Positions 1 to 42,594 of a DNA stretch of 42,594 nucleotides are shown in pieces (position 1 is the first letter of the stretch; the number at the start of each line of letters is the position of its first letter). The translations under genes were made by a program, and so were the position numbers. The notes under the pieces were generated by a model, which made no database searches, had not been told where the DNA came from, and saw nothing but the letters and a program-made list of their open reading frames with translations. This stretch comes from an uncultured Lachnospiraceae bacterium (GTDB taxonomy: Bacteria; Bacillota; Clostridia; Lachnospirales; Lachnospiraceae): positions 1 through 42,594 of the forward strand of contig CANQTH010000019.1 in assembly GCA_947626795.1 (NCBI GenBank), written 5' to 3'.

Positions 1-166
1 AAAATATATAAAATACGCCAAATTTTAAAGGGCGGTGGAATTTACTTTTTCACTGGAATTTCGGATTGCAAGTCAGCTAAAGCAGCGGTTTCGAAAAGCG
101 GTTTGATATTTTATGATCTATGGTTTTTGTCATCCCCTGCCGAATCCTGTCGCACGAAAATTTGAA

Positions 167-202
167 ATACCCCTGGATTTCAGGCCGGGGGTATATTATA
201 AT
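167..202 (+). promoter_or_regulatory. Possible folC promoter with overlapping inverted repeat
   Basis: A perfect -10 box TATAAT lies at 197-202. The best -35 at the right distance is the weak TGGATT (174-179, 17-bp spacer). A 7-bp inverted repeat, ATACCCC (167-173) and GGGGTAT (188-194), spans the spacer and could be an operator. The rest of 1-281 shows no gene. The weak -35 keeps confidence low. Confidence 0.3.
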
Positions 203-281
203 GTTCCAGGCAGGAAAAATTTGGACAGCCCCGGGGAAGCGGCGCGGTTTTGGCGGAAGGCGGCCCCTTGAGGAAAGGTAA

Positions 282-1616
282 ATGCGGCGGATGACATATG
301 AGGAAATGGTAGAGTGGATTTTGGGGATACCGAAGTTCACGTCAAAGAATACATTGGAACATACGAGGGATTTTCTGGGAAGGCTGGGGGATCCGCAGGA
401 GAGCTTCAAGGCCATCCATGTGGCGGGGAGCAATGGCAAGGGCAGCGTCTGCGCCTGCATGGAGAGCGTGCTGCGCGCGGCGGGGAAACGGACGGGATTG
501 TTCACGTCCCCGCATTTGACGCGCATAGAGGAGCGGTTCCGGCTGAATGGGCAGCCCTGCAGCCAGCGGGAGTTCGTCTGGGCGGCCGGGCGGGCAAGGC
601 GGGCGGCCGAAAAGATGCGGCGGGAAGGCCTGCCGTATCCGACATTTTTCGAATGCATTTTTGCGATGGGCATGGTATTGTTTGAGAAGTGGCAGGTGGA
701 ATATGCTGTGATCGAGACAGGGCTTGGCGGAAGGCTGGACGCCACCAACATCATCCGGCGGCCCATCCTTACGGTGATCACATCCATCAGCCTGGAGCAT
801 ACGGAGATCCTGGGAAGCACGGTCCGTCAGATCGCGTCGGAAAAGGCGGGCATTTTGAAAAAGGGGACGCCTGTCGTCTATGACGCGTCTGAGCCGGAAG
901 CGGAACAGGTGATCCGGGCGCGCGCGGCCGAGCTGGGCTGCCAGGTGTTTCCGGTTTGTTTCAATAAGATTAAAATTTTATTAAACACAGGAAAAAAGAT
1001 TGCTTTTTCCTATGATTCTGGGTATGATGTTACTAATGTTGAAATCCCGTTCGGCGCGCCGTACCAGGCGCAAAATGCGGCGGTTGCGCTGCAGGCGGCG
1101 AGATGCCTCGGGGAAGAGGCGGGGATCGGGCTGGAAGCTGTCCGGGCGGGTTTTGCGAACGTGTCCTGGAAAGGGAGGATGCAGGAAGCGCGGCCGGGGG
1201 TATATTTTGACGGCGCGCATAACTTGGCGGGGATTGAGAGATTTTTGGAAGCAGTGGAGCAGGTGACAGAAGACTCTGCTGTTTTGCTGTTTTCCATGGC
1301 AAAGGATAAGGATTACGGGAACGTCGTCCGGCGTCTGACGGAACGGGGGAACTGGGAAACCGTCGTTACGACGTCCATTCCCGGCACGCGCGGCGCGGAC
1401 TGCGCGGAGCTGGCGGAGCTGTTTGGGAAGGCGGCGAAAGACGCGGGGAAATGCATGGAAACGGCGGCGGTCCCGGAGATCGGAGCGGCGTTCGCGCGGG
1501 CGTTGGGCGCGCGCAAGGAGGGGCAAAAAGTGTTTTGCGCAGGCTCCCTGTATCTGATCGGGGAATTGGAGCGGCTGCTGGAAGAAGAGAAAGACGGGAG
1601 GGGTCGGAATGATTGA
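282..1616 (+). CDS. folC: Folylpolyglutamate synthase / dihydrofolate synthase
   Basis: Cytoplasmic Mur-ligase-family enzyme that adds glutamate to folates using ATP (and in many bacteria also makes dihydrofolate from dihydropteroate). The 444 residues match the family length. The ATP-binding loop reads HVAGSNGKGS at residues 46-55 (usually T where S is here). TSPHL, then ETGLGGRLDATN near residue 150, and DGAHN near residue 305 in the C-terminal ligase domain are all family hallmarks. GAGGAAAGG precedes ATG 282. ATG 291 is an equally spaced alternative that would drop three residues. The stop overlaps the next small gene by 8 bp, so the two are translationally coupled. Recognition is firm; which of the two activities dominates cannot be told from sequence. 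Confidence 0.93.
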   Translation: MRRMTYEEMVEWILGIPKFTSKNTLEHTRDFLGRLGDPQESFKAIHVAGSNGKGSVCACMESVLRAAGKRTGLFTSPHLTRIEERFRLNGQPCSQREFVWAAGRARRAAEKMRREGLPYPTFFECIFAMGMVLFEKWQVEYAVIETGLGGRLDATNIIRRPILTVITSISLEHTEILGSTVRQIASEKAGILKKGTPVVYDASEPEAEQVIRARAAELGCQVFPVCFNKIKILLNTGKKIAFSYDSGYDVTNVEIPFGAPYQAQNAAVALQAARCLGEEAGIGLEAVRAGFANVSWKGRMQEARPGVYFDGAHNLAGIERFLEAVEQVTEDSAVLLFSMAKDKDYGNVVRRLTERGNWETVVTTSIPGTRGADCAELAELFGKAAKDAGKCMETAAVPEIGAAFARALGARKEGQKVFCAGSLYLIGELERLLEEEKDGRGRND

Positions 1617-1755
1617 TTTTGAGGAAGAACTGAAACGGTTCAAGCCCAGCTTGGAAGTGGAAGAAGCTGAGGATGCCATATATGACAGGGATCTGACGGA
1701 TATGACGGACATCATGCAGGAGATTTTAAAAGAGGCGAGGAAGCAGCCGCGCTAA
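1609..1755 (+). CDS. Small acidic hypothetical protein (48 aa)
   Basis: An ATG at 1609 overlaps the folC stop, preceded by GGGAGGGG, and opens a 48-codon frame starting MIDFEEELKRFKP and ending with a basic tail (ARKQPR). It is charged, probably helical, and has no signal peptide or membrane segment. The 8-bp overlap with folC and the good ribosome site suggest a real translated gene, although it is too short for most gene callers. No function is recognised. After it, 1756-1858 holds only GC-rich spacer. Confidence 0.6.
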   Translation: MIDFEEELKRFKPSLEVEEAEDAIYDRDLTDMTDIMQEILKEARKQPR

Positions 1756-1858
1756 CGCGGCCGCACGGCTAAGGGCCGGGTCGGCGCGCGGCAAGGGGTT
1801 CGGGAAGCCTTTGCGCGTTCGGCGGGGCTGTTGTCAGGGATATTAAGGAAGGGTAGCA

Positions 1859-3184
1859 ATGGAATCATATAAAAAAATCATCCGCTTATCCAATTCGTTG
1901 TACAACGACGGGCTGGAAAAAGCGAAAGTGCGTGATCTGTCAGGCGCAGTCGTCTCGCTGCGCAAGAGCCTGAATTTTTATAAGGCGAACATCCCGGCGC
2001 GGAATTTGCTGGGGCTGGTCTATTATGAGATGGGGGAAGTGGTGGAGGCGTTGAGCGAGTGGGTGCTGAGCCGCAGCCTGAAGCCGGAGAATAACCCCGC
2101 GGAGCGGTACCTGAACGAGATTCAGTCCAATCGGGGGCAGCTCAATTCCGTCAACCAGACGATCAAAAAATACAACCAGACGCTGCAGTATTGCAATCAG
2201 GACAGCAAGGACCTGGCTGTGATACAGTTGAAGAAAGTGCTTTCCATGAATCCGAAGCTGTTAAAGGGATACCAGCTTTTGGCGCTGCTGTATATGGAAC
2301 AGGGGGAATACGGGCTTGCCCAAAAGCAATTGCAGGCGGCGGCGAAGATTGACGCGAGCAACATCACGACGCTGCGCTATATGCGGGAGGTGGATGCGCA
2401 TTTAAAAGACGACGCATATGTGAAGAAAACGAAGCGCAGGGAAAAAGAGAAGCGGGCGGCTGCTTATAAGAACGGCAATGAGATCATTATCCAGCCGACG
2501 AATATCAGGGATAATTCGGCGGCCGTGACGATCTTCAATCTGCTGATCGGCGTCGTCATCGGCGTCTTGATCACTTGTTTCCTGGTGATCCCGAGCATCC
2601 GGCAGCAGTCGGTTTCCGAAGCCAGGAAAGCGGAGCTTGAGGCGAACGATTCCCGCACGACGCAGGATCAGGAGATCAAGGACTTGGAGAGCCAGATCGA
2701 GGCGTTGAACGGCCAGATCGGCGATATGGAGAAAGAGGAAAAAGATACGGAAAAGACGGTGGAGAATTATGAACAGTTCGTCGCGGCGTACGCGGCGTAC
2801 GCGCAGCAGAACATCCAGGGGGCGGGAGACTTGCTTGCCAATGTGGACGCCAATCTGCTGGGGGCGCAGGCGAAGGCGGCGTACAACGCGCTGAACGGGC
2901 AGGTGGATGAGCAGTATATCGGCGCGGTTTACGAGCAGGCGGAAAGCGACTATGAAGCCAGGAAGTACCCGGAGGCGGTCGAAGGGCTGGAAAAAGTCGT
3001 CCAGGCGGAAGAGGATTATGACGACGGATATGCCATTTACCATTTGGCGCAGTCTTATTACGAGACCGGGGACATGGAGAACGCGAAAAAGTATTTTGAG
3101 CGGATGGTGGAGCTTCATCCGGGAACGCAGCGGGCGGCCCGGTCGAGCCAGTATCTGAGCCAGATCCAGGCGGGAACCCCGTAG
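1859..3184 (+). CDS. Membrane-anchored TPR-repeat protein
   Basis: 441 residues in three parts. Residues 1-180 form tetratricopeptide-like helical repeats (YKANIPARNLLGLVYYEMGE, then a second set around 115-180). A single hydrophobic helix spans about 223-245. A charged coiled coil covers about 252-305. Residues 306-441 form a second TPR set that includes YAIYHLAQSYYETGDMENAK. There is no cleavable signal, so the N-terminal TPR part is probably cytoplasmic and the C-terminal part outside the membrane. TPR scaffolds mediate protein-protein contacts; the partner is unknown. The start is preceded by AAGGAAGGG. A strong terminator follows, separating it from the sporulation operon. Specific function is not recognised. 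Confidence 0.8.
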   Translation: MESYKKIIRLSNSLYNDGLEKAKVRDLSGAVVSLRKSLNFYKANIPARNLLGLVYYEMGEVVEALSEWVLSRSLKPENNPAERYLNEIQSNRGQLNSVNQTIKKYNQTLQYCNQDSKDLAVIQLKKVLSMNPKLLKGYQLLALLYMEQGEYGLAQKQLQAAAKIDASNITTLRYMREVDAHLKDDAYVKKTKRREKEKRAAAYKNGNEIIIQPTNIRDNSAAVTIFNLLIGVVIGVLITCFLVIPSIRQQSVSEARKAELEANDSRTTQDQEIKDLESQIEALNGQIGDMEKEEKDTEKTVENYEQFVAAYAAYAQQNIQGAGDLLANVDANLLGAQAKAAYNALNGQVDEQYIGAVYEQAESDYEARKYPEAVEGLEKVVQAEEDYDDGYAIYHLAQSYYETGDMENAKKYFERMVELHPGTQRAARSSQYLSQIQAGTP

Positions 3185-3214
3185 CCGCGCGAAATAATTT
3201 CAAATAAGGTTACA

Positions 3215-3245
3215 AAAGACATCATGGCGCATGGTGTCTTTTTTT
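3215..3245 (+). terminator. Rho-independent terminator after the TPR gene
   Basis: Twelve paired positions, AAAGACATCATG (3215-3226) with CATGGTGTCTTT (3230-3241), one wobble, a 3-nt GCG loop, and a run of Ts through 3245. Confidence 0.8.
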
Positions 3246-3298
3246 CTGCGGTCGGAAAGCTGCCTCGCGGCTTGGCCATTTGGAAAGGAAGGAAGTTT

Positions 3299-3604
3299 AT
3301 GGAACACAGATTTGAAAAGGAATATGGGTGCCTGGTGTTGAAAATGCCGGCGGAACTCGACCATTATCAGGCGGAATGCTGGAAGGAGGAGGCGGACGGC
3401 CTGATCTTGCAGTATCCGGTGCGGAGCCTGATCTTTGATTTCGCGGACACGCAGTTCATGGACAGCTCCGGGATTGGCGTGGTCATCGGGCGGTGCAAAA
3501 ACGTGCGGTTTTCCGGCGGGTATCTCAAGGCGGTCCATCTAAACGATCAGATCCGGCGGATCTTTCAGTTGTCGGGCTTAAAGAAGATCATGGAAGTGGA
3601 GTGA
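3299..3604 (+). CDS. spoIIAA: Anti-sigma-F factor antagonist SpoIIAA
   Basis: STAS-domain protein of 101 residues. In its dephosphorylated form it binds SpoIIAB and frees sigma-F in the forespore; SpoIIAB phosphorylates it on a serine of the DSSG motif. That motif, MDSSGIGVVIGR, is at residues 54-65. ATG 3299 is chosen over an upstream ATG at 3224 because it has AGGAAGGA directly before it and gives the normal family length. It is the first gene of the spoIIAA-spoIIAB-sigF operon. No convincing sigma-H promoter was seen in the 50 bp after the upstream terminator. The gap to spoIIAB (154 bp) is unusually long for this operon and contains a structured repeat. Confidence 0.93.
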   Translation: MEHRFEKEYGCLVLKMPAELDHYQAECWKEEADGLILQYPVRSLIFDFADTQFMDSSGIGVVIGRCKNVRFSGGYLKAVHLNDQIRRIFQLSGLKKIMEVE

Positions 3605-3627
3605 CGCCAGGCGGTTGCGTAAGGATG

Positions 3628-3733
3628 GACAGTTCATCAGGGGGAAGATTCAGACGGGAGGGAATCCGCCTCTGCGGAAGGCAATCGAAAGCGGGCGGAA
3701 GCCGCAGCAGGGAAGCCGCAAGGCGGAACTGTC
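3628..3733 (+). repeat. Structured intergenic repeat, copy A (inside spoIIA operon)
   Basis: Ends are inverted repeats GACAGTTC (3628-3635) and GAACTGTC (3726-3733). The interior shares GGGAGGGAATCCG, GGAAGGCAA and CAGGGAAGCC with copy B. The central stem TCCGCC (3665-3670) / GGCGGA (3694-3699) differs from TCCGGC / GCCGGA of copy B by a compensated pair. A GCC-GCAA-GGC tetraloop hairpin lies at 3715-3724. The element ends 25 bp before the spoIIAB start. Confidence 0.7.
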
Positions 3734-3758
3734 ACGAAGGAATTGCAAGGAGGATCAT

Positions 3759-4190
3759 ATGGAACAATTAAAAAATGAGATGAAGATGGAATTTCAGGCG
3801 TCGTCATCCAACGAAGGATTTGCGCGGGTCGCCGTGGGGGCGTTCGTGGCGGGGCTGAACCCGACGGTGGACGAGCTTGCGGACATCAAGACGGCGGTCA
3901 GCGAAGCGGTGACGAACTGCATCATCCACGGGTATGAGCAGAAGGAAGGCAGCATCTGGATCGAATGCGGCATAGAAGGGAACCGGGTGGAAATCTCGGT
4001 GGTCGATACCGGGAAGGGGATCCGGGACATTCGGCAGGCGCGCGAGCCGTTGTTCACCACGAAACCGGAGCTGGAACGTTCCGGCATGGGTTTTGCGTTT
4101 ATGGAAGCGTTCATGGACGAGGTGGAAGTCGTTTCGGAGCCATGGAAAGGGACGTGCGTCACCATGCGCAAGACCATAGGGGAAGGGTGA
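3759..4190 (+). CDS. spoIIAB: Anti-sigma-F factor / serine kinase SpoIIAB
   Basis: GHKL-fold ATPase of 143 residues that sequesters sigma-F in the predivisional cell and mother cell and phosphorylates SpoIIAA. The ATP site is complete: N-box SEAVTNCIIHGY with E49 and N53, G1 box DTGKGI (83-88), and G2 box ERSGMGF (105-111). ATG 3759 has AAGGAGGATCAT before it. A longer in-frame reading from 3615 would run through the structured repeat and is rejected. The final TGA overlaps the GTG start of sigF in a GTGA arrangement, which couples the levels of anti-sigma factor and sigma factor. Confidence 0.94.
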   Translation: MEQLKNEMKMEFQASSSNEGFARVAVGAFVAGLNPTVDELADIKTAVSEAVTNCIIHGYEQKEGSIWIECGIEGNRVEISVVDTGKGIRDIRQAREPLFTTKPELERSGMGFAFMEAFMDEVEVVSEPWKGTCVTMRKTIGEG

Positions 4191-4945
4191 GGCGGTTGGG
4201 GCCCAATGAAGGCGCGGGCAGGGAGGAACAGGCAAGAGAGCTGCTGCGGCTGGCAAGGGGCGGCGACAGCCGCGCAAGGGACGCCATGGTGCAAAACAAC
4301 ATCGGCCTGGTATGGAGCATTGCACGCAGGTTTGCGGACCGGGGGCATGAGCTTGAGGACTTGTTCCAGGTCGGCAGCATCGGCCTGGTGAAAGCCGTCG
4401 ATAAATTCGACCTGTCCTTTGAGGTAAAATTTTCTACATATGCGGTGCCTTTAATCGCAGGGGAGATCAAGCGGTTTTTGCGGGACGACGGCATGATAAA
4501 AGTCAGTCGCAGCTTGAAGGAGAGCGGGGCGAAGCTGAAAAAGGCAAGGGAAAGCCTGCAGGGCAGGCTTGGACGCGAACCGTCCCTGCAGGAGCTTTCC
4601 GATGAGACCGGGCTTGCGCGGGAAGAGATCGTCATGGCGCTGGAAGCGAACGGGGAAGTGGAATCGATCTACAAGGCGTATCCGCCCGGGGATGGGAATG
4701 AGACTTGCCTGGCGGACCGGCTGCCGCAGGAGACGGACAGCCAGGAGGAGCTTTTGGACCATATGCTGTTAGAACAGCTTTTGGGCGAGCTTGAGGAGAT
4801 GCAGCGGCGCCTGATCGAGCTGCGCTATTTCCAGGACATGACGCAGAGCCAGGTGGCCGAGCGGCTCGGCGTCAGCCAGGTCCAGGTGAGCCGCATGGAA
4901 AAGAAGATCTTGCTCGGGATGCGGGAACGCGTGAAAAAAGCGTGA
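4187..4945 (+). CDS. sigF: RNA polymerase sigma-F factor, forespore
   Basis: Sigma-70-family factor for early forespore transcription, 252 residues from GTG 4187. Region 2 spans about 35-105 (ELEDLFQVGSIGLVKAVDKF), region 3 about 110-160, and region 4 about 198-247 with the helix-turn-helix TQSQVAERLGVSQVQVSRME. The GTG overlaps the spoIIAB stop (GTGA) with GGGGAAGGG just upstream, and gives the normal family length. The open frame extends upstream to 3965 only as an out-of-frame shadow of spoIIAB. Sigma-F and sigma-G are similar, but third position in a spoIIAA-spoIIAB operon identifies sigma-F. Confidence 0.94.
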   Translation: MRRLGPNEGAGREEQARELLRLARGGDSRARDAMVQNNIGLVWSIARRFADRGHELEDLFQVGSIGLVKAVDKFDLSFEVKFSTYAVPLIAGEIKRFLRDDGMIKVSRSLKESGAKLKKARESLQGRLGREPSLQELSDETGLAREEIVMALEANGEVESIYKAYPPGDGNETCLADRLPQETDSQEELLDHMLLEQLLGELEEMQRRLIELRYFQDMTQSQVAERLGVSQVQVSRMEKKILLGMRERVKKA

Positions 4946-4972
4946 ATAAATTTAAAAGAATACGGCATACTA
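4943..4972 (+). promoter_or_regulatory. Sigma-G (or sigma-F) promoter of the spoVA operon
   Basis: TGAATA (4943-4948), a 17-bp spacer, then CATACTA (4966-4972). This matches the textbook Bacillus sigma-G consensus at every position. The -35 overlaps the sigF stop codon. It lies 28 bp before the first gene of the spoVA operon. Sigma-F and sigma-G recognise similar sites, so which one acts is uncertain. Confidence 0.75.
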
Positions 4973-4999
4973 CTTCCAAAGAGAAAAGGAAGTGAGAGC

Positions 5000-5338
5000 A
5001 TGAGATACCGTACAGCATATCGGATATGCCTTCTGGCAGTCGTGATCTTCACCATTGCGGGGGGCATTTTCTATTATACGAGCTATATGAAACGTGAGGC
5101 GCCCGCAGTGGAAGGCACGCTGGTGAGAGAAGAAGGCCGCGCCGCGGATGAACGTCAGGAGTTTGGGGCCGAGGCGCCCGCGGCGGAAGGCACGCTGGTG
5201 AGGAAAGAAGGCCGCGCCGCAGATGAATGTCATGATCTTGGGGCCGAGGCGCCCGCAGTGGAAGGCACGCTGGTGAGAGAAGAGGGGCGAATCGTTCCGT
5301 TCGGAGGTGTGAGATGGCAAGAGACACCGTATATTTGA
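5000..5338 (+). CDS. Small membrane protein with 25-residue tandem repeats, first gene of spoVA operon
   Basis: 112 residues: a membrane helix at about 8-27 (RICLLAVVIFTIAGGIFYY), then tandem repeats of EAPAVEGTLVREEGRAADE type at residues 33-57, 58-82 and 83-98, then a short tail IVPFGGVRWQETPYI. The start has AAAGGAAGTGAGAGC before it, and the 3' end overlaps spoVAA by 25 bp. It sits directly behind the sigma-G-type promoter, so it is probably made in the forespore. The repeats look like a recent 75-bp DNA expansion in what would otherwise be a protein of about 60 residues. The hydrophilic part may lie outside the membrane. Function is not recognised. Confidence 0.65.
   Translation: MRYRTAYRICLLAVVIFTIAGGIFYYTSYMKREAPAVEGTLVREEGRAADERQEFGAEAPAAEGTLVRKEGRAADECHDLGAEAPAVEGTLVREEGRIVPFGGVRWQETPYI
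5096..5293 (+). repeat. Tandem 75-bp coding repeat (2.6 copies)
   Basis: Units start at 5096, 5171 and 5246 with GAGGCGCCCGC. The unit length is a multiple of three, so the frame is kept; the third copy is partial. The copies differ at only a few bases. Confidence 0.85.
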
Positions 5339-5958
5339 AGATCGGGCGGAACGTCCTGGTGCATACGCCCGCGGTGACGTTAAAAGACATTGCGAAAATG
5401 ACGTCCACGGACAGCGCGTTGGTGGATCGGCTGAAAACCCTGAAGGTGCATACGTTCCATGCGCCCAGGGGCGGAAGCCGGAACCGAAAGCAGGAGCAGG
5501 TATTTTCCGTCCTGAAGATCATTGAGCTGATCGGGCGGGAATGCCCGGGGGTTGAGGTTCAGAATATCGGAGAGCCGGATTTTATCATAGAATATGAGCC
5601 GAAGCCGGAAGAAAAGTGGATCCAATATGGGAAAACGGCGGTTTTGTGCGTGCTGGTATTCTTTGGCTCGGCTTTTACGATCATGACGTTCAACAACGAC
5701 GTGGGCGTGGGCGAAGTGTTCCGGGATTTTTACCGGCAGGTGATGGGGACGGAATCCGACGGCTTTACCGCGTTGGAGGTCTGCTATTCCATCGGCCTGT
5801 TTGTCGGGATCATGGTCTTTTTCAACCACATTGGCGCGAAGAAAGTCACGCATGACTTGACGCCGCTCCAGGTGGAGATGCGCACGTATGAGAAAGATTC
5901 GGATTCCGCCTTTATCGAGAATTGCGAGAGAAAAGGGAGCGGCAGCGATGTGGATTAA
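5314..5958 (+). CDS. spoVAA: Stage V sporulation protein AA
   Basis: 214 residues, the usual SpoVAA length. The N-terminal soluble part (about 1-100) begins VYLKIGRNVLVHTPAVTLKDIA. Two membrane helices follow at about 107-126 and 155-173. SpoVA proteins form the inner-membrane channel that takes dipicolinic acid into the forespore and releases it at germination; SpoVAA is an accessory subunit. ATG 5314 lies inside the end of the preceding small gene, with CGGAGGTG upstream. Its 3' end overlaps spoVAB by 11 bp. Confidence 0.9.
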   Translation: MARDTVYLKIGRNVLVHTPAVTLKDIAKMTSTDSALVDRLKTLKVHTFHAPRGGSRNRKQEQVFSVLKIIELIGRECPGVEVQNIGEPDFIIEYEPKPEEKWIQYGKTAVLCVLVFFGSAFTIMTFNNDVGVGEVFRDFYRQVMGTESDGFTALEVCYSIGLFVGIMVFFNHIGAKKVTHDLTPLQVEMRTYEKDSDSAFIENCERKGSGSDVD

Positions 5959-6373
5959 GGAAGCGTTTTTGGGAGCGGTCGGGCTGGCCAGCGGGCTGGC
6001 GGTCGCGGCGGGGCTGTTCAGCTTTATCATTTTTGTGGGCATCATCCCGCGCATCGTCGGGAAGAGCCGGACGGCAAGGGACGTCATGGCTTATGAAGAC
6101 GCGGCCCTTTTGGGCGCGTCGCTCGGAAACCTGATATCCGTGTTCGGCCTGGAAGTCCCGCTCGGGACGCCGCTTATCGCGGTATACGGGATTTCGGCTG
6201 GGATCTTTACCGGATGCCTCGCGGTCGCGTTGGCGGAAATCTTAAATGCCTTCCCGATCCTGTTCCGGCGGTTCCGGATCAAGGAAGGGCTAAGCTGGGC
6301 ACTGTTTTTCATGGCGCTGGGGAAGGCGCTTGGTTCATTATATTTTTATTTTAATCATATGCAGCAGGCATGA
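5948..6373 (+). CDS. spoVAB: Stage V sporulation protein AB
   Basis: 141 residues, almost entirely hydrophobic, with about four or five membrane helices (for example GLASGLAVAAGLFSFIIFVG at the start and SWALFFMALGKALGSLYFYF at the end). This matches SpoVAB, an accessory inner-membrane component of the dipicolinic acid channel. ATG 5948 overlaps the spoVAA stop, has AAAGGGAGCGGC before it and gives the standard family length. An upstream in-frame ATG at 5888 lies within spoVAA and is less likely. Confidence 0.88.
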   Translation: MWIKEAFLGAVGLASGLAVAAGLFSFIIFVGIIPRIVGKSRTARDVMAYEDAALLGASLGNLISVFGLEVPLGTPLIAVYGISAGIFTGCLAVALAEILNAFPILFRRFRIKEGLSWALFFMALGKALGSLYFYFNHMQQA

Positions 6374-6419
6374 GGGCCGCTTTGCGCGGCTGCCAGAAAA
6401 GAGAAAGAGAGGGATTGCC

Positions 6420-6899
6420 ATGGCGCAGGAGAGCAAGGTGCAAAAAGAAGCGAAGAACCAGAGGTATCAGGAGTATGTGAAGCAGGTGACGCCGACCCAT
6501 CCCCTTCCGGTGAATATGCTCAAGGCGTTTGTGACAGGAGGCGTGATCTGCACGATCGGGCAGGCGATCCTGGATTTTGCGGAAAATTCCTACGGCCTGG
6601 ATCCGGACGCGGCGGGCGCGTGGTGCAGCATGACGCTGGTGTTTTTGAGCGTGCTGCTGACGGGGCTTAATATCTATCCGCTGGCCGCCGATTGGGGCGG
6701 CGCGGGCGCGTTGGTGCCGATCACGGGATTTGCCAATTCCGTCGCGGCCCCTGCGATCGAGTTTCAGAAAGAGGGGCAGGTGTTTGGGATCGGGTGCAAG
6801 ATCTTTACGATCGCAGGCCCGGTGATCTTGTATGGGATCTTCACAAGCTGGCTGCTTGGCATAGCTTACTGGGCGGCGCGGTCATTTGGATGGATATGA
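6420..6899 (+). CDS. spoVAC: Stage V sporulation protein AC
   Basis: 159 residues. A charged N-terminus (to about residue 30) is followed by VTPTHPLPVNMLKAFVTGG, a strongly conserved SpoVAC opening, and about four membrane helices. SpoVAC is the mechanosensitive channel subunit through which dipicolinic acid moves. ATG 6420 is preceded by GAGAAAGAGAGGG. In most spore formers spoVAD follows immediately; here it is 3.7 kb away beyond three unrelated genes. The 104 bp after it contains no convincing gene. Confidence 0.93.
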   Translation: MAQESKVQKEAKNQRYQEYVKQVTPTHPLPVNMLKAFVTGGVICTIGQAILDFAENSYGLDPDAAGAWCSMTLVFLSVLLTGLNIYPLAADWGGAGALVPITGFANSVAAPAIEFQKEGQVFGIGCKIFTIAGPVILYGIFTSWLLGIAYWAARSFGWI

Positions 6900-7003
6900 G
6901 AAGCGGAGGGAGCGGATGGCCGGGGAACAGCTTGGCCCGGCTTGGCGCAAGGCCCGCAAAGGAACGAAGATAGAGGAACGTCGCGGCATTAAGGAGGGAT
7001 AGC

Positions 7004-7216
7004 ATGGACGGGGATTATGAGGAAATGCCGATCGGGCTTAGTTTTCAGCTCGGATTGAGCAAAAAAGCGCTGTCCGCATATGCGAGATTGAGCGAGAAGG
7101 AAAAGCGGCAGGTGACGGAGGCGGCCAGGCAGGTGAGTTCCAAATCGGAAATGAAGCAATTGGTGTCCGGCCTGGAACATTCTTTTTACGATGCCGGGCT
7201 GCAAAAAAAAGATTGA
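7004..7216 (+). CDS. Small hypothetical protein (70 aa)
   Basis: ATG 7004 has an excellent site, AAGGAGGGATAGC. The protein is soluble, amphipathic and probably helical: SFQLGLSKKALSAYARLSEKEKRQ, then a C-terminal LEHSFYDAGLQ segment. It has no membrane segment. I believe similar short proteins occur in Clostridia, but I recognise no named family. It sits between spoVAC and a MATE pump gene that has its own promoter, so it may be co-transcribed with either the spoVA genes or nothing else. Confidence 0.6.
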   Translation: MDGDYEEMPIGLSFQLGLSKKALSAYARLSEKEKRQVTEAARQVSSKSEMKQLVSGLEHSFYDAGLQKKD

Positions 7217-7246
7217 AGGATAGGAAGCGCAATGGTATGATACCAT
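7213..7246 (+). promoter_or_regulatory. Promoter of the MATE gene with palindromic operator
   Basis: TTGAAG (7213-7218), a 17-bp spacer and TATGAT (7236-7241) form a sigma-A promoter overlapping the end of the small upstream gene. The -10 is centred in a perfect 15-bp palindrome, ATGGTATGATACCAT (7232-7246), as expected for a repressor site. No regulator gene is adjacent. Confidence 0.5.
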
Positions 7247-7250
7247 AGGA

Positions 7251-7350
7251 ATATGTAAATTTTGCCGGGAGGGAATCCGGCTCTTTGCCGAAGGCAAACT
7301 TGAAATGAGCCGGATTCCGTAACAGGGAAGCCGGAAGGCTGACCAGTTAC
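7251..7350 (+). repeat. Structured intergenic repeat, copy B (MATE leader)
   Basis: It contains ATGTAAATTTTGCC, a perfect 12-bp stem GGAATCCGGCTC (7272-7283) / GAGCCGGATTCC (7307-7318), an inner TTGCC-GAA-GGCAA hairpin (7286-7298), and an AGCC-GGAA-GGCT tetraloop hairpin near 7329-7340. It ends GGCTGACCAGTTAC (7337-7350). With the promoter at 7213, it would fill most of the 5' leader of the MATE mRNA and end 29 nt before the start codon. Confidence 0.75.
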
Positions 7351-7379
7351 AATTTTCGTAAGACGGGAAGGGTGGCATT

Positions 7380-8753
7380 ATGGCAAGAAGCGTGACAAAA
7401 GATATGACGGCGGGTTCGCCGCGGAAACTGATCCTGCAGTTTGGCGTCCCGTTGTTTTTGGGGATGCTGTTCCAGCAATTTTACAATATGATGGACACGA
7501 TGATCGTAGGGAGATTTTTGGGCGTGGACGCGTTGGCGGCGGTTGGCGCGACGGGATCGGTCAATTTCATGGTCATCGGGTTCTGCATGGGCGTGTGCAA
7601 CGGGTTTGCAATCCCGGTGGCGCAGCAGTTCGGCGCGAAGGATTACCATGCGCTCCGCAAATACGTGGCGAACAGCGTCTGGCTGGCAGCCGCGTTTGCG
7701 GCGGTCATGACGGTTACGGTCTGCGTGCTCTGCCGCCAGATCCTGCTGTGGATGAATACGCCCGCGGATATCATCGACGGCTCTTATCAGTACATATTTG
7801 TGATCTTTTTGGGGATCCCGGTAACGTATCTGTATAACCTGCTTTCCGGCGTGATCCGGTCGCTCGGCGACAGCAAAAGCCCGCTGGTCTTTTTGGTCAT
7901 TTCTTCCATATTAAATATCGTCCTGGATTTTGTGCTGATCCTGGCGTTTTCCATGGGCGTGTCCGGGGCGGCCTGGGCGACGGTGATCTCGCAGGCGGCG
8001 TCCGGGGTCGCCTGCCTGGCTTATATGGCAAGGCGGTTTGAGATGCTCAAGATGACGAAAGAGGAATGGGGCGTGGATCTGGGCTGCATGGCGACGCTCT
8101 GCAACATGGGAATCCCGATGGGGCTGCAGTATTCCATCACGGCGATCGGAAGCGTAATCCTGCAGACGGCCGTGAATACGCTGGGGTCGCTCTATGTGGC
8201 GGCGGTGGCGGCAGGCACGAAGATCAGTATGTTCTTCTGCTGCCCGTTTGACGCGCTTGGCTCGACGATGGCGACCTATGCCGGACAGAACGTAGGGGCG
8301 GGGAAGTTAGGGCGCGTCTCCCAGGGCATGAGGTCCACCTGCGCCATGGGGCTTGCGTACGCCGTCGCGGCCTGCCTTGTCCTGATATTGTTTGGCGAGA
8401 AGATCGCGCTGCTGTTCGTAGATGCGTCGGAAACGGAGGTCTTGCGGAACGTGGGGCGGTTCCTGACGGCGAACAGCCTGTTTTACTTCCCGCTTGCCCT
8501 GGTCAACATCGTGCGCTTTACCATCCAGGGGCTGGGCTTTAGCCGCTTCGCGATCCTGGCCGGGGTGTGCGAGATGGCCGCGCGGGCGTTGGTGGGCATG
8601 GGGCTTGTGCCGGTGTTTGGATATGGCGCCGCGTGCCTGGCAAGCCCTGCTGCCTGGGTCCTGGCGGATCTGTTTTTGATACCCGCATATATCCATGTGA
8701 TGCGCAAGCTGCGCCGTACGATCGGGGCGGATGCGGGCGTAACGGAAACGTAA
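7380..8753 (+). CDS. MATE family multidrug/sodium antiporter
   Basis: 457 residues with about twelve membrane helices in two similar halves. The N-terminus (MTAGSPRKLILQFGVPLFLG) followed by FQQFYNMMDTMIVGRFLG is the signature of the NorM/DinF-type MATE exporters, which expel drugs or metabolites in exchange for Na+ or H+. GGGAAGGGTGGC supplies the ribosome site. The gene lies within a stretch that interrupts the spoVA cluster and has its own promoter and palindromic site, so it is probably not a sporulation gene. Substrate cannot be predicted. Confidence 0.9.
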   Translation: MARSVTKDMTAGSPRKLILQFGVPLFLGMLFQQFYNMMDTMIVGRFLGVDALAAVGATGSVNFMVIGFCMGVCNGFAIPVAQQFGAKDYHALRKYVANSVWLAAAFAAVMTVTVCVLCRQILLWMNTPADIIDGSYQYIFVIFLGIPVTYLYNLLSGVIRSLGDSKSPLVFLVISSILNIVLDFVLILAFSMGVSGAAWATVISQAASGVACLAYMARRFEMLKMTKEEWGVDLGCMATLCNMGIPMGLQYSITAIGSVILQTAVNTLGSLYVAAVAAGTKISMFFCCPFDALGSTMATYAGQNVGAGKLGRVSQGMRSTCAMGLAYAVAACLVLILFGEKIALLFVDASETEVLRNVGRFLTANSLFYFPLALVNIVRFTIQGLGFSRFAILAGVCEMAARALVGMGLVPVFGYGAACLASPAAWVLADLFLIPAYIHVMRKLRRTIGADAGVTET

Positions 8754-8784
8754 TAAAATTTAAGAAAATATTCATAGAAGATGG

Positions 8785-8814
8785 TTGATTTTTTTGCGGC
8801 GTTCATCATATGAT
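8785..8814 (+). promoter_or_regulatory. Sigma-A promoter of the deacetylase-like gene
   Basis: TTGATT (8785-8790), 18-bp spacer, TATGAT (8809-8814), 48 bp before the start. A small hairpin AAACGG-GAAT-CCGTTT sits just ahead of the AGGAG ribosome site and could modulate it. Confidence 0.5.
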
Positions 8815-8862
8815 AGGAAAGATGAATTTACAACAAACGGGAATCCGTTTAGGAGAAATGAC

Positions 8863-10386
8863 ATGGAAAAACAGCGGAATGAGAGGGAAAAAAGCCGGAA
8901 GCCGGGAACGGACCGGAGGTATCTGCAAAAGAAGAGGATGCGCTCGGCGCTCCTGCTGCTGTTGGCCATCAGCGCGGCGGGGATCCTGGCCGGAGCCATA
9001 GCCGCCAGCCAGGACGGCGGGCAGCAGGAGGCGGGCCAGCCGGACGCGGTGGAGACAGGCGCGAGGCCGGCGGGGCAGGGCAGCTCTGGCGGCAGCCGGG
9101 AAGACAGCAAGGCAAAAGAGGAAGAGGAAAAGAAGAAGGCGGCGGCCAGGGAGAAAGAGAAGAGGGACGCGCTTTTGAAAGAGGCGGGAACGCTGGCGGC
9201 GGGATACGACTACGACGGCGCGGTCGAGCTGATCAAGAGCTGGGAAGGCTATGAGGGCGACGCGCAGATGCAGGAGGCGATCTCTGACTATGAGGCGCAA
9301 AAGGCGGAATGCGTCCCGGTCAACGTGGAGGAGATCACCCATATTTTTTACCATACCCTGGTGGTGGACCCGGAGCTTGCGTTCGCGAACCAGGAGACGG
9401 ATCCGCAGGCAGTCGGGAATAACCAGTGGATGACGACGGTGGATGAGTTTAACAAGATCACGCAGGCCATGTATGAGCAGGGCTATGTGCTGGTGGATCT
9501 CCACGACATCGCGAAGGAGACGGTGGATGCGGACGGGACGCCCCACTTTACGCCGGGGGAGATCCTGCTTCCGCCGGATAAGAAAGCATATGTGCTTTCC
9601 CTGGACGATCTGTCCTATTACCACAGCTATGACGGGTATGGGTATGCGTCGAAGCTCGTGCTGGACGAGGACGGGAAGCCGAAATGCGAGTACATACAGC
9701 GCGACGGGACGGTGGCGGTCGGGGATTACGACGTGGTGCCGCTGATGGACCGATTTTTGGAGGAACATCCGGACGCCGCTTACCACAAGGCGCGCGGGAC
9801 GATCGCGCTGACCGGGTACAACGGCGTGCTGGGGTATCGGACGGACATCTCTTACCAGACCGTGCCGGACGACATCGACGCGGATAAGAAGAAATGGCTG
9901 GAGGAACATCCGGATTTTGACCTGGAGACGGAGCGCGCCAATGCGAAAAAAGTGGCGGATGCGCTGAAAGCGGAAGGCTGGAGGTTCGCGAGCCATACCT
10001 GGGGGCATCTGCGGGTAGGCTCGGTTTCCCTGGAACGGCTGCAGAACGACACCGTGCGGTGGCGCGAGAACGTCGAGCCGATCGTCGGGGCGACGGACAC
10101 GATCATCTTTGCCCATGGGGAGGACTTGGCGGGCTGGGAACAGAATTATGAGGATGGCAATGAGAAATATAATTATCTGAGGGATCAGGGCTTCCATTGG
10201 TTCTGCAACGTGGACTCCAAGCAGTATGGCGTGCAGATCTGCGACCATTATGTAAGGCAGAGCCGGAGGAATCTGGACGGGTACCGGATCTACTTTAATT
10301 CGATCGGGGAGCAGGACAGCTTGTCCGATCTGTTTGACGCGGCCAAGATCATCGATCCCAAGCGCCCTCCGGTGCATCCGCTGTAA
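8863..10386 (+). CDS. Membrane-anchored polysaccharide deacetylase-like protein
   Basis: 507 residues. A basic N-terminus leads into a membrane helix at about 28-48 with no clear cleavage site, then a charged linker (about 50-105) and a short helical segment. From about 155 on the protein resembles NodB-type polysaccharide deacetylases: LSLDDL at 245-250 fits the metal-binding Asp motif, and SHTWGH at 377-382 fits the His-x-x-x-His motif. The domain is longer than a minimal NodB fold, with inserts between the two motifs. It is probably extracellular and acts on wall or capsule glycans; the substrate is unknown. ATG 8863 follows AGGAGAAATGAC. An earlier in-frame start at 8785 lies inside the promoter and is rejected. 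A strong terminator follows. Confidence 0.75.
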   Translation: MEKQRNEREKSRKPGTDRRYLQKKRMRSALLLLLAISAAGILAGAIAASQDGGQQEAGQPDAVETGARPAGQGSSGGSREDSKAKEEEEKKKAAAREKEKRDALLKEAGTLAAGYDYDGAVELIKSWEGYEGDAQMQEAISDYEAQKAECVPVNVEEITHIFYHTLVVDPELAFANQETDPQAVGNNQWMTTVDEFNKITQAMYEQGYVLVDLHDIAKETVDADGTPHFTPGEILLPPDKKAYVLSLDDLSYYHSYDGYGYASKLVLDEDGKPKCEYIQRDGTVAVGDYDVVPLMDRFLEEHPDAAYHKARGTIALTGYNGVLGYRTDISYQTVPDDIDADKKKWLEEHPDFDLETERANAKKVADALKAEGWRFASHTWGHLRVGSVSLERLQNDTVRWRENVEPIVGATDTIIFAHGEDLAGWEQNYEDGNEKYNYLRDQGFHWFCNVDSKQYGVQICDHYVRQSRRNLDGYRIYFNSIGEQDSLSDLFDAAKIIDPKRPPVHPL

Positions 10387-10431
10387 GAGCGGGAGGGGAT
10401 AGGACGGGTAAAATTTTTTACGGATGAAAAG

Positions 10432-10468
10432 CAGGCAGGTTTCTTGAAAAAGAGGCTTGCCTGTTTTT
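10432..10468 (+). terminator. Rho-independent terminator before spoVAD
   Basis: Fourteen paired positions with three wobbles, CAGGCAGGTTTCTT (10432-10445) and AAGAGGCTTGCCTG (10450-10463), a GAAA loop and five Ts. It isolates spoVAD-spoVAE from the genes upstream. Confidence 0.85.
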
Positions 10469-10534
10469 ATATTCCGGGAACGCCGCTTCCGGCCGGGCAA
10501 GGGCGCGCGGGCGGATCCTGAAAATGGATCGGCG

Positions 10535-10564
10535 CGAATGAAAATGAAAAAATTGGGCAGAATA
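10535..10564 (+). promoter_or_regulatory. Candidate sigma-G/F promoter of spoVAD-spoVAE
   Basis: CGAATG (10535-10540), exactly 17 bp, then CAGAATA (10558-10564). It matches TGAATA at four of six and CATACTA at five of seven positions. Its position just after a strong terminator, and the need for forespore expression of spoVAD, support it. The rest of 10470-10642 shows no gene. Confidence 0.4.
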
Positions 10565-10642
10565 GTTCGCATAGCAAAAGGTTTTCTGCGGGCCTTGCGC
10601 CATCCGGCGGCCCGGGAAGACCGGAAACGAGGAGGGAATCTT

Positions 10643-11659
10643 ATGGCAGAGGCAATCGGGGCGCAGAGCATTCAGTTTTCGCAGCCGCCGTACATCTTAA
10701 GCAGCGCGAGCGTCGTAGGCACGAAGGAAGGCGAAGGGCCGTTAGGGGAATTGTTCGACGTGGTGGGCGCGGACGATAAATTTGGGGAAGAGAGCTGGGA
10801 AGAGGCGGAAAGCACGCTGCAAAAAGAGGCGGCGACGTTGGCGTTTGGGAAAGCGGATCTGGCGAAGGAGGACGTCCGGTATATTTTTGGCGGGGACCTG
10901 TTAGGGCAGAATATCGCGACGACGTTTGGCCTGATGGAGCTTGGCATTCCCCTGTTCGGGCTGTACGGCGCCTGTTCTACCGCAGGAGAGGCCCTTATCC
11001 TGGCGTCCATGGCGGTCGCCGGGGGATATGCGGACAACGTCCTGGCCGTCACGTCCAGCCATTTCGCAAGCGCGGAAAAGCAGTTCCGTTTTCCCCTGGA
11101 ATATGCCAATCAAAGGCCCTTATCATCTACCTGGACGGTTACGGGAAGCGGAGCCTTTGTACTTGGGGCAAAACGGGGCAATGTGAGGGTCGCGGGCGCC
11201 ACGCCCGGGAAAGCGGTGGATTACGGCGTGAAGGATTCCATGAACATGGGCGCGGCCATGGCCCCGGCGGCCTGCGATACCATTTATCGGAATCTTGTTG
11301 ATTTTGGCAGGAAGCCGGAGGATTATGACAAGATCGTAACCGGGGACTTGGGGACGGTCGGCCGGGAGATCCTGCTCGGCCTTTTGAAAGAAAAAGGCTT
11401 TGACATTTCCGACGTGCATATGGACTGCGGGATCGAGATTTACGATAGCAAAGAGCAGAATACGAACGCGGGCGGAAGCGGCTGCGGCTGCTCCGCCGTG
11501 ACATTGAGCGCGGCTATTTTGCCGAAGTTAGAACATGGGGCGTACCGACGCGTTCTGTTTGTCCCGACCGGGGCGCTGCTGTCCACGGTCAGCTTTAACG
11601 AGGGGCAGAGCGTCCCTGGGATCGCGCATGGCGTGGTTTTGGAATACGCCGGGGAATAA
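10643..11659 (+). CDS. spoVAD: Stage V sporulation protein AD
   Basis: 338 residues with a thiolase-like fold; SpoVAD binds dipicolinic acid directly at the forespore inner membrane. The opening SIQFSQPPYILSSASVVG with EGEGPLGELFD just after is typical, as are LFGLYGACSTAGEAL and GDLGTVGREILLGLL further on. ATG 10643 is preceded by GAGGAGGGAATCTT. The longer open frame from 10457 is not used. It is followed after 11 bp by spoVAE. Together with a private terminator and candidate forespore promoter upstream, it forms a second spoVA transcription unit detached from spoVAA-AB-AC. Confidence 0.94.
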   Translation: MAEAIGAQSIQFSQPPYILSSASVVGTKEGEGPLGELFDVVGADDKFGEESWEEAESTLQKEAATLAFGKADLAKEDVRYIFGGDLLGQNIATTFGLMELGIPLFGLYGACSTAGEALILASMAVAGGYADNVLAVTSSHFASAEKQFRFPLEYANQRPLSSTWTVTGSGAFVLGAKRGNVRVAGATPGKAVDYGVKDSMNMGAAMAPAACDTIYRNLVDFGRKPEDYDKIVTGDLGTVGREILLGLLKEKGFDISDVHMDCGIEIYDSKEQNTNAGGSGCGCSAVTLSAAILPKLEHGAYRRVLFVPTGALLSTVSFNEGQSVPGIAHGVVLEYAGE

Positions 11660-11670
11660 GGAGGGAAACG

Positions 11671-12033
11671 ATGGATTATGTGAATGCCTTTTGGGTAGGC
11701 GGGCTGATCTGCGCGTTGGTGCAGATCCTGATGGAAAAAACGAAAATGCTTCCGGGCAGGATCATGGTGCTGCTCGTATGCGGCGGGGCAGTGTTAGGGG
11801 CGCTGCAGATTTACGGGCCGCTGAAGGATTTTGCCGGGGCGGGCGCGAGCGTCCCGCTCTTGGGGTTTGGAGACACCCTGTGGGAAGGGGTAAAAGAAGC
11901 CGTGGACACAGACGGGTTCATCGGGATCTTCAAGGGCGGCTTTACGGCAAGCGCGGCAGGGATCTCGGCGGCGTTGGTGTTTGGGTATCTGGCGAGCCTG
12001 ATCTTCCAGCCAAAAATGAAAAACCAAGTATAA
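11671..12033 (+). CDS. spoVAE: Stage V sporulation protein AE
   Basis: 120 residues with about four membrane helices, starting MDYVNAFWVGGLICALVQIL, which is a close SpoVAE-type opening, and containing GAGASVPLLGFGDTLWEGV. It is a membrane subunit of the dipicolinic acid channel. AAGGAGGGAAACG precedes the ATG, 11 bp after spoVAD. The length fits the SpoVAEb form. Confidence 0.92.
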   Translation: MDYVNAFWVGGLICALVQILMEKTKMLPGRIMVLLVCGGAVLGALQIYGPLKDFAGAGASVPLLGFGDTLWEGVKEAVDTDGFIGIFKGGFTASAAGISAALVFGYLASLIFQPKMKNQV

Positions 12034-12056
12034 ACTTGAGAAGATTGCCCATAATT
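12027..12056 (+). promoter_or_regulatory. Possible forespore promoter of the lipoprotein gene
   Basis: AGTATA (12027-12032), 17 bp, CATAATT (12050-12056). Agreement with sigma-G/F consensus is partial (4/6 and 5/7). It overlaps the end of spoVAE and lies 39 bp before the lipoprotein start. Confidence 0.3.
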
Positions 12057-12095
12057 AATGTGGTAACAGAATATTTTCGCAAAGGAGAGCTTATT

Positions 12096-12464
12096 ATGAG
12101 ACAGTTAAGGAAAATCTTAGTGGGATGCTTGATGGTATTCGTGTTGGGCAACGCGACGGCTTGCGGGAATGTCAGCGACTCTGACACGAACGACGCGACC
12201 GACAACACGAATGGACAGACCGATCTGCCGGACAGCGCGGAGGACGACGCGGACGGCGACGCGGCAGGAATTGCGGACGGCGGCAAGGTCAAAGGGGCGA
12301 GCGACGTCAATGAGAGCAATAAGGACGGCGTCTTAAACGACGTCGGCGACGAGATCGTGGACGGCGTGGAAGACATCGGGAACGATGTGAAAAACGGCGT
12401 GAACGAAATAACGGACGAGAACAACGCGGACGACGGAACGGGCAGCAAAGCGTCCAATCCGTAA
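12096..12464 (+). CDS. Small acidic putative lipoprotein
   Basis: 122 residues. A basic start (MRQLRKIL) and a hydrophobic stretch end at NATAC, a relaxed lipobox that would place the lipid on Cys23. The mature part is extremely rich in Asp, Asn and Gly, with a weakly repeated VNDVGDEIVDGVEDIGNDV-type amphipathic section. AAAGGAGAGC gives a good ribosome site. It follows spoVAE and may share forespore expression through the candidate promoter at 12027, so a role on the spore membrane is possible but unproven. The family is not recognised with confidence. Confidence 0.65.
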   Translation: MRQLRKILVGCLMVFVLGNATACGNVSDSDTNDATDNTNGQTDLPDSAEDDADGDAAGIADGGKVKGASDVNESNKDGVLNDVGDEIVDGVEDIGNDVKNGVNEITDENNADDGTGSKASNP

Positions 12465-12482
12465 TCGGAAAGAGATGGGAAG

Positions 12483-12609
12483 CGGACGGCAGGCCGTCCG
12501 ATCCGAGACAGGGAATGAACGGATCGAAAAGCGGAGTGGCAGGCCATTCCATCCGCGGTCCGAAAGAGATGGAAAACGGAGCGGATGGCCATTCCATCCG
12601 CGGTCCGAA
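12483..12609 (+). repeat. Tandem array of three small hairpins
   Basis: Units of 45-50 bp, each with a 7-bp stem and 4-nt loop: CGGACGG/CCGTCCG (12483-12500), GGAGTGG/CCATTCC (12533-12550) and GGAGCGG/CCATTCC (12578-12595). Units 2 and 3 share GGCCATTCCATCCGCGGTCC. The stems are mostly preserved although the bases differ. It lies between the lipoprotein stop and the terminator. Confidence 0.6.
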
Positions 12610-12624
12610 AAGAGGACAGGGAAA

Positions 12625-12661
12625 GGGCTGCATGGCGTATGAGGCCATGCAGCCCTATTTT
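12625..12661 (+). terminator. Strong, probably bidirectional terminator
   Basis: A perfect 12-bp stem, GGGCTGCATGGC (12625-12636) with GCCATGCAGCCC (12644-12655), followed by TATTTT on the plus strand and CTTTCCC on the minus strand. It lies between converging transcription units and could end both the lipoprotein and guaB mRNAs. Confidence 0.7.
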
Positions 12662-12785
12662 GCGCGTATGCACAGGCAGCAAATGTCAGAAAACTGCCTG
12701 CGGTTTGCGCCTCAAAGCAAACAGACGCCCAGAAATTTGAGAGTTAGGGGAATAAAGACGCCTGCCGCTTTGGTCTGGTATTTCT

Positions 12786-14314
<1,529 letters not shown>

Positions 14315-14316
14315 TA

Positions 14317-14345
14317 TTTACTTTGAAAAAAAAATACGATATGAT
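14317..14345 (+). promoter_or_regulatory. Sigma-A promoter of hisA-degV
   Basis: TTTACT (14317-14322), 17-bp spacer, TATGAT (14340-14345). It is back to back with the guaB promoter, the two -35 boxes being 2 bp apart. Confidence 0.5.
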
Positions 14346-14402
14346 TATTTTGGAAGGAAAACCATTCAGCCTTCGGAATTTTGAGGTAGGAGGAAGAGGG
14401 AC

Positions 14403-15182
14403 ATGAGATTTCGGCCGTGCATTGACATCCACAATGGAAAAGTGAAGCAGATCGTAGGCGGCAGCTTGCGGGACGAGGGCGGCTGGGCGGAGGAAAACTT
14501 CGTGTCGGAGCAGGACGCCCCTTTTTTTGCGAGGCTGTACCGCAGGCATGGCTTAAAGGGCGGCCATGTCATTTTGCTGAATCCTGCGGAGAGCGAATAT
14601 TATGAGGCGACGAAGGCGCAGGCGATGGCGGCCCTTGGCGCGTATCCCGGCGGGATGCAGGTCGGGGGCGGCGTCCATGCGGGGAATGCGCGGGAGTTTT
14701 TGGAGGCCGGGGCGAGCCACGTCATCGTGACTTCCTACGTGTTCCAGGACGGGAAGATCCACTATGGGAACCTGGAGAAGCTGTGCCGCGTCGCCGGGAA
14801 GGAACGGCTGACGCTGGATTTGAGCTGCAGGCGGCGCGGGGACGGCTATTACATCGTGACCGACCGCTGGCAGAAGTTCACGGACGAGAAGCTCGGAGCG
14901 CCGCTGTTAGACCGCCTTTCGGCCTATGCGGACGAATTTTTGGTCCATGCCGTGGACGTGGAGGGAAAGGCGCAGGGCATTGAGAGGGAGCTTGCGGAGC
15001 TTTTGGGGGACTGGGGGAAGATCCCGGTCACTTACGCCGGGGGCGTGGGGAGCTTTGAGGACTTAAAGGAGCTGAAGGAGCTGGGAAAAGGCAGGCTGGA
15101 CGTCACGGTCGGCAGCGCGCTGGATCTGTTTGGCGGGGAGATGCCGTTTGAGGAAACGCTGCGGTTTTGCAGGCAAGGATAA
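14403..15182 (+). CDS. hisA: Phosphoribosylformimino-AICAR-P isomerase, eukaryotic (HIS6) type
   Basis: 259-residue TIM-barrel isomerase for the fourth step of histidine synthesis (ProFAR to PRFAR). The opening MRFRPCIDIHNGKVKQIVGG, with the catalytic Asp8, the long loop SLRDEGGWAEENFVSEQDAP and GGHVILLNP resemble yeast HIS6 rather than the usual bacterial HisA. GMQVGGGVH and VTYAGGVGS are the two phosphate-binding turns. It stands alone without other his genes, separated from guaB by a divergent promoter region and followed closely by degV. AGGTAGGAGGAAGAGGGAC precedes the ATG. The subfamily call rests on memory of the HIS6 pattern. Confidence 0.85.
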   Translation: MRFRPCIDIHNGKVKQIVGGSLRDEGGWAEENFVSEQDAPFFARLYRRHGLKGGHVILLNPAESEYYEATKAQAMAALGAYPGGMQVGGGVHAGNAREFLEAGASHVIVTSYVFQDGKIHYGNLEKLCRVAGKERLTLDLSCRRRGDGYYIVTDRWQKFTDEKLGAPLLDRLSAYADEFLVHAVDVEGKAQGIERELAELLGDWGKIPVTYAGGVGSFEDLKELKELGKGRLDVTVGSALDLFGGEMPFEETLRFCRQG

Positions 15183-15197
15183 AGGAGGATGAGGAAT

Positions 15198-16049
15198 ATG
15201 GTAAGGATCATAGCGGATAGCACTTGCGATCTGCCGGAACAATTGCTGCGCGAATATGAGATCGCGACGGTTCCGCAGCATATTGTTTTAGGGGAGAATG
15301 AGTATCAGGACTGGATCGGGATTTCCCCGGAGGAGATCTTCCGGTGGTCGGACGAGAACAAGACGACCCCGAAAACGTCCGGGGTGAACTTGGAGGACGC
15401 GATGGCGATGATGGGGCCGATCGCCGCGGCCGGGGATGAGATGGCCATCTTCACGATTTCCGGAAAGATGTCAACGACTGCCAACGTGTTCCGCATGGCG
15501 GCGGAGGAGCTGGGGATCAGTGAGAAAGCTGCGGTCGTGGATTCTGGAAGCCTTTCCACGGGGAACGGGCTTTTGGCGATCGAGGCGGCGATCATGGCGC
15601 GGGAAGGGAAGCGGCTGGATGAGATAGCGGAGCGGATGGAACGTCTAAGGCCGCTCGTCCGCGCGAGCTTTATCGTGGACACGCTGGAATATCTGCATCG
15701 CGGCGGCAGATGCAGCGGCGTGGCCGCGCTTGCGGGAGGCATATTGAAATTGCATCCGAAGATCGTCGTAAAGGACGGGGCGATGGAGGCGGATAAGAAA
15801 TACCGCGGGAAATTGGAGAATGTGATCCTCGATTATGTGAGGGATCTGGAAGGCGACTGGAAGGCTGCGGCTTCGGACCGGGTATTTATCACGCATTCCG
15901 GCTGCCGGAGGGAGATCGTGGATGCGGTCTACGGCTGCCTGAAGGAGTCCGGCTGCTTCCGGGAGATCTGGGAGGCAAGGACGGGCGGCGTGACGTCCTC
16001 CCATTGCGGGCCGGGGACGCTGGGCGTGATGTATCTTTTGAAGGAGTGA
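15198..16049 (+). CDS. DegV family fatty-acid-binding protein
   Basis: 283 residues of the DegV/FakB family, which bind a fatty acid and in FakB present it to a fatty-acid kinase. Typical parts are MVRIIADSTCDLPEQLLREY at the start, KTTPKTSGVN near residue 60, the phosphate-site-like TISGKMSTTANV, and STGNGLLAIEAA. ATG 15198 is preferred over ATG 15189 because AAAGGAGG ends 9 bp before it and abuts the earlier ATG. It follows hisA by 15 bp and probably shares its mRNA. No kinase gene is adjacent, so the partner is unknown. Confidence 0.9.
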   Translation: MVRIIADSTCDLPEQLLREYEIATVPQHIVLGENEYQDWIGISPEEIFRWSDENKTTPKTSGVNLEDAMAMMGPIAAAGDEMAIFTISGKMSTTANVFRMAAEELGISEKAAVVDSGSLSTGNGLLAIEAAIMAREGKRLDEIAERMERLRPLVRASFIVDTLEYLHRGGRCSGVAALAGGILKLHPKIVVKDGAMEADKKYRGKLENVILDYVRDLEGDWKAAASDRVFITHSGCRREIVDAVYGCLKESGCFREIWEARTGGVTSSHCGPGTLGVMYLLKE

Positions 16050-16126
16050 GGGAACTAGAAAAAATGCATGAATGTTTTGAAGTTGCTAAGTTGCTGAAGT
16101 TAAGGAAAGAGAAGGAGAGACACAGG

Positions 16127-19100
16127 ATGAAAAAGAAAAGGTTATTGGGCTTAGGGCTGGCATTTGCGCTGGCAGTTTCCACAATCCCGGCGGGAGGCGT
16201 GAAGGCGGCGCAGGCAGAAAGCACGCAGGGCGCGGAAGAAGAGCAGTGGGAGGATGCAGGAACGCAGCGGAAGGCAGAGCAAGAAAAAGGATCAGAGAAG
16301 GAAACGGGGCTTGCTCTTTTGGCAGGGAGGATGGAAGAGGATCTGATAAGTGCGGATGGGGATTACCAGTACAGGGAAAATGAAGATGGGACAATTTCCA
16401 TTACCTGCTATATAGGAAATAAAAGTGATATTGTAATTCCGGAGGAGATTGATGGGAAAAAAGTAACGAGGATAGAAGAGGCATTTGATGAAGCGCAGCA
16501 TGCGGAAAGGATAGAGATCCCGGAAAGCGTGAGAGAGATAATAGATGGTACGTTCCACGGTTATGGCTGCGGTGGATTAGAAGAGATTGTGGTAGCAGAA
16601 GGAAATAAAAATTATAGCTCGCAAGATGGTATTTTATATGACAATGGAAAAAAGGAATTGCTCTGTTGCCCCATGGACAAAAGGGGCGAGGTCATGATTC
16701 CAGAAAGTGTGGAAAAAATAGGAGATCACGCATTTGAGAGATGCGCTTTGAAAGAAATAGAAATTCCAGAGAATGTGCTGGAAATAGGGGAAAGGGCATT
16801 TGAGGACAGCGATAGGCTGGCGCATGTGAAGATTCAGGGGAAAGTGAGGGTTTTAGGAAATGATGCATTTAACGCGTGCTTTAGCTTGAAAAGCATAGAA
16901 CTTCCGGAAAGCATGATTGAAATAGGAGAAGGAGCATTTTACGATTGCTACGGCTTGGAAGAGATAGAGCTTCCGGAGAATGTGGAGAAGATCGGAGACT
17001 TGGCATTTTATGGCTGCAGCAGCCTTTTGCATATTGAAATTCCGAAGGGCGTGACAGAGATAGGAAATCGAACATTTGGGGAGTGCAGTAATTTGGAGAG
17101 CATAGGGCTTTCACGCAATATATCGGAGATAGGATATCAGGCGTTTTGGGCATGCTCCAGCTTGACAAGCGTTGAGATCCCGGAAAGTTTGAAAGAAATC
17201 GGGAAATTGGCATTTGAATCTTGTTCCAGCTTGACGAGTATAGAAATCCCAGGGGGAGTAACGGAGATTGGTGAAAGAGCATTTTATAGATGCACAAGCC
17301 TTGCAAATGTGAAGCTGGCGGAAGGCGTGACGTCCATTGGAACATTGGCATTTCGTCACTGCACAAGCCTTGAAGAGATAGAAATCCCGGCAAGCGTGAC
17401 GTTTATGGGGAAAAATGCGTTGCCAAGCCACAAAAATGTGATCGCGGTCGTCAGCAAGGAAAGCCAGGCGGAGACGTATGCCGTTGAAAACACGATAAGA
17501 TACCGCTATGTCGGGGAATCCTTCATTCATGGCCCGGGCAGGGTGGAAACCCCGGACGATGGCAGGGAGGGGATTTCCAGCGTGGACTTTGCAGGGGACT
17601 GCGCCGTTGGCGGGAGACAGGTCTTTTTCAACGGGATTGATTCCATCCGCGTAAGAGTAACCTATGGAGACGGGAGCAGCGAGGATCTGCGGGATGGGGA
17701 TACGACAAGATATGGGGAGGATGTTTGGATCGACCTAAGCTATGGGAAAATAGAAGGGGAGCTGAAATACCAGGATGTGGAGGCAGAGGCCCAGATCGGG
17801 AAGAAAGAGTATTCCTTGGGGGAGGCTGACGTATGGGATCTCAAGGGGGAAGTGTTGGAATTGACGGAAGGAGGGACAGGCCTTGAAGTGAGCCAGAAAG
17901 AAGGCGAGACGAGATATTTTATCGCGACGTGCAGGGATGGCGGGAAGTATGCCCTGCGGTACGAGAACGATGATAAGGATGCGCGGTTGGAGGCTTCCCT
18001 GTATGGCGGGCAGGATGGGTACTACGACGAGGGATATGAGGTTAAGCCATTCAACGGATTTACGGGAAGCAGCGAGTACAGTGCTTACCATGAGGCCAAT
18101 GTGCCGATGGAGCTGGAAGCGGGCGCGTATGCCGTCATTGCCCTGGATCTGCAGAACGTAATGGGGGAAGGGGCGTATCGGCTGTATTTTGGCAAGGAGC
18201 CGAAGGTCACAGGCATACAGGTGAGAAATGACAGCTATGTCGTGCAGGCAGGCGGGTACAACTGGTGGGGGCTGGATGGATTCGCATTTGAAGTGGAGTA
18301 CAGCGATGGGAGCGTGCAGCATCTTCATGGGCCGCGGGGGCATTTTGCATTCTCGCATCCAGAATTGACAGACCCGTATATGCCGTATGATGACTATGGG
18401 AATTATTTTGTCTTTCAATTGAAAGATGAGAGCCAGGCGGAGAGGTTTTATGATTCCGCCGCGGGAGATTATCCGGTGACGATCACGGTAAGCGACGGGC
18501 AGGTGTTTGAAGATGTGCTGAAGATACAGGGGACGACGCCGGGCGGAAGCGAGGCAGGAAGTACGGAAAAAGGATATACGTATGAGAAAAAGGAAGATGG
18601 GACAGTAACGATTACAGGATACAGCGGAAGTGAGACGGAATTAGAGATTCCTGGGGAAATTGCGGGAAAGAGGGTAACAGGCATAGGGGCATATGCATTT
18701 GAATGGGGCGGCATTACGAGCGTGGCCATCCCGAACGGAGTGACGAGCATAGGGGAAGGGGCATTTTATAGTTGCGCCAGCCTTGTAAGCGCAAAGATCC
18801 CAGGGAGTGTGGATCGTATAGGGAATAGCGCATTTGAAGAGTGCAGCAGCCTTACGGAAGTGGAAATGCCAGAAGGCGTGTCGCATATTGGAAATCGGGC
18901 GTTTTATTGGTGCATTAGCTTGGAACGCATTTCTATCCCGGAGAGCGTGGAGAGCATAGGGGAGGAGGCGTTTTATTGTTGCGGCGGCCTTACCGATGTA
19001 GAGATTGGGGGAAACGTGACAAGCATAGGGGATTGGGCGTTTGAAAGCTGCAGGAATTTGGAAAATGTGTCTATCCCAGGGAGTGTGGAAACTATAGGGG

Positions 19101-21496
19101 ACGGGGTATTTGGAGAGTGTGTCAGCCTTGCGGGAGTAGAAATAGGAGAAGGGATGACAAGCATAGGGAGTCATATGTTTTCGGGCTGCGCAAGTTTGGA
19201 AAACGTGTCCCTTCCAGACAGTTTGGAAAACATGGGGGAGGGCGCGTTTATAGGCTGCGTCAGCCTTGCGGGCGTGTCTATTCCGGGAAACGTTGAGAGC
19301 ATAGGCGAAAGGGCATTTGAAGGCTGCAGCAATTTAGAACACGTTTCGATTCCGGAGAGAGTGAAAAGCATAGGATACCGGGCATTTTATAAATGCACAA
19401 GCCTTGCAGGTGTGAAGCTTGCGGAAGGCGTGACGTCCATTGGGACATTGGCATTCCGTCGCTGCACAAGCCTTGAAGAGATAGAAATCCCGGCAAGCGT
19501 GACGTTTATAGGGGAAAATGCGCTGCCAAGCCATAAGAGGGTGATCGCGGTCGTCAGCAAGGAAAGCCAGGCGGAGGCGTATGCCATCGAAAACAAGATA
19601 AGATACCGCTATGTCGGAGAATCCTTTGTCCATGGCCCGGGCAGGGTGGAAACCCCGGACGACGGCAGGGAGGAAGAGATGTATGCATATCGTGAAAATG
19701 AGGATGGAACGATAACGATCACGGGGTATGGAGGAAGCGGAACGGAGCTTGCGATCCCGGGAGAGATTGATGGGAAGAAGGTAACAAAGATAGGGGATTA
19801 TGCATTTAGCGAGTGTGGAAGTTTGGTAAGTGTGAATATGCCAGATGGCTTGTCTGAAATAGGTTCTTTTGCATTTAGTGGATGTGGCAGTTTGGCAAGC
19901 ATAAAGATACCGGGAAGCGTGTCTGTAATCGGGCAAACGGCTTTTGCAAGATGCACGAGTTTAAAAAACTTAGAGATACCGGGAAGTGTTTCGGATATAG
20001 GATATACGGTATTTGCAGGTTGTAGTGGATTGGAGAGTATAGTGTTTGGGGAAGGGGTGGAGAGAATAGGGGATCAGGCCTTTGCTAATTGCAGCAGCTT
20101 AAATAATGTGACGATGCCGGAGAGCCTGACAGAGATAATAGGAAATTCATTTTGTGAATGCAGCAGTTTGGAAAGCGTGAAGATTCCGGGGGGCGTAACA
20201 TATATAGGGCCAGAGGCATTTGGCAATTGCGTTAGGCTGGAGAACGTGGAAATACCAGAAAGTGTGACAGATATAGGAATGCTTGCGTTTGATGGGACAA
20301 AATGGCTGGATAACAGGAGAAAAGAAGAGCCGATGGTGGTAGTCAATCATATTTTGATAGATGGGAGGATTTGCACGGGAGAGATCAAGATACCAGAGAA
20401 CGTGGAGCGAATAGGAAATGGGGCATTTTACAGATGCAGCGGCTTGGAGAACGTGGAAATCCCGGAAAGTGTGACGAGCATAGGATTTAGGGCTTTTCAA
20501 GGATGCAGCAATTTAAAGGGAGTACGGCTTCCCAATAATATAAAAGAAATTGAACAAGCGTCGTTTGCGGATTGTACTAGTTTTACAAGTATAAAGATCC
20601 CGGGGAGCGTGACGACCATAGGATCTGATGCATTTGTTGGGTGCAGTAATCTTGTGAGCGTAGAAATACCAGAAAGCGTGACAGATATAGAAGGGGCATT
20701 TTCGGAATGTGATAAAGTGACTTTTTCCGTCGTTCCGGACAGTTATGCGGAAACTTATGCAAAAGAGAATGGCATTCCGTATAAGTACATAGATAGCACG
20801 GCGCAGGAATCTCATGCTCACCAGTATCAATCCCAGATGATCAAGGCAACCCCTGAAAAGAATGGGAAGATAACAGAAGTTTGCAGTATCTGCGGCGATA
20901 AGAAGGAAACTGTTATCTACGCGCCAAAATCCATGATCCTTTCCGCGTCGTCCTTCACGTACAACGGCAAAGACCAGAAGCCGTCCGTCACGATCAGGGA
21001 CAGCCAGGGCAGCGTGTTGAAAGAAGGAACGGATTACACGCTAAAATACCCGGAAAGCAGCAAGAACGTGGGGAATTATATTGTGACAGCCGTCTTCAGC
21101 GGCAAGTATTCCGGCACGATGCAGGCGAGCTACACGATCAAGGCCGCGCCGTCTAATGGCAAGGGGAATGCGGCGGCCAAGGCGAAAGCCCCGAAAGGAA
21201 CAAACTTCACGAAGGTTACGGCGAAAAAGAAGGGCTTCACCCTAAAGTGGAAGAAGCAAAGCCAGGCGACGGGCTACGAGATCCAGTATTCCACGAGCAA
21301 GAAGTTCGCGAAGAAGGCGACCAAGACCATAATCGTGAAGAAGAACAAAACCGTGTCCAAGACCATTTCCAAGCTGAAAGCGAAGAAAAAGTACTATGTG
21401 CGAATCTGCGCTTACAAGACGGTGAAGGAAAATGGGAAGAGCAAGAAGCTATGCTCGAAGTGGTCGAAGGCAAAGACAGTGAAGACAAAGAAATAA
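16127..21496 (+). CDS. BspA-like leucine-rich-repeat surface protein
   Basis: 1789 residues, exported. A signal peptide (MKKKRLLGLGLAFALAV, cleavage probably near KAAQA) is followed by three blocks of LRR_5/BspA repeats at about 79-480, 815-1183 and 1185-1558. These are built on the motif IPxSVxxIGxxAFxxCxSL. Between blocks 1 and 2, residues 482-805 form non-repeat beta-rich domains (VRVTYGDGSSEDL and a related VEYSDGSVQHL). After block 3 come HAHQYQ with CSICG (a zinc-ribbon-like pattern), an Ig-like domain (FTYNGKDQKPSVTI) and a lysine-rich Fn3-like end (TGYEIQYSTSKKFAKKA). There is no LPXTG sorting signal, so attachment is probably through the basic C-terminus. Such proteins bind host or bacterial surfaces. 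GAAGGAGAG precedes ATG 16127. Confidence 0.9.
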   Translation: MKKKRLLGLGLAFALAVSTIPAGGVKAAQAESTQGAEEEQWEDAGTQRKAEQEKGSEKETGLALLAGRMEEDLISADGDYQYRENEDGTISITCYIGNKSDIVIPEEIDGKKVTRIEEAFDEAQHAERIEIPESVREIIDGTFHGYGCGGLEEIVVAEGNKNYSSQDGILYDNGKKELLCCPMDKRGEVMIPESVEKIGDHAFERCALKEIEIPENVLEIGERAFEDSDRLAHVKIQGKVRVLGNDAFNACFSLKSIELPESMIEIGEGAFYDCYGLEEIELPENVEKIGDLAFYGCSSLLHIEIPKGVTEIGNRTFGECSNLESIGLSRNISEIGYQAFWACSSLTSVEIPESLKEIGKLAFESCSSLTSIEIPGGVTEIGERAFYRCTSLANVKLAEGVTSIGTLAFRHCTSLEEIEIPASVTFMGKNALPSHKNVIAVVSKESQAETYAVENTIRYRYVGESFIHGPGRVETPDDGREGISSVDFAGDCAVGGRQVFFNGIDSIRVRVTYGDGSSEDLRDGDTTRYGEDVWIDLSYGKIEGELKYQDVEAEAQIGKKEYSLGEADVWDLKGEVLELTEGGTGLEVSQKEGETRYFIATCRDGGKYALRYENDDKDARLEASLYGGQDGYYDEGYEVKPFNGFTGSSEYSAYHEANVPMELEAGAYAVIALDLQNVMGEGAYRLYFGKEPKVTGIQVRNDSYVVQAGGYNWWGLDGFAFEVEYSDGSVQHLHGPRGHFAFSHPELTDPYMPYDDYGNYFVFQLKDESQAERFYDSAAGDYPVTITVSDGQVFEDVLKIQGTTPGGSEAGSTEKGYTYEKKEDGTVTITGYSGSETELEIPGEIAGKRVTGIGAYAFEWGGITSVAIPNGVTSIGEGAFYSCASLVSAKIPGSVDRIGNSAFEECSSLTEVEMPEGVSHIGNRAFYWCISLERISIPESVESIGEEAFYCCGGLTDVEIGGNVTSIGDWAFESCRNLENVSIPGSVETIGDGVFGECVSLAGVEIGEGMTSIGSHMFSGCASLENVSLPDSLENMGEGAFIGCVSLAGVSIPGNVESIGERAFEGCSNLEHVSIPERVKSIGYRAFYKCTSLAGVKLAEGVTSIGTLAFRRCTSLEEIEIPASVTFIGENALPSHKRVIAVVSKESQAEAYAIENKIRYRYVGESFVHGPGRVETPDDGREEEMYAYRENEDGTITITGYGGSGTELAIPGEIDGKKVTKIGDYAFSECGSLVSVNMPDGLSEIGSFAFSGCGSLASIKIPGSVSVIGQTAFARCTSLKNLEIPGSVSDIGYTVFAGCSGLESIVFGEGVERIGDQAFANCSSLNNVTMPESLTEIIGNSFCECSSLESVKIPGGVTYIGPEAFGNCVRLENVEIPESVTDIGMLAFDGTKWLDNRRKEEPMVVVNHILIDGRICTGEIKIPENVERIGNGAFYRCSGLENVEIPESVTSIGFRAFQGCSNLKGVRLPNNIKEIEQASFADCTSFTSIKIPGSVTTIGSDAFVGCSNLVSVEIPESVTDIEGAFSECDKVTFSVVPDSYAETYAKENGIPYKYIDSTAQESHAHQYQSQMIKATPEKNGKITEVCSICGDKKETVIYAPKSMILSASSFTYNGKDQKPSVTIRDSQGSVLKEGTDYTLKYPESSKNVGNYIVTAVFSGKYSGTMQASYTIKAAPSNGKGNAAAKAKAPKGTNFTKVTAKKKGFTLKWKKQSQATGYEIQYSTSKKFAKKATKTIIVKKNKTVSKTISKLKAKKKYYVRICAYKTVKENGKSKKLCSKWSKAKTVKTKK
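17281..17570 (+). repeat. Long direct repeat in the BspA-like gene, copy 1
   Basis: 290 bp that recur without gaps at 19384-19673. By eye there are about 23 differences (roughly 92% identity), much closer than any other pair of LRR units. It covers the last two LRRs of block 1 and the linker HGPGRVETPDDGRE. Confidence 0.85.
19384..19673 (+). repeat. Long direct repeat in the BspA-like gene, copy 2
   Basis: Partner of 17281-17570, ending block 2. The copies are 2.1 kb apart in direct orientation, so recombination between them would remove a block plus the middle domains while keeping the reading frame (the offset, 2103 bp, is divisible by three). Confidence 0.85.
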
Positions 21497-21506
21497 TGGA
21501 AACGGG

Positions 21507-21548
21507 AACGGCGTCCGGAGGCAGAAATGCAGCCGGACGCCGTTTCAT
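21507..21548 (+). terminator. Terminator after the BspA-like gene
   Basis: A perfect 12-bp stem, AACGGCGTCCGG (21507-21518) with CCGGACGCCGTT (21533-21544), followed by only a short T-rich tail (TCATT). Confidence 0.65.
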
Positions 21549-21592
21549 TGGAACAGGAGGCGCTGCAAAGAGGCAGGCGGTTGGCTGATAAT

Positions 21593-21713
21593 ATATGTAA
21601 AACGGGTTGGAATATCAATACTTAGCCAAGAGGGGATTTATCATTGCCGAAGGTAATCTGGAATGGGCGGATCGCGTAATAGGGAAGCGGGATAGATGAA
21701 CTGCCGCGAAGAA
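21593..21713 (+). repeat. Structured intergenic repeat, copy G (degenerate)
   Basis: It shares ATATGTAAA, TTGCCGAAGGTAA (the hairpin kept by a wobble), GCGTAATAGGGAAGC and ATGAACTG with copies B and E in the same order, but the stems are eroded. It lies upstream of the restriction-modification island promoter, so it may mark the island boundary. Confidence 0.45.
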
Positions 21714-21729
21714 TACGGCCTCATTCCTC

Positions 21730-21759
21730 TTGCAAGGCGGCGGATTTTTTTCGTATAAT
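21730..21759 (+). promoter_or_regulatory. Sigma-A promoter of the restriction-modification pair
   Basis: TTGCAA (21730-21735), 18-bp spacer, perfect TATAAT (21754-21759), 31 bp before the start. Like the first 20 codons, it may be inherited from an Rpn-family gene rather than from the restriction system. Confidence 0.55.
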
Positions 21760-21790
21760 GAAAGAAAAAAGAGGGGGACAATAGAACTAT

Positions 21791-22429
21791 ATGGATAAGG
21801 CATTTGAGGAACTGCAGATCAAGGATGACTTCATGTTCGGGGTCATCATGCGTGATGCAAAATGTTTTCGCTTGAGCCGCACAGCAAAAAATCAGAAAGA
21901 TTTTAAAGTTGCGAATTTGAGTGACTGGAGAGGATCGGAGAATGAATATGCTGTTTTGGTAGCACCATATTTTCAATATCCACAGACGAAAAGCCAAATT
22001 TACTCGAAAGCATTGGAATATAATGTGTGTTTATTAACGTGGGAACATTTTTCTCTCATGCTGGAGCATGGGGTCAGGGAGACAGATTCATTTTCGCTGG
22101 AATCTTTGTGGAATGCTTCTCAAATGATGGCGCGTGATAAAAGTCTTGCATTCGCAAATGCTCAGAGTTGTTTTTTGCCTAAGATGGATACGTTTGTTGC
22201 GAAAAAGATAGGGATCGGTGATTCGGATTATAGAGAAGAGCTGTTTGCATATAGAAGGTTTATCGTATATCGAGGGAAGATAGAGATATCATTTTGGGAG
22301 AAAAAAATACAGGAAATAAACGGATACACACGTGAAAAAGCCATAGAGGAATTGATTTTAGCTAAGAAATTGAATGAGAAGATAGGGGCTATACGATCGT
22401 ATATGGGCAAAGTTGGAATGGAGGAGTAA
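21791..22429 (+). pseudogene. Chimera: Rpn-family N-terminus fused to truncated HindIII-like endonuclease
   Basis: 212 residues with no stop or frameshift. Residues 1-22 (MDKAFEELQIKDDFMFGVIM) are the hallmark opening of Rpn/PD-(D/E)XK transposase-family nucleases, not of a restriction enzyme. From residue 22, DAKCFRLSRTAKNQKDFKV matches HindIII, as I recall it, nearly word for word, and similarity continues to the end (APYFQYPQTKSQI, LLTWEH, SLESLWN). About 105 N-terminal residues of HindIII are missing. The Asp and Lys of the DAK catalytic pair remain, but the upstream active-site Glu is lost, so cleavage is doubtful. Gene and methylase are AT-rich compared with the flanks, a sign of transfer. 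GAGGGGGACAATAGAACTAT precedes the ATG. It may be inactive or repurposed. Confidence 0.75.
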
Positions 22430-22436
22430 AGGTCTT

Positions 22437-23372
22437 ATGGGCAGAATTGAACTGGGTGATTCCATTGAGCTTATAAAGGAAATAGGGGATGAATCGATTC
22501 ATCTTATTTTATCTGATATTCCATATGGGATTAATTATGAAGGATGGGACGTGTTACATAACAATACGAATAGCGCGCTTTTGGGCAAAAGCCCGGCGCA
22601 AGAAAAAAGCGGGAGTATTTTTAAGTCGCGGGGGAAGCCGTTGAACGGTTGGGCCCAGTCTGATAAAAATATTCCGATGGAATATTATGAATGGTGCCGT
22701 AAGTGGGCAGATGATTGGTATCGTGTTTTAAAACCCGGAGCCAGTTGTTTTGTTTTTGCGGGGAGAAGGATGGCGCATAGGTGCATTTGCGCGCTGGAGG
22801 ATGCAGGTTTCATTTTTAAAGATATGATTGCCTGGGAAAAAGATTCCGCAGCTTATCGGGCTCAGGGAGTGAGCTGTGTTTTTGATAGAAGGGAAGATGA
22901 AATAAACAGCAAAAAGTGGCAGGGATGGAAAATAGGAAATTTAAGGCCATTGTTTGAGCCTATTTTGTGGTTTATGAAACCGTATCCGCAGGGAACTACA
23001 CTGACGGATAACATTTTAAAATACGAAGTGGGCGCTTATAATGAAAGTAAATTGAGAGAACTTACGGAGTTGAATGAGGGATTAGAGGTATGTTCTAATA
23101 TATTAAAGGTTCAAACTCAAAAATCAGACCGGGGCTTACATCCAACGCAAAAGGCTGTAAAATTGATGGAAATATTAATTTCCATGGTAACAATAGAAGG
23201 CCAGGTTGTCTTGGATCCTTTTTGCGGTTGCGGGACGACTCTTGTGGCAGCGCAAAATATGAATCGGGATTATATTGGGTTTGAGATTGAAAAAGAATAT
23301 TATGATAGCATGATAAGGCGATTGAATAGCTTACATACCATTTCAAGTGAGCAAGAGATCAATAGGCAGTAA
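22437..23372 (+). CDS. DNA adenine-N6 methyltransferase, HindIII-like, beta class
   Basis: 311 residues. The motif order is beta class: the catalytic DIPY (27-30, a variant of DPPY) comes first, the target-recognition region is in the middle, then HPTQK (236-240), then the AdoMet-binding DPFCGCGTT (260-268). Length and position directly after a HindIII-like nuclease suggest it methylates AAGCTT; this is inference. ATG 22437 lies 7 bp after the nuclease stop, with GGAGGAG upstream; a TTG at 22413 is a weaker alternative. It is AT-rich relative to the neighbouring genes. If the nuclease is dead, this is an orphan methylase that may persist for protection or regulation. Confidence 0.88.
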   Translation: MGRIELGDSIELIKEIGDESIHLILSDIPYGINYEGWDVLHNNTNSALLGKSPAQEKSGSIFKSRGKPLNGWAQSDKNIPMEYYEWCRKWADDWYRVLKPGASCFVFAGRRMAHRCICALEDAGFIFKDMIAWEKDSAAYRAQGVSCVFDRREDEINSKKWQGWKIGNLRPLFEPILWFMKPYPQGTTLTDNILKYEVGAYNESKLRELTELNEGLEVCSNILKVQTQKSDRGLHPTQKAVKLMEILISMVTIEGQVVLDPFCGCGTTLVAAQNMNRDYIGFEIEKEYYDSMIRRLNSLHTISSEQEINRQ

Positions 23373-23477
23373 CGATCATGATGAGTTTATTTGACGAATT
23401 AAAAGAAATTGAAGCCGAGGTTATGCATCTGGCATAACCGACAATTTCAGGACAAAATGACGGACAATGGCAAAGAG

Positions 23478-23519
23478 GCGCATGGAGCAGAAAATGGTAA
23501 GCCATGCGCTTTGTTTGTT
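23478..23519 (+). terminator. Terminator after the methyltransferase
   Basis: Perfect 8-bp stem GCGCATGG (23478-23485) / CCATGCGC (23502-23509), 16-nt loop, T-rich tail TTTGTTTGTT. Confidence 0.6.
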
Positions 23520-23585
23520 GGAAAACCCCCTGGGACGTTTTTCGATATTTAAACGCGCTTTGAAAAATCGGGCCTCCTGTTTAAA

Positions 23586-23614
23586 TTGACTTGCCGGGGA
23601 AAATTCATTATAAT
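23586..23614 (+). promoter_or_regulatory. Sigma-A promoter of glnA
   Basis: TTGACT (23586-23591), 17-bp spacer, TATAAT (23609-23614). The leader to the start codon is about 72 nt and GC-rich. It contains a small GCAGG-CGCAT-CCTGC hairpin, but I could not fit the two-hairpin ANTAR target (A and G at loop positions 1 and 4). Confidence 0.75.
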
Positions 23615-23692
23615 GGAAAAAACACCGGGCGGCCGCCTTTGCGGGGCAGGCGCATCCTGCGGCTTCCCGGAAGAATAGAAAAGGAGCCGTGC

Positions 23693-25027
23693 ATGATGGG
23701 AAAGTATACGAAGCAGGACATCATCCGCCTGGTGGAGGAAGAAGACGTGGAATTTATCCGCCTCCAGTTCACGGATATGTTCGGGACATTAAAAAATGTG
23801 GCGATCACCAAGAGCCAGCTTGGGAAGGCGCTGGATAACCAATGTATGTTCGACGGGTCTTCCATCGAGGGGTTCGTGCGGATCGAGGAATCCGATATGT
23901 ACCTGTATCCGGATCTGGATACGTTTGCGATCTTCCCATGGAGGCCGCAGCAGGGCAAAGTGGCCAGGATCTTTTGCGATATCTACCGCCCGGGCGGCAC
24001 GCCGTTTGAGGGCGACCCGCGGTATGTCTTGAAGAAAACGCTGGGCGAGGCCCAGAAGCTGGGCTATCGGTTCGACGTGGGGCCGGAGTGCGAATTTTTC
24101 CTGTTCCATACGGATGAAAACGGGATGCCGACGACGCTGTCGCATGAGCGCGCCGGGTATTTTGACTTAGGCCCGGTCGACCTCGGGGAAAATGCGAGGC
24201 GGGACATCGTGCTTGCGTTAGAGGAGATGGGGTTCGAGGTGGAGGCGTCCCACCACGAGGTCGCGCCCGCGCAGCATGAGATCGATTTCCACTATGACGA
24301 AGGGCTGGCGACGGCGGACAACATCATGACGTTCAAGCTCGCGGTAAAGACGGTCGCGAAGCGGTTCGGGCTGTTCGCCAGCTTCATGCCAAAGCCGAAA
24401 TACGGGATCAACGGCTCGGGAATGCACATCAATATGTCGGTCGCGAAGGACGGGAAAAATATCTTCAACGACCCTTCCGACGCATTGGGTTTAAGCCGCG
24501 AGGCATATTATTTTATCGGAGGCCTGATGAAGCATATGCGCGGCATAGCCGCGATCACGAATCCCCTGGTAAATTCATACAAGCGCCTTGTGCCGGGATT
24601 TGAGGCGCCTTTCTACATCGCCTGGTCGGCGACGAACCGGAGCCCGCTGATCCGCATCCCGTCCTCCCAGGGCGAGGCGAAGCGGATCGAGCTGAGAAGC
24701 CCCGACCCGGCCGCGAATCCCTACCTGGTGATTGCCGTGTGCCTGGCGGCGGGTCTTGACGGGATCAAGAATCAGATCGAGCCGCCGGAGCCTGTGACGG
24801 CGAACGTGTTCGATATGCACAAAGATGAAAAGATGGCGCATAAGATATCGACCCTTCCGATGAACTTGAGCGAGGCGATCGAGGAATTGAAAAGGGACGC
24901 GTTCATCTGCGAGGTGCTGGGAGAGCATATTTCCCAAAAGTATATCAAGGCCAAGAAAGCGGAATGGGACGCTTACCGGGAGAGCATTACCGAGTGGGAG
25001 ATCAGCAATTATCTGTACAAAATATAA
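23693..25027 (+). CDS. glnA: Glutamine synthetase, type I
   Basis: Makes glutamine from glutamate and ammonia with ATP, as a cytoplasmic dodecamer. 444 residues, the length of the feedback-inhibited Gram-positive GSI-alpha form. Key parts are [31 protein letters not shown], the metal-site segment [24 protein letters not shown], and the Arg-rich NRSPLIRIP. No adenylylation-type insert was seen. Two adjacent ATGs (23693 and 23696) follow AAGGAGCCGTGC; the second matches the usual MGKYT start. It is followed by an ANTAR regulator 18 bp on. Confidence 0.96.
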
Positions 25028-25045
25028 TTCCATGGAGGAAGCGGC

Positions 25046-25600
25046 TTGGTGAACATAATTGTAGCATTTCCGAAGCTGGAAAACGGGAAGAGCATTAAGA
25101 ATATCCTGGTAAAAAACGGGTTTTCCGTCGGCGCGGTCTGTACGGCTGGCGCGCAGGCGCTGCAGTATGCGGATATGTATGAGGACGGGCTTGTGGTATG
25201 CGCCGGGCGGCTGCAGGACATGATGTACACGCAGCTTCGGGAATATCTTACGGCCGGGTTTGAGATGCTCGTGCTGTCGTCGCCGGGCGTGTGGGAAGAG
25301 CAGGCGGAGCATGTGGTCTATCTGTCCATGCCGTTAAAAGTCCATGAGCTTGTCAGCACGGTGGAAATGATCGCATATACCCTGGCGCGGCGGAAAAAGA
25401 AGAAGCGATCCAGGCCCAGGGAACGCAGCGCGGAGGAAAACAGGATCATCCGCAAGGCCAAGGAGATCCTGATGGAGCGTAACCACATGACCGAGGAGGA
25501 GGCGCACCGCTATATGCAAAAGAGCAGCATGGACAGCGGGACAGGCCTGGCGGAAACAGCGCAGATGATACTGGCGGGAAGCGGGTACGCGAGGGATTAG
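25046..25600 (+). CDS. ANTAR-domain antiterminator with degenerate receiver
   Basis: 184 residues. Residues 1-110 resemble a response-regulator receiver (alternating beta strands, PLKVHELV near the end) but lack the phospho-acceptor Asp: the expected strand reads LVVCAGRL. After a basic linker (RRKKKKRSR), residues 125-180 form an ANTAR RNA-binding domain (EENRIIRKAKEILMERNHMTEEEAHRYMQKSSMD). ANTAR proteins bind twin hairpins in mRNA leaders to prevent termination, often in nitrogen metabolism. Position behind glnA supports that role; since it cannot be phosphorylated in the usual way, it may respond to a ligand or partner. Start is TTG 25046 or GTG 25049, both after GGAGG. Its last codons are repeated downstream. 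Confidence 0.85.
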   Translation: MVNIIVAFPKLENGKSIKNILVKNGFSVGAVCTAGAQALQYADMYEDGLVVCAGRLQDMMYTQLREYLTAGFEMLVLSSPGVWEEQAEHVVYLSMPLKVHELVSTVEMIAYTLARRKKKKRSRPRERSAEENRIIRKAKEILMERNHMTEEEAHRYMQKSSMDSGTGLAETAQMILAGSGYARD

Positions 25601-25797
25601 GCAAAAAAGAGCAGATGCCCCTGGCGGGAAGCGGGTACGCGGGGGATCAGGCAAAACGGCGCAGATGATACTGGCGGGAAGCGGGTGCGCGAGGGATCAG
25701 GGCATCCGTGCGGAAGGAGCAGACAAAACGGCGCAGATGATACTGGCGGGAAGCGGGTACGCGGGGGATCAGGGCATCCGCGCGGAAGGAGCAAGGG
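25561..25797 (+). repeat. Tandem repeat copying the 3' end of the ANTAR gene
   Basis: The core CTGGCGGGAAGCGGGTACGC starts at 25571 and 25621, with variants at 25671 and 25743 (periods 50, 50 and 72 bp). The first copy is the coding end and stop of the ANTAR gene. The last two copies carry an extra 22 bp including a GGAAGGAGC ribosome-site-like stretch. The array fills the gap to dapF. Confidence 0.85.
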
Positions 25798-25813
25798 AAA
25801 GGAGTGGCGGCAT

Positions 25814-26665
25814 ATGAGATTTACGAAAATGCATGGGATCGGGAACGATTACATCTATGTGGACTGCCTTGCGCAGACAGTCAAAGATCCCGGTGAAGTT
25901 GCGAAATTTGTCAGCGACAGGCATTTTGGGATCGGGGGAGACGGGCTGGTCTTGATCAGCCCCTCGCAGACGGCCGATTTTGAGATGCGGATGTACAATG
26001 CGGACGGCTCCCAGGGGGAGATGTGCGGGAACGCCATCCGATGTGTGGCAAAATACGCGTACGACCGTGGGCTTACGGAAAAGACGCGGATCAGCATTGA
26101 CACGCTGGCCGGGACAAAATATCTGGAATTGGCGGTGGAGGGCGGGAAAGTCGCCCGGGTGAAGGTGAACATGGGCGCGCCGGAGCTGGCGGCCGAAAAG
26201 ATCCCGGTCGTCGCGGACGGGGAGCGGGCGGTGGACGTCCCGATCGAAGTGAGCGGGAAGACGTACCGCATGACCTGCGTTTCCATGGGCAACCCGCACT
26301 GCGTCGTATTTTTAGACGAGGACGTTCGGCAGTTTGGCTTAGCGGGCGTCGGCCCGTCTTTTGAGAACCATCCGCGTTTTCCCAAGCGGATAAACACGGA
26401 ATTTGTGAACGTGATCGACAGGCATACGCTGCGGATGCGCGTATGGGAGCGCGGAAGCGGGGAGACGCTTGCCTGCGGCACGGGGGCCTGCGCGTCGGTC
26501 GTGGCGGCGATCGTGAACGGGAAAGTGGAAAAGGAAGCGACGGTCCGGCTGCTGGGCGGCGAGCTGTCCATTTCCTGGGAAGGCGGGGACGCCCCGGTCT
26601 ACATGACAGGCCCTGCGGCGACGGTATTCGACGGGGAGATCGAGCTTCCGGCAGGCCTGCAGTGA
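25814..26665 (+). CDS. dapF: Diaminopimelate epimerase
   Basis: Interconverts LL- and meso-diaminopimelate for peptidoglycan and lysine. 283 residues in two similar halves, each giving one catalytic cysteine: Cys71 in GEMCGNAIRC and Cys221 in LACGTGACAS. MRFTKMHGIGNDY is the usual opening and GNPHCVVF the central motif. ATG 25814 is preceded by AAAGGAGTGGCGGCAT. Followed by dapL, it forms the last two steps of the aminotransferase route to meso-DAP. Confidence 0.96.
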   Translation: MRFTKMHGIGNDYIYVDCLAQTVKDPGEVAKFVSDRHFGIGGDGLVLISPSQTADFEMRMYNADGSQGEMCGNAIRCVAKYAYDRGLTEKTRISIDTLAGTKYLELAVEGGKVARVKVNMGAPELAAEKIPVVADGERAVDVPIEVSGKTYRMTCVSMGNPHCVVFLDEDVRQFGLAGVGPSFENHPRFPKRINTEFVNVIDRHTLRMRVWERGSGETLACGTGACASVVAAIVNGKVEKEATVRLLGGELSISWEGGDAPVYMTGPAATVFDGEIELPAGLQ

Positions 26666-26686
26666 AGGGATTCCATCCCATTAGAT

Positions 26687-26767
26687 GAACTGTGCAACAG
26701 TTCAGTCCGTAAGAATGTGTAAATTTTGCCAGGTGGAAATCTGGCTCTTTGCCGAAGGCAAACTTTC
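26687..26767 (+). repeat. Structured intergenic repeat, copy C (3'-truncated)
   Basis: It begins with GAACTGT-GCA-ACAGTTC (26687-26703), then AGTCCGTAAGAATGTGTAAATTTTGCC as in copy E (split by a line here only in wording), a GCCAG/CTGGC stem where copy B has GCCGG/CCGGC, and TTTGCCGAAGGCAAAC. The 3' half is missing. It lies between dapF and dapL. Confidence 0.7.
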
Positions 26768-26821
26768 ATGTTGCTAATGTAAGCGGCGTATTCATGCGCC
26801 GGATGAGAAAAGGAGAGAGAG

Positions 26822-28036
26822 ATGTACAAGATCAACACAAATTATCAGAAACTTCCGGGGAGCTATCTGTTCAGCACGATCGCGAAGAAAGTGGCCGCGT
26901 TTTCCGAGGCGAACCCGGACAAGAACGTGATCCGGCTCGGGATCGGGGATGTGACGCAGCCGTTGGCCCCGGCGGTCATCGAGGCGCTGCACCAGGCGGT
27001 GGACGAGATGGGCAAGGCGGAGACGTTCCGCGGGTATGCGCCTGATCTGGGCTACGAGTTTTTGCGGAACGCCATCGTGGAAAACGACTACAAGCCCCGC
27101 GGCTGCGACATCGGGGCGGACGAGGTGTTCGTTTCGGACGGGGCGAAGAGCGATTCCGCCAATATCCAGGAGCTGTTTGACGTGGAGAACAAGATCGCGG
27201 TCTGCGACCCGGTTTACCCGGTATACGTGGATTCCAACGTCATGTCCGGGCGGACGGGGACGTATGACCCGCAGAAAGGGACATGGAGCGACGTGATCTA
27301 TATGCCCTGCACGATGGAGAACGGCTTTGTGCCGGAATTTCCGAAAGAGGCGCCGGACATGATCTACCTGTGCCTGCCGAACAACCCGACCGGGACGACG
27401 ATCACGAAGTCCCAGCTCCAGGAATGGGTGGATTATGCGAACAGGGTCGGCGCGGTCATCATCTACGACGCGGCTTATGAGGCATATATCTCGGAATCTG
27501 ACGTGGCGCATTCCATTTACGAATGCGAGGGCGCCAAAACGTGCGCGATCGAGCTGAAGAGCTATTCCAAGAATGCCGGGTTTACCGGGGTGCGCTTAGG
27601 ATATACGGTAGTGCCGAAAGAGCTGAAATGCGGGGACGTTTCCTTAAATGGGATGTGGGCGCGGCGCCACGGGACGAAATTCAACGGCGCGCCGTACATC
27701 GTGCAGCGCGCGGGCGAGGCGACGTACAGCCCGGAAGGGAAGGCGCAGTTGAAAGAGCAGGTCGCTTATTACATGAAAAACGCGTCCGCGATCAAACAGG
27801 GATTGCAGGACGCAGGGTATACCGTGTTCGGCGGCGTGAACGCGCCGTATATCTGGCTGAAGACGCCGGGCAGCATGACGTCCTGGGAATTTTTCGACGA
27901 CCTGCTGGAACGCGCGAACGTCGTGGGGACGCCGGGATCCGGATTTGGGCCGAGCGGGGAAGGGTACTTCCGCCTGACCGCGTTTGGGACATGGGAAAAT
28001 ACGCTCGCGGCATTGGAGCGGATCCGGAAATTGTAA
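26822..28036 (+). CDS. dapL: LL-diaminopimelate aminotransferase
   Basis: PLP enzyme that converts tetrahydrodipicolinate directly to LL-DAP with glutamate, bypassing succinylated or acetylated intermediates. 404 residues, with the family opening KINTNYQKLPGSYLF, FRGYAPDLGYEFLR near residue 70, PNNPTGT at about 187-192, and the PLP lysine Lys250 in SYSKNAGFTG. AAAGGAGAGAG lies before the ATG. The pairing with dapF is functional as well as positional. It converges with the response-regulator gene, with 59 bp between stops and no obvious terminator. Confidence 0.96.
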   Translation: MYKINTNYQKLPGSYLFSTIAKKVAAFSEANPDKNVIRLGIGDVTQPLAPAVIEALHQAVDEMGKAETFRGYAPDLGYEFLRNAIVENDYKPRGCDIGADEVFVSDGAKSDSANIQELFDVENKIAVCDPVYPVYVDSNVMSGRTGTYDPQKGTWSDVIYMPCTMENGFVPEFPKEAPDMIYLCLPNNPTGTTITKSQLQEWVDYANRVGAVIIYDAAYEAYISESDVAHSIYECEGAKTCAIELKSYSKNAGFTGVRLGYTVVPKELKCGDVSLNGMWARRHGTKFNGAPYIVQRAGEATYSPEGKAQLKEQVAYYMKNASAIKQGLQDAGYTVFGGVNAPYIWLKTPGSMTSWEFFDDLLERANVVGTPGSGFGPSGEGYFRLTAFGTWENTLAALERIRKL

Positions 28037-28095
28037 GACCGGATGGAGGAAGCTGGGGCTGTCGCGCGAAGGGACGTAAGCGCAGGAGATTGCCG

Positions 28096-28713
28096 TCAAT
28101 GCTGGTAGTAAAAAACGGCAAGCTGCGTCCGGTCGCGCAGTCCCAGCTTTTCTAGTACGATGCTGAGGTAATTCCGCACGGTGCCTTCGCTTAGGCAGAG
28201 CTGCTCCGCGATCTCGCGGTTGCTCAGCCCCTCCGCCACGAACTGGATGATGGAAAGCTCCTTGTCGGTGATGCCCTTCCCGCGGTAGTCGTATCGGGGC
28301 GTTTCCGCCAGGAAATCCGGGAGGCGCGTGACGATCTCGTTTCCGAAGACGCTCTGCCCCTTTGCCACGGCCTCCAGCGCGGGCAGCAGGCATTCAAAAT
28401 CCTGTTTTAAAAGGTAGCCTTTCGCGCCAAGGTGCAGCGCGCGGACGATGTACGCGTCGTCCAAGAACGTCGTCAGGAACAGGATCTTCGCGTCCGGGTC
28501 TTTTGTTAAAATGGCATCTGCGGCGTCTAGGCCGCTCATGGGACTCATGCGGATGTCCATGAGCAGGACGTCCGGCTGATATTTTTCATATAAGGCGGCC
28601 GCCTCTTCCCCGTCCGTCCCGATGCCCAGGACATGGACCTTCCCGGAAGCTTCCAGGATGGTCTTCAAGGAAAGGGAGACAAGGCGGTCGTCGTCTGCGA
28701 TTATGATATTCAT
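28096..28713 (-). CDS. NarL/FixJ-family response regulator, orphan
   Basis: 205 residues. The receiver domain (1-120) has Asp7-Asp8-Asp9, phospho-acceptor Asp53 in LLMDIRMS, Thr81/82 and Lys103, all intact. A LuxR-type helix-turn-helix domain (about 145-203) contains ITDKELSIIQFVAEGLSNREIA and LCLSEGTVRNYLS. No histidine kinase is adjacent, so its signal is unknown. The start at 28713 lies at the predicted transcription start with no ribosome site, so the mRNA may be leaderless. A longer open frame upstream to 29112 runs through the RNase H gene and is a shadow. Confidence 0.88.
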   Translation of the reverse strand: MNIIIADDDRLVSLSLKTILEASGKVHVLGIGTDGEEAAALYEKYQPDVLLMDIRMSPMSGLDAADAILTKDPDAKILFLTTFLDDAYIVRALHLGAKGYLLKQDFECLLPALEAVAKGQSVFGNEIVTRLPDFLAETPRYDYRGKGITDKELSIIQFVAEGLSNREIAEQLCLSEGTVRNYLSIVLEKLGLRDRTQLAVFYYQH

Positions 28714-28720
28714 GAGATTG

Positions 28721-28749
28721 AATATACCATAAACCGAAGGAATTTTCAA
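28721..28749 (-). promoter_or_regulatory. Sigma-A promoter giving a leaderless response-regulator mRNA
   Basis: Minus strand: TTGAAA (28749-28744), 17 bp, TATATT (28726-28721). Transcription would begin near 28714, at or one base before the ATG at 28713. No Shine-Dalgarno lies between. Confidence 0.6.
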
Positions 28750-28769
28750 CGCTGGCATAAGGAGGGACC

Positions 28770-29594
28770 ATGGCGAAAAAGAATTTTTATGCGGTAAGAA
28801 AAGGAAAAGAGCCAGGCATTTTTGAAACTTGGGAGGCGTGCAGGGCGTCTGTCGGCGGCTATCCGGGGGCGGACTACAAAGGCTTCCAGACGCTGGAAGA
28901 GGCGCGGGCCTACCTTGCGGCCGGGGAAGAAAGCCCGGCTGCAAGCGGGAAAACCCAGCCGCAAGGCGTCGGAAGTCAGGCAGAAAGCGGAAAAATCCAG
29001 CCGCAAGGCGTCGGAACCCGGGCGGCAAGCGGAAAAATCCAGCCGCAAGGCAGCGGAACCCGGGCGGCAAGCGGAAAAACCCAGCCGCAAGGCGTCGGAA
29101 CCCGGGCGGCAAGCGGAAAAATCCAGCCGCCAGACCAGATGATCGCTTACGTGGACGGCAGCTTTGACGAGAAGATAGGAAAATATTCTTTCGGATGCGT
29201 GATGCTTTTGCCGGACGGGGAGATCGTGCGGGAATCCGGCAGCGGGAACAACCCGGAATCCGCGGCTTTAAGGAACGTTACGGGAGAGATGTTAGGCGCG
29301 ATGTTCGCCGTGAAATGGGGCTGCGTCAACGGCTATCCGGCGATCCGGCTCTGCTACGACTATATGGGGATCGAGATGTGGGCGACCGGGGGCTGGAAGG
29401 CGAAGAACAGCCTGACCAGGAAATACGCGGCGTTCATGCGGGAACACAGGAAATGGATCGCGGTGGAATTTCGCAAGATCGCGGCGCATACCGGGGACAA
29501 ATATAACGAAGAGGCGGACAAGCTGGCGAAGGCGGCGCTGCTGGAAGGCAGCGGCATCCCGAAGATCCGGAAAAAAGACGTTGGACTTGTATAA
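28770..29594 (+). CDS. Viroplasmin-domain ribonuclease H
   Basis: 274 residues. An N-terminal viroplasmin domain (about 1-52: KNFYAVRKGKEPGIFETWEACRA split by WEAC) binds RNA-DNA hybrids. A linker of five 14-residue repeats (about 57-120, AASGKIQPQGVGTR) follows. Residues 124-274 are an RNase HI domain with the four acidic residues Asp129 (YVDGSF), Glu173 (TGEML), Asp197 (CYDYMG) and Asp250 (EEADKLAK). It should cleave RNA in RNA-DNA hybrids in replication and repair. AAGGAGGGACC precedes ATG 28770. It is divergent from the response regulator with a 56-bp gap. Confidence 0.9.
   Translation: MAKKNFYAVRKGKEPGIFETWEACRASVGGYPGADYKGFQTLEEARAYLAAGEESPAASGKTQPQGVGSQAESGKIQPQGVGTRAASGKIQPQGSGTRAASGKTQPQGVGTRAASGKIQPPDQMIAYVDGSFDEKIGKYSFGCVMLLPDGEIVRESGSGNNPESAALRNVTGEMLGAMFAVKWGCVNGYPAIRLCYDYMGIEMWATGGWKAKNSLTRKYAAFMREHRKWIAVEFRKIAAHTGDKYNEEADKLAKAALLEGSGIPKIRKKDVGLV
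28940..29130 (+). repeat. 42-bp tandem coding repeat in the RNase H linker
   Basis: The marker CCAGCCGC recurs at 28955, 28997, 29039, 29081 and 29123, exactly 42 bp apart. The copies differ at a few bases. The array encodes only the linker, so copy number could change without disturbing either domain. Confidence 0.9.
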
Positions 29595-29617
29595 TCTCTG
29601 AGAAAAGAGTAAAATGA

Positions 29618-29653
29618 GTAACAGTTCAGGGCAGCCGTCAGACTGGGCTGTCA
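29618..29653 (+). repeat. Structured intergenic repeat, copy D (short form)
   Basis: GTAACAGTTCAG (29618-29629) followed by CAGCC and GGCTG arms and ending CTGTCAC. It looks like the two ends of the element joined after loss of the interior. It lies 55 bp before the sbcD-like gene. Confidence 0.55.
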
Positions 29654-29708
29654 CGAAAATCGTGGTTATGCGGCAGGCGCGGAAGATGCCGGAGGTAAGG
29701 AGAGGAAA

Positions 29709-30752
29709 ATGAAATTCATTCACATAGCAGATGTGCATCTGGGGGCGAAGCCGGACAAGGGCAAGGCCTGGGAGAAAGAGCGGGAGAGGCATAGCTGGCA
29801 GGCGTTTGTGGACGTGATCGACAAGGCGGAGGAAGAAGAGGCGCAGCTCCTTCTGATCGCCGGGGATCTGTTCCACGGGCAGCCGCTTTTGTGGGAGCTG
29901 GAGGCGGTGAACGGCCAGTTTTCCAGGATCCCAAAGACCCAGGTCGTGCTGATCGCCGGGAACCGGGACTACTTGGGCCCGCATTCGCTGTACCATACGT
30001 TCACCTGGGGGGAGAACGTGAGCTTCCTGAAAGAAGAAAACATATGCATGCTGGAATTGGCGCAGCTCGGCGTGAGGATCTACGGGCAGAGCTACTGGCA
30101 TAAGGAGATCCGGCGGAATATCTACCAGGGCGTGCAGGGAAAGGACGAGGGCTTCTTTAACATCCTGCTGGCGCATGGCGGGGACGAGGCGCATATCCCG
30201 TTCCGGATGCAGGATTTTAAGGACGCGGGGTTCGACTACGCGGCGCTCGGGCATATCCACAAGCCGATGGAGCATATCCGCGGGCGCGTCGTGATGGCGG
30301 GCGCGCTCCAGCCTATTGACTGCGGCGACATGGGGGAGCATGGCTATTTCCTGGTGGAGGCCAAGGGCCATGACTGCCGCGTGCAGTTCCATCCGCTCCG
30401 TTACTGCGAATACCGCCCGCTGAACTTAAAGCTGACGGACGGCATTACCGAGAGGAAGCTGGCGGAGTACGTGGAAGAGCGGATCCGGCAGGCCCCGGCG
30501 TACCAGATCTTCAAGATCACGCTGACCGGGTTCGGCGGGTTCGGCGCGGTAGACGGGAGGAGCTTGGAGGGGCTTGGCCGGGTGGCGCAGGTGGTGAACC
30601 GCTGCCAGGCGGAGTACGACCTTGAGAAACTAAAGATGCAGCACGGGCAGCGCCTGATCGGGAAATACATCCGCGCCATGGAGACGATGCCGCAGGATGA
30701 GGTCGCGAAACGTGCGCTGCACTATGGCGTGGAGGCGTTGATGGCGGAATGA
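29709..30752 (+). CDS. SbcD/YhaO-like DNA repair exonuclease, altered motif
   Basis: 347-residue calcineurin-type metallophosphoesterase of the Mre11/SbcD family. Metal-binding motifs are IADVHLG (Asp8, His10), LIAGDLFHG (Asp52), HGG and GHIHKP. The third motif, normally GNHD, reads GNRD at residues 84-87: the histidine that acts near the scissile phosphate in Mre11 is an arginine here. Activity may therefore be changed. GTAAGGAGAGGAAA precedes the ATG. The stop overlaps the start of the ATPase partner (ATGA), so the two are translationally coupled as in SbcCD and YhaO-YhaN. Confidence 0.85.
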   Translation: MKFIHIADVHLGAKPDKGKAWEKERERHSWQAFVDVIDKAEEEEAQLLLIAGDLFHGQPLLWELEAVNGQFSRIPKTQVVLIAGNRDYLGPHSLYHTFTWGENVSFLKEENICMLELAQLGVRIYGQSYWHKEIRRNIYQGVQGKDEGFFNILLAHGGDEAHIPFRMQDFKDAGFDYAALGHIHKPMEHIRGRVVMAGALQPIDCGDMGEHGYFLVEAKGHDCRVQFHPLRYCEYRPLNLKLTDGITERKLAEYVEERIRQAPAYQIFKITLTGFGGFGAVDGRSLEGLGRVAQVVNRCQAEYDLEKLKMQHGQRLIGKYIRAMETMPQDEVAKRALHYGVEALMAE

Positions 30753-32380
30753 AGATTACGGAAATACGGATAAAAAATTTTGGGAAATTACATAATATCA
30801 ATATCCGGCCTCTTCCAGGGCTGAATGTGATATACGGAGAAAACGAGACGGGCAAGTCCACCATGCAGCGGTTTATCGCCGGGATGCTCTTTGGGGCGGG
30901 AGGCCAAAAAGAGTCGGGCGGGCAGTACGCGCCCTGGGACGGCAGCGAGCCATACGCCGGGGAGATCGGTTTTATGTCCGGCGGGAAGGAATTTTCCCTG
31001 GAGCGCGATTTTTCCGGGGAGGGGGACGCGCTGAGGCTGCGTGACGGGAGCGGGAAGGAACTCCCGGCTTCCCAGGAGGAAGTGGAGAAGCTCTTCGGCG
31101 GCATGACGAAAGAGACGTACGAGAATACATACTGCATCAGCCAGGCGGCTGTCGAGACGAAAAAAGAGTTCGCGGGTGTCTTAAAGAATTACTTTGTCAA
31201 CGCGGCGTACGGCGGCGAGAAGAAAGTGGACGTGTCGGGCGCGCAGGAACGCCTGCGGGAAGGCCGCGAGAACGCGCAGCAGCGTTACAAGGAGAAAGTC
31301 GCGGCGCGCAAGGAAGAGGAAGGGCGCCTTTTGATGAAAGAGAAGCTCTTGGAAAAGGACGCGGAGCAGATCCGCAAGCAGCGGCAGGAGGGGATCCCGG
31401 CCCTGCTGCGCAGGAAGCAGGAGACGGTCTGGCCGGAGCGCGAGACGAACCAGATGGCGGAATACCTGAGGGACATACGCCAGCAGAATGAGCAGTTGGA
31501 GTACAAGGTAAAGCGCGGCGCCTTCCTGGCGGTCACGGCGGCCGCGTTCTTCGCGTGCTGCTGGAATGCGGCGGCGCACCATCTGTTCCGCAGCCCCACG
31601 CTGGGCTGGGCGGCGTTAGAGGCGCTCCTGCTTTTGTGGCTCGCGTTCGGCGTCGCCGGGACGGTCATCTGGAACAAAGAGGCGCGGCGGCTCAAGCAGC
31701 TCCGCAAAGAGCAGGCCGAGGAAAAAGAGGCGATGATCCGTTTCGCGTCCATAGAAAAAGAGCGTCACAAGCTGCGGGAACGCCAGGACAAGCAGGCGCG
31801 GCAGGAAGCGTTGGAGGAAATGCTGAACACGCAGCTTTTGGAGAAGCAGGCGGAGCTGACGAACCTGCGGGAAGAACTGGCCGAGTGCCGCAGGCCCGCG
31901 GAGGACGAGAAAGAAGCCGCGCGCCAGGTGAAGGCATACGACTTAGCGTACGAGGAGATCGGGAAGCTTTCCGACGATATCTGCAAGGAAGCCGACCCGG
32001 CGCTCGCTCAGGAGATGAGCCGGATCTTTTCCGAGCTGACGAATGGGAAATACCAGAAGATCGGGCTGGATGAGAAAATGGGGCTGGTGGCATGGGAAGG
32101 AGACCGCAGGCTGCGCCCGTGGCAGCTAAGCCGCGGGACGATGGAGCAGATGTACGTCTCGCTGCGCCTGGGCGCGGGCGGGATTTTTACCGGGGAAGAC
32201 CCCATGCCGATCATTCTGGACGAGGTGTTCGCGGCCTTTGATGAAAAGCGTTTGGAATCGACGTTAAGATGGCTGGGGAAACAGCCCGGGCAGATCTTTT
32301 TGTTCACCTGCCGGAAACGGGAGATGGAGATCTTAGAACGGACCGGGATCCCCTACGGGAAGATCATGTTGAGCAGATAG
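30749..32380 (+). CDS. Short SbcC/YhaN-like ATPase with membrane segment
   Basis: 543 residues, about half the size of SbcC or YhaN. The Walker A GENETGKST is at 30-38. A coiled coil runs from about 145 to 250. Two closely spaced hydrophobic stretches (about 258-305: AFLAVTAAAFFACCWNAA, then ALEALLLLWLAFGVAGTVI) should span the membrane. A second coiled coil returns to the C-terminal ABC half with the signature-like LSRGTMEQMY and the Walker B PIILDEVFAAFDE. So the usual long coiled-coil arm is replaced by a short one tethered to the membrane. It is coupled to the SbcD-like gene by a 4-bp overlap and presumably forms its ATPase subunit. Confidence 0.8.
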   Translation: MKITEIRIKNFGKLHNINIRPLPGLNVIYGENETGKSTMQRFIAGMLFGAGGQKESGGQYAPWDGSEPYAGEIGFMSGGKEFSLERDFSGEGDALRLRDGSGKELPASQEEVEKLFGGMTKETYENTYCISQAAVETKKEFAGVLKNYFVNAAYGGEKKVDVSGAQERLREGRENAQQRYKEKVAARKEEEGRLLMKEKLLEKDAEQIRKQRQEGIPALLRRKQETVWPERETNQMAEYLRDIRQQNEQLEYKVKRGAFLAVTAAAFFACCWNAAAHHLFRSPTLGWAALEALLLLWLAFGVAGTVIWNKEARRLKQLRKEQAEEKEAMIRFASIEKERHKLRERQDKQARQEALEEMLNTQLLEKQAELTNLREELAECRRPAEDEKEAARQVKAYDLAYEEIGKLSDDICKEADPALAQEMSRIFSELTNGKYQKIGLDEKMGLVAWEGDRRLRPWQLSRGTMEQMYVSLRLGAGGIFTGEDPMPIILDEVFAAFDEKRLESTLRWLGKQPGQIFLFTCRKREMEILERTGIPYGKIMLSR

Positions 32381-32383
32381 GGC

Positions 32384-32530
32384 GTAACAGTTCAGCCCGG
32401 AACTTTGCACTTGCTGCAAAGTCCGTAAGAACGTGTAAATTTTGCTGAGTGGGAATCCGGCTCTCTGCCGAAGGCAAACTTTAAATGAGTCGGATTCCGT
32501 ATCAGGGCAGCCGCAAGGCTGAACTGTTAC
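32384..32530 (+). repeat. Structured intergenic repeat, copy E (complete)
   Basis: 147 bp with perfect 14-bp terminal inverted repeats GTAACAGTTCAGCC (32384-32397) and GGCTGAACTGTTAC (32517-32530). Inside are ACTTTGCA-CTTGC-TGCAAAGT (32402-32422), GGAATCCGGCTC (32452-32463) paired with GAGTCGGATTCC (32487-32498, one wobble), an inner TGCC-GAA-GGCA hairpin, and AGCC-GCAA-GGCT (32509-32520), which competes with the terminal pairing. It ends 30 bp before the PBP start. Confidence 0.85.
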
Positions 32531-32560
32531 TTACGATAGGGCGCGGGGACAGGAAGGGTT

Positions 32561-34981
32561 ATGGGCAAAAAGAAGAAGAAAAAGAAGAAATACCGCGTAT
32601 TTTGGTTTTTCGCGAAACTGCAGATACTTTTGATGGTTCTGGTCGCGGCGGCGCTGGGCTGGTATTTTTACGGCGGATATGCGAAAAAAGTGAGCGCGAT
32701 GCAAAAAGAGGCCAAGGAGTTTGTGAAAAATTCCAGCGACGCGACGTTCCGCTCCGTGCAGACCAGCCTGGCGTACGACGCGGAGGGGACGCTGATCTCC
32801 ACGATCATTGGGGAGAAGGACGTGTATTATCTGGAATACGACGAGATCCCGGCGTACTTCCCGGCGGCCATGGTCAGCATCGAGGACAAGAAGTTTTACA
32901 GCCACAACGGGATCGACTTAAAGGCGATCCTGCGCGCGGCCAAGGCGATGATCGAGAACGGGGAAGTGACGCAGGGCGGCAGCACGATCACGCAGCAGCT
33001 TGCGCGCGGCGTGTTCCTGACCCAGGAGCGCACCTGGGAACGCAAGATCGAGGAAATGTTCCTTGCTGTGGAGCTGGAAAAAGTATACAGCAAGAACAAG
33101 ATCATGGAGTTTTACCTGAACAACATCTATTTTGGGAACGGGTATTACGGGATCCAGGCGGCGAGCCGGGGATATTTTAACCGGGACGTGAAGGAGCTTT
33201 CCCTGTCCCAGATCGCGTATTTGTGCGCGATCCCCAACAACCCGACGCTGTACGACCCGGTGACGAACCCGGAGAATACCAGGAAGCGGCGCGACCGGAT
33301 CTTGAAACAGATGCTGGACGACGGGAAGATCAATCTGGAGACGTACGAGCAGGCGCGGCTGGAAGCAATCGCGCTGAACCGCCCGCCGAGGGCCAAGAAC
33401 GATTATGTGGAGACGTACACCTACTACTGCGCCATCCGCGCGCTGATGCGGCAGGCGGGCTTCGTGTTCCGGACGGAATTTTCCACGGAGGAGGAGCGCG
33501 CGCAGTATGAGGCGGATTACGAGGAGATGTACGGGGAGTACCAAAAGAAGCTCTATACGGAAGGGTACCGGATCTACACGTCCGTGGACTTAAAGATGCA
33601 GCAGGCCCTGCAGGACGCCGTCGACTCCAGCCTGGCCGGGTTTACGGAGCAGAACGAGGAGGGCGTGTACAAGCTGCAGAGTTCCGCCGTGTGCATTGAC
33701 AACCACAGCGGGTACGTCAAGGCGATCGTAGGCGGCAGGAACCAGGACCTGCCGGGCTATACGCTGAACCGGGCTTACCAGAGCTTCCGCCAGCCGGGCA
33801 GCGCCATCAAGCCGCTCCTGGTATATGTCCCCGCGCTGGAACAGGGGTATACGCCGGATTCAGCCGTGCAGGACGTCCGGACGGAAGGCGGCCCTGTGAA
33901 CGCGGACGGGTACTATGAGGGAGAGATCACGCTGCGCCGCGCGGTGGAGGCATCGAAAAATACGGTCGCGTGGAACCTGCTCGAAGAGCTGACCCCGGCG
34001 GCGGGGCTGTCTTACTTAAAGGCGATGCAGTTTTCGAAGCTGAGCCCGCAGGACGAGCGGCTGCCGATCGCGCTCGGCGGGTTCACGACAGGCGTGTCCG
34101 CGCTGGAGATGACGTCCGGCTATGCGGCGATCGAGAACGACGGGAAATACCGCGAGCCGACCTGCATCGTGCGGATCACGGACGCGGACGGCAACACGGT
34201 TCTGGAGACGCAGGAAGAGGAAACGCAGGTTTATAAGGAGAACGCGGCGCGCATGATGACGGATATGCTGGTCTCCGTCATAGCGGAAGGCACGGGGCGC
34301 GGGCTTGCATTTGGCGATATGCCCTGCGCGGGCAAGACCGGGACGACGAATGACAATAAGGACGGATGGTTCGTCGGGTACAGCAGCTATTATACGACAG
34401 GAGTCTGGGTTGGCTACGATATGCCGCAGGAACTCCCGGGACTGTCCGGATCCAGTTACCCCGGGAACATCTGGAAAACGTTCATGGAGCAGATCCACCA
34501 GGGCCTGGAGCCTGCGCCGTTCCTGCCTTATATCGAGGAAAACGCGCCCGCTCCGGAAGATGGCGGGGATGCGCCGGAAGAGCCTGCGCCGGAGGTTCAG
34601 CCGGAAGAGCCTGCGCCGGAAGCCCAGCCGCCGGAGGACGGCGCGCAGCAGCCGGAAGCCCAGCCGCCGGAAGACAGCGCGCAGCCGCCGGAAGACAGCG
34701 CACAGCAGCCGGAAGACAGCGCGCAGCCGCCGGAAGACGGCGCGCAGCAGCCGGAAGCTCAGCAGCCGGAAGACGGCGCGCAGGGAACGGACGGCGGCCA
34801 GAATGGCCAGGATAACGGAGGAAACGGCCAGGACGGCGGCAGCCAGAATAACGGAAACGGCGGCGGCCAGAACGACGGGAATGGCGGCGGCCAGGACAAT
34901 GGAGAAAATGGCCAGGATGGCGGCCAGGACAACGGGAATGACGGCGCGCCGGACAGTTTTGGAGGGATACGGTCACGATGA
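32561..34981 (+). CDS. Class A penicillin-binding protein (transglycosylase-transpeptidase)
   Basis: 806 residues. A lysine-rich start and one membrane helix (about 14-38) anchor it; the rest is outside. The glycosyltransferase domain (GT51) has EDKKFYSHNGID with Glu108 and QGGSTITQQLARG (138-150). The transpeptidase domain has SAIK (Ser414-Lys417), SKN (465-467) and KTG (592-594). It polymerises and cross-links peptidoglycan. From about residue 668 the tail is low complexity: first PPEDSAQ/QPEDGAQ repeats, then a Gly-Asn-Gln-Asp-rich segment, probably a flexible wall-spanning stretch. AGGAAGGGTT precedes the ATG. The stop overlaps the ROK kinase start (ATGA). Confidence 0.94.
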   Translation: MGKKKKKKKKYRVFWFFAKLQILLMVLVAAALGWYFYGGYAKKVSAMQKEAKEFVKNSSDATFRSVQTSLAYDAEGTLISTIIGEKDVYYLEYDEIPAYFPAAMVSIEDKKFYSHNGIDLKAILRAAKAMIENGEVTQGGSTITQQLARGVFLTQERTWERKIEEMFLAVELEKVYSKNKIMEFYLNNIYFGNGYYGIQAASRGYFNRDVKELSLSQIAYLCAIPNNPTLYDPVTNPENTRKRRDRILKQMLDDGKINLETYEQARLEAIALNRPPRAKNDYVETYTYYCAIRALMRQAGFVFRTEFSTEEERAQYEADYEEMYGEYQKKLYTEGYRIYTSVDLKMQQALQDAVDSSLAGFTEQNEEGVYKLQSSAVCIDNHSGYVKAIVGGRNQDLPGYTLNRAYQSFRQPGSAIKPLLVYVPALEQGYTPDSAVQDVRTEGGPVNADGYYEGEITLRRAVEASKNTVAWNLLEELTPAAGLSYLKAMQFSKLSPQDERLPIALGGFTTGVSALEMTSGYAAIENDGKYREPTCIVRITDADGNTVLETQEEETQVYKENAARMMTDMLVSVIAEGTGRGLAFGDMPCAGKTGTTNDNKDGWFVGYSSYYTTGVWVGYDMPQELPGLSGSSYPGNIWKTFMEQIHQGLEPAPFLPYIEENAPAPEDGGDAPEEPAPEVQPEEPAPEAQPPEDGAQQPEAQPPEDSAQPPEDSAQQPEDSAQPPEDGAQQPEAQQPEDGAQGTDGGQNGQDNGGNGQDGGSQNNGNGGGQNDGNGGGQDNGENGQDGGQDNGNDGAPDSFGGIRSR
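34620..34785 (+). repeat. Proline-glutamate repeat region in the PBP tail
   Basis: Imperfect 21-bp units encoding (P/Q)PEDSAQ or (P/Q)PEDGAQ, interrupted by longer units with PEAQ. The frame is kept throughout. Confidence 0.75.
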
Positions 34982-35919
34982 GAGAATATGGTTTTGGTGT
35001 GGATATTGGCGGCACGGCCTGCAAGATCGGCCTGTTCCGGATGACGGGGGAGCTACTTGAGAAATGGGAGATCCCGACCGACAGGCGGGAAGGCGGGAAG
35101 CATATCCTTGCGGACGTCGCGGCTTTTCTGGAAGGAAAGTTGGAAGAAAAAGGGATTCAAAAGGAAGACGTGGAAGGGATCGGCGTGGGGATCCCGGGGC
35201 CTGTGCGCCCGGACGGCAGCGTCCCGCTCTGCGTGAACCTGGGCTGGGAAAATGTGAACGTCCGGGAGCAGCTCGGGAGATTGACGGGCGGCATGCGCGT
35301 GGAGGCCGTGAATGACGCGAACGCGGCTGCGCTGGGCGAAATGTGGCAGGGCGGCGGCAAAGGCAGCGGGAGCATCGTGATGGTGACGCTGGGAACGGGC
35401 GTAGGCGGCGGCGTCGTCCTGGACGGGAAAGTCGTGGCCGGAAGCCACGGCGCGGGCGGGGAGATCGGGCATCTTACCGTCCGTCCGGACGAGAACGTCC
35501 CCTGCAACTGCGGCCGGAAAGGGTGCCTGGAGCAATACGCCTCGGCGACGGGGATCGCGCGCATGGCCAGGGAACGGCTCGCGCAGGGGCGGCAGCCTTC
35601 CGTCCTGCGGCATACGCGGGAAGTCACCGCGAAAGACGTGTTCGACGCATATAAGGCCGGGGACGCGCTGGCGGCGGACACCGTAGGGGAGTTCGCGCGC
35701 GTTTTGGGGAACGCGCTGAGCAATATCGCCTGCGTGGCGGATCCGGAGGCGTTTGTGATCGGAGGCGGCGTGTCGAAGGCGGGGAAGCCGCTGTTAGACG
35801 CCGTGGAGGAGCAGTTCCGGAAATCCGCGTTCCCTTCCTGCGCCGGGACGAAGTTCGCGCTGGCGTCGCTCGGGAACGACGCGGGGATATACGGGGGCGT
35901 CCGCCTGCTCATGGGCTGA
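34978..35919 (+). CDS. ROK-family glucokinase
   Basis: 313 residues. DIGGTACKIG (from Asp9) is the phosphate-binding motif, EAVNDANAAALGE holds the catalytic Asp, and LGTGVGGG is the second ATP-site loop. The zinc cluster CNCGRKGCLEQ defines ROK sugar kinases. It probably makes glucose 6-phosphate with ATP. The start overlaps the PBP stop by 4 bp, unusual company for a glucokinase. It is followed by a sugar importer operon with its own promoter. No N-terminal helix-turn-helix is present, so it is a kinase and not a ROK repressor. Confidence 0.9.
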   Translation: MREYGFGVDIGGTACKIGLFRMTGELLEKWEIPTDRREGGKHILADVAAFLEGKLEEKGIQKEDVEGIGVGIPGPVRPDGSVPLCVNLGWENVNVREQLGRLTGGMRVEAVNDANAAALGEMWQGGGKGSGSIVMVTLGTGVGGGVVLDGKVVAGSHGAGGEIGHLTVRPDENVPCNCGRKGCLEQYASATGIARMARERLAQGRQPSVLRHTREVTAKDVFDAYKAGDALAADTVGEFARVLGNALSNIACVADPEAFVIGGGVSKAGKPLLDAVEEQFRKSAFPSCAGTKFALASLGNDAGIYGGVRLLMG

Positions 35920-36243
35920 TGTAAAAAAGTGAAAAAACGAAAGAAAAGGTAAAATTTCAAAATATGGAAAACGACTGGGAATTTCCAAAATCATAAAAAA
36001 CGAAAAAACGAAAGAAAAAGCATGGGGACGAGAATGCGGGCAGGAGAAAAATTGACAAAAAAGACAAGAAATGACCGCAAAAAAATGGAGAAATGCCAAA
36101 ACACGAAAATGAGAAAAGATTAAAATAACATAAAACAGAGTAAAATATCTAAACAAAATCAATGATAAAAATACAAAAAATAAGAAAAACGAAAATCTGT
36201 ATTGGATATAGTGACAAATATAAAAAAGAGGGAAAAACTTTTG
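35920..36243 (+). other. A-rich, strongly purine-biased intergenic region
   Basis: About 325 bp almost free of C and T on the plus strand apart from short patches, with many AAAAA and GAAAA runs. It is unlike any other part of the window. No hairpin terminator follows the ROK gene here, and the minus-strand open frame is a composition artefact. The region may act as an UP-like or curved promoter-upstream element for the importer operon. Confidence 0.5.
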
Positions 36244-36272
36244 TTGACGAAAGAGGCAGAAGAAATTAAAAT
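36244..36272 (+). promoter_or_regulatory. Sigma-A promoter of the sugar ABC importer operon
   Basis: TTGACG (36244-36249), 17-bp spacer, TAAAAT (36267-36272), 45 bp before the binding-protein start, which has AAAGGGAGG. No clear cre site was found. Confidence 0.7.
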
Positions 36273-36317
36273 AGAACTACAAACGGCAATAATGCCGAGA
36301 AAGGGAGGACATGTTAA

Positions 36318-37430
36318 ATGTTAAAGAAGAAATTAGCAACATTACTCGCTGTGACCATGGTTGCAGCATCCATCGTTGGCTGCGGCGGCAGCAACGGGAA
36401 CTCTGCAGAGACGAACAACGCTACGGACACGACGGACGAGTCTGAATCTCCGGCAGCAGATGATTCCGAATCTCCGGCAGCGGATGATTCCGAATCTCCG
36501 GCAGCGGATGATTCCGAATCTCCGGCAGATGACTCGGCATCGAGCGGCGGGACCATCAAAGTCGGCATCATCAACAATGACCCGAGCGAATCTGGTTATC
36601 GTACCGCGAACGACGCTGACCTGAAGGCAACCTTCTCCGCAGAGAACGGCTATGACGCATCTTTCGCGTACAGCATGAAGAATGACGAGCAGATCAACGC
36701 AGCTCAGAAGTTCATCCAGGACGGTGTTGATTACCTTCTGATCTCTGCAGCAGACACATCCGGTTGGGATACTGTTCTGCAGGATGCAAAGGACAACGGC
36801 ATCCACGTTATCTTGTTCGACCGTACGATCGACGCAAGCGAAGACCTTTATGACGCTTCCATCGTTTCCGACATGGCTAAGGAAGGCCAGATGGCAGTTG
36901 ACTGGCTGACAGAGCAGGGTCTTGACACGTACAACATCATCCACATCCAGGGCGTTATGGGCTCCGCAGCTCAGGTTGGCCGTACAGGCGCGCTTCAGGA
37001 CGCGGTTGACGCAAATGACAACTGGAACATCGTAGTACAGCAGACAGCAGAGTGGAACGCAGAGAAGGCACAGCAGATCGTTCAGTCCGTAATCGACAGC
37101 GGCGAAGAGTTCAATGTAATATATGCAGAGAACGACGATATGGCTAAGGGCGCTGTTGCGGCTCTTGACGCAGCGAACATCTCCCACGGCGTTGGCAAAG
37201 ACGTGATCATCATGGGCTTCGATACCAACAAATGGGCATTGGAAGAGCTGCTGGCAGGCAACTGGAACTATGATGGCCAGTGCAACCCGTTCCAGTCTTC
37301 TTACATCTCCAACGTAATCCAGGAGCTTGAGGCTGGCAACACACTTTCCGAGAAGACCATCATCATGGATGAGAAGGGCTTCGATGCTGAGACCATCACG
37401 CAGGAAGACGTTGACACCTACGGCATCTAA
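36318..37430 (+). CDS. Sugar-binding lipoprotein of YtfQ (galactofuranose) type
   Basis: 370 residues. The signal peptide ends in IVGC with the lipidated Cys22. An acidic linker of ESPAADDS repeats runs to about residue 74. The periplasmic-binding-protein domain (family 4, like RbsB, MglB and YtfQ) starts KVGIINNDPSESGYR. It delivers sugar to the permease pair outside the membrane. The order binding protein, double ATPase, two different permeases matches YtfQ-YtfR-YtfT-YjfF, hence the galactofuranose suggestion; ribose or galactose cannot be excluded. Codons ending in T (GTT, GCT, CGT) are much more frequent than in neighbours, consistent with high expression. A hairpin attenuator follows. 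Confidence 0.85.
   Translation: MLKKKLATLLAVTMVAASIVGCGGSNGNSAETNNATDTTDESESPAADDSESPAADDSESPAADDSESPADDSASSGGTIKVGIINNDPSESGYRTANDADLKATFSAENGYDASFAYSMKNDEQINAAQKFIQDGVDYLLISAADTSGWDTVLQDAKDNGIHVILFDRTIDASEDLYDASIVSDMAKEGQMAVDWLTEQGLDTYNIIHIQGVMGSAAQVGRTGALQDAVDANDNWNIVVQQTAEWNAEKAQQIVQSVIDSGEEFNVIYAENDDMAKGAVAALDAANISHGVGKDVIIMGFDTNKWALEELLAGNWNYDGQCNPFQSSYISNVIQELEAGNTLSEKTIIMDEKGFDAETITQEDVDTYGI
36441..36536 (+). repeat. 24-bp tandem coding repeat in the binding-protein linker
   Basis: GAATCTCCGGCAG recurs at 36444, 36468, 36492 and 36516, exactly 24 bp apart, encoding DSESPAAD. It lies between the lipid anchor and the binding domain. Confidence 0.9.
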
Positions 37431-37474
37431 TCTTTGCGGAAAGTAAAGAATAGTACTTATTTGTAATTTACAAA

Positions 37475-37523
37475 GCGCGGCGCAGCTAAGCTTAAATGAA
37501 AGACCTGCGCCGTGCTTTTTCTC
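37475..37523 (+). terminator. Intra-operon attenuator after the binding-protein gene
   Basis: Twelve paired positions with one wobble, AGCGCGGCGCAG (37475-37486) with CTGCGCCGTGCT (37506-37517), then TTTTCT. Partial termination here would give more binding protein than transporter, the usual stoichiometry for such operons. Confidence 0.75.
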
Positions 37524-37580
37524 ATGGTAGGAACTTGCGCTAGCAATTCTTATAAAAATTTTCAGGAGGTGAACTCAGGG

Positions 37581-39092
37581 GTGAAAGACGGTTCTGTATT
37601 GGAAATGAGAAACATTCATAAGAGCTTTCCCGGAGTAAAGGCTTTACAGGGCGTGGACTTCACGCTGCGCAAAGGAGAGATTCACGCGCTGATGGGCGAG
37701 AACGGTGCTGGAAAATCGACTTTGATTAAGGTTTTGACAGGGGTTTATGGGAAAGACGAGGGAGAGGTTTCCCTGGAGGGAAAAGGGGCGATCAGCATCC
37801 ACTCTCCGCAGGAGGCGCAGAAAGTGGGCATTAGCACGGTGTTCCAGGAGATTTCCCTTTGCCCGAATCTTTCGGTTGCTGAAAATATGTTCATAGGCCG
37901 GACAGATGGTATGTACCAGAATTGGAAAAAGGTAAATTCTGAGACGGAAAAGATCTTAAAGTCTATGGATATCCCGGCGACAGCCACACAACAGTTAGGA
38001 AGCTGTTCCGTTGCGGTTCAGCAGATGATCGCGATTGCCCGTGCAGTCGACACAAATTGTAAGGTTCTGGTTTTGGATGAGCCGACATCTTCCTTGGATG
38101 AACAGGAAGTTGAGAAGTTATTTAAGGTTATGCGCGACCTGCGCGCAAAAGGGGTTGGCATCGTATTCGTTACGCATTTCCTGGATCAGGTTTATGCAGT
38201 ATGCGATAGGATTACCGTTATGCGTGACGGCCAGCTCGTAGGTGAATATGAGATTAAAGATCTTCCGCGTCCCATGCTTGTTTCCAAGATGCTTGGGAAA
38301 GAGATGGACGATATGTCCGATATTCATGGCGAATTTCAGACATACAAGCCGGAAAAAGGAGTGGCGCCTGTATTTGAAGCCAAAGGGCTTGTCAGCGATG
38401 CAGGGATTAAGCCGTTTGATTTTCATATAAATAAGGGAGAAGTAAATGGGTTCACAGGATTGCTTGGTTCAGGCCGAAGCGAGTGTGTGCGCGCAATCTT
38501 TGGCGCGGACAGGGTGACGGGAGGAAAAATCAAGGTAAAAGGCAAGGAAGCAAAGATCTCCAAGCCGATCGACGCCATGAAGAATGGCATCGCGTACCTT
38601 CCGGAGGAACGTAAGGTAGACGGTATCATCGGCGACCTTTCCGTCCGTGAGAATATCATTCTCGCCCAGCAGGTATTGAGGGGCTTCTTCAAACCGTTCT
38701 CCAAGGCAAAGCAGTATGAGATCGCAGATGAGTACATAAAGCTTTTGAGCATTAAGACGGCTTCCGCGGATACGCCGATCAAGTCTCTTTCCGGCGGGAA
38801 TCAGCAGAAGGCGATCGTGGCGCGCTGGCTGTTCACGCATCCGGATTATCTGATCTTAGATGAGCCGACGCGTGGTATCGACGTCGGCACGAAGGTTGAT
38901 ATCCAGAAGCTGGTATTGAAATTGGCTTCCGAAGGGATGAGCGTTACGTTCATTTCTTCCGAGTTGGATGAGATGCTGCGTACCTGCTCACGTCTGGTCG
39001 TTATGCGTGACCGCAAGATGGTAGGCGAGCTTTCAGGCGAAGATCTGAATCAGAATAAGGTTATGAGTACCATTGCCGGAGGTGACAAATAA
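37581..39092 (+). CDS. Sugar ABC transporter ATP-binding protein, double domain (YtfR-like)
   Basis: 503 residues with two fused ATPase domains, as in RbsA, MglA and YtfR. The first has Walker A GENGAGKST (39-47) but a degenerate signature (LGSCSVAVQQM), followed by LVLDEPTSSLD. The second has a modified Walker A (GLLGSGRSE), an intact LSGGNQQK signature and LILDEPTRGIDVG. GTG 37581 is preferred over the ATG at 37512 because AGGAGGTG lies 9 bp before it and the length then fits the family. It energises the two permeases encoded next. The stop abuts the next ATG. Confidence 0.9.
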   Translation: MKDGSVLEMRNIHKSFPGVKALQGVDFTLRKGEIHALMGENGAGKSTLIKVLTGVYGKDEGEVSLEGKGAISIHSPQEAQKVGISTVFQEISLCPNLSVAENMFIGRTDGMYQNWKKVNSETEKILKSMDIPATATQQLGSCSVAVQQMIAIARAVDTNCKVLVLDEPTSSLDEQEVEKLFKVMRDLRAKGVGIVFVTHFLDQVYAVCDRITVMRDGQLVGEYEIKDLPRPMLVSKMLGKEMDDMSDIHGEFQTYKPEKGVAPVFEAKGLVSDAGIKPFDFHINKGEVNGFTGLLGSGRSECVRAIFGADRVTGGKIKVKGKEAKISKPIDAMKNGIAYLPEERKVDGIIGDLSVRENIILAQQVLRGFFKPFSKAKQYEIADEYIKLLSIKTASADTPIKSLSGGNQQKAIVARWLFTHPDYLILDEPTRGIDVGTKVDIQKLVLKLASEGMSVTFISSELDEMLRTCSRLVVMRDRKMVGELSGEDLNQNKVMSTIAGGDK

Positions 39093-40169
39093 ATGAGTAA
39101 AACAAACAACGAAACCAGTTTCTTCAAGAAACTGGTCGGGCAGCAGTTTTTTATTCCGATTTTAGTATTATTGGTTCTTGTAGTATTTAACCTGATCGCT
39201 GACCCGAGCTTCTTCAAGATCGCGTTTGGGACGAACAATGCGGGGAATCCTGTTTTGTCCGGCTCGCTGATCACGATCTTGGACAATGGTTCTGAGCTGG
39301 CGATCCTGGCGATCGGCATGACGCTGGTAACAGCCGCTTCCGGCGGGCAGGATATCAGCGTGGGCGCGGCGGTTGCGATCGCGGGCAGCACATTGCTGCG
39401 TGTCCTTTGCGGTTCCAACAGCCGTCCGGATGAGCTTCAGGCTCCGATCATCGTGGCATTTCTTGTCAGCGTTGTTGTAGCGATGCTTTTTGGCGCGTTC
39501 AATGGTGTGCTGGTCGCATACTTTAAGATCCAGCCCATGATAGCGACGTTGATCCTATATACGGCGGGTCGTTCGATCGCGGCCTGGATCAACAACAATG
39601 AGCTTCCGATCGTTCCGGGTGAGACGTTCACCTATTTCGGCGGGTTTATCCCGGGCATTCCGATCCCGACCCCGGTATTTATCGCGATCGCCTGCATCAT
39701 TATCATCGCGCTTGTGTTGAAGTTCACGAACTTGGGCCTGTATACGCAGGCGGTAGGTATCAATGAGAGCGCTTCCAAGCTCAACGGCTTGAACCCGGCG
39801 CTCATCAAGGTTGCGTCTTTCGTGATCCTTGGGGTCTGCGTTGCAGTTGTAGGCTTGATCAAGGTGAGCCGTATTTCCACCATTAACTATTCCGTTGTTG
39901 CGAAGGATATTGAAATGGACGCGATCCTTGCGGTCGCATTGGGCGGCAACTCACTGGCTGGCGGCAAGTTCAACATGGCGGCTTCTATTATCGGCGCGTA
40001 TATCATCCAGTTCCTTACGACGACTCTTTACAAGTACAAAGTACCGGCGGACGCGCTTCCGGCATACAAGGCGGTTGTAGTAATCATCCTGGTTGTCATA
40101 AGCTCTCCGACAGTGAAAGATTGGTTTTCTAATCTCACGAAGAAGTTAAAGGTTAAGGAGGTAGCGTAG
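39093..40169 (+). CDS. Sugar ABC transporter permease (YtfT-like)
   Basis: 358 residues with about nine or ten membrane helices. The core motif of the RbsC/MglC/YtfT family is visible: LAIGMTLVTAASGGQDISVGA, and later ALGGNSLAGGKFN. It differs from the next permease, so the channel is a heterodimer as in YtfT-YjfF. The ATG follows the preceding TAA directly, with GGAGGTGAC as ribosome site. It is one base from the next gene. Confidence 0.88.
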   Translation: MSKTNNETSFFKKLVGQQFFIPILVLLVLVVFNLIADPSFFKIAFGTNNAGNPVLSGSLITILDNGSELAILAIGMTLVTAASGGQDISVGAAVAIAGSTLLRVLCGSNSRPDELQAPIIVAFLVSVVVAMLFGAFNGVLVAYFKIQPMIATLILYTAGRSIAAWINNNELPIVPGETFTYFGGFIPGIPIPTPVFIAIACIIIIALVLKFTNLGLYTQAVGINESASKLNGLNPALIKVASFVILGVCVAVVGLIKVSRISTINYSVVAKDIEMDAILAVALGGNSLAGGKFNMAASIIGAYIIQFLTTTLYKYKVPADALPAYKAVVVIILVVISSPTVKDWFSNLTKKLKVKEVA

Positions 40170-40170
40170 A

Positions 40171-41214
40171 ATGTCAAAAAATAATTCAACATCAAACGGT
40201 TCGTTTCTGGACAAGGTGAAGAACCTTACCGATACGAGTTTACTCCTTACGATCACAATTGTGATATTTGTCCTGATGTACCTGGGGGCTATTATCTTCC
40301 AGGGCGGCGGGTTTTTGAAAGTGCAGACGTTCTTTAACATCTTGAACGCGAATGCCGCGCTGATCATTTTGTCCTGCGGCTTGAGCCTTGTCATGATCAT
40401 TGGCGGGATCGATATCTCCGTCGGCGGCGTGACGGCCCTGGTCAGCATGAGCTGCGCGGTATATCTGGATAACATGGGCGGCAACGTATATGTGTCCATG
40501 CTGATCGCACTCGCCATCGGCGTTGCGTTTGGCGCATTCCAGGGCGCGCTGGTCGCTTTCCTGGATATCCAGCCCTTTATCGTTACATTGGCGGGTATGT
40601 TCTTTGCGCGAGGCATGACGACGATCGTAAACTCCGACCCGTTCAACGTTGCGAACGAGGGATTCAACGAATTGAAGATGACGCGTATCTACACGCCGTT
40701 TGGCTCTACGAATGCGAAGGGCGTATATGTCCCGGCTTATGTTGAGCTTGGCGTTGTCGTTGCGCTGGTTATCGTGATCCTGCTGTTCTGCCTGCTCCGC
40801 TGGACGAAGCTTGGCCGCTCTTTCTATGCGGTCGGCGGGAACAAGGAAAGCGCGTTGATGCTTGGTATCAACGTAAAGAAGACGAAATTCATCGCGCATC
40901 TGATGTGCGGGACGCTGGCAGGGATCGGCGGTTTCGTATACTTCCTCCATGTAGGGTCCGGTTCTCCGTCCCATGCGACTGGCGCGGAAATGGACGCGAT
41001 CGCGTCTTCCATCATCGGCGGCACGATGCTGACGGGTGGCGTTGGTAATATCATCGGCACGTTCTTCGGCGTATTGTCCTTGAGTACGATCCAGAACATC
41101 GTTGCTTCTGCCGGTTTGGATGAAGCTTGGTGGACCGGGATTACCAGGGCGGTTATGCTCTGTCTCTTCCTGATCATCCAGAGCGTGGTTATGGCGCGCA
41201 AGCATAAGAAATAA
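40171..41214 (+). CDS. Sugar ABC transporter permease (YjfF-like)
   Basis: 347 residues with about nine or ten membrane helices. It contains SCGLSLVMIIGGIDISVGGV, the family core motif with the usual IGGIDISVG wording, and IIGGTMLTGGVGN near the end. It completes the four-gene importer. AAGGAGGTAGCGTAGA precedes the ATG. A strong terminator 31 bp after the stop ends the operon. Confidence 0.88.
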   Translation: MSKNNSTSNGSFLDKVKNLTDTSLLLTITIVIFVLMYLGAIIFQGGGFLKVQTFFNILNANAALIILSCGLSLVMIIGGIDISVGGVTALVSMSCAVYLDNMGGNVYVSMLIALAIGVAFGAFQGALVAFLDIQPFIVTLAGMFFARGMTTIVNSDPFNVANEGFNELKMTRIYTPFGSTNAKGVYVPAYVELGVVVALVIVILLFCLLRWTKLGRSFYAVGGNKESALMLGINVKKTKFIAHLMCGTLAGIGGFVYFLHVGSGSPSHATGAEMDAIASSIIGGTMLTGGVGNIIGTFFGVLSLSTIQNIVASAGLDEAWWTGITRAVMLCLFLIIQSVVMARKHKK

Positions 41215-41245
41215 GTTGTATTTGGGCGTCAAGAGAGATTATATA

Positions 41246-41276
41246 GGGCTGCCGCGTATGCGGTAGCCCTTTTTTA
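41246..41276 (+). terminator. Terminator of the sugar importer operon
   Basis: GGGCTGCCGC (41246-41255) and GCGGTAGCCC (41260-41269) pair at all ten positions (one wobble) around a GTAT loop, followed by six Ts. Confidence 0.9.
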
Positions 41277-41305
41277 ATAAAAAAAATAAAAATTAACACA
41301 AAATA

Positions 41306-41334
41306 TTGACAAAGGAAGACTTGGGTGGTACAAT
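41306..41334 (+). promoter_or_regulatory. Consensus sigma-A promoter of the candidate small RNA
   Basis: Perfect TTGACA (41306-41311), 17-bp spacer, TACAAT (41329-41334). It follows the importer terminator, and no gene follows on this strand for 870 bp. Confidence 0.8.
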
Positions 41335-41340
41335 ATCTAG

Positions 41341-41425
41341 GAAAGTTAAGTATATCAGCTCTTTTCCCCTAAAAAATATGTTGGTATGCTGGCTGGCCTC
41401 GGCATGATTCATGCCGGGGCTTTTT
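41341..41425 (+). ncRNA. Candidate small non-coding RNA (about 85 nt)
   Basis: A transcript from the promoter at 41306 would start near 41341 and end at a strong terminator: CCTCGGCATGA with TCATGCCGGGG (41397-41419), then five Ts. Between start and terminator there are a U/C-rich stretch (TCTTTTCCCC), an A-rich stretch and TGGTATGCTGGCTGG, and no reasonable reading frame with a ribosome site. It matches no RNA family that I recognise (not 6S, tmRNA, SRP RNA or a riboswitch). A trans-acting regulator is possible. Confidence 0.6.
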
Positions 41426-41590
41426 CTATGCAGAAAAAATCATGCGCGTGAAGGAGACGGGGCCAGGATCGGATGCGTGGCGGCCGCTTTTTCTGTGGCA
41501 GGAAAGATCATGCGCGCGAAGGAGACGGGGCCGGGATCGGATGCGTGGCGGCCGTTTTTTTGTGCAGAGAAGATCGTGCGCGCGAAGGGC
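41420..41590 (+). repeat. 66-68-bp tandem repeat after the small RNA
   Basis: CATGCGCG-type starts occur at 41441, 41509 and 41575 (CGTGCGCG in the last). Each unit includes a T-run, a GCAGARAA-like stretch and GAAGGAGACGGGGCC; the third is partial. The T-run and following bases of the small-RNA terminator look like the beginning of the first unit. No gene is evident. Confidence 0.8.
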
Positions 41591-41646
41591 CGCCCCTGCG
41601 CATCCCCGGAGGAACTGCAGCAAGCGGAAAAGATAGCTGGCGTTTG

Positions 41647-42072
41647 TTATAATAGATCTATGTTCCATACGATCAGGAGTAAATTCTTTAGGAGGAAGTT
41701 CAAGACTAAAAGGATGAGGGCGATCCAGAGATAGGCGTCCCGATATTTCATGCCGATCTTCAGGCGATGTCCGGAAAGGCGTTCAATGGATTGGCTGATC
41801 AGGAACCAGCTCCCGAGCGTCCCGACATAAAAGACGAGCGGATGGTAGCGGAGCGAGGCGAGAAAGTCGCCCCGCAGGAATGCGCAGACGGCCCGCGTCC
41901 CGCCGCAGCCCGGGCAGTAAAGCCCGAAGAGTTGGTTCACGACGCAGGGGAGCAGGATTTTTTCGAGCGGGATCGGGAAGATGCGGAGGATAAGGCGTGC
42001 AAGAAGAAGGAGGGCGAGCAGTCCCCATCCGATATAAAAGAATACGTTTTCTTCTTTTTCGTGCCGTGCCAT
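41647..42072 (-). CDS. DUF2752 small membrane protein
   Basis: 141 residues with three or four membrane helices. CPGCGGTRAV in the middle is the defining DUF2752 motif (two cysteines and a TR pair), followed by a short loop and YHPLVFYVG. Function of the family is not known to me. The start at 42072 (MARHEKEENVFF) has GGAGGGACGCTG before it; the longer open frame to 42162 would begin in the promoter. It is divergent from a CmpB-like gene with overlapping promoters. The T-rich stretch at its end lacks an obvious hairpin. Confidence 0.82.
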   Translation of the reverse strand: MARHEKEENVFFYIGWGLLALLLLARLILRIFPIPLEKILLPCVVNQLFGLYCPGCGGTRAVCAFLRGDFLASLRYHPLVFYVGTLGSWFLISQSIERLSGHRLKIGMKYRDAYLWIALILLVLNFLLKNLLLIVWNIDLL

Positions 42073-42110
42073 CAGCGTCCCTCCATGTTGCCGTGATCTA
42101 TTCTTATAAG

Positions 42111-42134
42111 GTAACAGTTCGGCCCAGGACTTTA
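42111..42134 (+). repeat. Structured intergenic repeat, copy F (end fragment)
   Basis: GTAACAGTTCGGCCCAGGAC, then TTTA, aligns with the 5' end of copy E (GTAACAGTTCAGCCCGGAAC). Only this end is present. It falls in the 5' leader of the minus-strand DUF2752 gene. Confidence 0.6.
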
Positions 42135-42162
42135 GTATAAACATTTCGGATATATTTGTCAA
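42134..42162 (-). promoter_or_regulatory. Promoter of the DUF2752 gene
   Basis: Minus strand: perfect TTGACA (42162-42157), 17-bp spacer, TATACT (42139-42134). Its -35 shares five bases with the -35 of the plus-strand promoter. Confidence 0.7.
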
Positions 42163-42184
42163 AATAGGATTTTTGGTTTATAAT
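42156..42184 (+). promoter_or_regulatory. Promoter of the CmpB-like gene
   Basis: TTGTCA (42156-42161), 17-bp spacer, perfect TATAAT (42179-42184), 22 bp before the start. It overlaps the divergent promoter, so only one polymerase could bind at a time. Confidence 0.7.
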
Positions 42185-42206
42185 CCCAATAGAGGTGGAA
42201 GGCAAA

Positions 42207-42594
42207 ATGCATATTATGACAATTTTTATCTGGTTTATCTTATATAGTATTCTTGGATGGGTCTTCGAGACAACCTATTGCAGCCTGAAATCCTTGAAAT
42301 GGGACGACCGTGGGATGCTGATGGGGCCGTATTGCCCGATCTATGGCGTCGGCGCGGTGCTTGACATATTGATCTGCGGAAGGTTCCAAAGCGGCTGGCA
42401 GGTGTTTTTTGTCTGTATGCTGGGGTCGGCGATCCTGGAATATACGACGTCGTATGCGACGGAGCGCCTGTTCCATGCCGTCTGGTGGGATTACAGCAAC
42501 CTGCCGTTTAACTTAAACGGGCGCATCTGCCTTTCCTGCACGCTTTCTTTTGGCGTGGGCGGGCTGGTCGTGCTGCAGGGCATCCATCCGTGCA
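42207..42594 (+). CDS. CmpB-like putative ABC transporter permease (partial)
   Basis: The first 129 codons are present and the frame runs off the window. The opening MHIMTIFIWFILYSILGWVF, then ETTYCSL, MLMGPYCPIYGVG and WDYSNLPFNLNGRICL are the conserved stretches of PF06541, a family of multi-helix membrane proteins common in Firmicutes and labelled putative ABC transporter permease. No ATPase partner is visible, and the true function is unclear. AGAGGTGGAAGG precedes ATG 42207; a second in-frame ATG is at 42216. Confidence 0.85.
   Translation, partial: MHIMTIFIWFILYSILGWVFETTYCSLKSLKWDDRGMLMGPYCPIYGVGAVLDILICGRFQSGWQVFFVCMLGSAILEYTTSYATERLFHAVWWDYSNLPFNLNGRICLSCTLSFGVGGLVVLQGIHPC

Follow-up and report, generated by a model that had tools for sequence, protein, structure and literature searches.

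Copies of the element in the window

The window (the whole stretch of 42,594 nucleotides that we analyzed, from an uncultured Lachnospiraceae bacterium) contains one full-length copy of a repeated element, copy E, together with shortened or decayed relatives (Table 1). As the initial annotation had proposed, copy E is complete and has perfect 14-bp inverted ends; an extra TTAC (32531-32534) separates its right end from the right target-site duplication. Seven copies had been annotated in total. A covariance model derived from 32 copies, all from outside the window, recovered five of the seven (E, B, C, G, and A), and the other two, D and F, proved to be end fragments. Copy D is a short hairpin built from two ends, and copy F gave no match to the covariance model up to E=10. 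The model match of copy B spans 7224-7350 (E=7.5e-21), and copy A is flanked by STAS and HATPase_c_2 genes, as judged by the Pfam families of its neighbors. The compensatory differences quoted earlier between copies B and A and between copies B and C are present in the sequence.

Table 1. Positions of the element copies and of the parts of copy E in the window.
Feature	Position	Strand	Evidence or remark
Copy E, full-length, 147 nt	32384..32530	+	covariance model E=3.1e-38, model without E
Left terminal inverted repeat of E, GTAACAGTTCAGCC	32384..32397	+	perfect complement of 32517-32530
Right terminal inverted repeat of E, GGCTGAACTGTTAC	32517..32530	+	perfect complement of 32384-32397, 14/14
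Left target-site duplication of E, GATAGGGC	32376..32383	+	direct reading; duplications of the family are 8 bp
Right target-site duplication of E, GATAGGGC	32535..32542	+	direct reading
Hairpin HP1 of E, loop CTTGC	32400..32424	+	paired in 98.4% of cells, 32 copies
Hairpin HP2 of E, 12-bp stem, encloses HP3	32452..32498	+	covarying pairs
Hairpin HP3 of E, GAA triloop, within HP2	32464..32478	+	covarying pairs
Hairpin HP4 of E	32499..32530	+	right end paired with a third, imperfect end copy in the interior
Copy B, with left end and HP1 missing or substituted	7243..7350	+	86% identity to E over 108 nt
Copy C, without its right part	26687..26782	+	covariance model E=5.5e-8; 89% identity over 63 nt
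Copy G, strongly decayed	21573..21707	+	covariance model E=5.3e-5
Copy A, decayed, internal deletion	3626..3735	+	covariance model E=0.0019
Copy D, ends only (fragment or mini hairpin)	29618..29654	+	covariance model E only 0.79; blastn of ends
Copy F, left end only	42111..42133	+	exact end-pattern match; blastn E=0.017

Target duplications, empty sites, and spread

The genome that holds the window (G000) contains no fewer than 42 near-full-length copies, among them E; the others show 88-93% identity. A left-end pattern allowing at most one mismatch matched this genome 164 times compared to once for the reversed control. An exact HP1 pattern matched at least 108 stretches in GTDB; because these stretches were fetched with that pattern, the conservation of HP1 among them is partly a product of selection by the search. 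Among the 80 titles listed, 77 named Lachnospiraceae, Clostridia, or a clostridial genus and 3 read only "Bacterium." We found no match to the exact pattern in viral contigs and none by blastn in plasmids or phages. The relatives differ in which part of the element they hold. Every listed blastn match to E in five genomes (G011, G031, G005, G022, and G023) lay within query positions 1-52, the matches in G010 and most of those in G013 covered positions 69-149, and the HP1 stem differs in the G013 and G010 copies. With the listed matches confined to positions 1-52 in five genomes, HP1 looks well conserved for a passive interior, though G010 and G013 point the other way.

Many copies are bounded by short direct repeats. 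Exact duplications at 8 bp occurred in 50 of 119 copies, with no more than 3 at any other length tested. These copies came from a first extraction of 121 elements, from which two false parses (L037 and L221) were dropped and in which one element (L085) was turned; a second extraction yielded 145 elements, excluding L037, L220, L221, and parses in the wrong orientation, and both accepted only elements of 110-165 nt. Duplications matching at 7 or more of 8 positions were found at 78 of 180 end pairs, against 0.75 expected; this is the uncensored count, a separate set of end pairs having been chosen partly by duplication score. Three loci (L255, L259, and L260) had no good duplication. When end pairs lying 22-6000 nt apart with duplications of at least 7/8 were sorted by size, 88 of 105 fell in the 130-149 nt bins, in a census whose loci were mostly fetched by similarity to E.

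The search for empty sites that had been suggested with the original description (87 queries) revealed two clean sites and one diverged, which shows insertion. In the element's own genome, one copy (L002) interrupts a unit of an 89-nt tandem repeat whose neighboring units, at 94-97% identity, are empty. A second copy (L133) sits in a repeat of which other instances, in the assembly that carries it, are empty (98-99%), and the empty relative of the third (L085) is diverged (81%). A comparison of two genomes, G028 and G017, gave no clean empty site among the 9 loci queried: all 8 G028 loci were also occupied in G017 (for three of these the assessment spanned contig ends), and for the G017 locus L086 part of the left flank alone was found in G028.

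Together, the 14-bp inverted ends, the exact 8-bp target duplications, and the empty sites identify the element as a MITE: a noncoding, hairpin-forming sequence of about 147 nt that has no transposase gene and is mobile DNA first of all. Copy E, at 147 nt, is too short to hold a transposase gene of its own. These findings, along with the many dispersed copies, strongly support the earlier suggestion of a MITE-like mobile element. Bacterial MITEs include intergenic snap-back repeats such as ERIC, RUP, BOX, and Correia. The present element resembles them in being short and geneless, with inverted ends, a target duplication, many intergenic copies, and strong hairpin potential. It differs in its own ends, with the 14-bp inverted consensus GTWACWRTTCAnnC and an 8-bp duplication, in that its parent IS was not found, in the several interiors carried by one end type, and in its occurrence so far in Lachnospiraceae- or clostridial-titled records. 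We regard the family as new within a class of mobile element that is already known, with many copies in its own genome and in relatives. In listings of the open-licence PMC literature no account of this family appeared, the 14-base end sequence returned 0 papers, and a term search of PMC10969869 gave 0 occurrences.

Covarying hairpins and gene context

The internal hairpins are genuine, with arms that vary in concert. A first alignment, A1, gave only 15 pairs with RNAalifold because its middle was misaligned. Its successor, A2, was narrower and comprised 32 copies, and in it the helix of the terminal inverted repeats was paired at 90.8%. With our own script, written in the manner of R-scape, 17 of 56 pairs covaried at p<0.05 against a tree-based null (control pairs, 2 of 112), and the observed covariation score was reached by 0 of 500 shuffles. 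The covarying stems of the initial annotation are thus borne out: covariation goes beyond phylogeny, and its absence, which the annotation had named as a refuting outcome, did not occur. The annotation's further contention, that selection acts on RNA structure and not only on a DNA palindrome, found no support. Parsimony events from Watson-Crick to G-T and from Watson-Crick to A-C numbered 36:40 over all helices, a count in which some events enter twice, since the ends and HP4 share an arm. Restricted to the inner hairpins HP1-HP3, the ratio was 19:10, in the direction expected of RNA and too small to decide, and raw counts over HP1, HP3, and HP4 were 41:23, with related copies counted repeatedly. 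RNA and DNA folding z-scores of copy E were alike on both strands. The proposed alternative "switch" stem of copy B, with five Watson-Crick pairs, appeared in 1 of the 32 aligned copies and is not conserved. GNRA loops do occur in copies A, B, and E, but across 119 copies the parse of this loop gave 63 GNA triloops against 22 GNRA tetraloops. Like structured RNA families in Rfam, the element has covarying stems; unlike them, it matches no family, with none at gathering score anywhere in the window and a best weak match at copy E of E=9.2.

The most economical reason for covarying arms is probably correction and recombination. The palindrome may be extruded from DNA in single-stranded form, or may fold as RNA in read-through transcripts; hairpin-templated correction, together with recombination between the three end copies, could keep the arms matched, whether or not the fold is also under some selection. 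The RNA reading of the element is weak, and the data do not require an RNA function.

Gene context adds a separate observation. Only 4 of 121 elements lay between convergent genes, compared to 19.2 expected (p=1.7e-5), a depletion that neutrality alone does not explain; relative to tandem genes, orientation in the same direction prevailed weakly, 53:34 (p=0.053). One possible reading, which we consider unlikely, is that an undescribed transposase recognizing GTWACWRTTCA ends and making 8-bp duplications serves several mini-element families of Lachnospiraceae, with HP1 steering insertion or retention 5' of genes. HP1, with its covarying loop pair, would then be a recognition element, either as extruded DNA or in mRNA, and these bacteria would possess a transposable set of upstream regulatory hairpins.

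The same depletion and same-direction excess might also reflect a structured leader or processing RNA that is spread by transposition and acts on the mRNA of the next gene, affecting its stability, termination, or translation, with selection keeping the stems. Covariation beyond the tree-based null, the G-T excesses in subsets of the hairpins, and the presence of the part from the terminal inverted repeat to HP1 alone in five genomes, among the matches listed, are consistent with this explanation. Against it stand the lack of a G-T excess over all helices, the like folding of both strands, the prevalence of GNA triloops, and the missing Rfam match. Furthermore, the genes adjoining truncated copies and those in the window are drawn from many different families, and the interiors of sister families bounded by the same ends are unrelated. 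We consider a leader RNA quite unlikely.

Shared ends, different interiors, and the search for a transposase

Unrelated interiors occur between the same ends, each with an 8-bp duplication, in elements of 165 bp (L215), 220 bp (L113), 313 bp (L231 and L232), and 1,823 bp (L230). We are highly confident in a joint reading in which the element is a MITE whose ends are recognized in trans. A transposase supplied in trans would recognize the 14-16-bp ends (GTWACWRTTCAnnC), move whatever sits between two inverted copies of them, and make staggered cuts 8 bp apart, yielding 8-bp direct repeats at insertion. The 147-nt family would then be one of several interiors carried by the same ends. We infer that the ends alone suffice for movement and that the mover is an enzyme of the DDE kind, since lost or rare.

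The 1,823-bp element, from Eubacterium plexicaudatum, contains an intact 450-aa IS4-family transposase gene, and its outer 14 bp are identical to the MITE ends. If it were the autonomous parent, the MITEs would be its deletion products, consistent with its perfect extended inverted ends, the perfect 8-bp duplication AATTTCTG around the transposase gene, and two 313-bp derivatives with the same ends and duplications of 8/8 and 7/8. However, elements of relatives of this transposase start (C/G)CAATGTCATT and make 10-bp duplications (L275, L276, and L281). Short CAATG-ended elements with 10-bp duplications also lie inside MITE ends (perfect in L150 and L167; 9/10 in L106 and L154), and the copy-rich genomes G000, G011, G017, G025, G028, and G031 contain no homologue. 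Such descent is quite improbable. IS4-family elements with CAATGTCATT ends are found inside or joined to MITE ends, yet have different ends of their own and make 10-bp duplications when alone. Because its relatives make 10-bp duplications, the 1,823-bp element looks like a passenger that targets the MITE ends. This apparent homing resembles the targeting of REP palindromes by IS elements reported in PMC1525189. Separately, a MITE derived from a CAATG-type IS4 element requires CAATGTCATT ends and a 10-bp duplication, and the family has neither.

We did not find an autonomous partner with these ends. Two scans for long pairs, one over 1.39 Mb (288 loci and the window) and the other over 1.48 Mb (336 loci, with 141 long pairs inspected), were complemented by reading listed exact-end positions in G000, G011, G013, G031, G028, and E. 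plexicaudatum by eye. Among end pairs 0.4-6 kb apart with a duplication of at least 7/8, only the 1,823-bp element emerged (L230, the same element as L270). Long pairs in G011 (L210) and G028 (L333-L336) had no 8-bp duplication; L210 contains a 252-aa ORF. The element's own genome gave no match to the Pfam families IS66, DDE_Tnp_1, or Transposase_mut, so the mover was not found there, in a draft of 144 contigs and 96% completeness from which an IS could be missing. None of the loci fetched through these three families had the ends on both sides with a duplication. From the surroundings of 70 listed truncated copies, 20 neighboring ORFs were chosen for Pfam analysis, which identified no transposase; 2 of the 20 matched no family.

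IS66 ends begin GTAA and are accompanied by 8-bp duplications, and IS66 copies of relatives end GTAAGCG (L087, L089, and L094), L087 with a perfect 8-bp duplication. Descent of the MITE from IS66 is nevertheless highly improbable, with IS66 absent from the element's own genome and, among 12 genomes, from G005, G010, and G011 (present in the other 9), and with sequence that differs beyond GTAA, several subfamilies beginning GTTAC. An IS66-derived MITE would carry IS66 ends in a genome that holds IS66, a combination this family lacks. REP and REPIN elements are not known to make a target duplication, and the clear 8-bp duplication of this family, together with GTWAC ends in place of GTAG or CGTC tags, speaks against a REP/REPIN-RAYT system. 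The likeness to REP and REPIN elements (PMC3733652, PMC3116915) lies in many short palindromes between genes.

These findings give an identity to an intergenic repeat that Rfam lacks and that is abundant both in this genome and in related ones. They also caution against taking covariation within a repeat, on its own, as proof that an RNA is functional. Two testable questions follow for the family: what enzyme mobilizes elements bearing these ends, and what accounts for the scarcity of copies between convergent genes.

Copies, target-site duplications and spread

The element is a MITE by its ends, duplication, dispersed copies and empty sites, bearing out the MITE-like mobility that the initial annotation had proposed. 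When end pairs 28 to 400 nt apart were gathered without regard to flanks (n = 180), the flanking octamers agreed at 7 or 8 positions in 78 pairs, versus 0.75 per draw with shuffled right flanks. Exact duplications of 8 bp were observed in 50/119 copies, and every other length from 4 to 13 bp accounted for at most 3. Empty sites, a check proposed initially, were sought with 87 joined-flank queries. The copy at locus L002 (own genome, contig C134) interrupts a single unit of a tandem repeat with an 89-nt period, the other units of which run uninterrupted across the site at 94 to 97% identity. The L133 copy sits within a repeat whose copies in L154 and L106 span the junction at 98 to 99%, and L085 has an empty relative at 81%. 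Joined-flank queries of two compared genomes (G017 and G028) detected no empty site for 9 loci. By the features tested, the element does not fit a REP/REPIN, and judged by its end sequence it does not derive from IS66. It is absent from Rfam, and we found no description of it in the open-licence literature searched; it is a new family within the MITEs, an already known kind.

A covariance model of the kind suggested initially, built from 32 copies with none from the window, recovered five of the seven copies first listed (E, B, C, G and A; E-values of 3e-38 to 0.002). Copies D (E = 0.79) and F were not recovered and are end fragments. The exact end pattern is present in F, with 164 near matches genome-wide versus 1 with the reversed control. 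The inverted repeats first read at the termini of E are present and perfect, and the octamer GATAGGGC borders E on both sides, with an extra TTAC on the right. Copy A is apparently located inside a spoIIA-type sporulation operon, its STAS-domain and HATPase_c_2 neighbors being spoIIAA-like and spoIIAB-like, respectively.

Element copies and other features of the window
Feature	Coordinates	Description
Copy E	32384-32530	147 nt, perfect 14-bp inverted ends
Copy A with neighbors	3224-4945	STAS-domain gene on one side; HATPase_c_2 gene, then sigma-70-type gene on the other
Protein	16004-21496	1,830 aa, BspA-type leucine-rich repeats and fn3 domain
Tandem repeat in long ORF	28889-29140	42-nt period
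Tandem repeat in long ORF	34586-34798	21-nt period
Tandem repeat in long ORF	36433-36528	24-nt period

The 2.89-Mb own genome contains at least 42 E-like near-full-length places including E by blastn, a lower bound with 40 of 253 first-look candidates scored; those other than E are 88 to 93% identical to it. With limited scoring, matches to E occurred in at least 13 of 61 genomes (own included) and 2 of 33 genera. The exact pattern of the first hairpin (HP1) matched at least 108 stretches in a species-level genome collection; among the 80 matches listed, 77 were labeled as Lachnospiraceae, Clostridia or a genus of clostridia, and 3 only as 'Bacterium'. Viral contigs gave no match to the exact pattern, and plasmids and phages gave none to the element. 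The same element with the same flank was observed in L067 (same-genus genome G011) and L128. Three truncated copies lie in tandem with a 59-nt period in own contig C1 (L031, ~17.9 kb).

Architecture and covariation of the element

From the left, the element consists of an end, HP1, a linker, HP2 enclosing HP3, and HP4. HP1 is GGACTTTGCA-YYTRC-TGCAAAGTCC, and in HP4 the right end pairs with an imperfect third copy of the end that lies internally. Among 114 parsed copies, the first and fourth loop bases of HP1 were C-G (70), T-A (40) or T-G (4) and never C-A, although the search pattern permitted it. More distant members (L065, L066, L124 and L133) have the HP1 stem swapped wholly or partly with pairing kept. 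The ends form four subfamilies (GTAACAG, GTTACAG, GTTACTG and GTAACTA), and in many copies a switch of subfamily affects both ends and the internal arm together. Among the reduced forms, one of 31 bp (L015) has a perfect 8-bp duplication and would result from deletion between direct copies of the end; others measure 59 and 72 bp, and tandem arrays also occur. The HP3 region of L113, L154 and L167 is interrupted by a second palindromic repeat (GGGCGCTAAACGTCC...).

The covarying stems initially described were upheld. Among 32 copies, 13/42 pairs changed on both sides with the ends paired and 16/42 with HP4 paired, versus 1 to 8 in slid registers, and 0/500 shuffles reached the observed covariation score. 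Under a tree-based null of our own implementation, 17/56 pairs gave p<0.05 and 8/56 gave p<0.01, versus 2/112 and 1/112 re-paired control columns; because the ends and HP4 have one arm in common, the covarying pairs are not all independent. Of the 14 end pairs, 5 gave p<0.05 and none gave p<0.01, and HP1 pairs were nearly invariant in this alignment (0/10).

Selection on RNA structure, also suggested at first, was not supported. If one-strand RNA were under selection, G-T intermediates would be expected above A-C. Parsimony events (G-T:A-C) were 9:20 for the ends, 7:4 for HP1, 9:6 for HP2, 3:0 for HP3 and 8:10 for HP4; raw counts in 119 copies, in which related copies are counted repeatedly, were 39:35 for the ends and 41:23 for HP1, HP3 and HP4 combined. 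Any lean toward RNA in these counts by helix is thus slight at best and lies in the inner hairpins. Both strands of E fold alike, with z-scores of -6.2 (plus) and -6.75 (minus) as RNA and -6.5 and -6.0 as DNA. The GNRA loop reported near the 3' end exists with C-G closure in HP4 of 22/119 copies (HP3, 2/119) by script parse, but a GNA triloop is commoner there (63/119; HP3, 80/119). C-G-closed GNA triloops are very stable in DNA. The switch proposed for copy B is not conserved, with all 5 Watson-Crick pairs of its alternative stem present in 1/32 copies. We conclude that the structure of the element is conserved, but the data fall short of demonstrating a function as RNA.

Candidate movers and gene context

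The ends and 8-bp duplication are common to unlike interiors of 165 bp (L215, genome G031), 220 bp (L113) and 313 bp (L231 and L232). Further end pairs are 164 to 176 bp (G031 and G028) and 133 bp (G028) in length; the G031 interiors of 164 to 176 bp, where read, are unrelated to that of the element. The same ends and duplication also bound a 1,823-bp element of Eubacterium plexicaudatum, in which an IS4-family transposase gene is intact (Pfam DDE_Tnp_1, 1.1e-20; NCBIfam IS4, 8.5e-41). Relatives of this transposase are in elements that start at CAATGTCATT with 10-bp duplications (L275, L276 and L281), and short elements with CAATGTCATT-type ends that lie immediately within the element's own ends likewise have 10-bp duplications, perfect in L150 and L167 and 9/10 in L106 and L154. 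The length of the duplication is set by the enzyme, so the IS4 element probably rides as a passenger in a GTTAC-ended unit and is less likely to be what moves that unit. IS4-family ISs or short CAATGTCATT-ended elements lie in or just inside the element ends with 9- to 10-bp duplications in L106, L150, L154, L167 and L271, and one side of such an insertion is visible in L126 and L128. Pfam searches of the own genome (G000), a 96%-complete draft with dozens of MITE copies, for IS66, DDE_Tnp_1 and Transposase_mut gave no match to any of the three.

With genes called by a simple codon-usage caller, 121 elements lie between two called genes and 7 others overlap a call. Neighboring genes were oriented relative to the element as ++ in 53, -- in 34 (p=0.053 for the difference), -+ in 30 and +- in 4. 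The 4 convergent cases compare with 19.2 expected from the intergenic bases of the same loci (p=1.7e-5) or 17.4 from the number of intergenic regions (p=0.00013); the divergent excess by bases was not significant (30 versus 23.8, p=0.17). Scarcity in convergent regions runs opposite to the prediction of simple harm avoidance. It could come from target choice, for which negatively supercoiled DNA would be one candidate, or from retention of the element upstream of genes.
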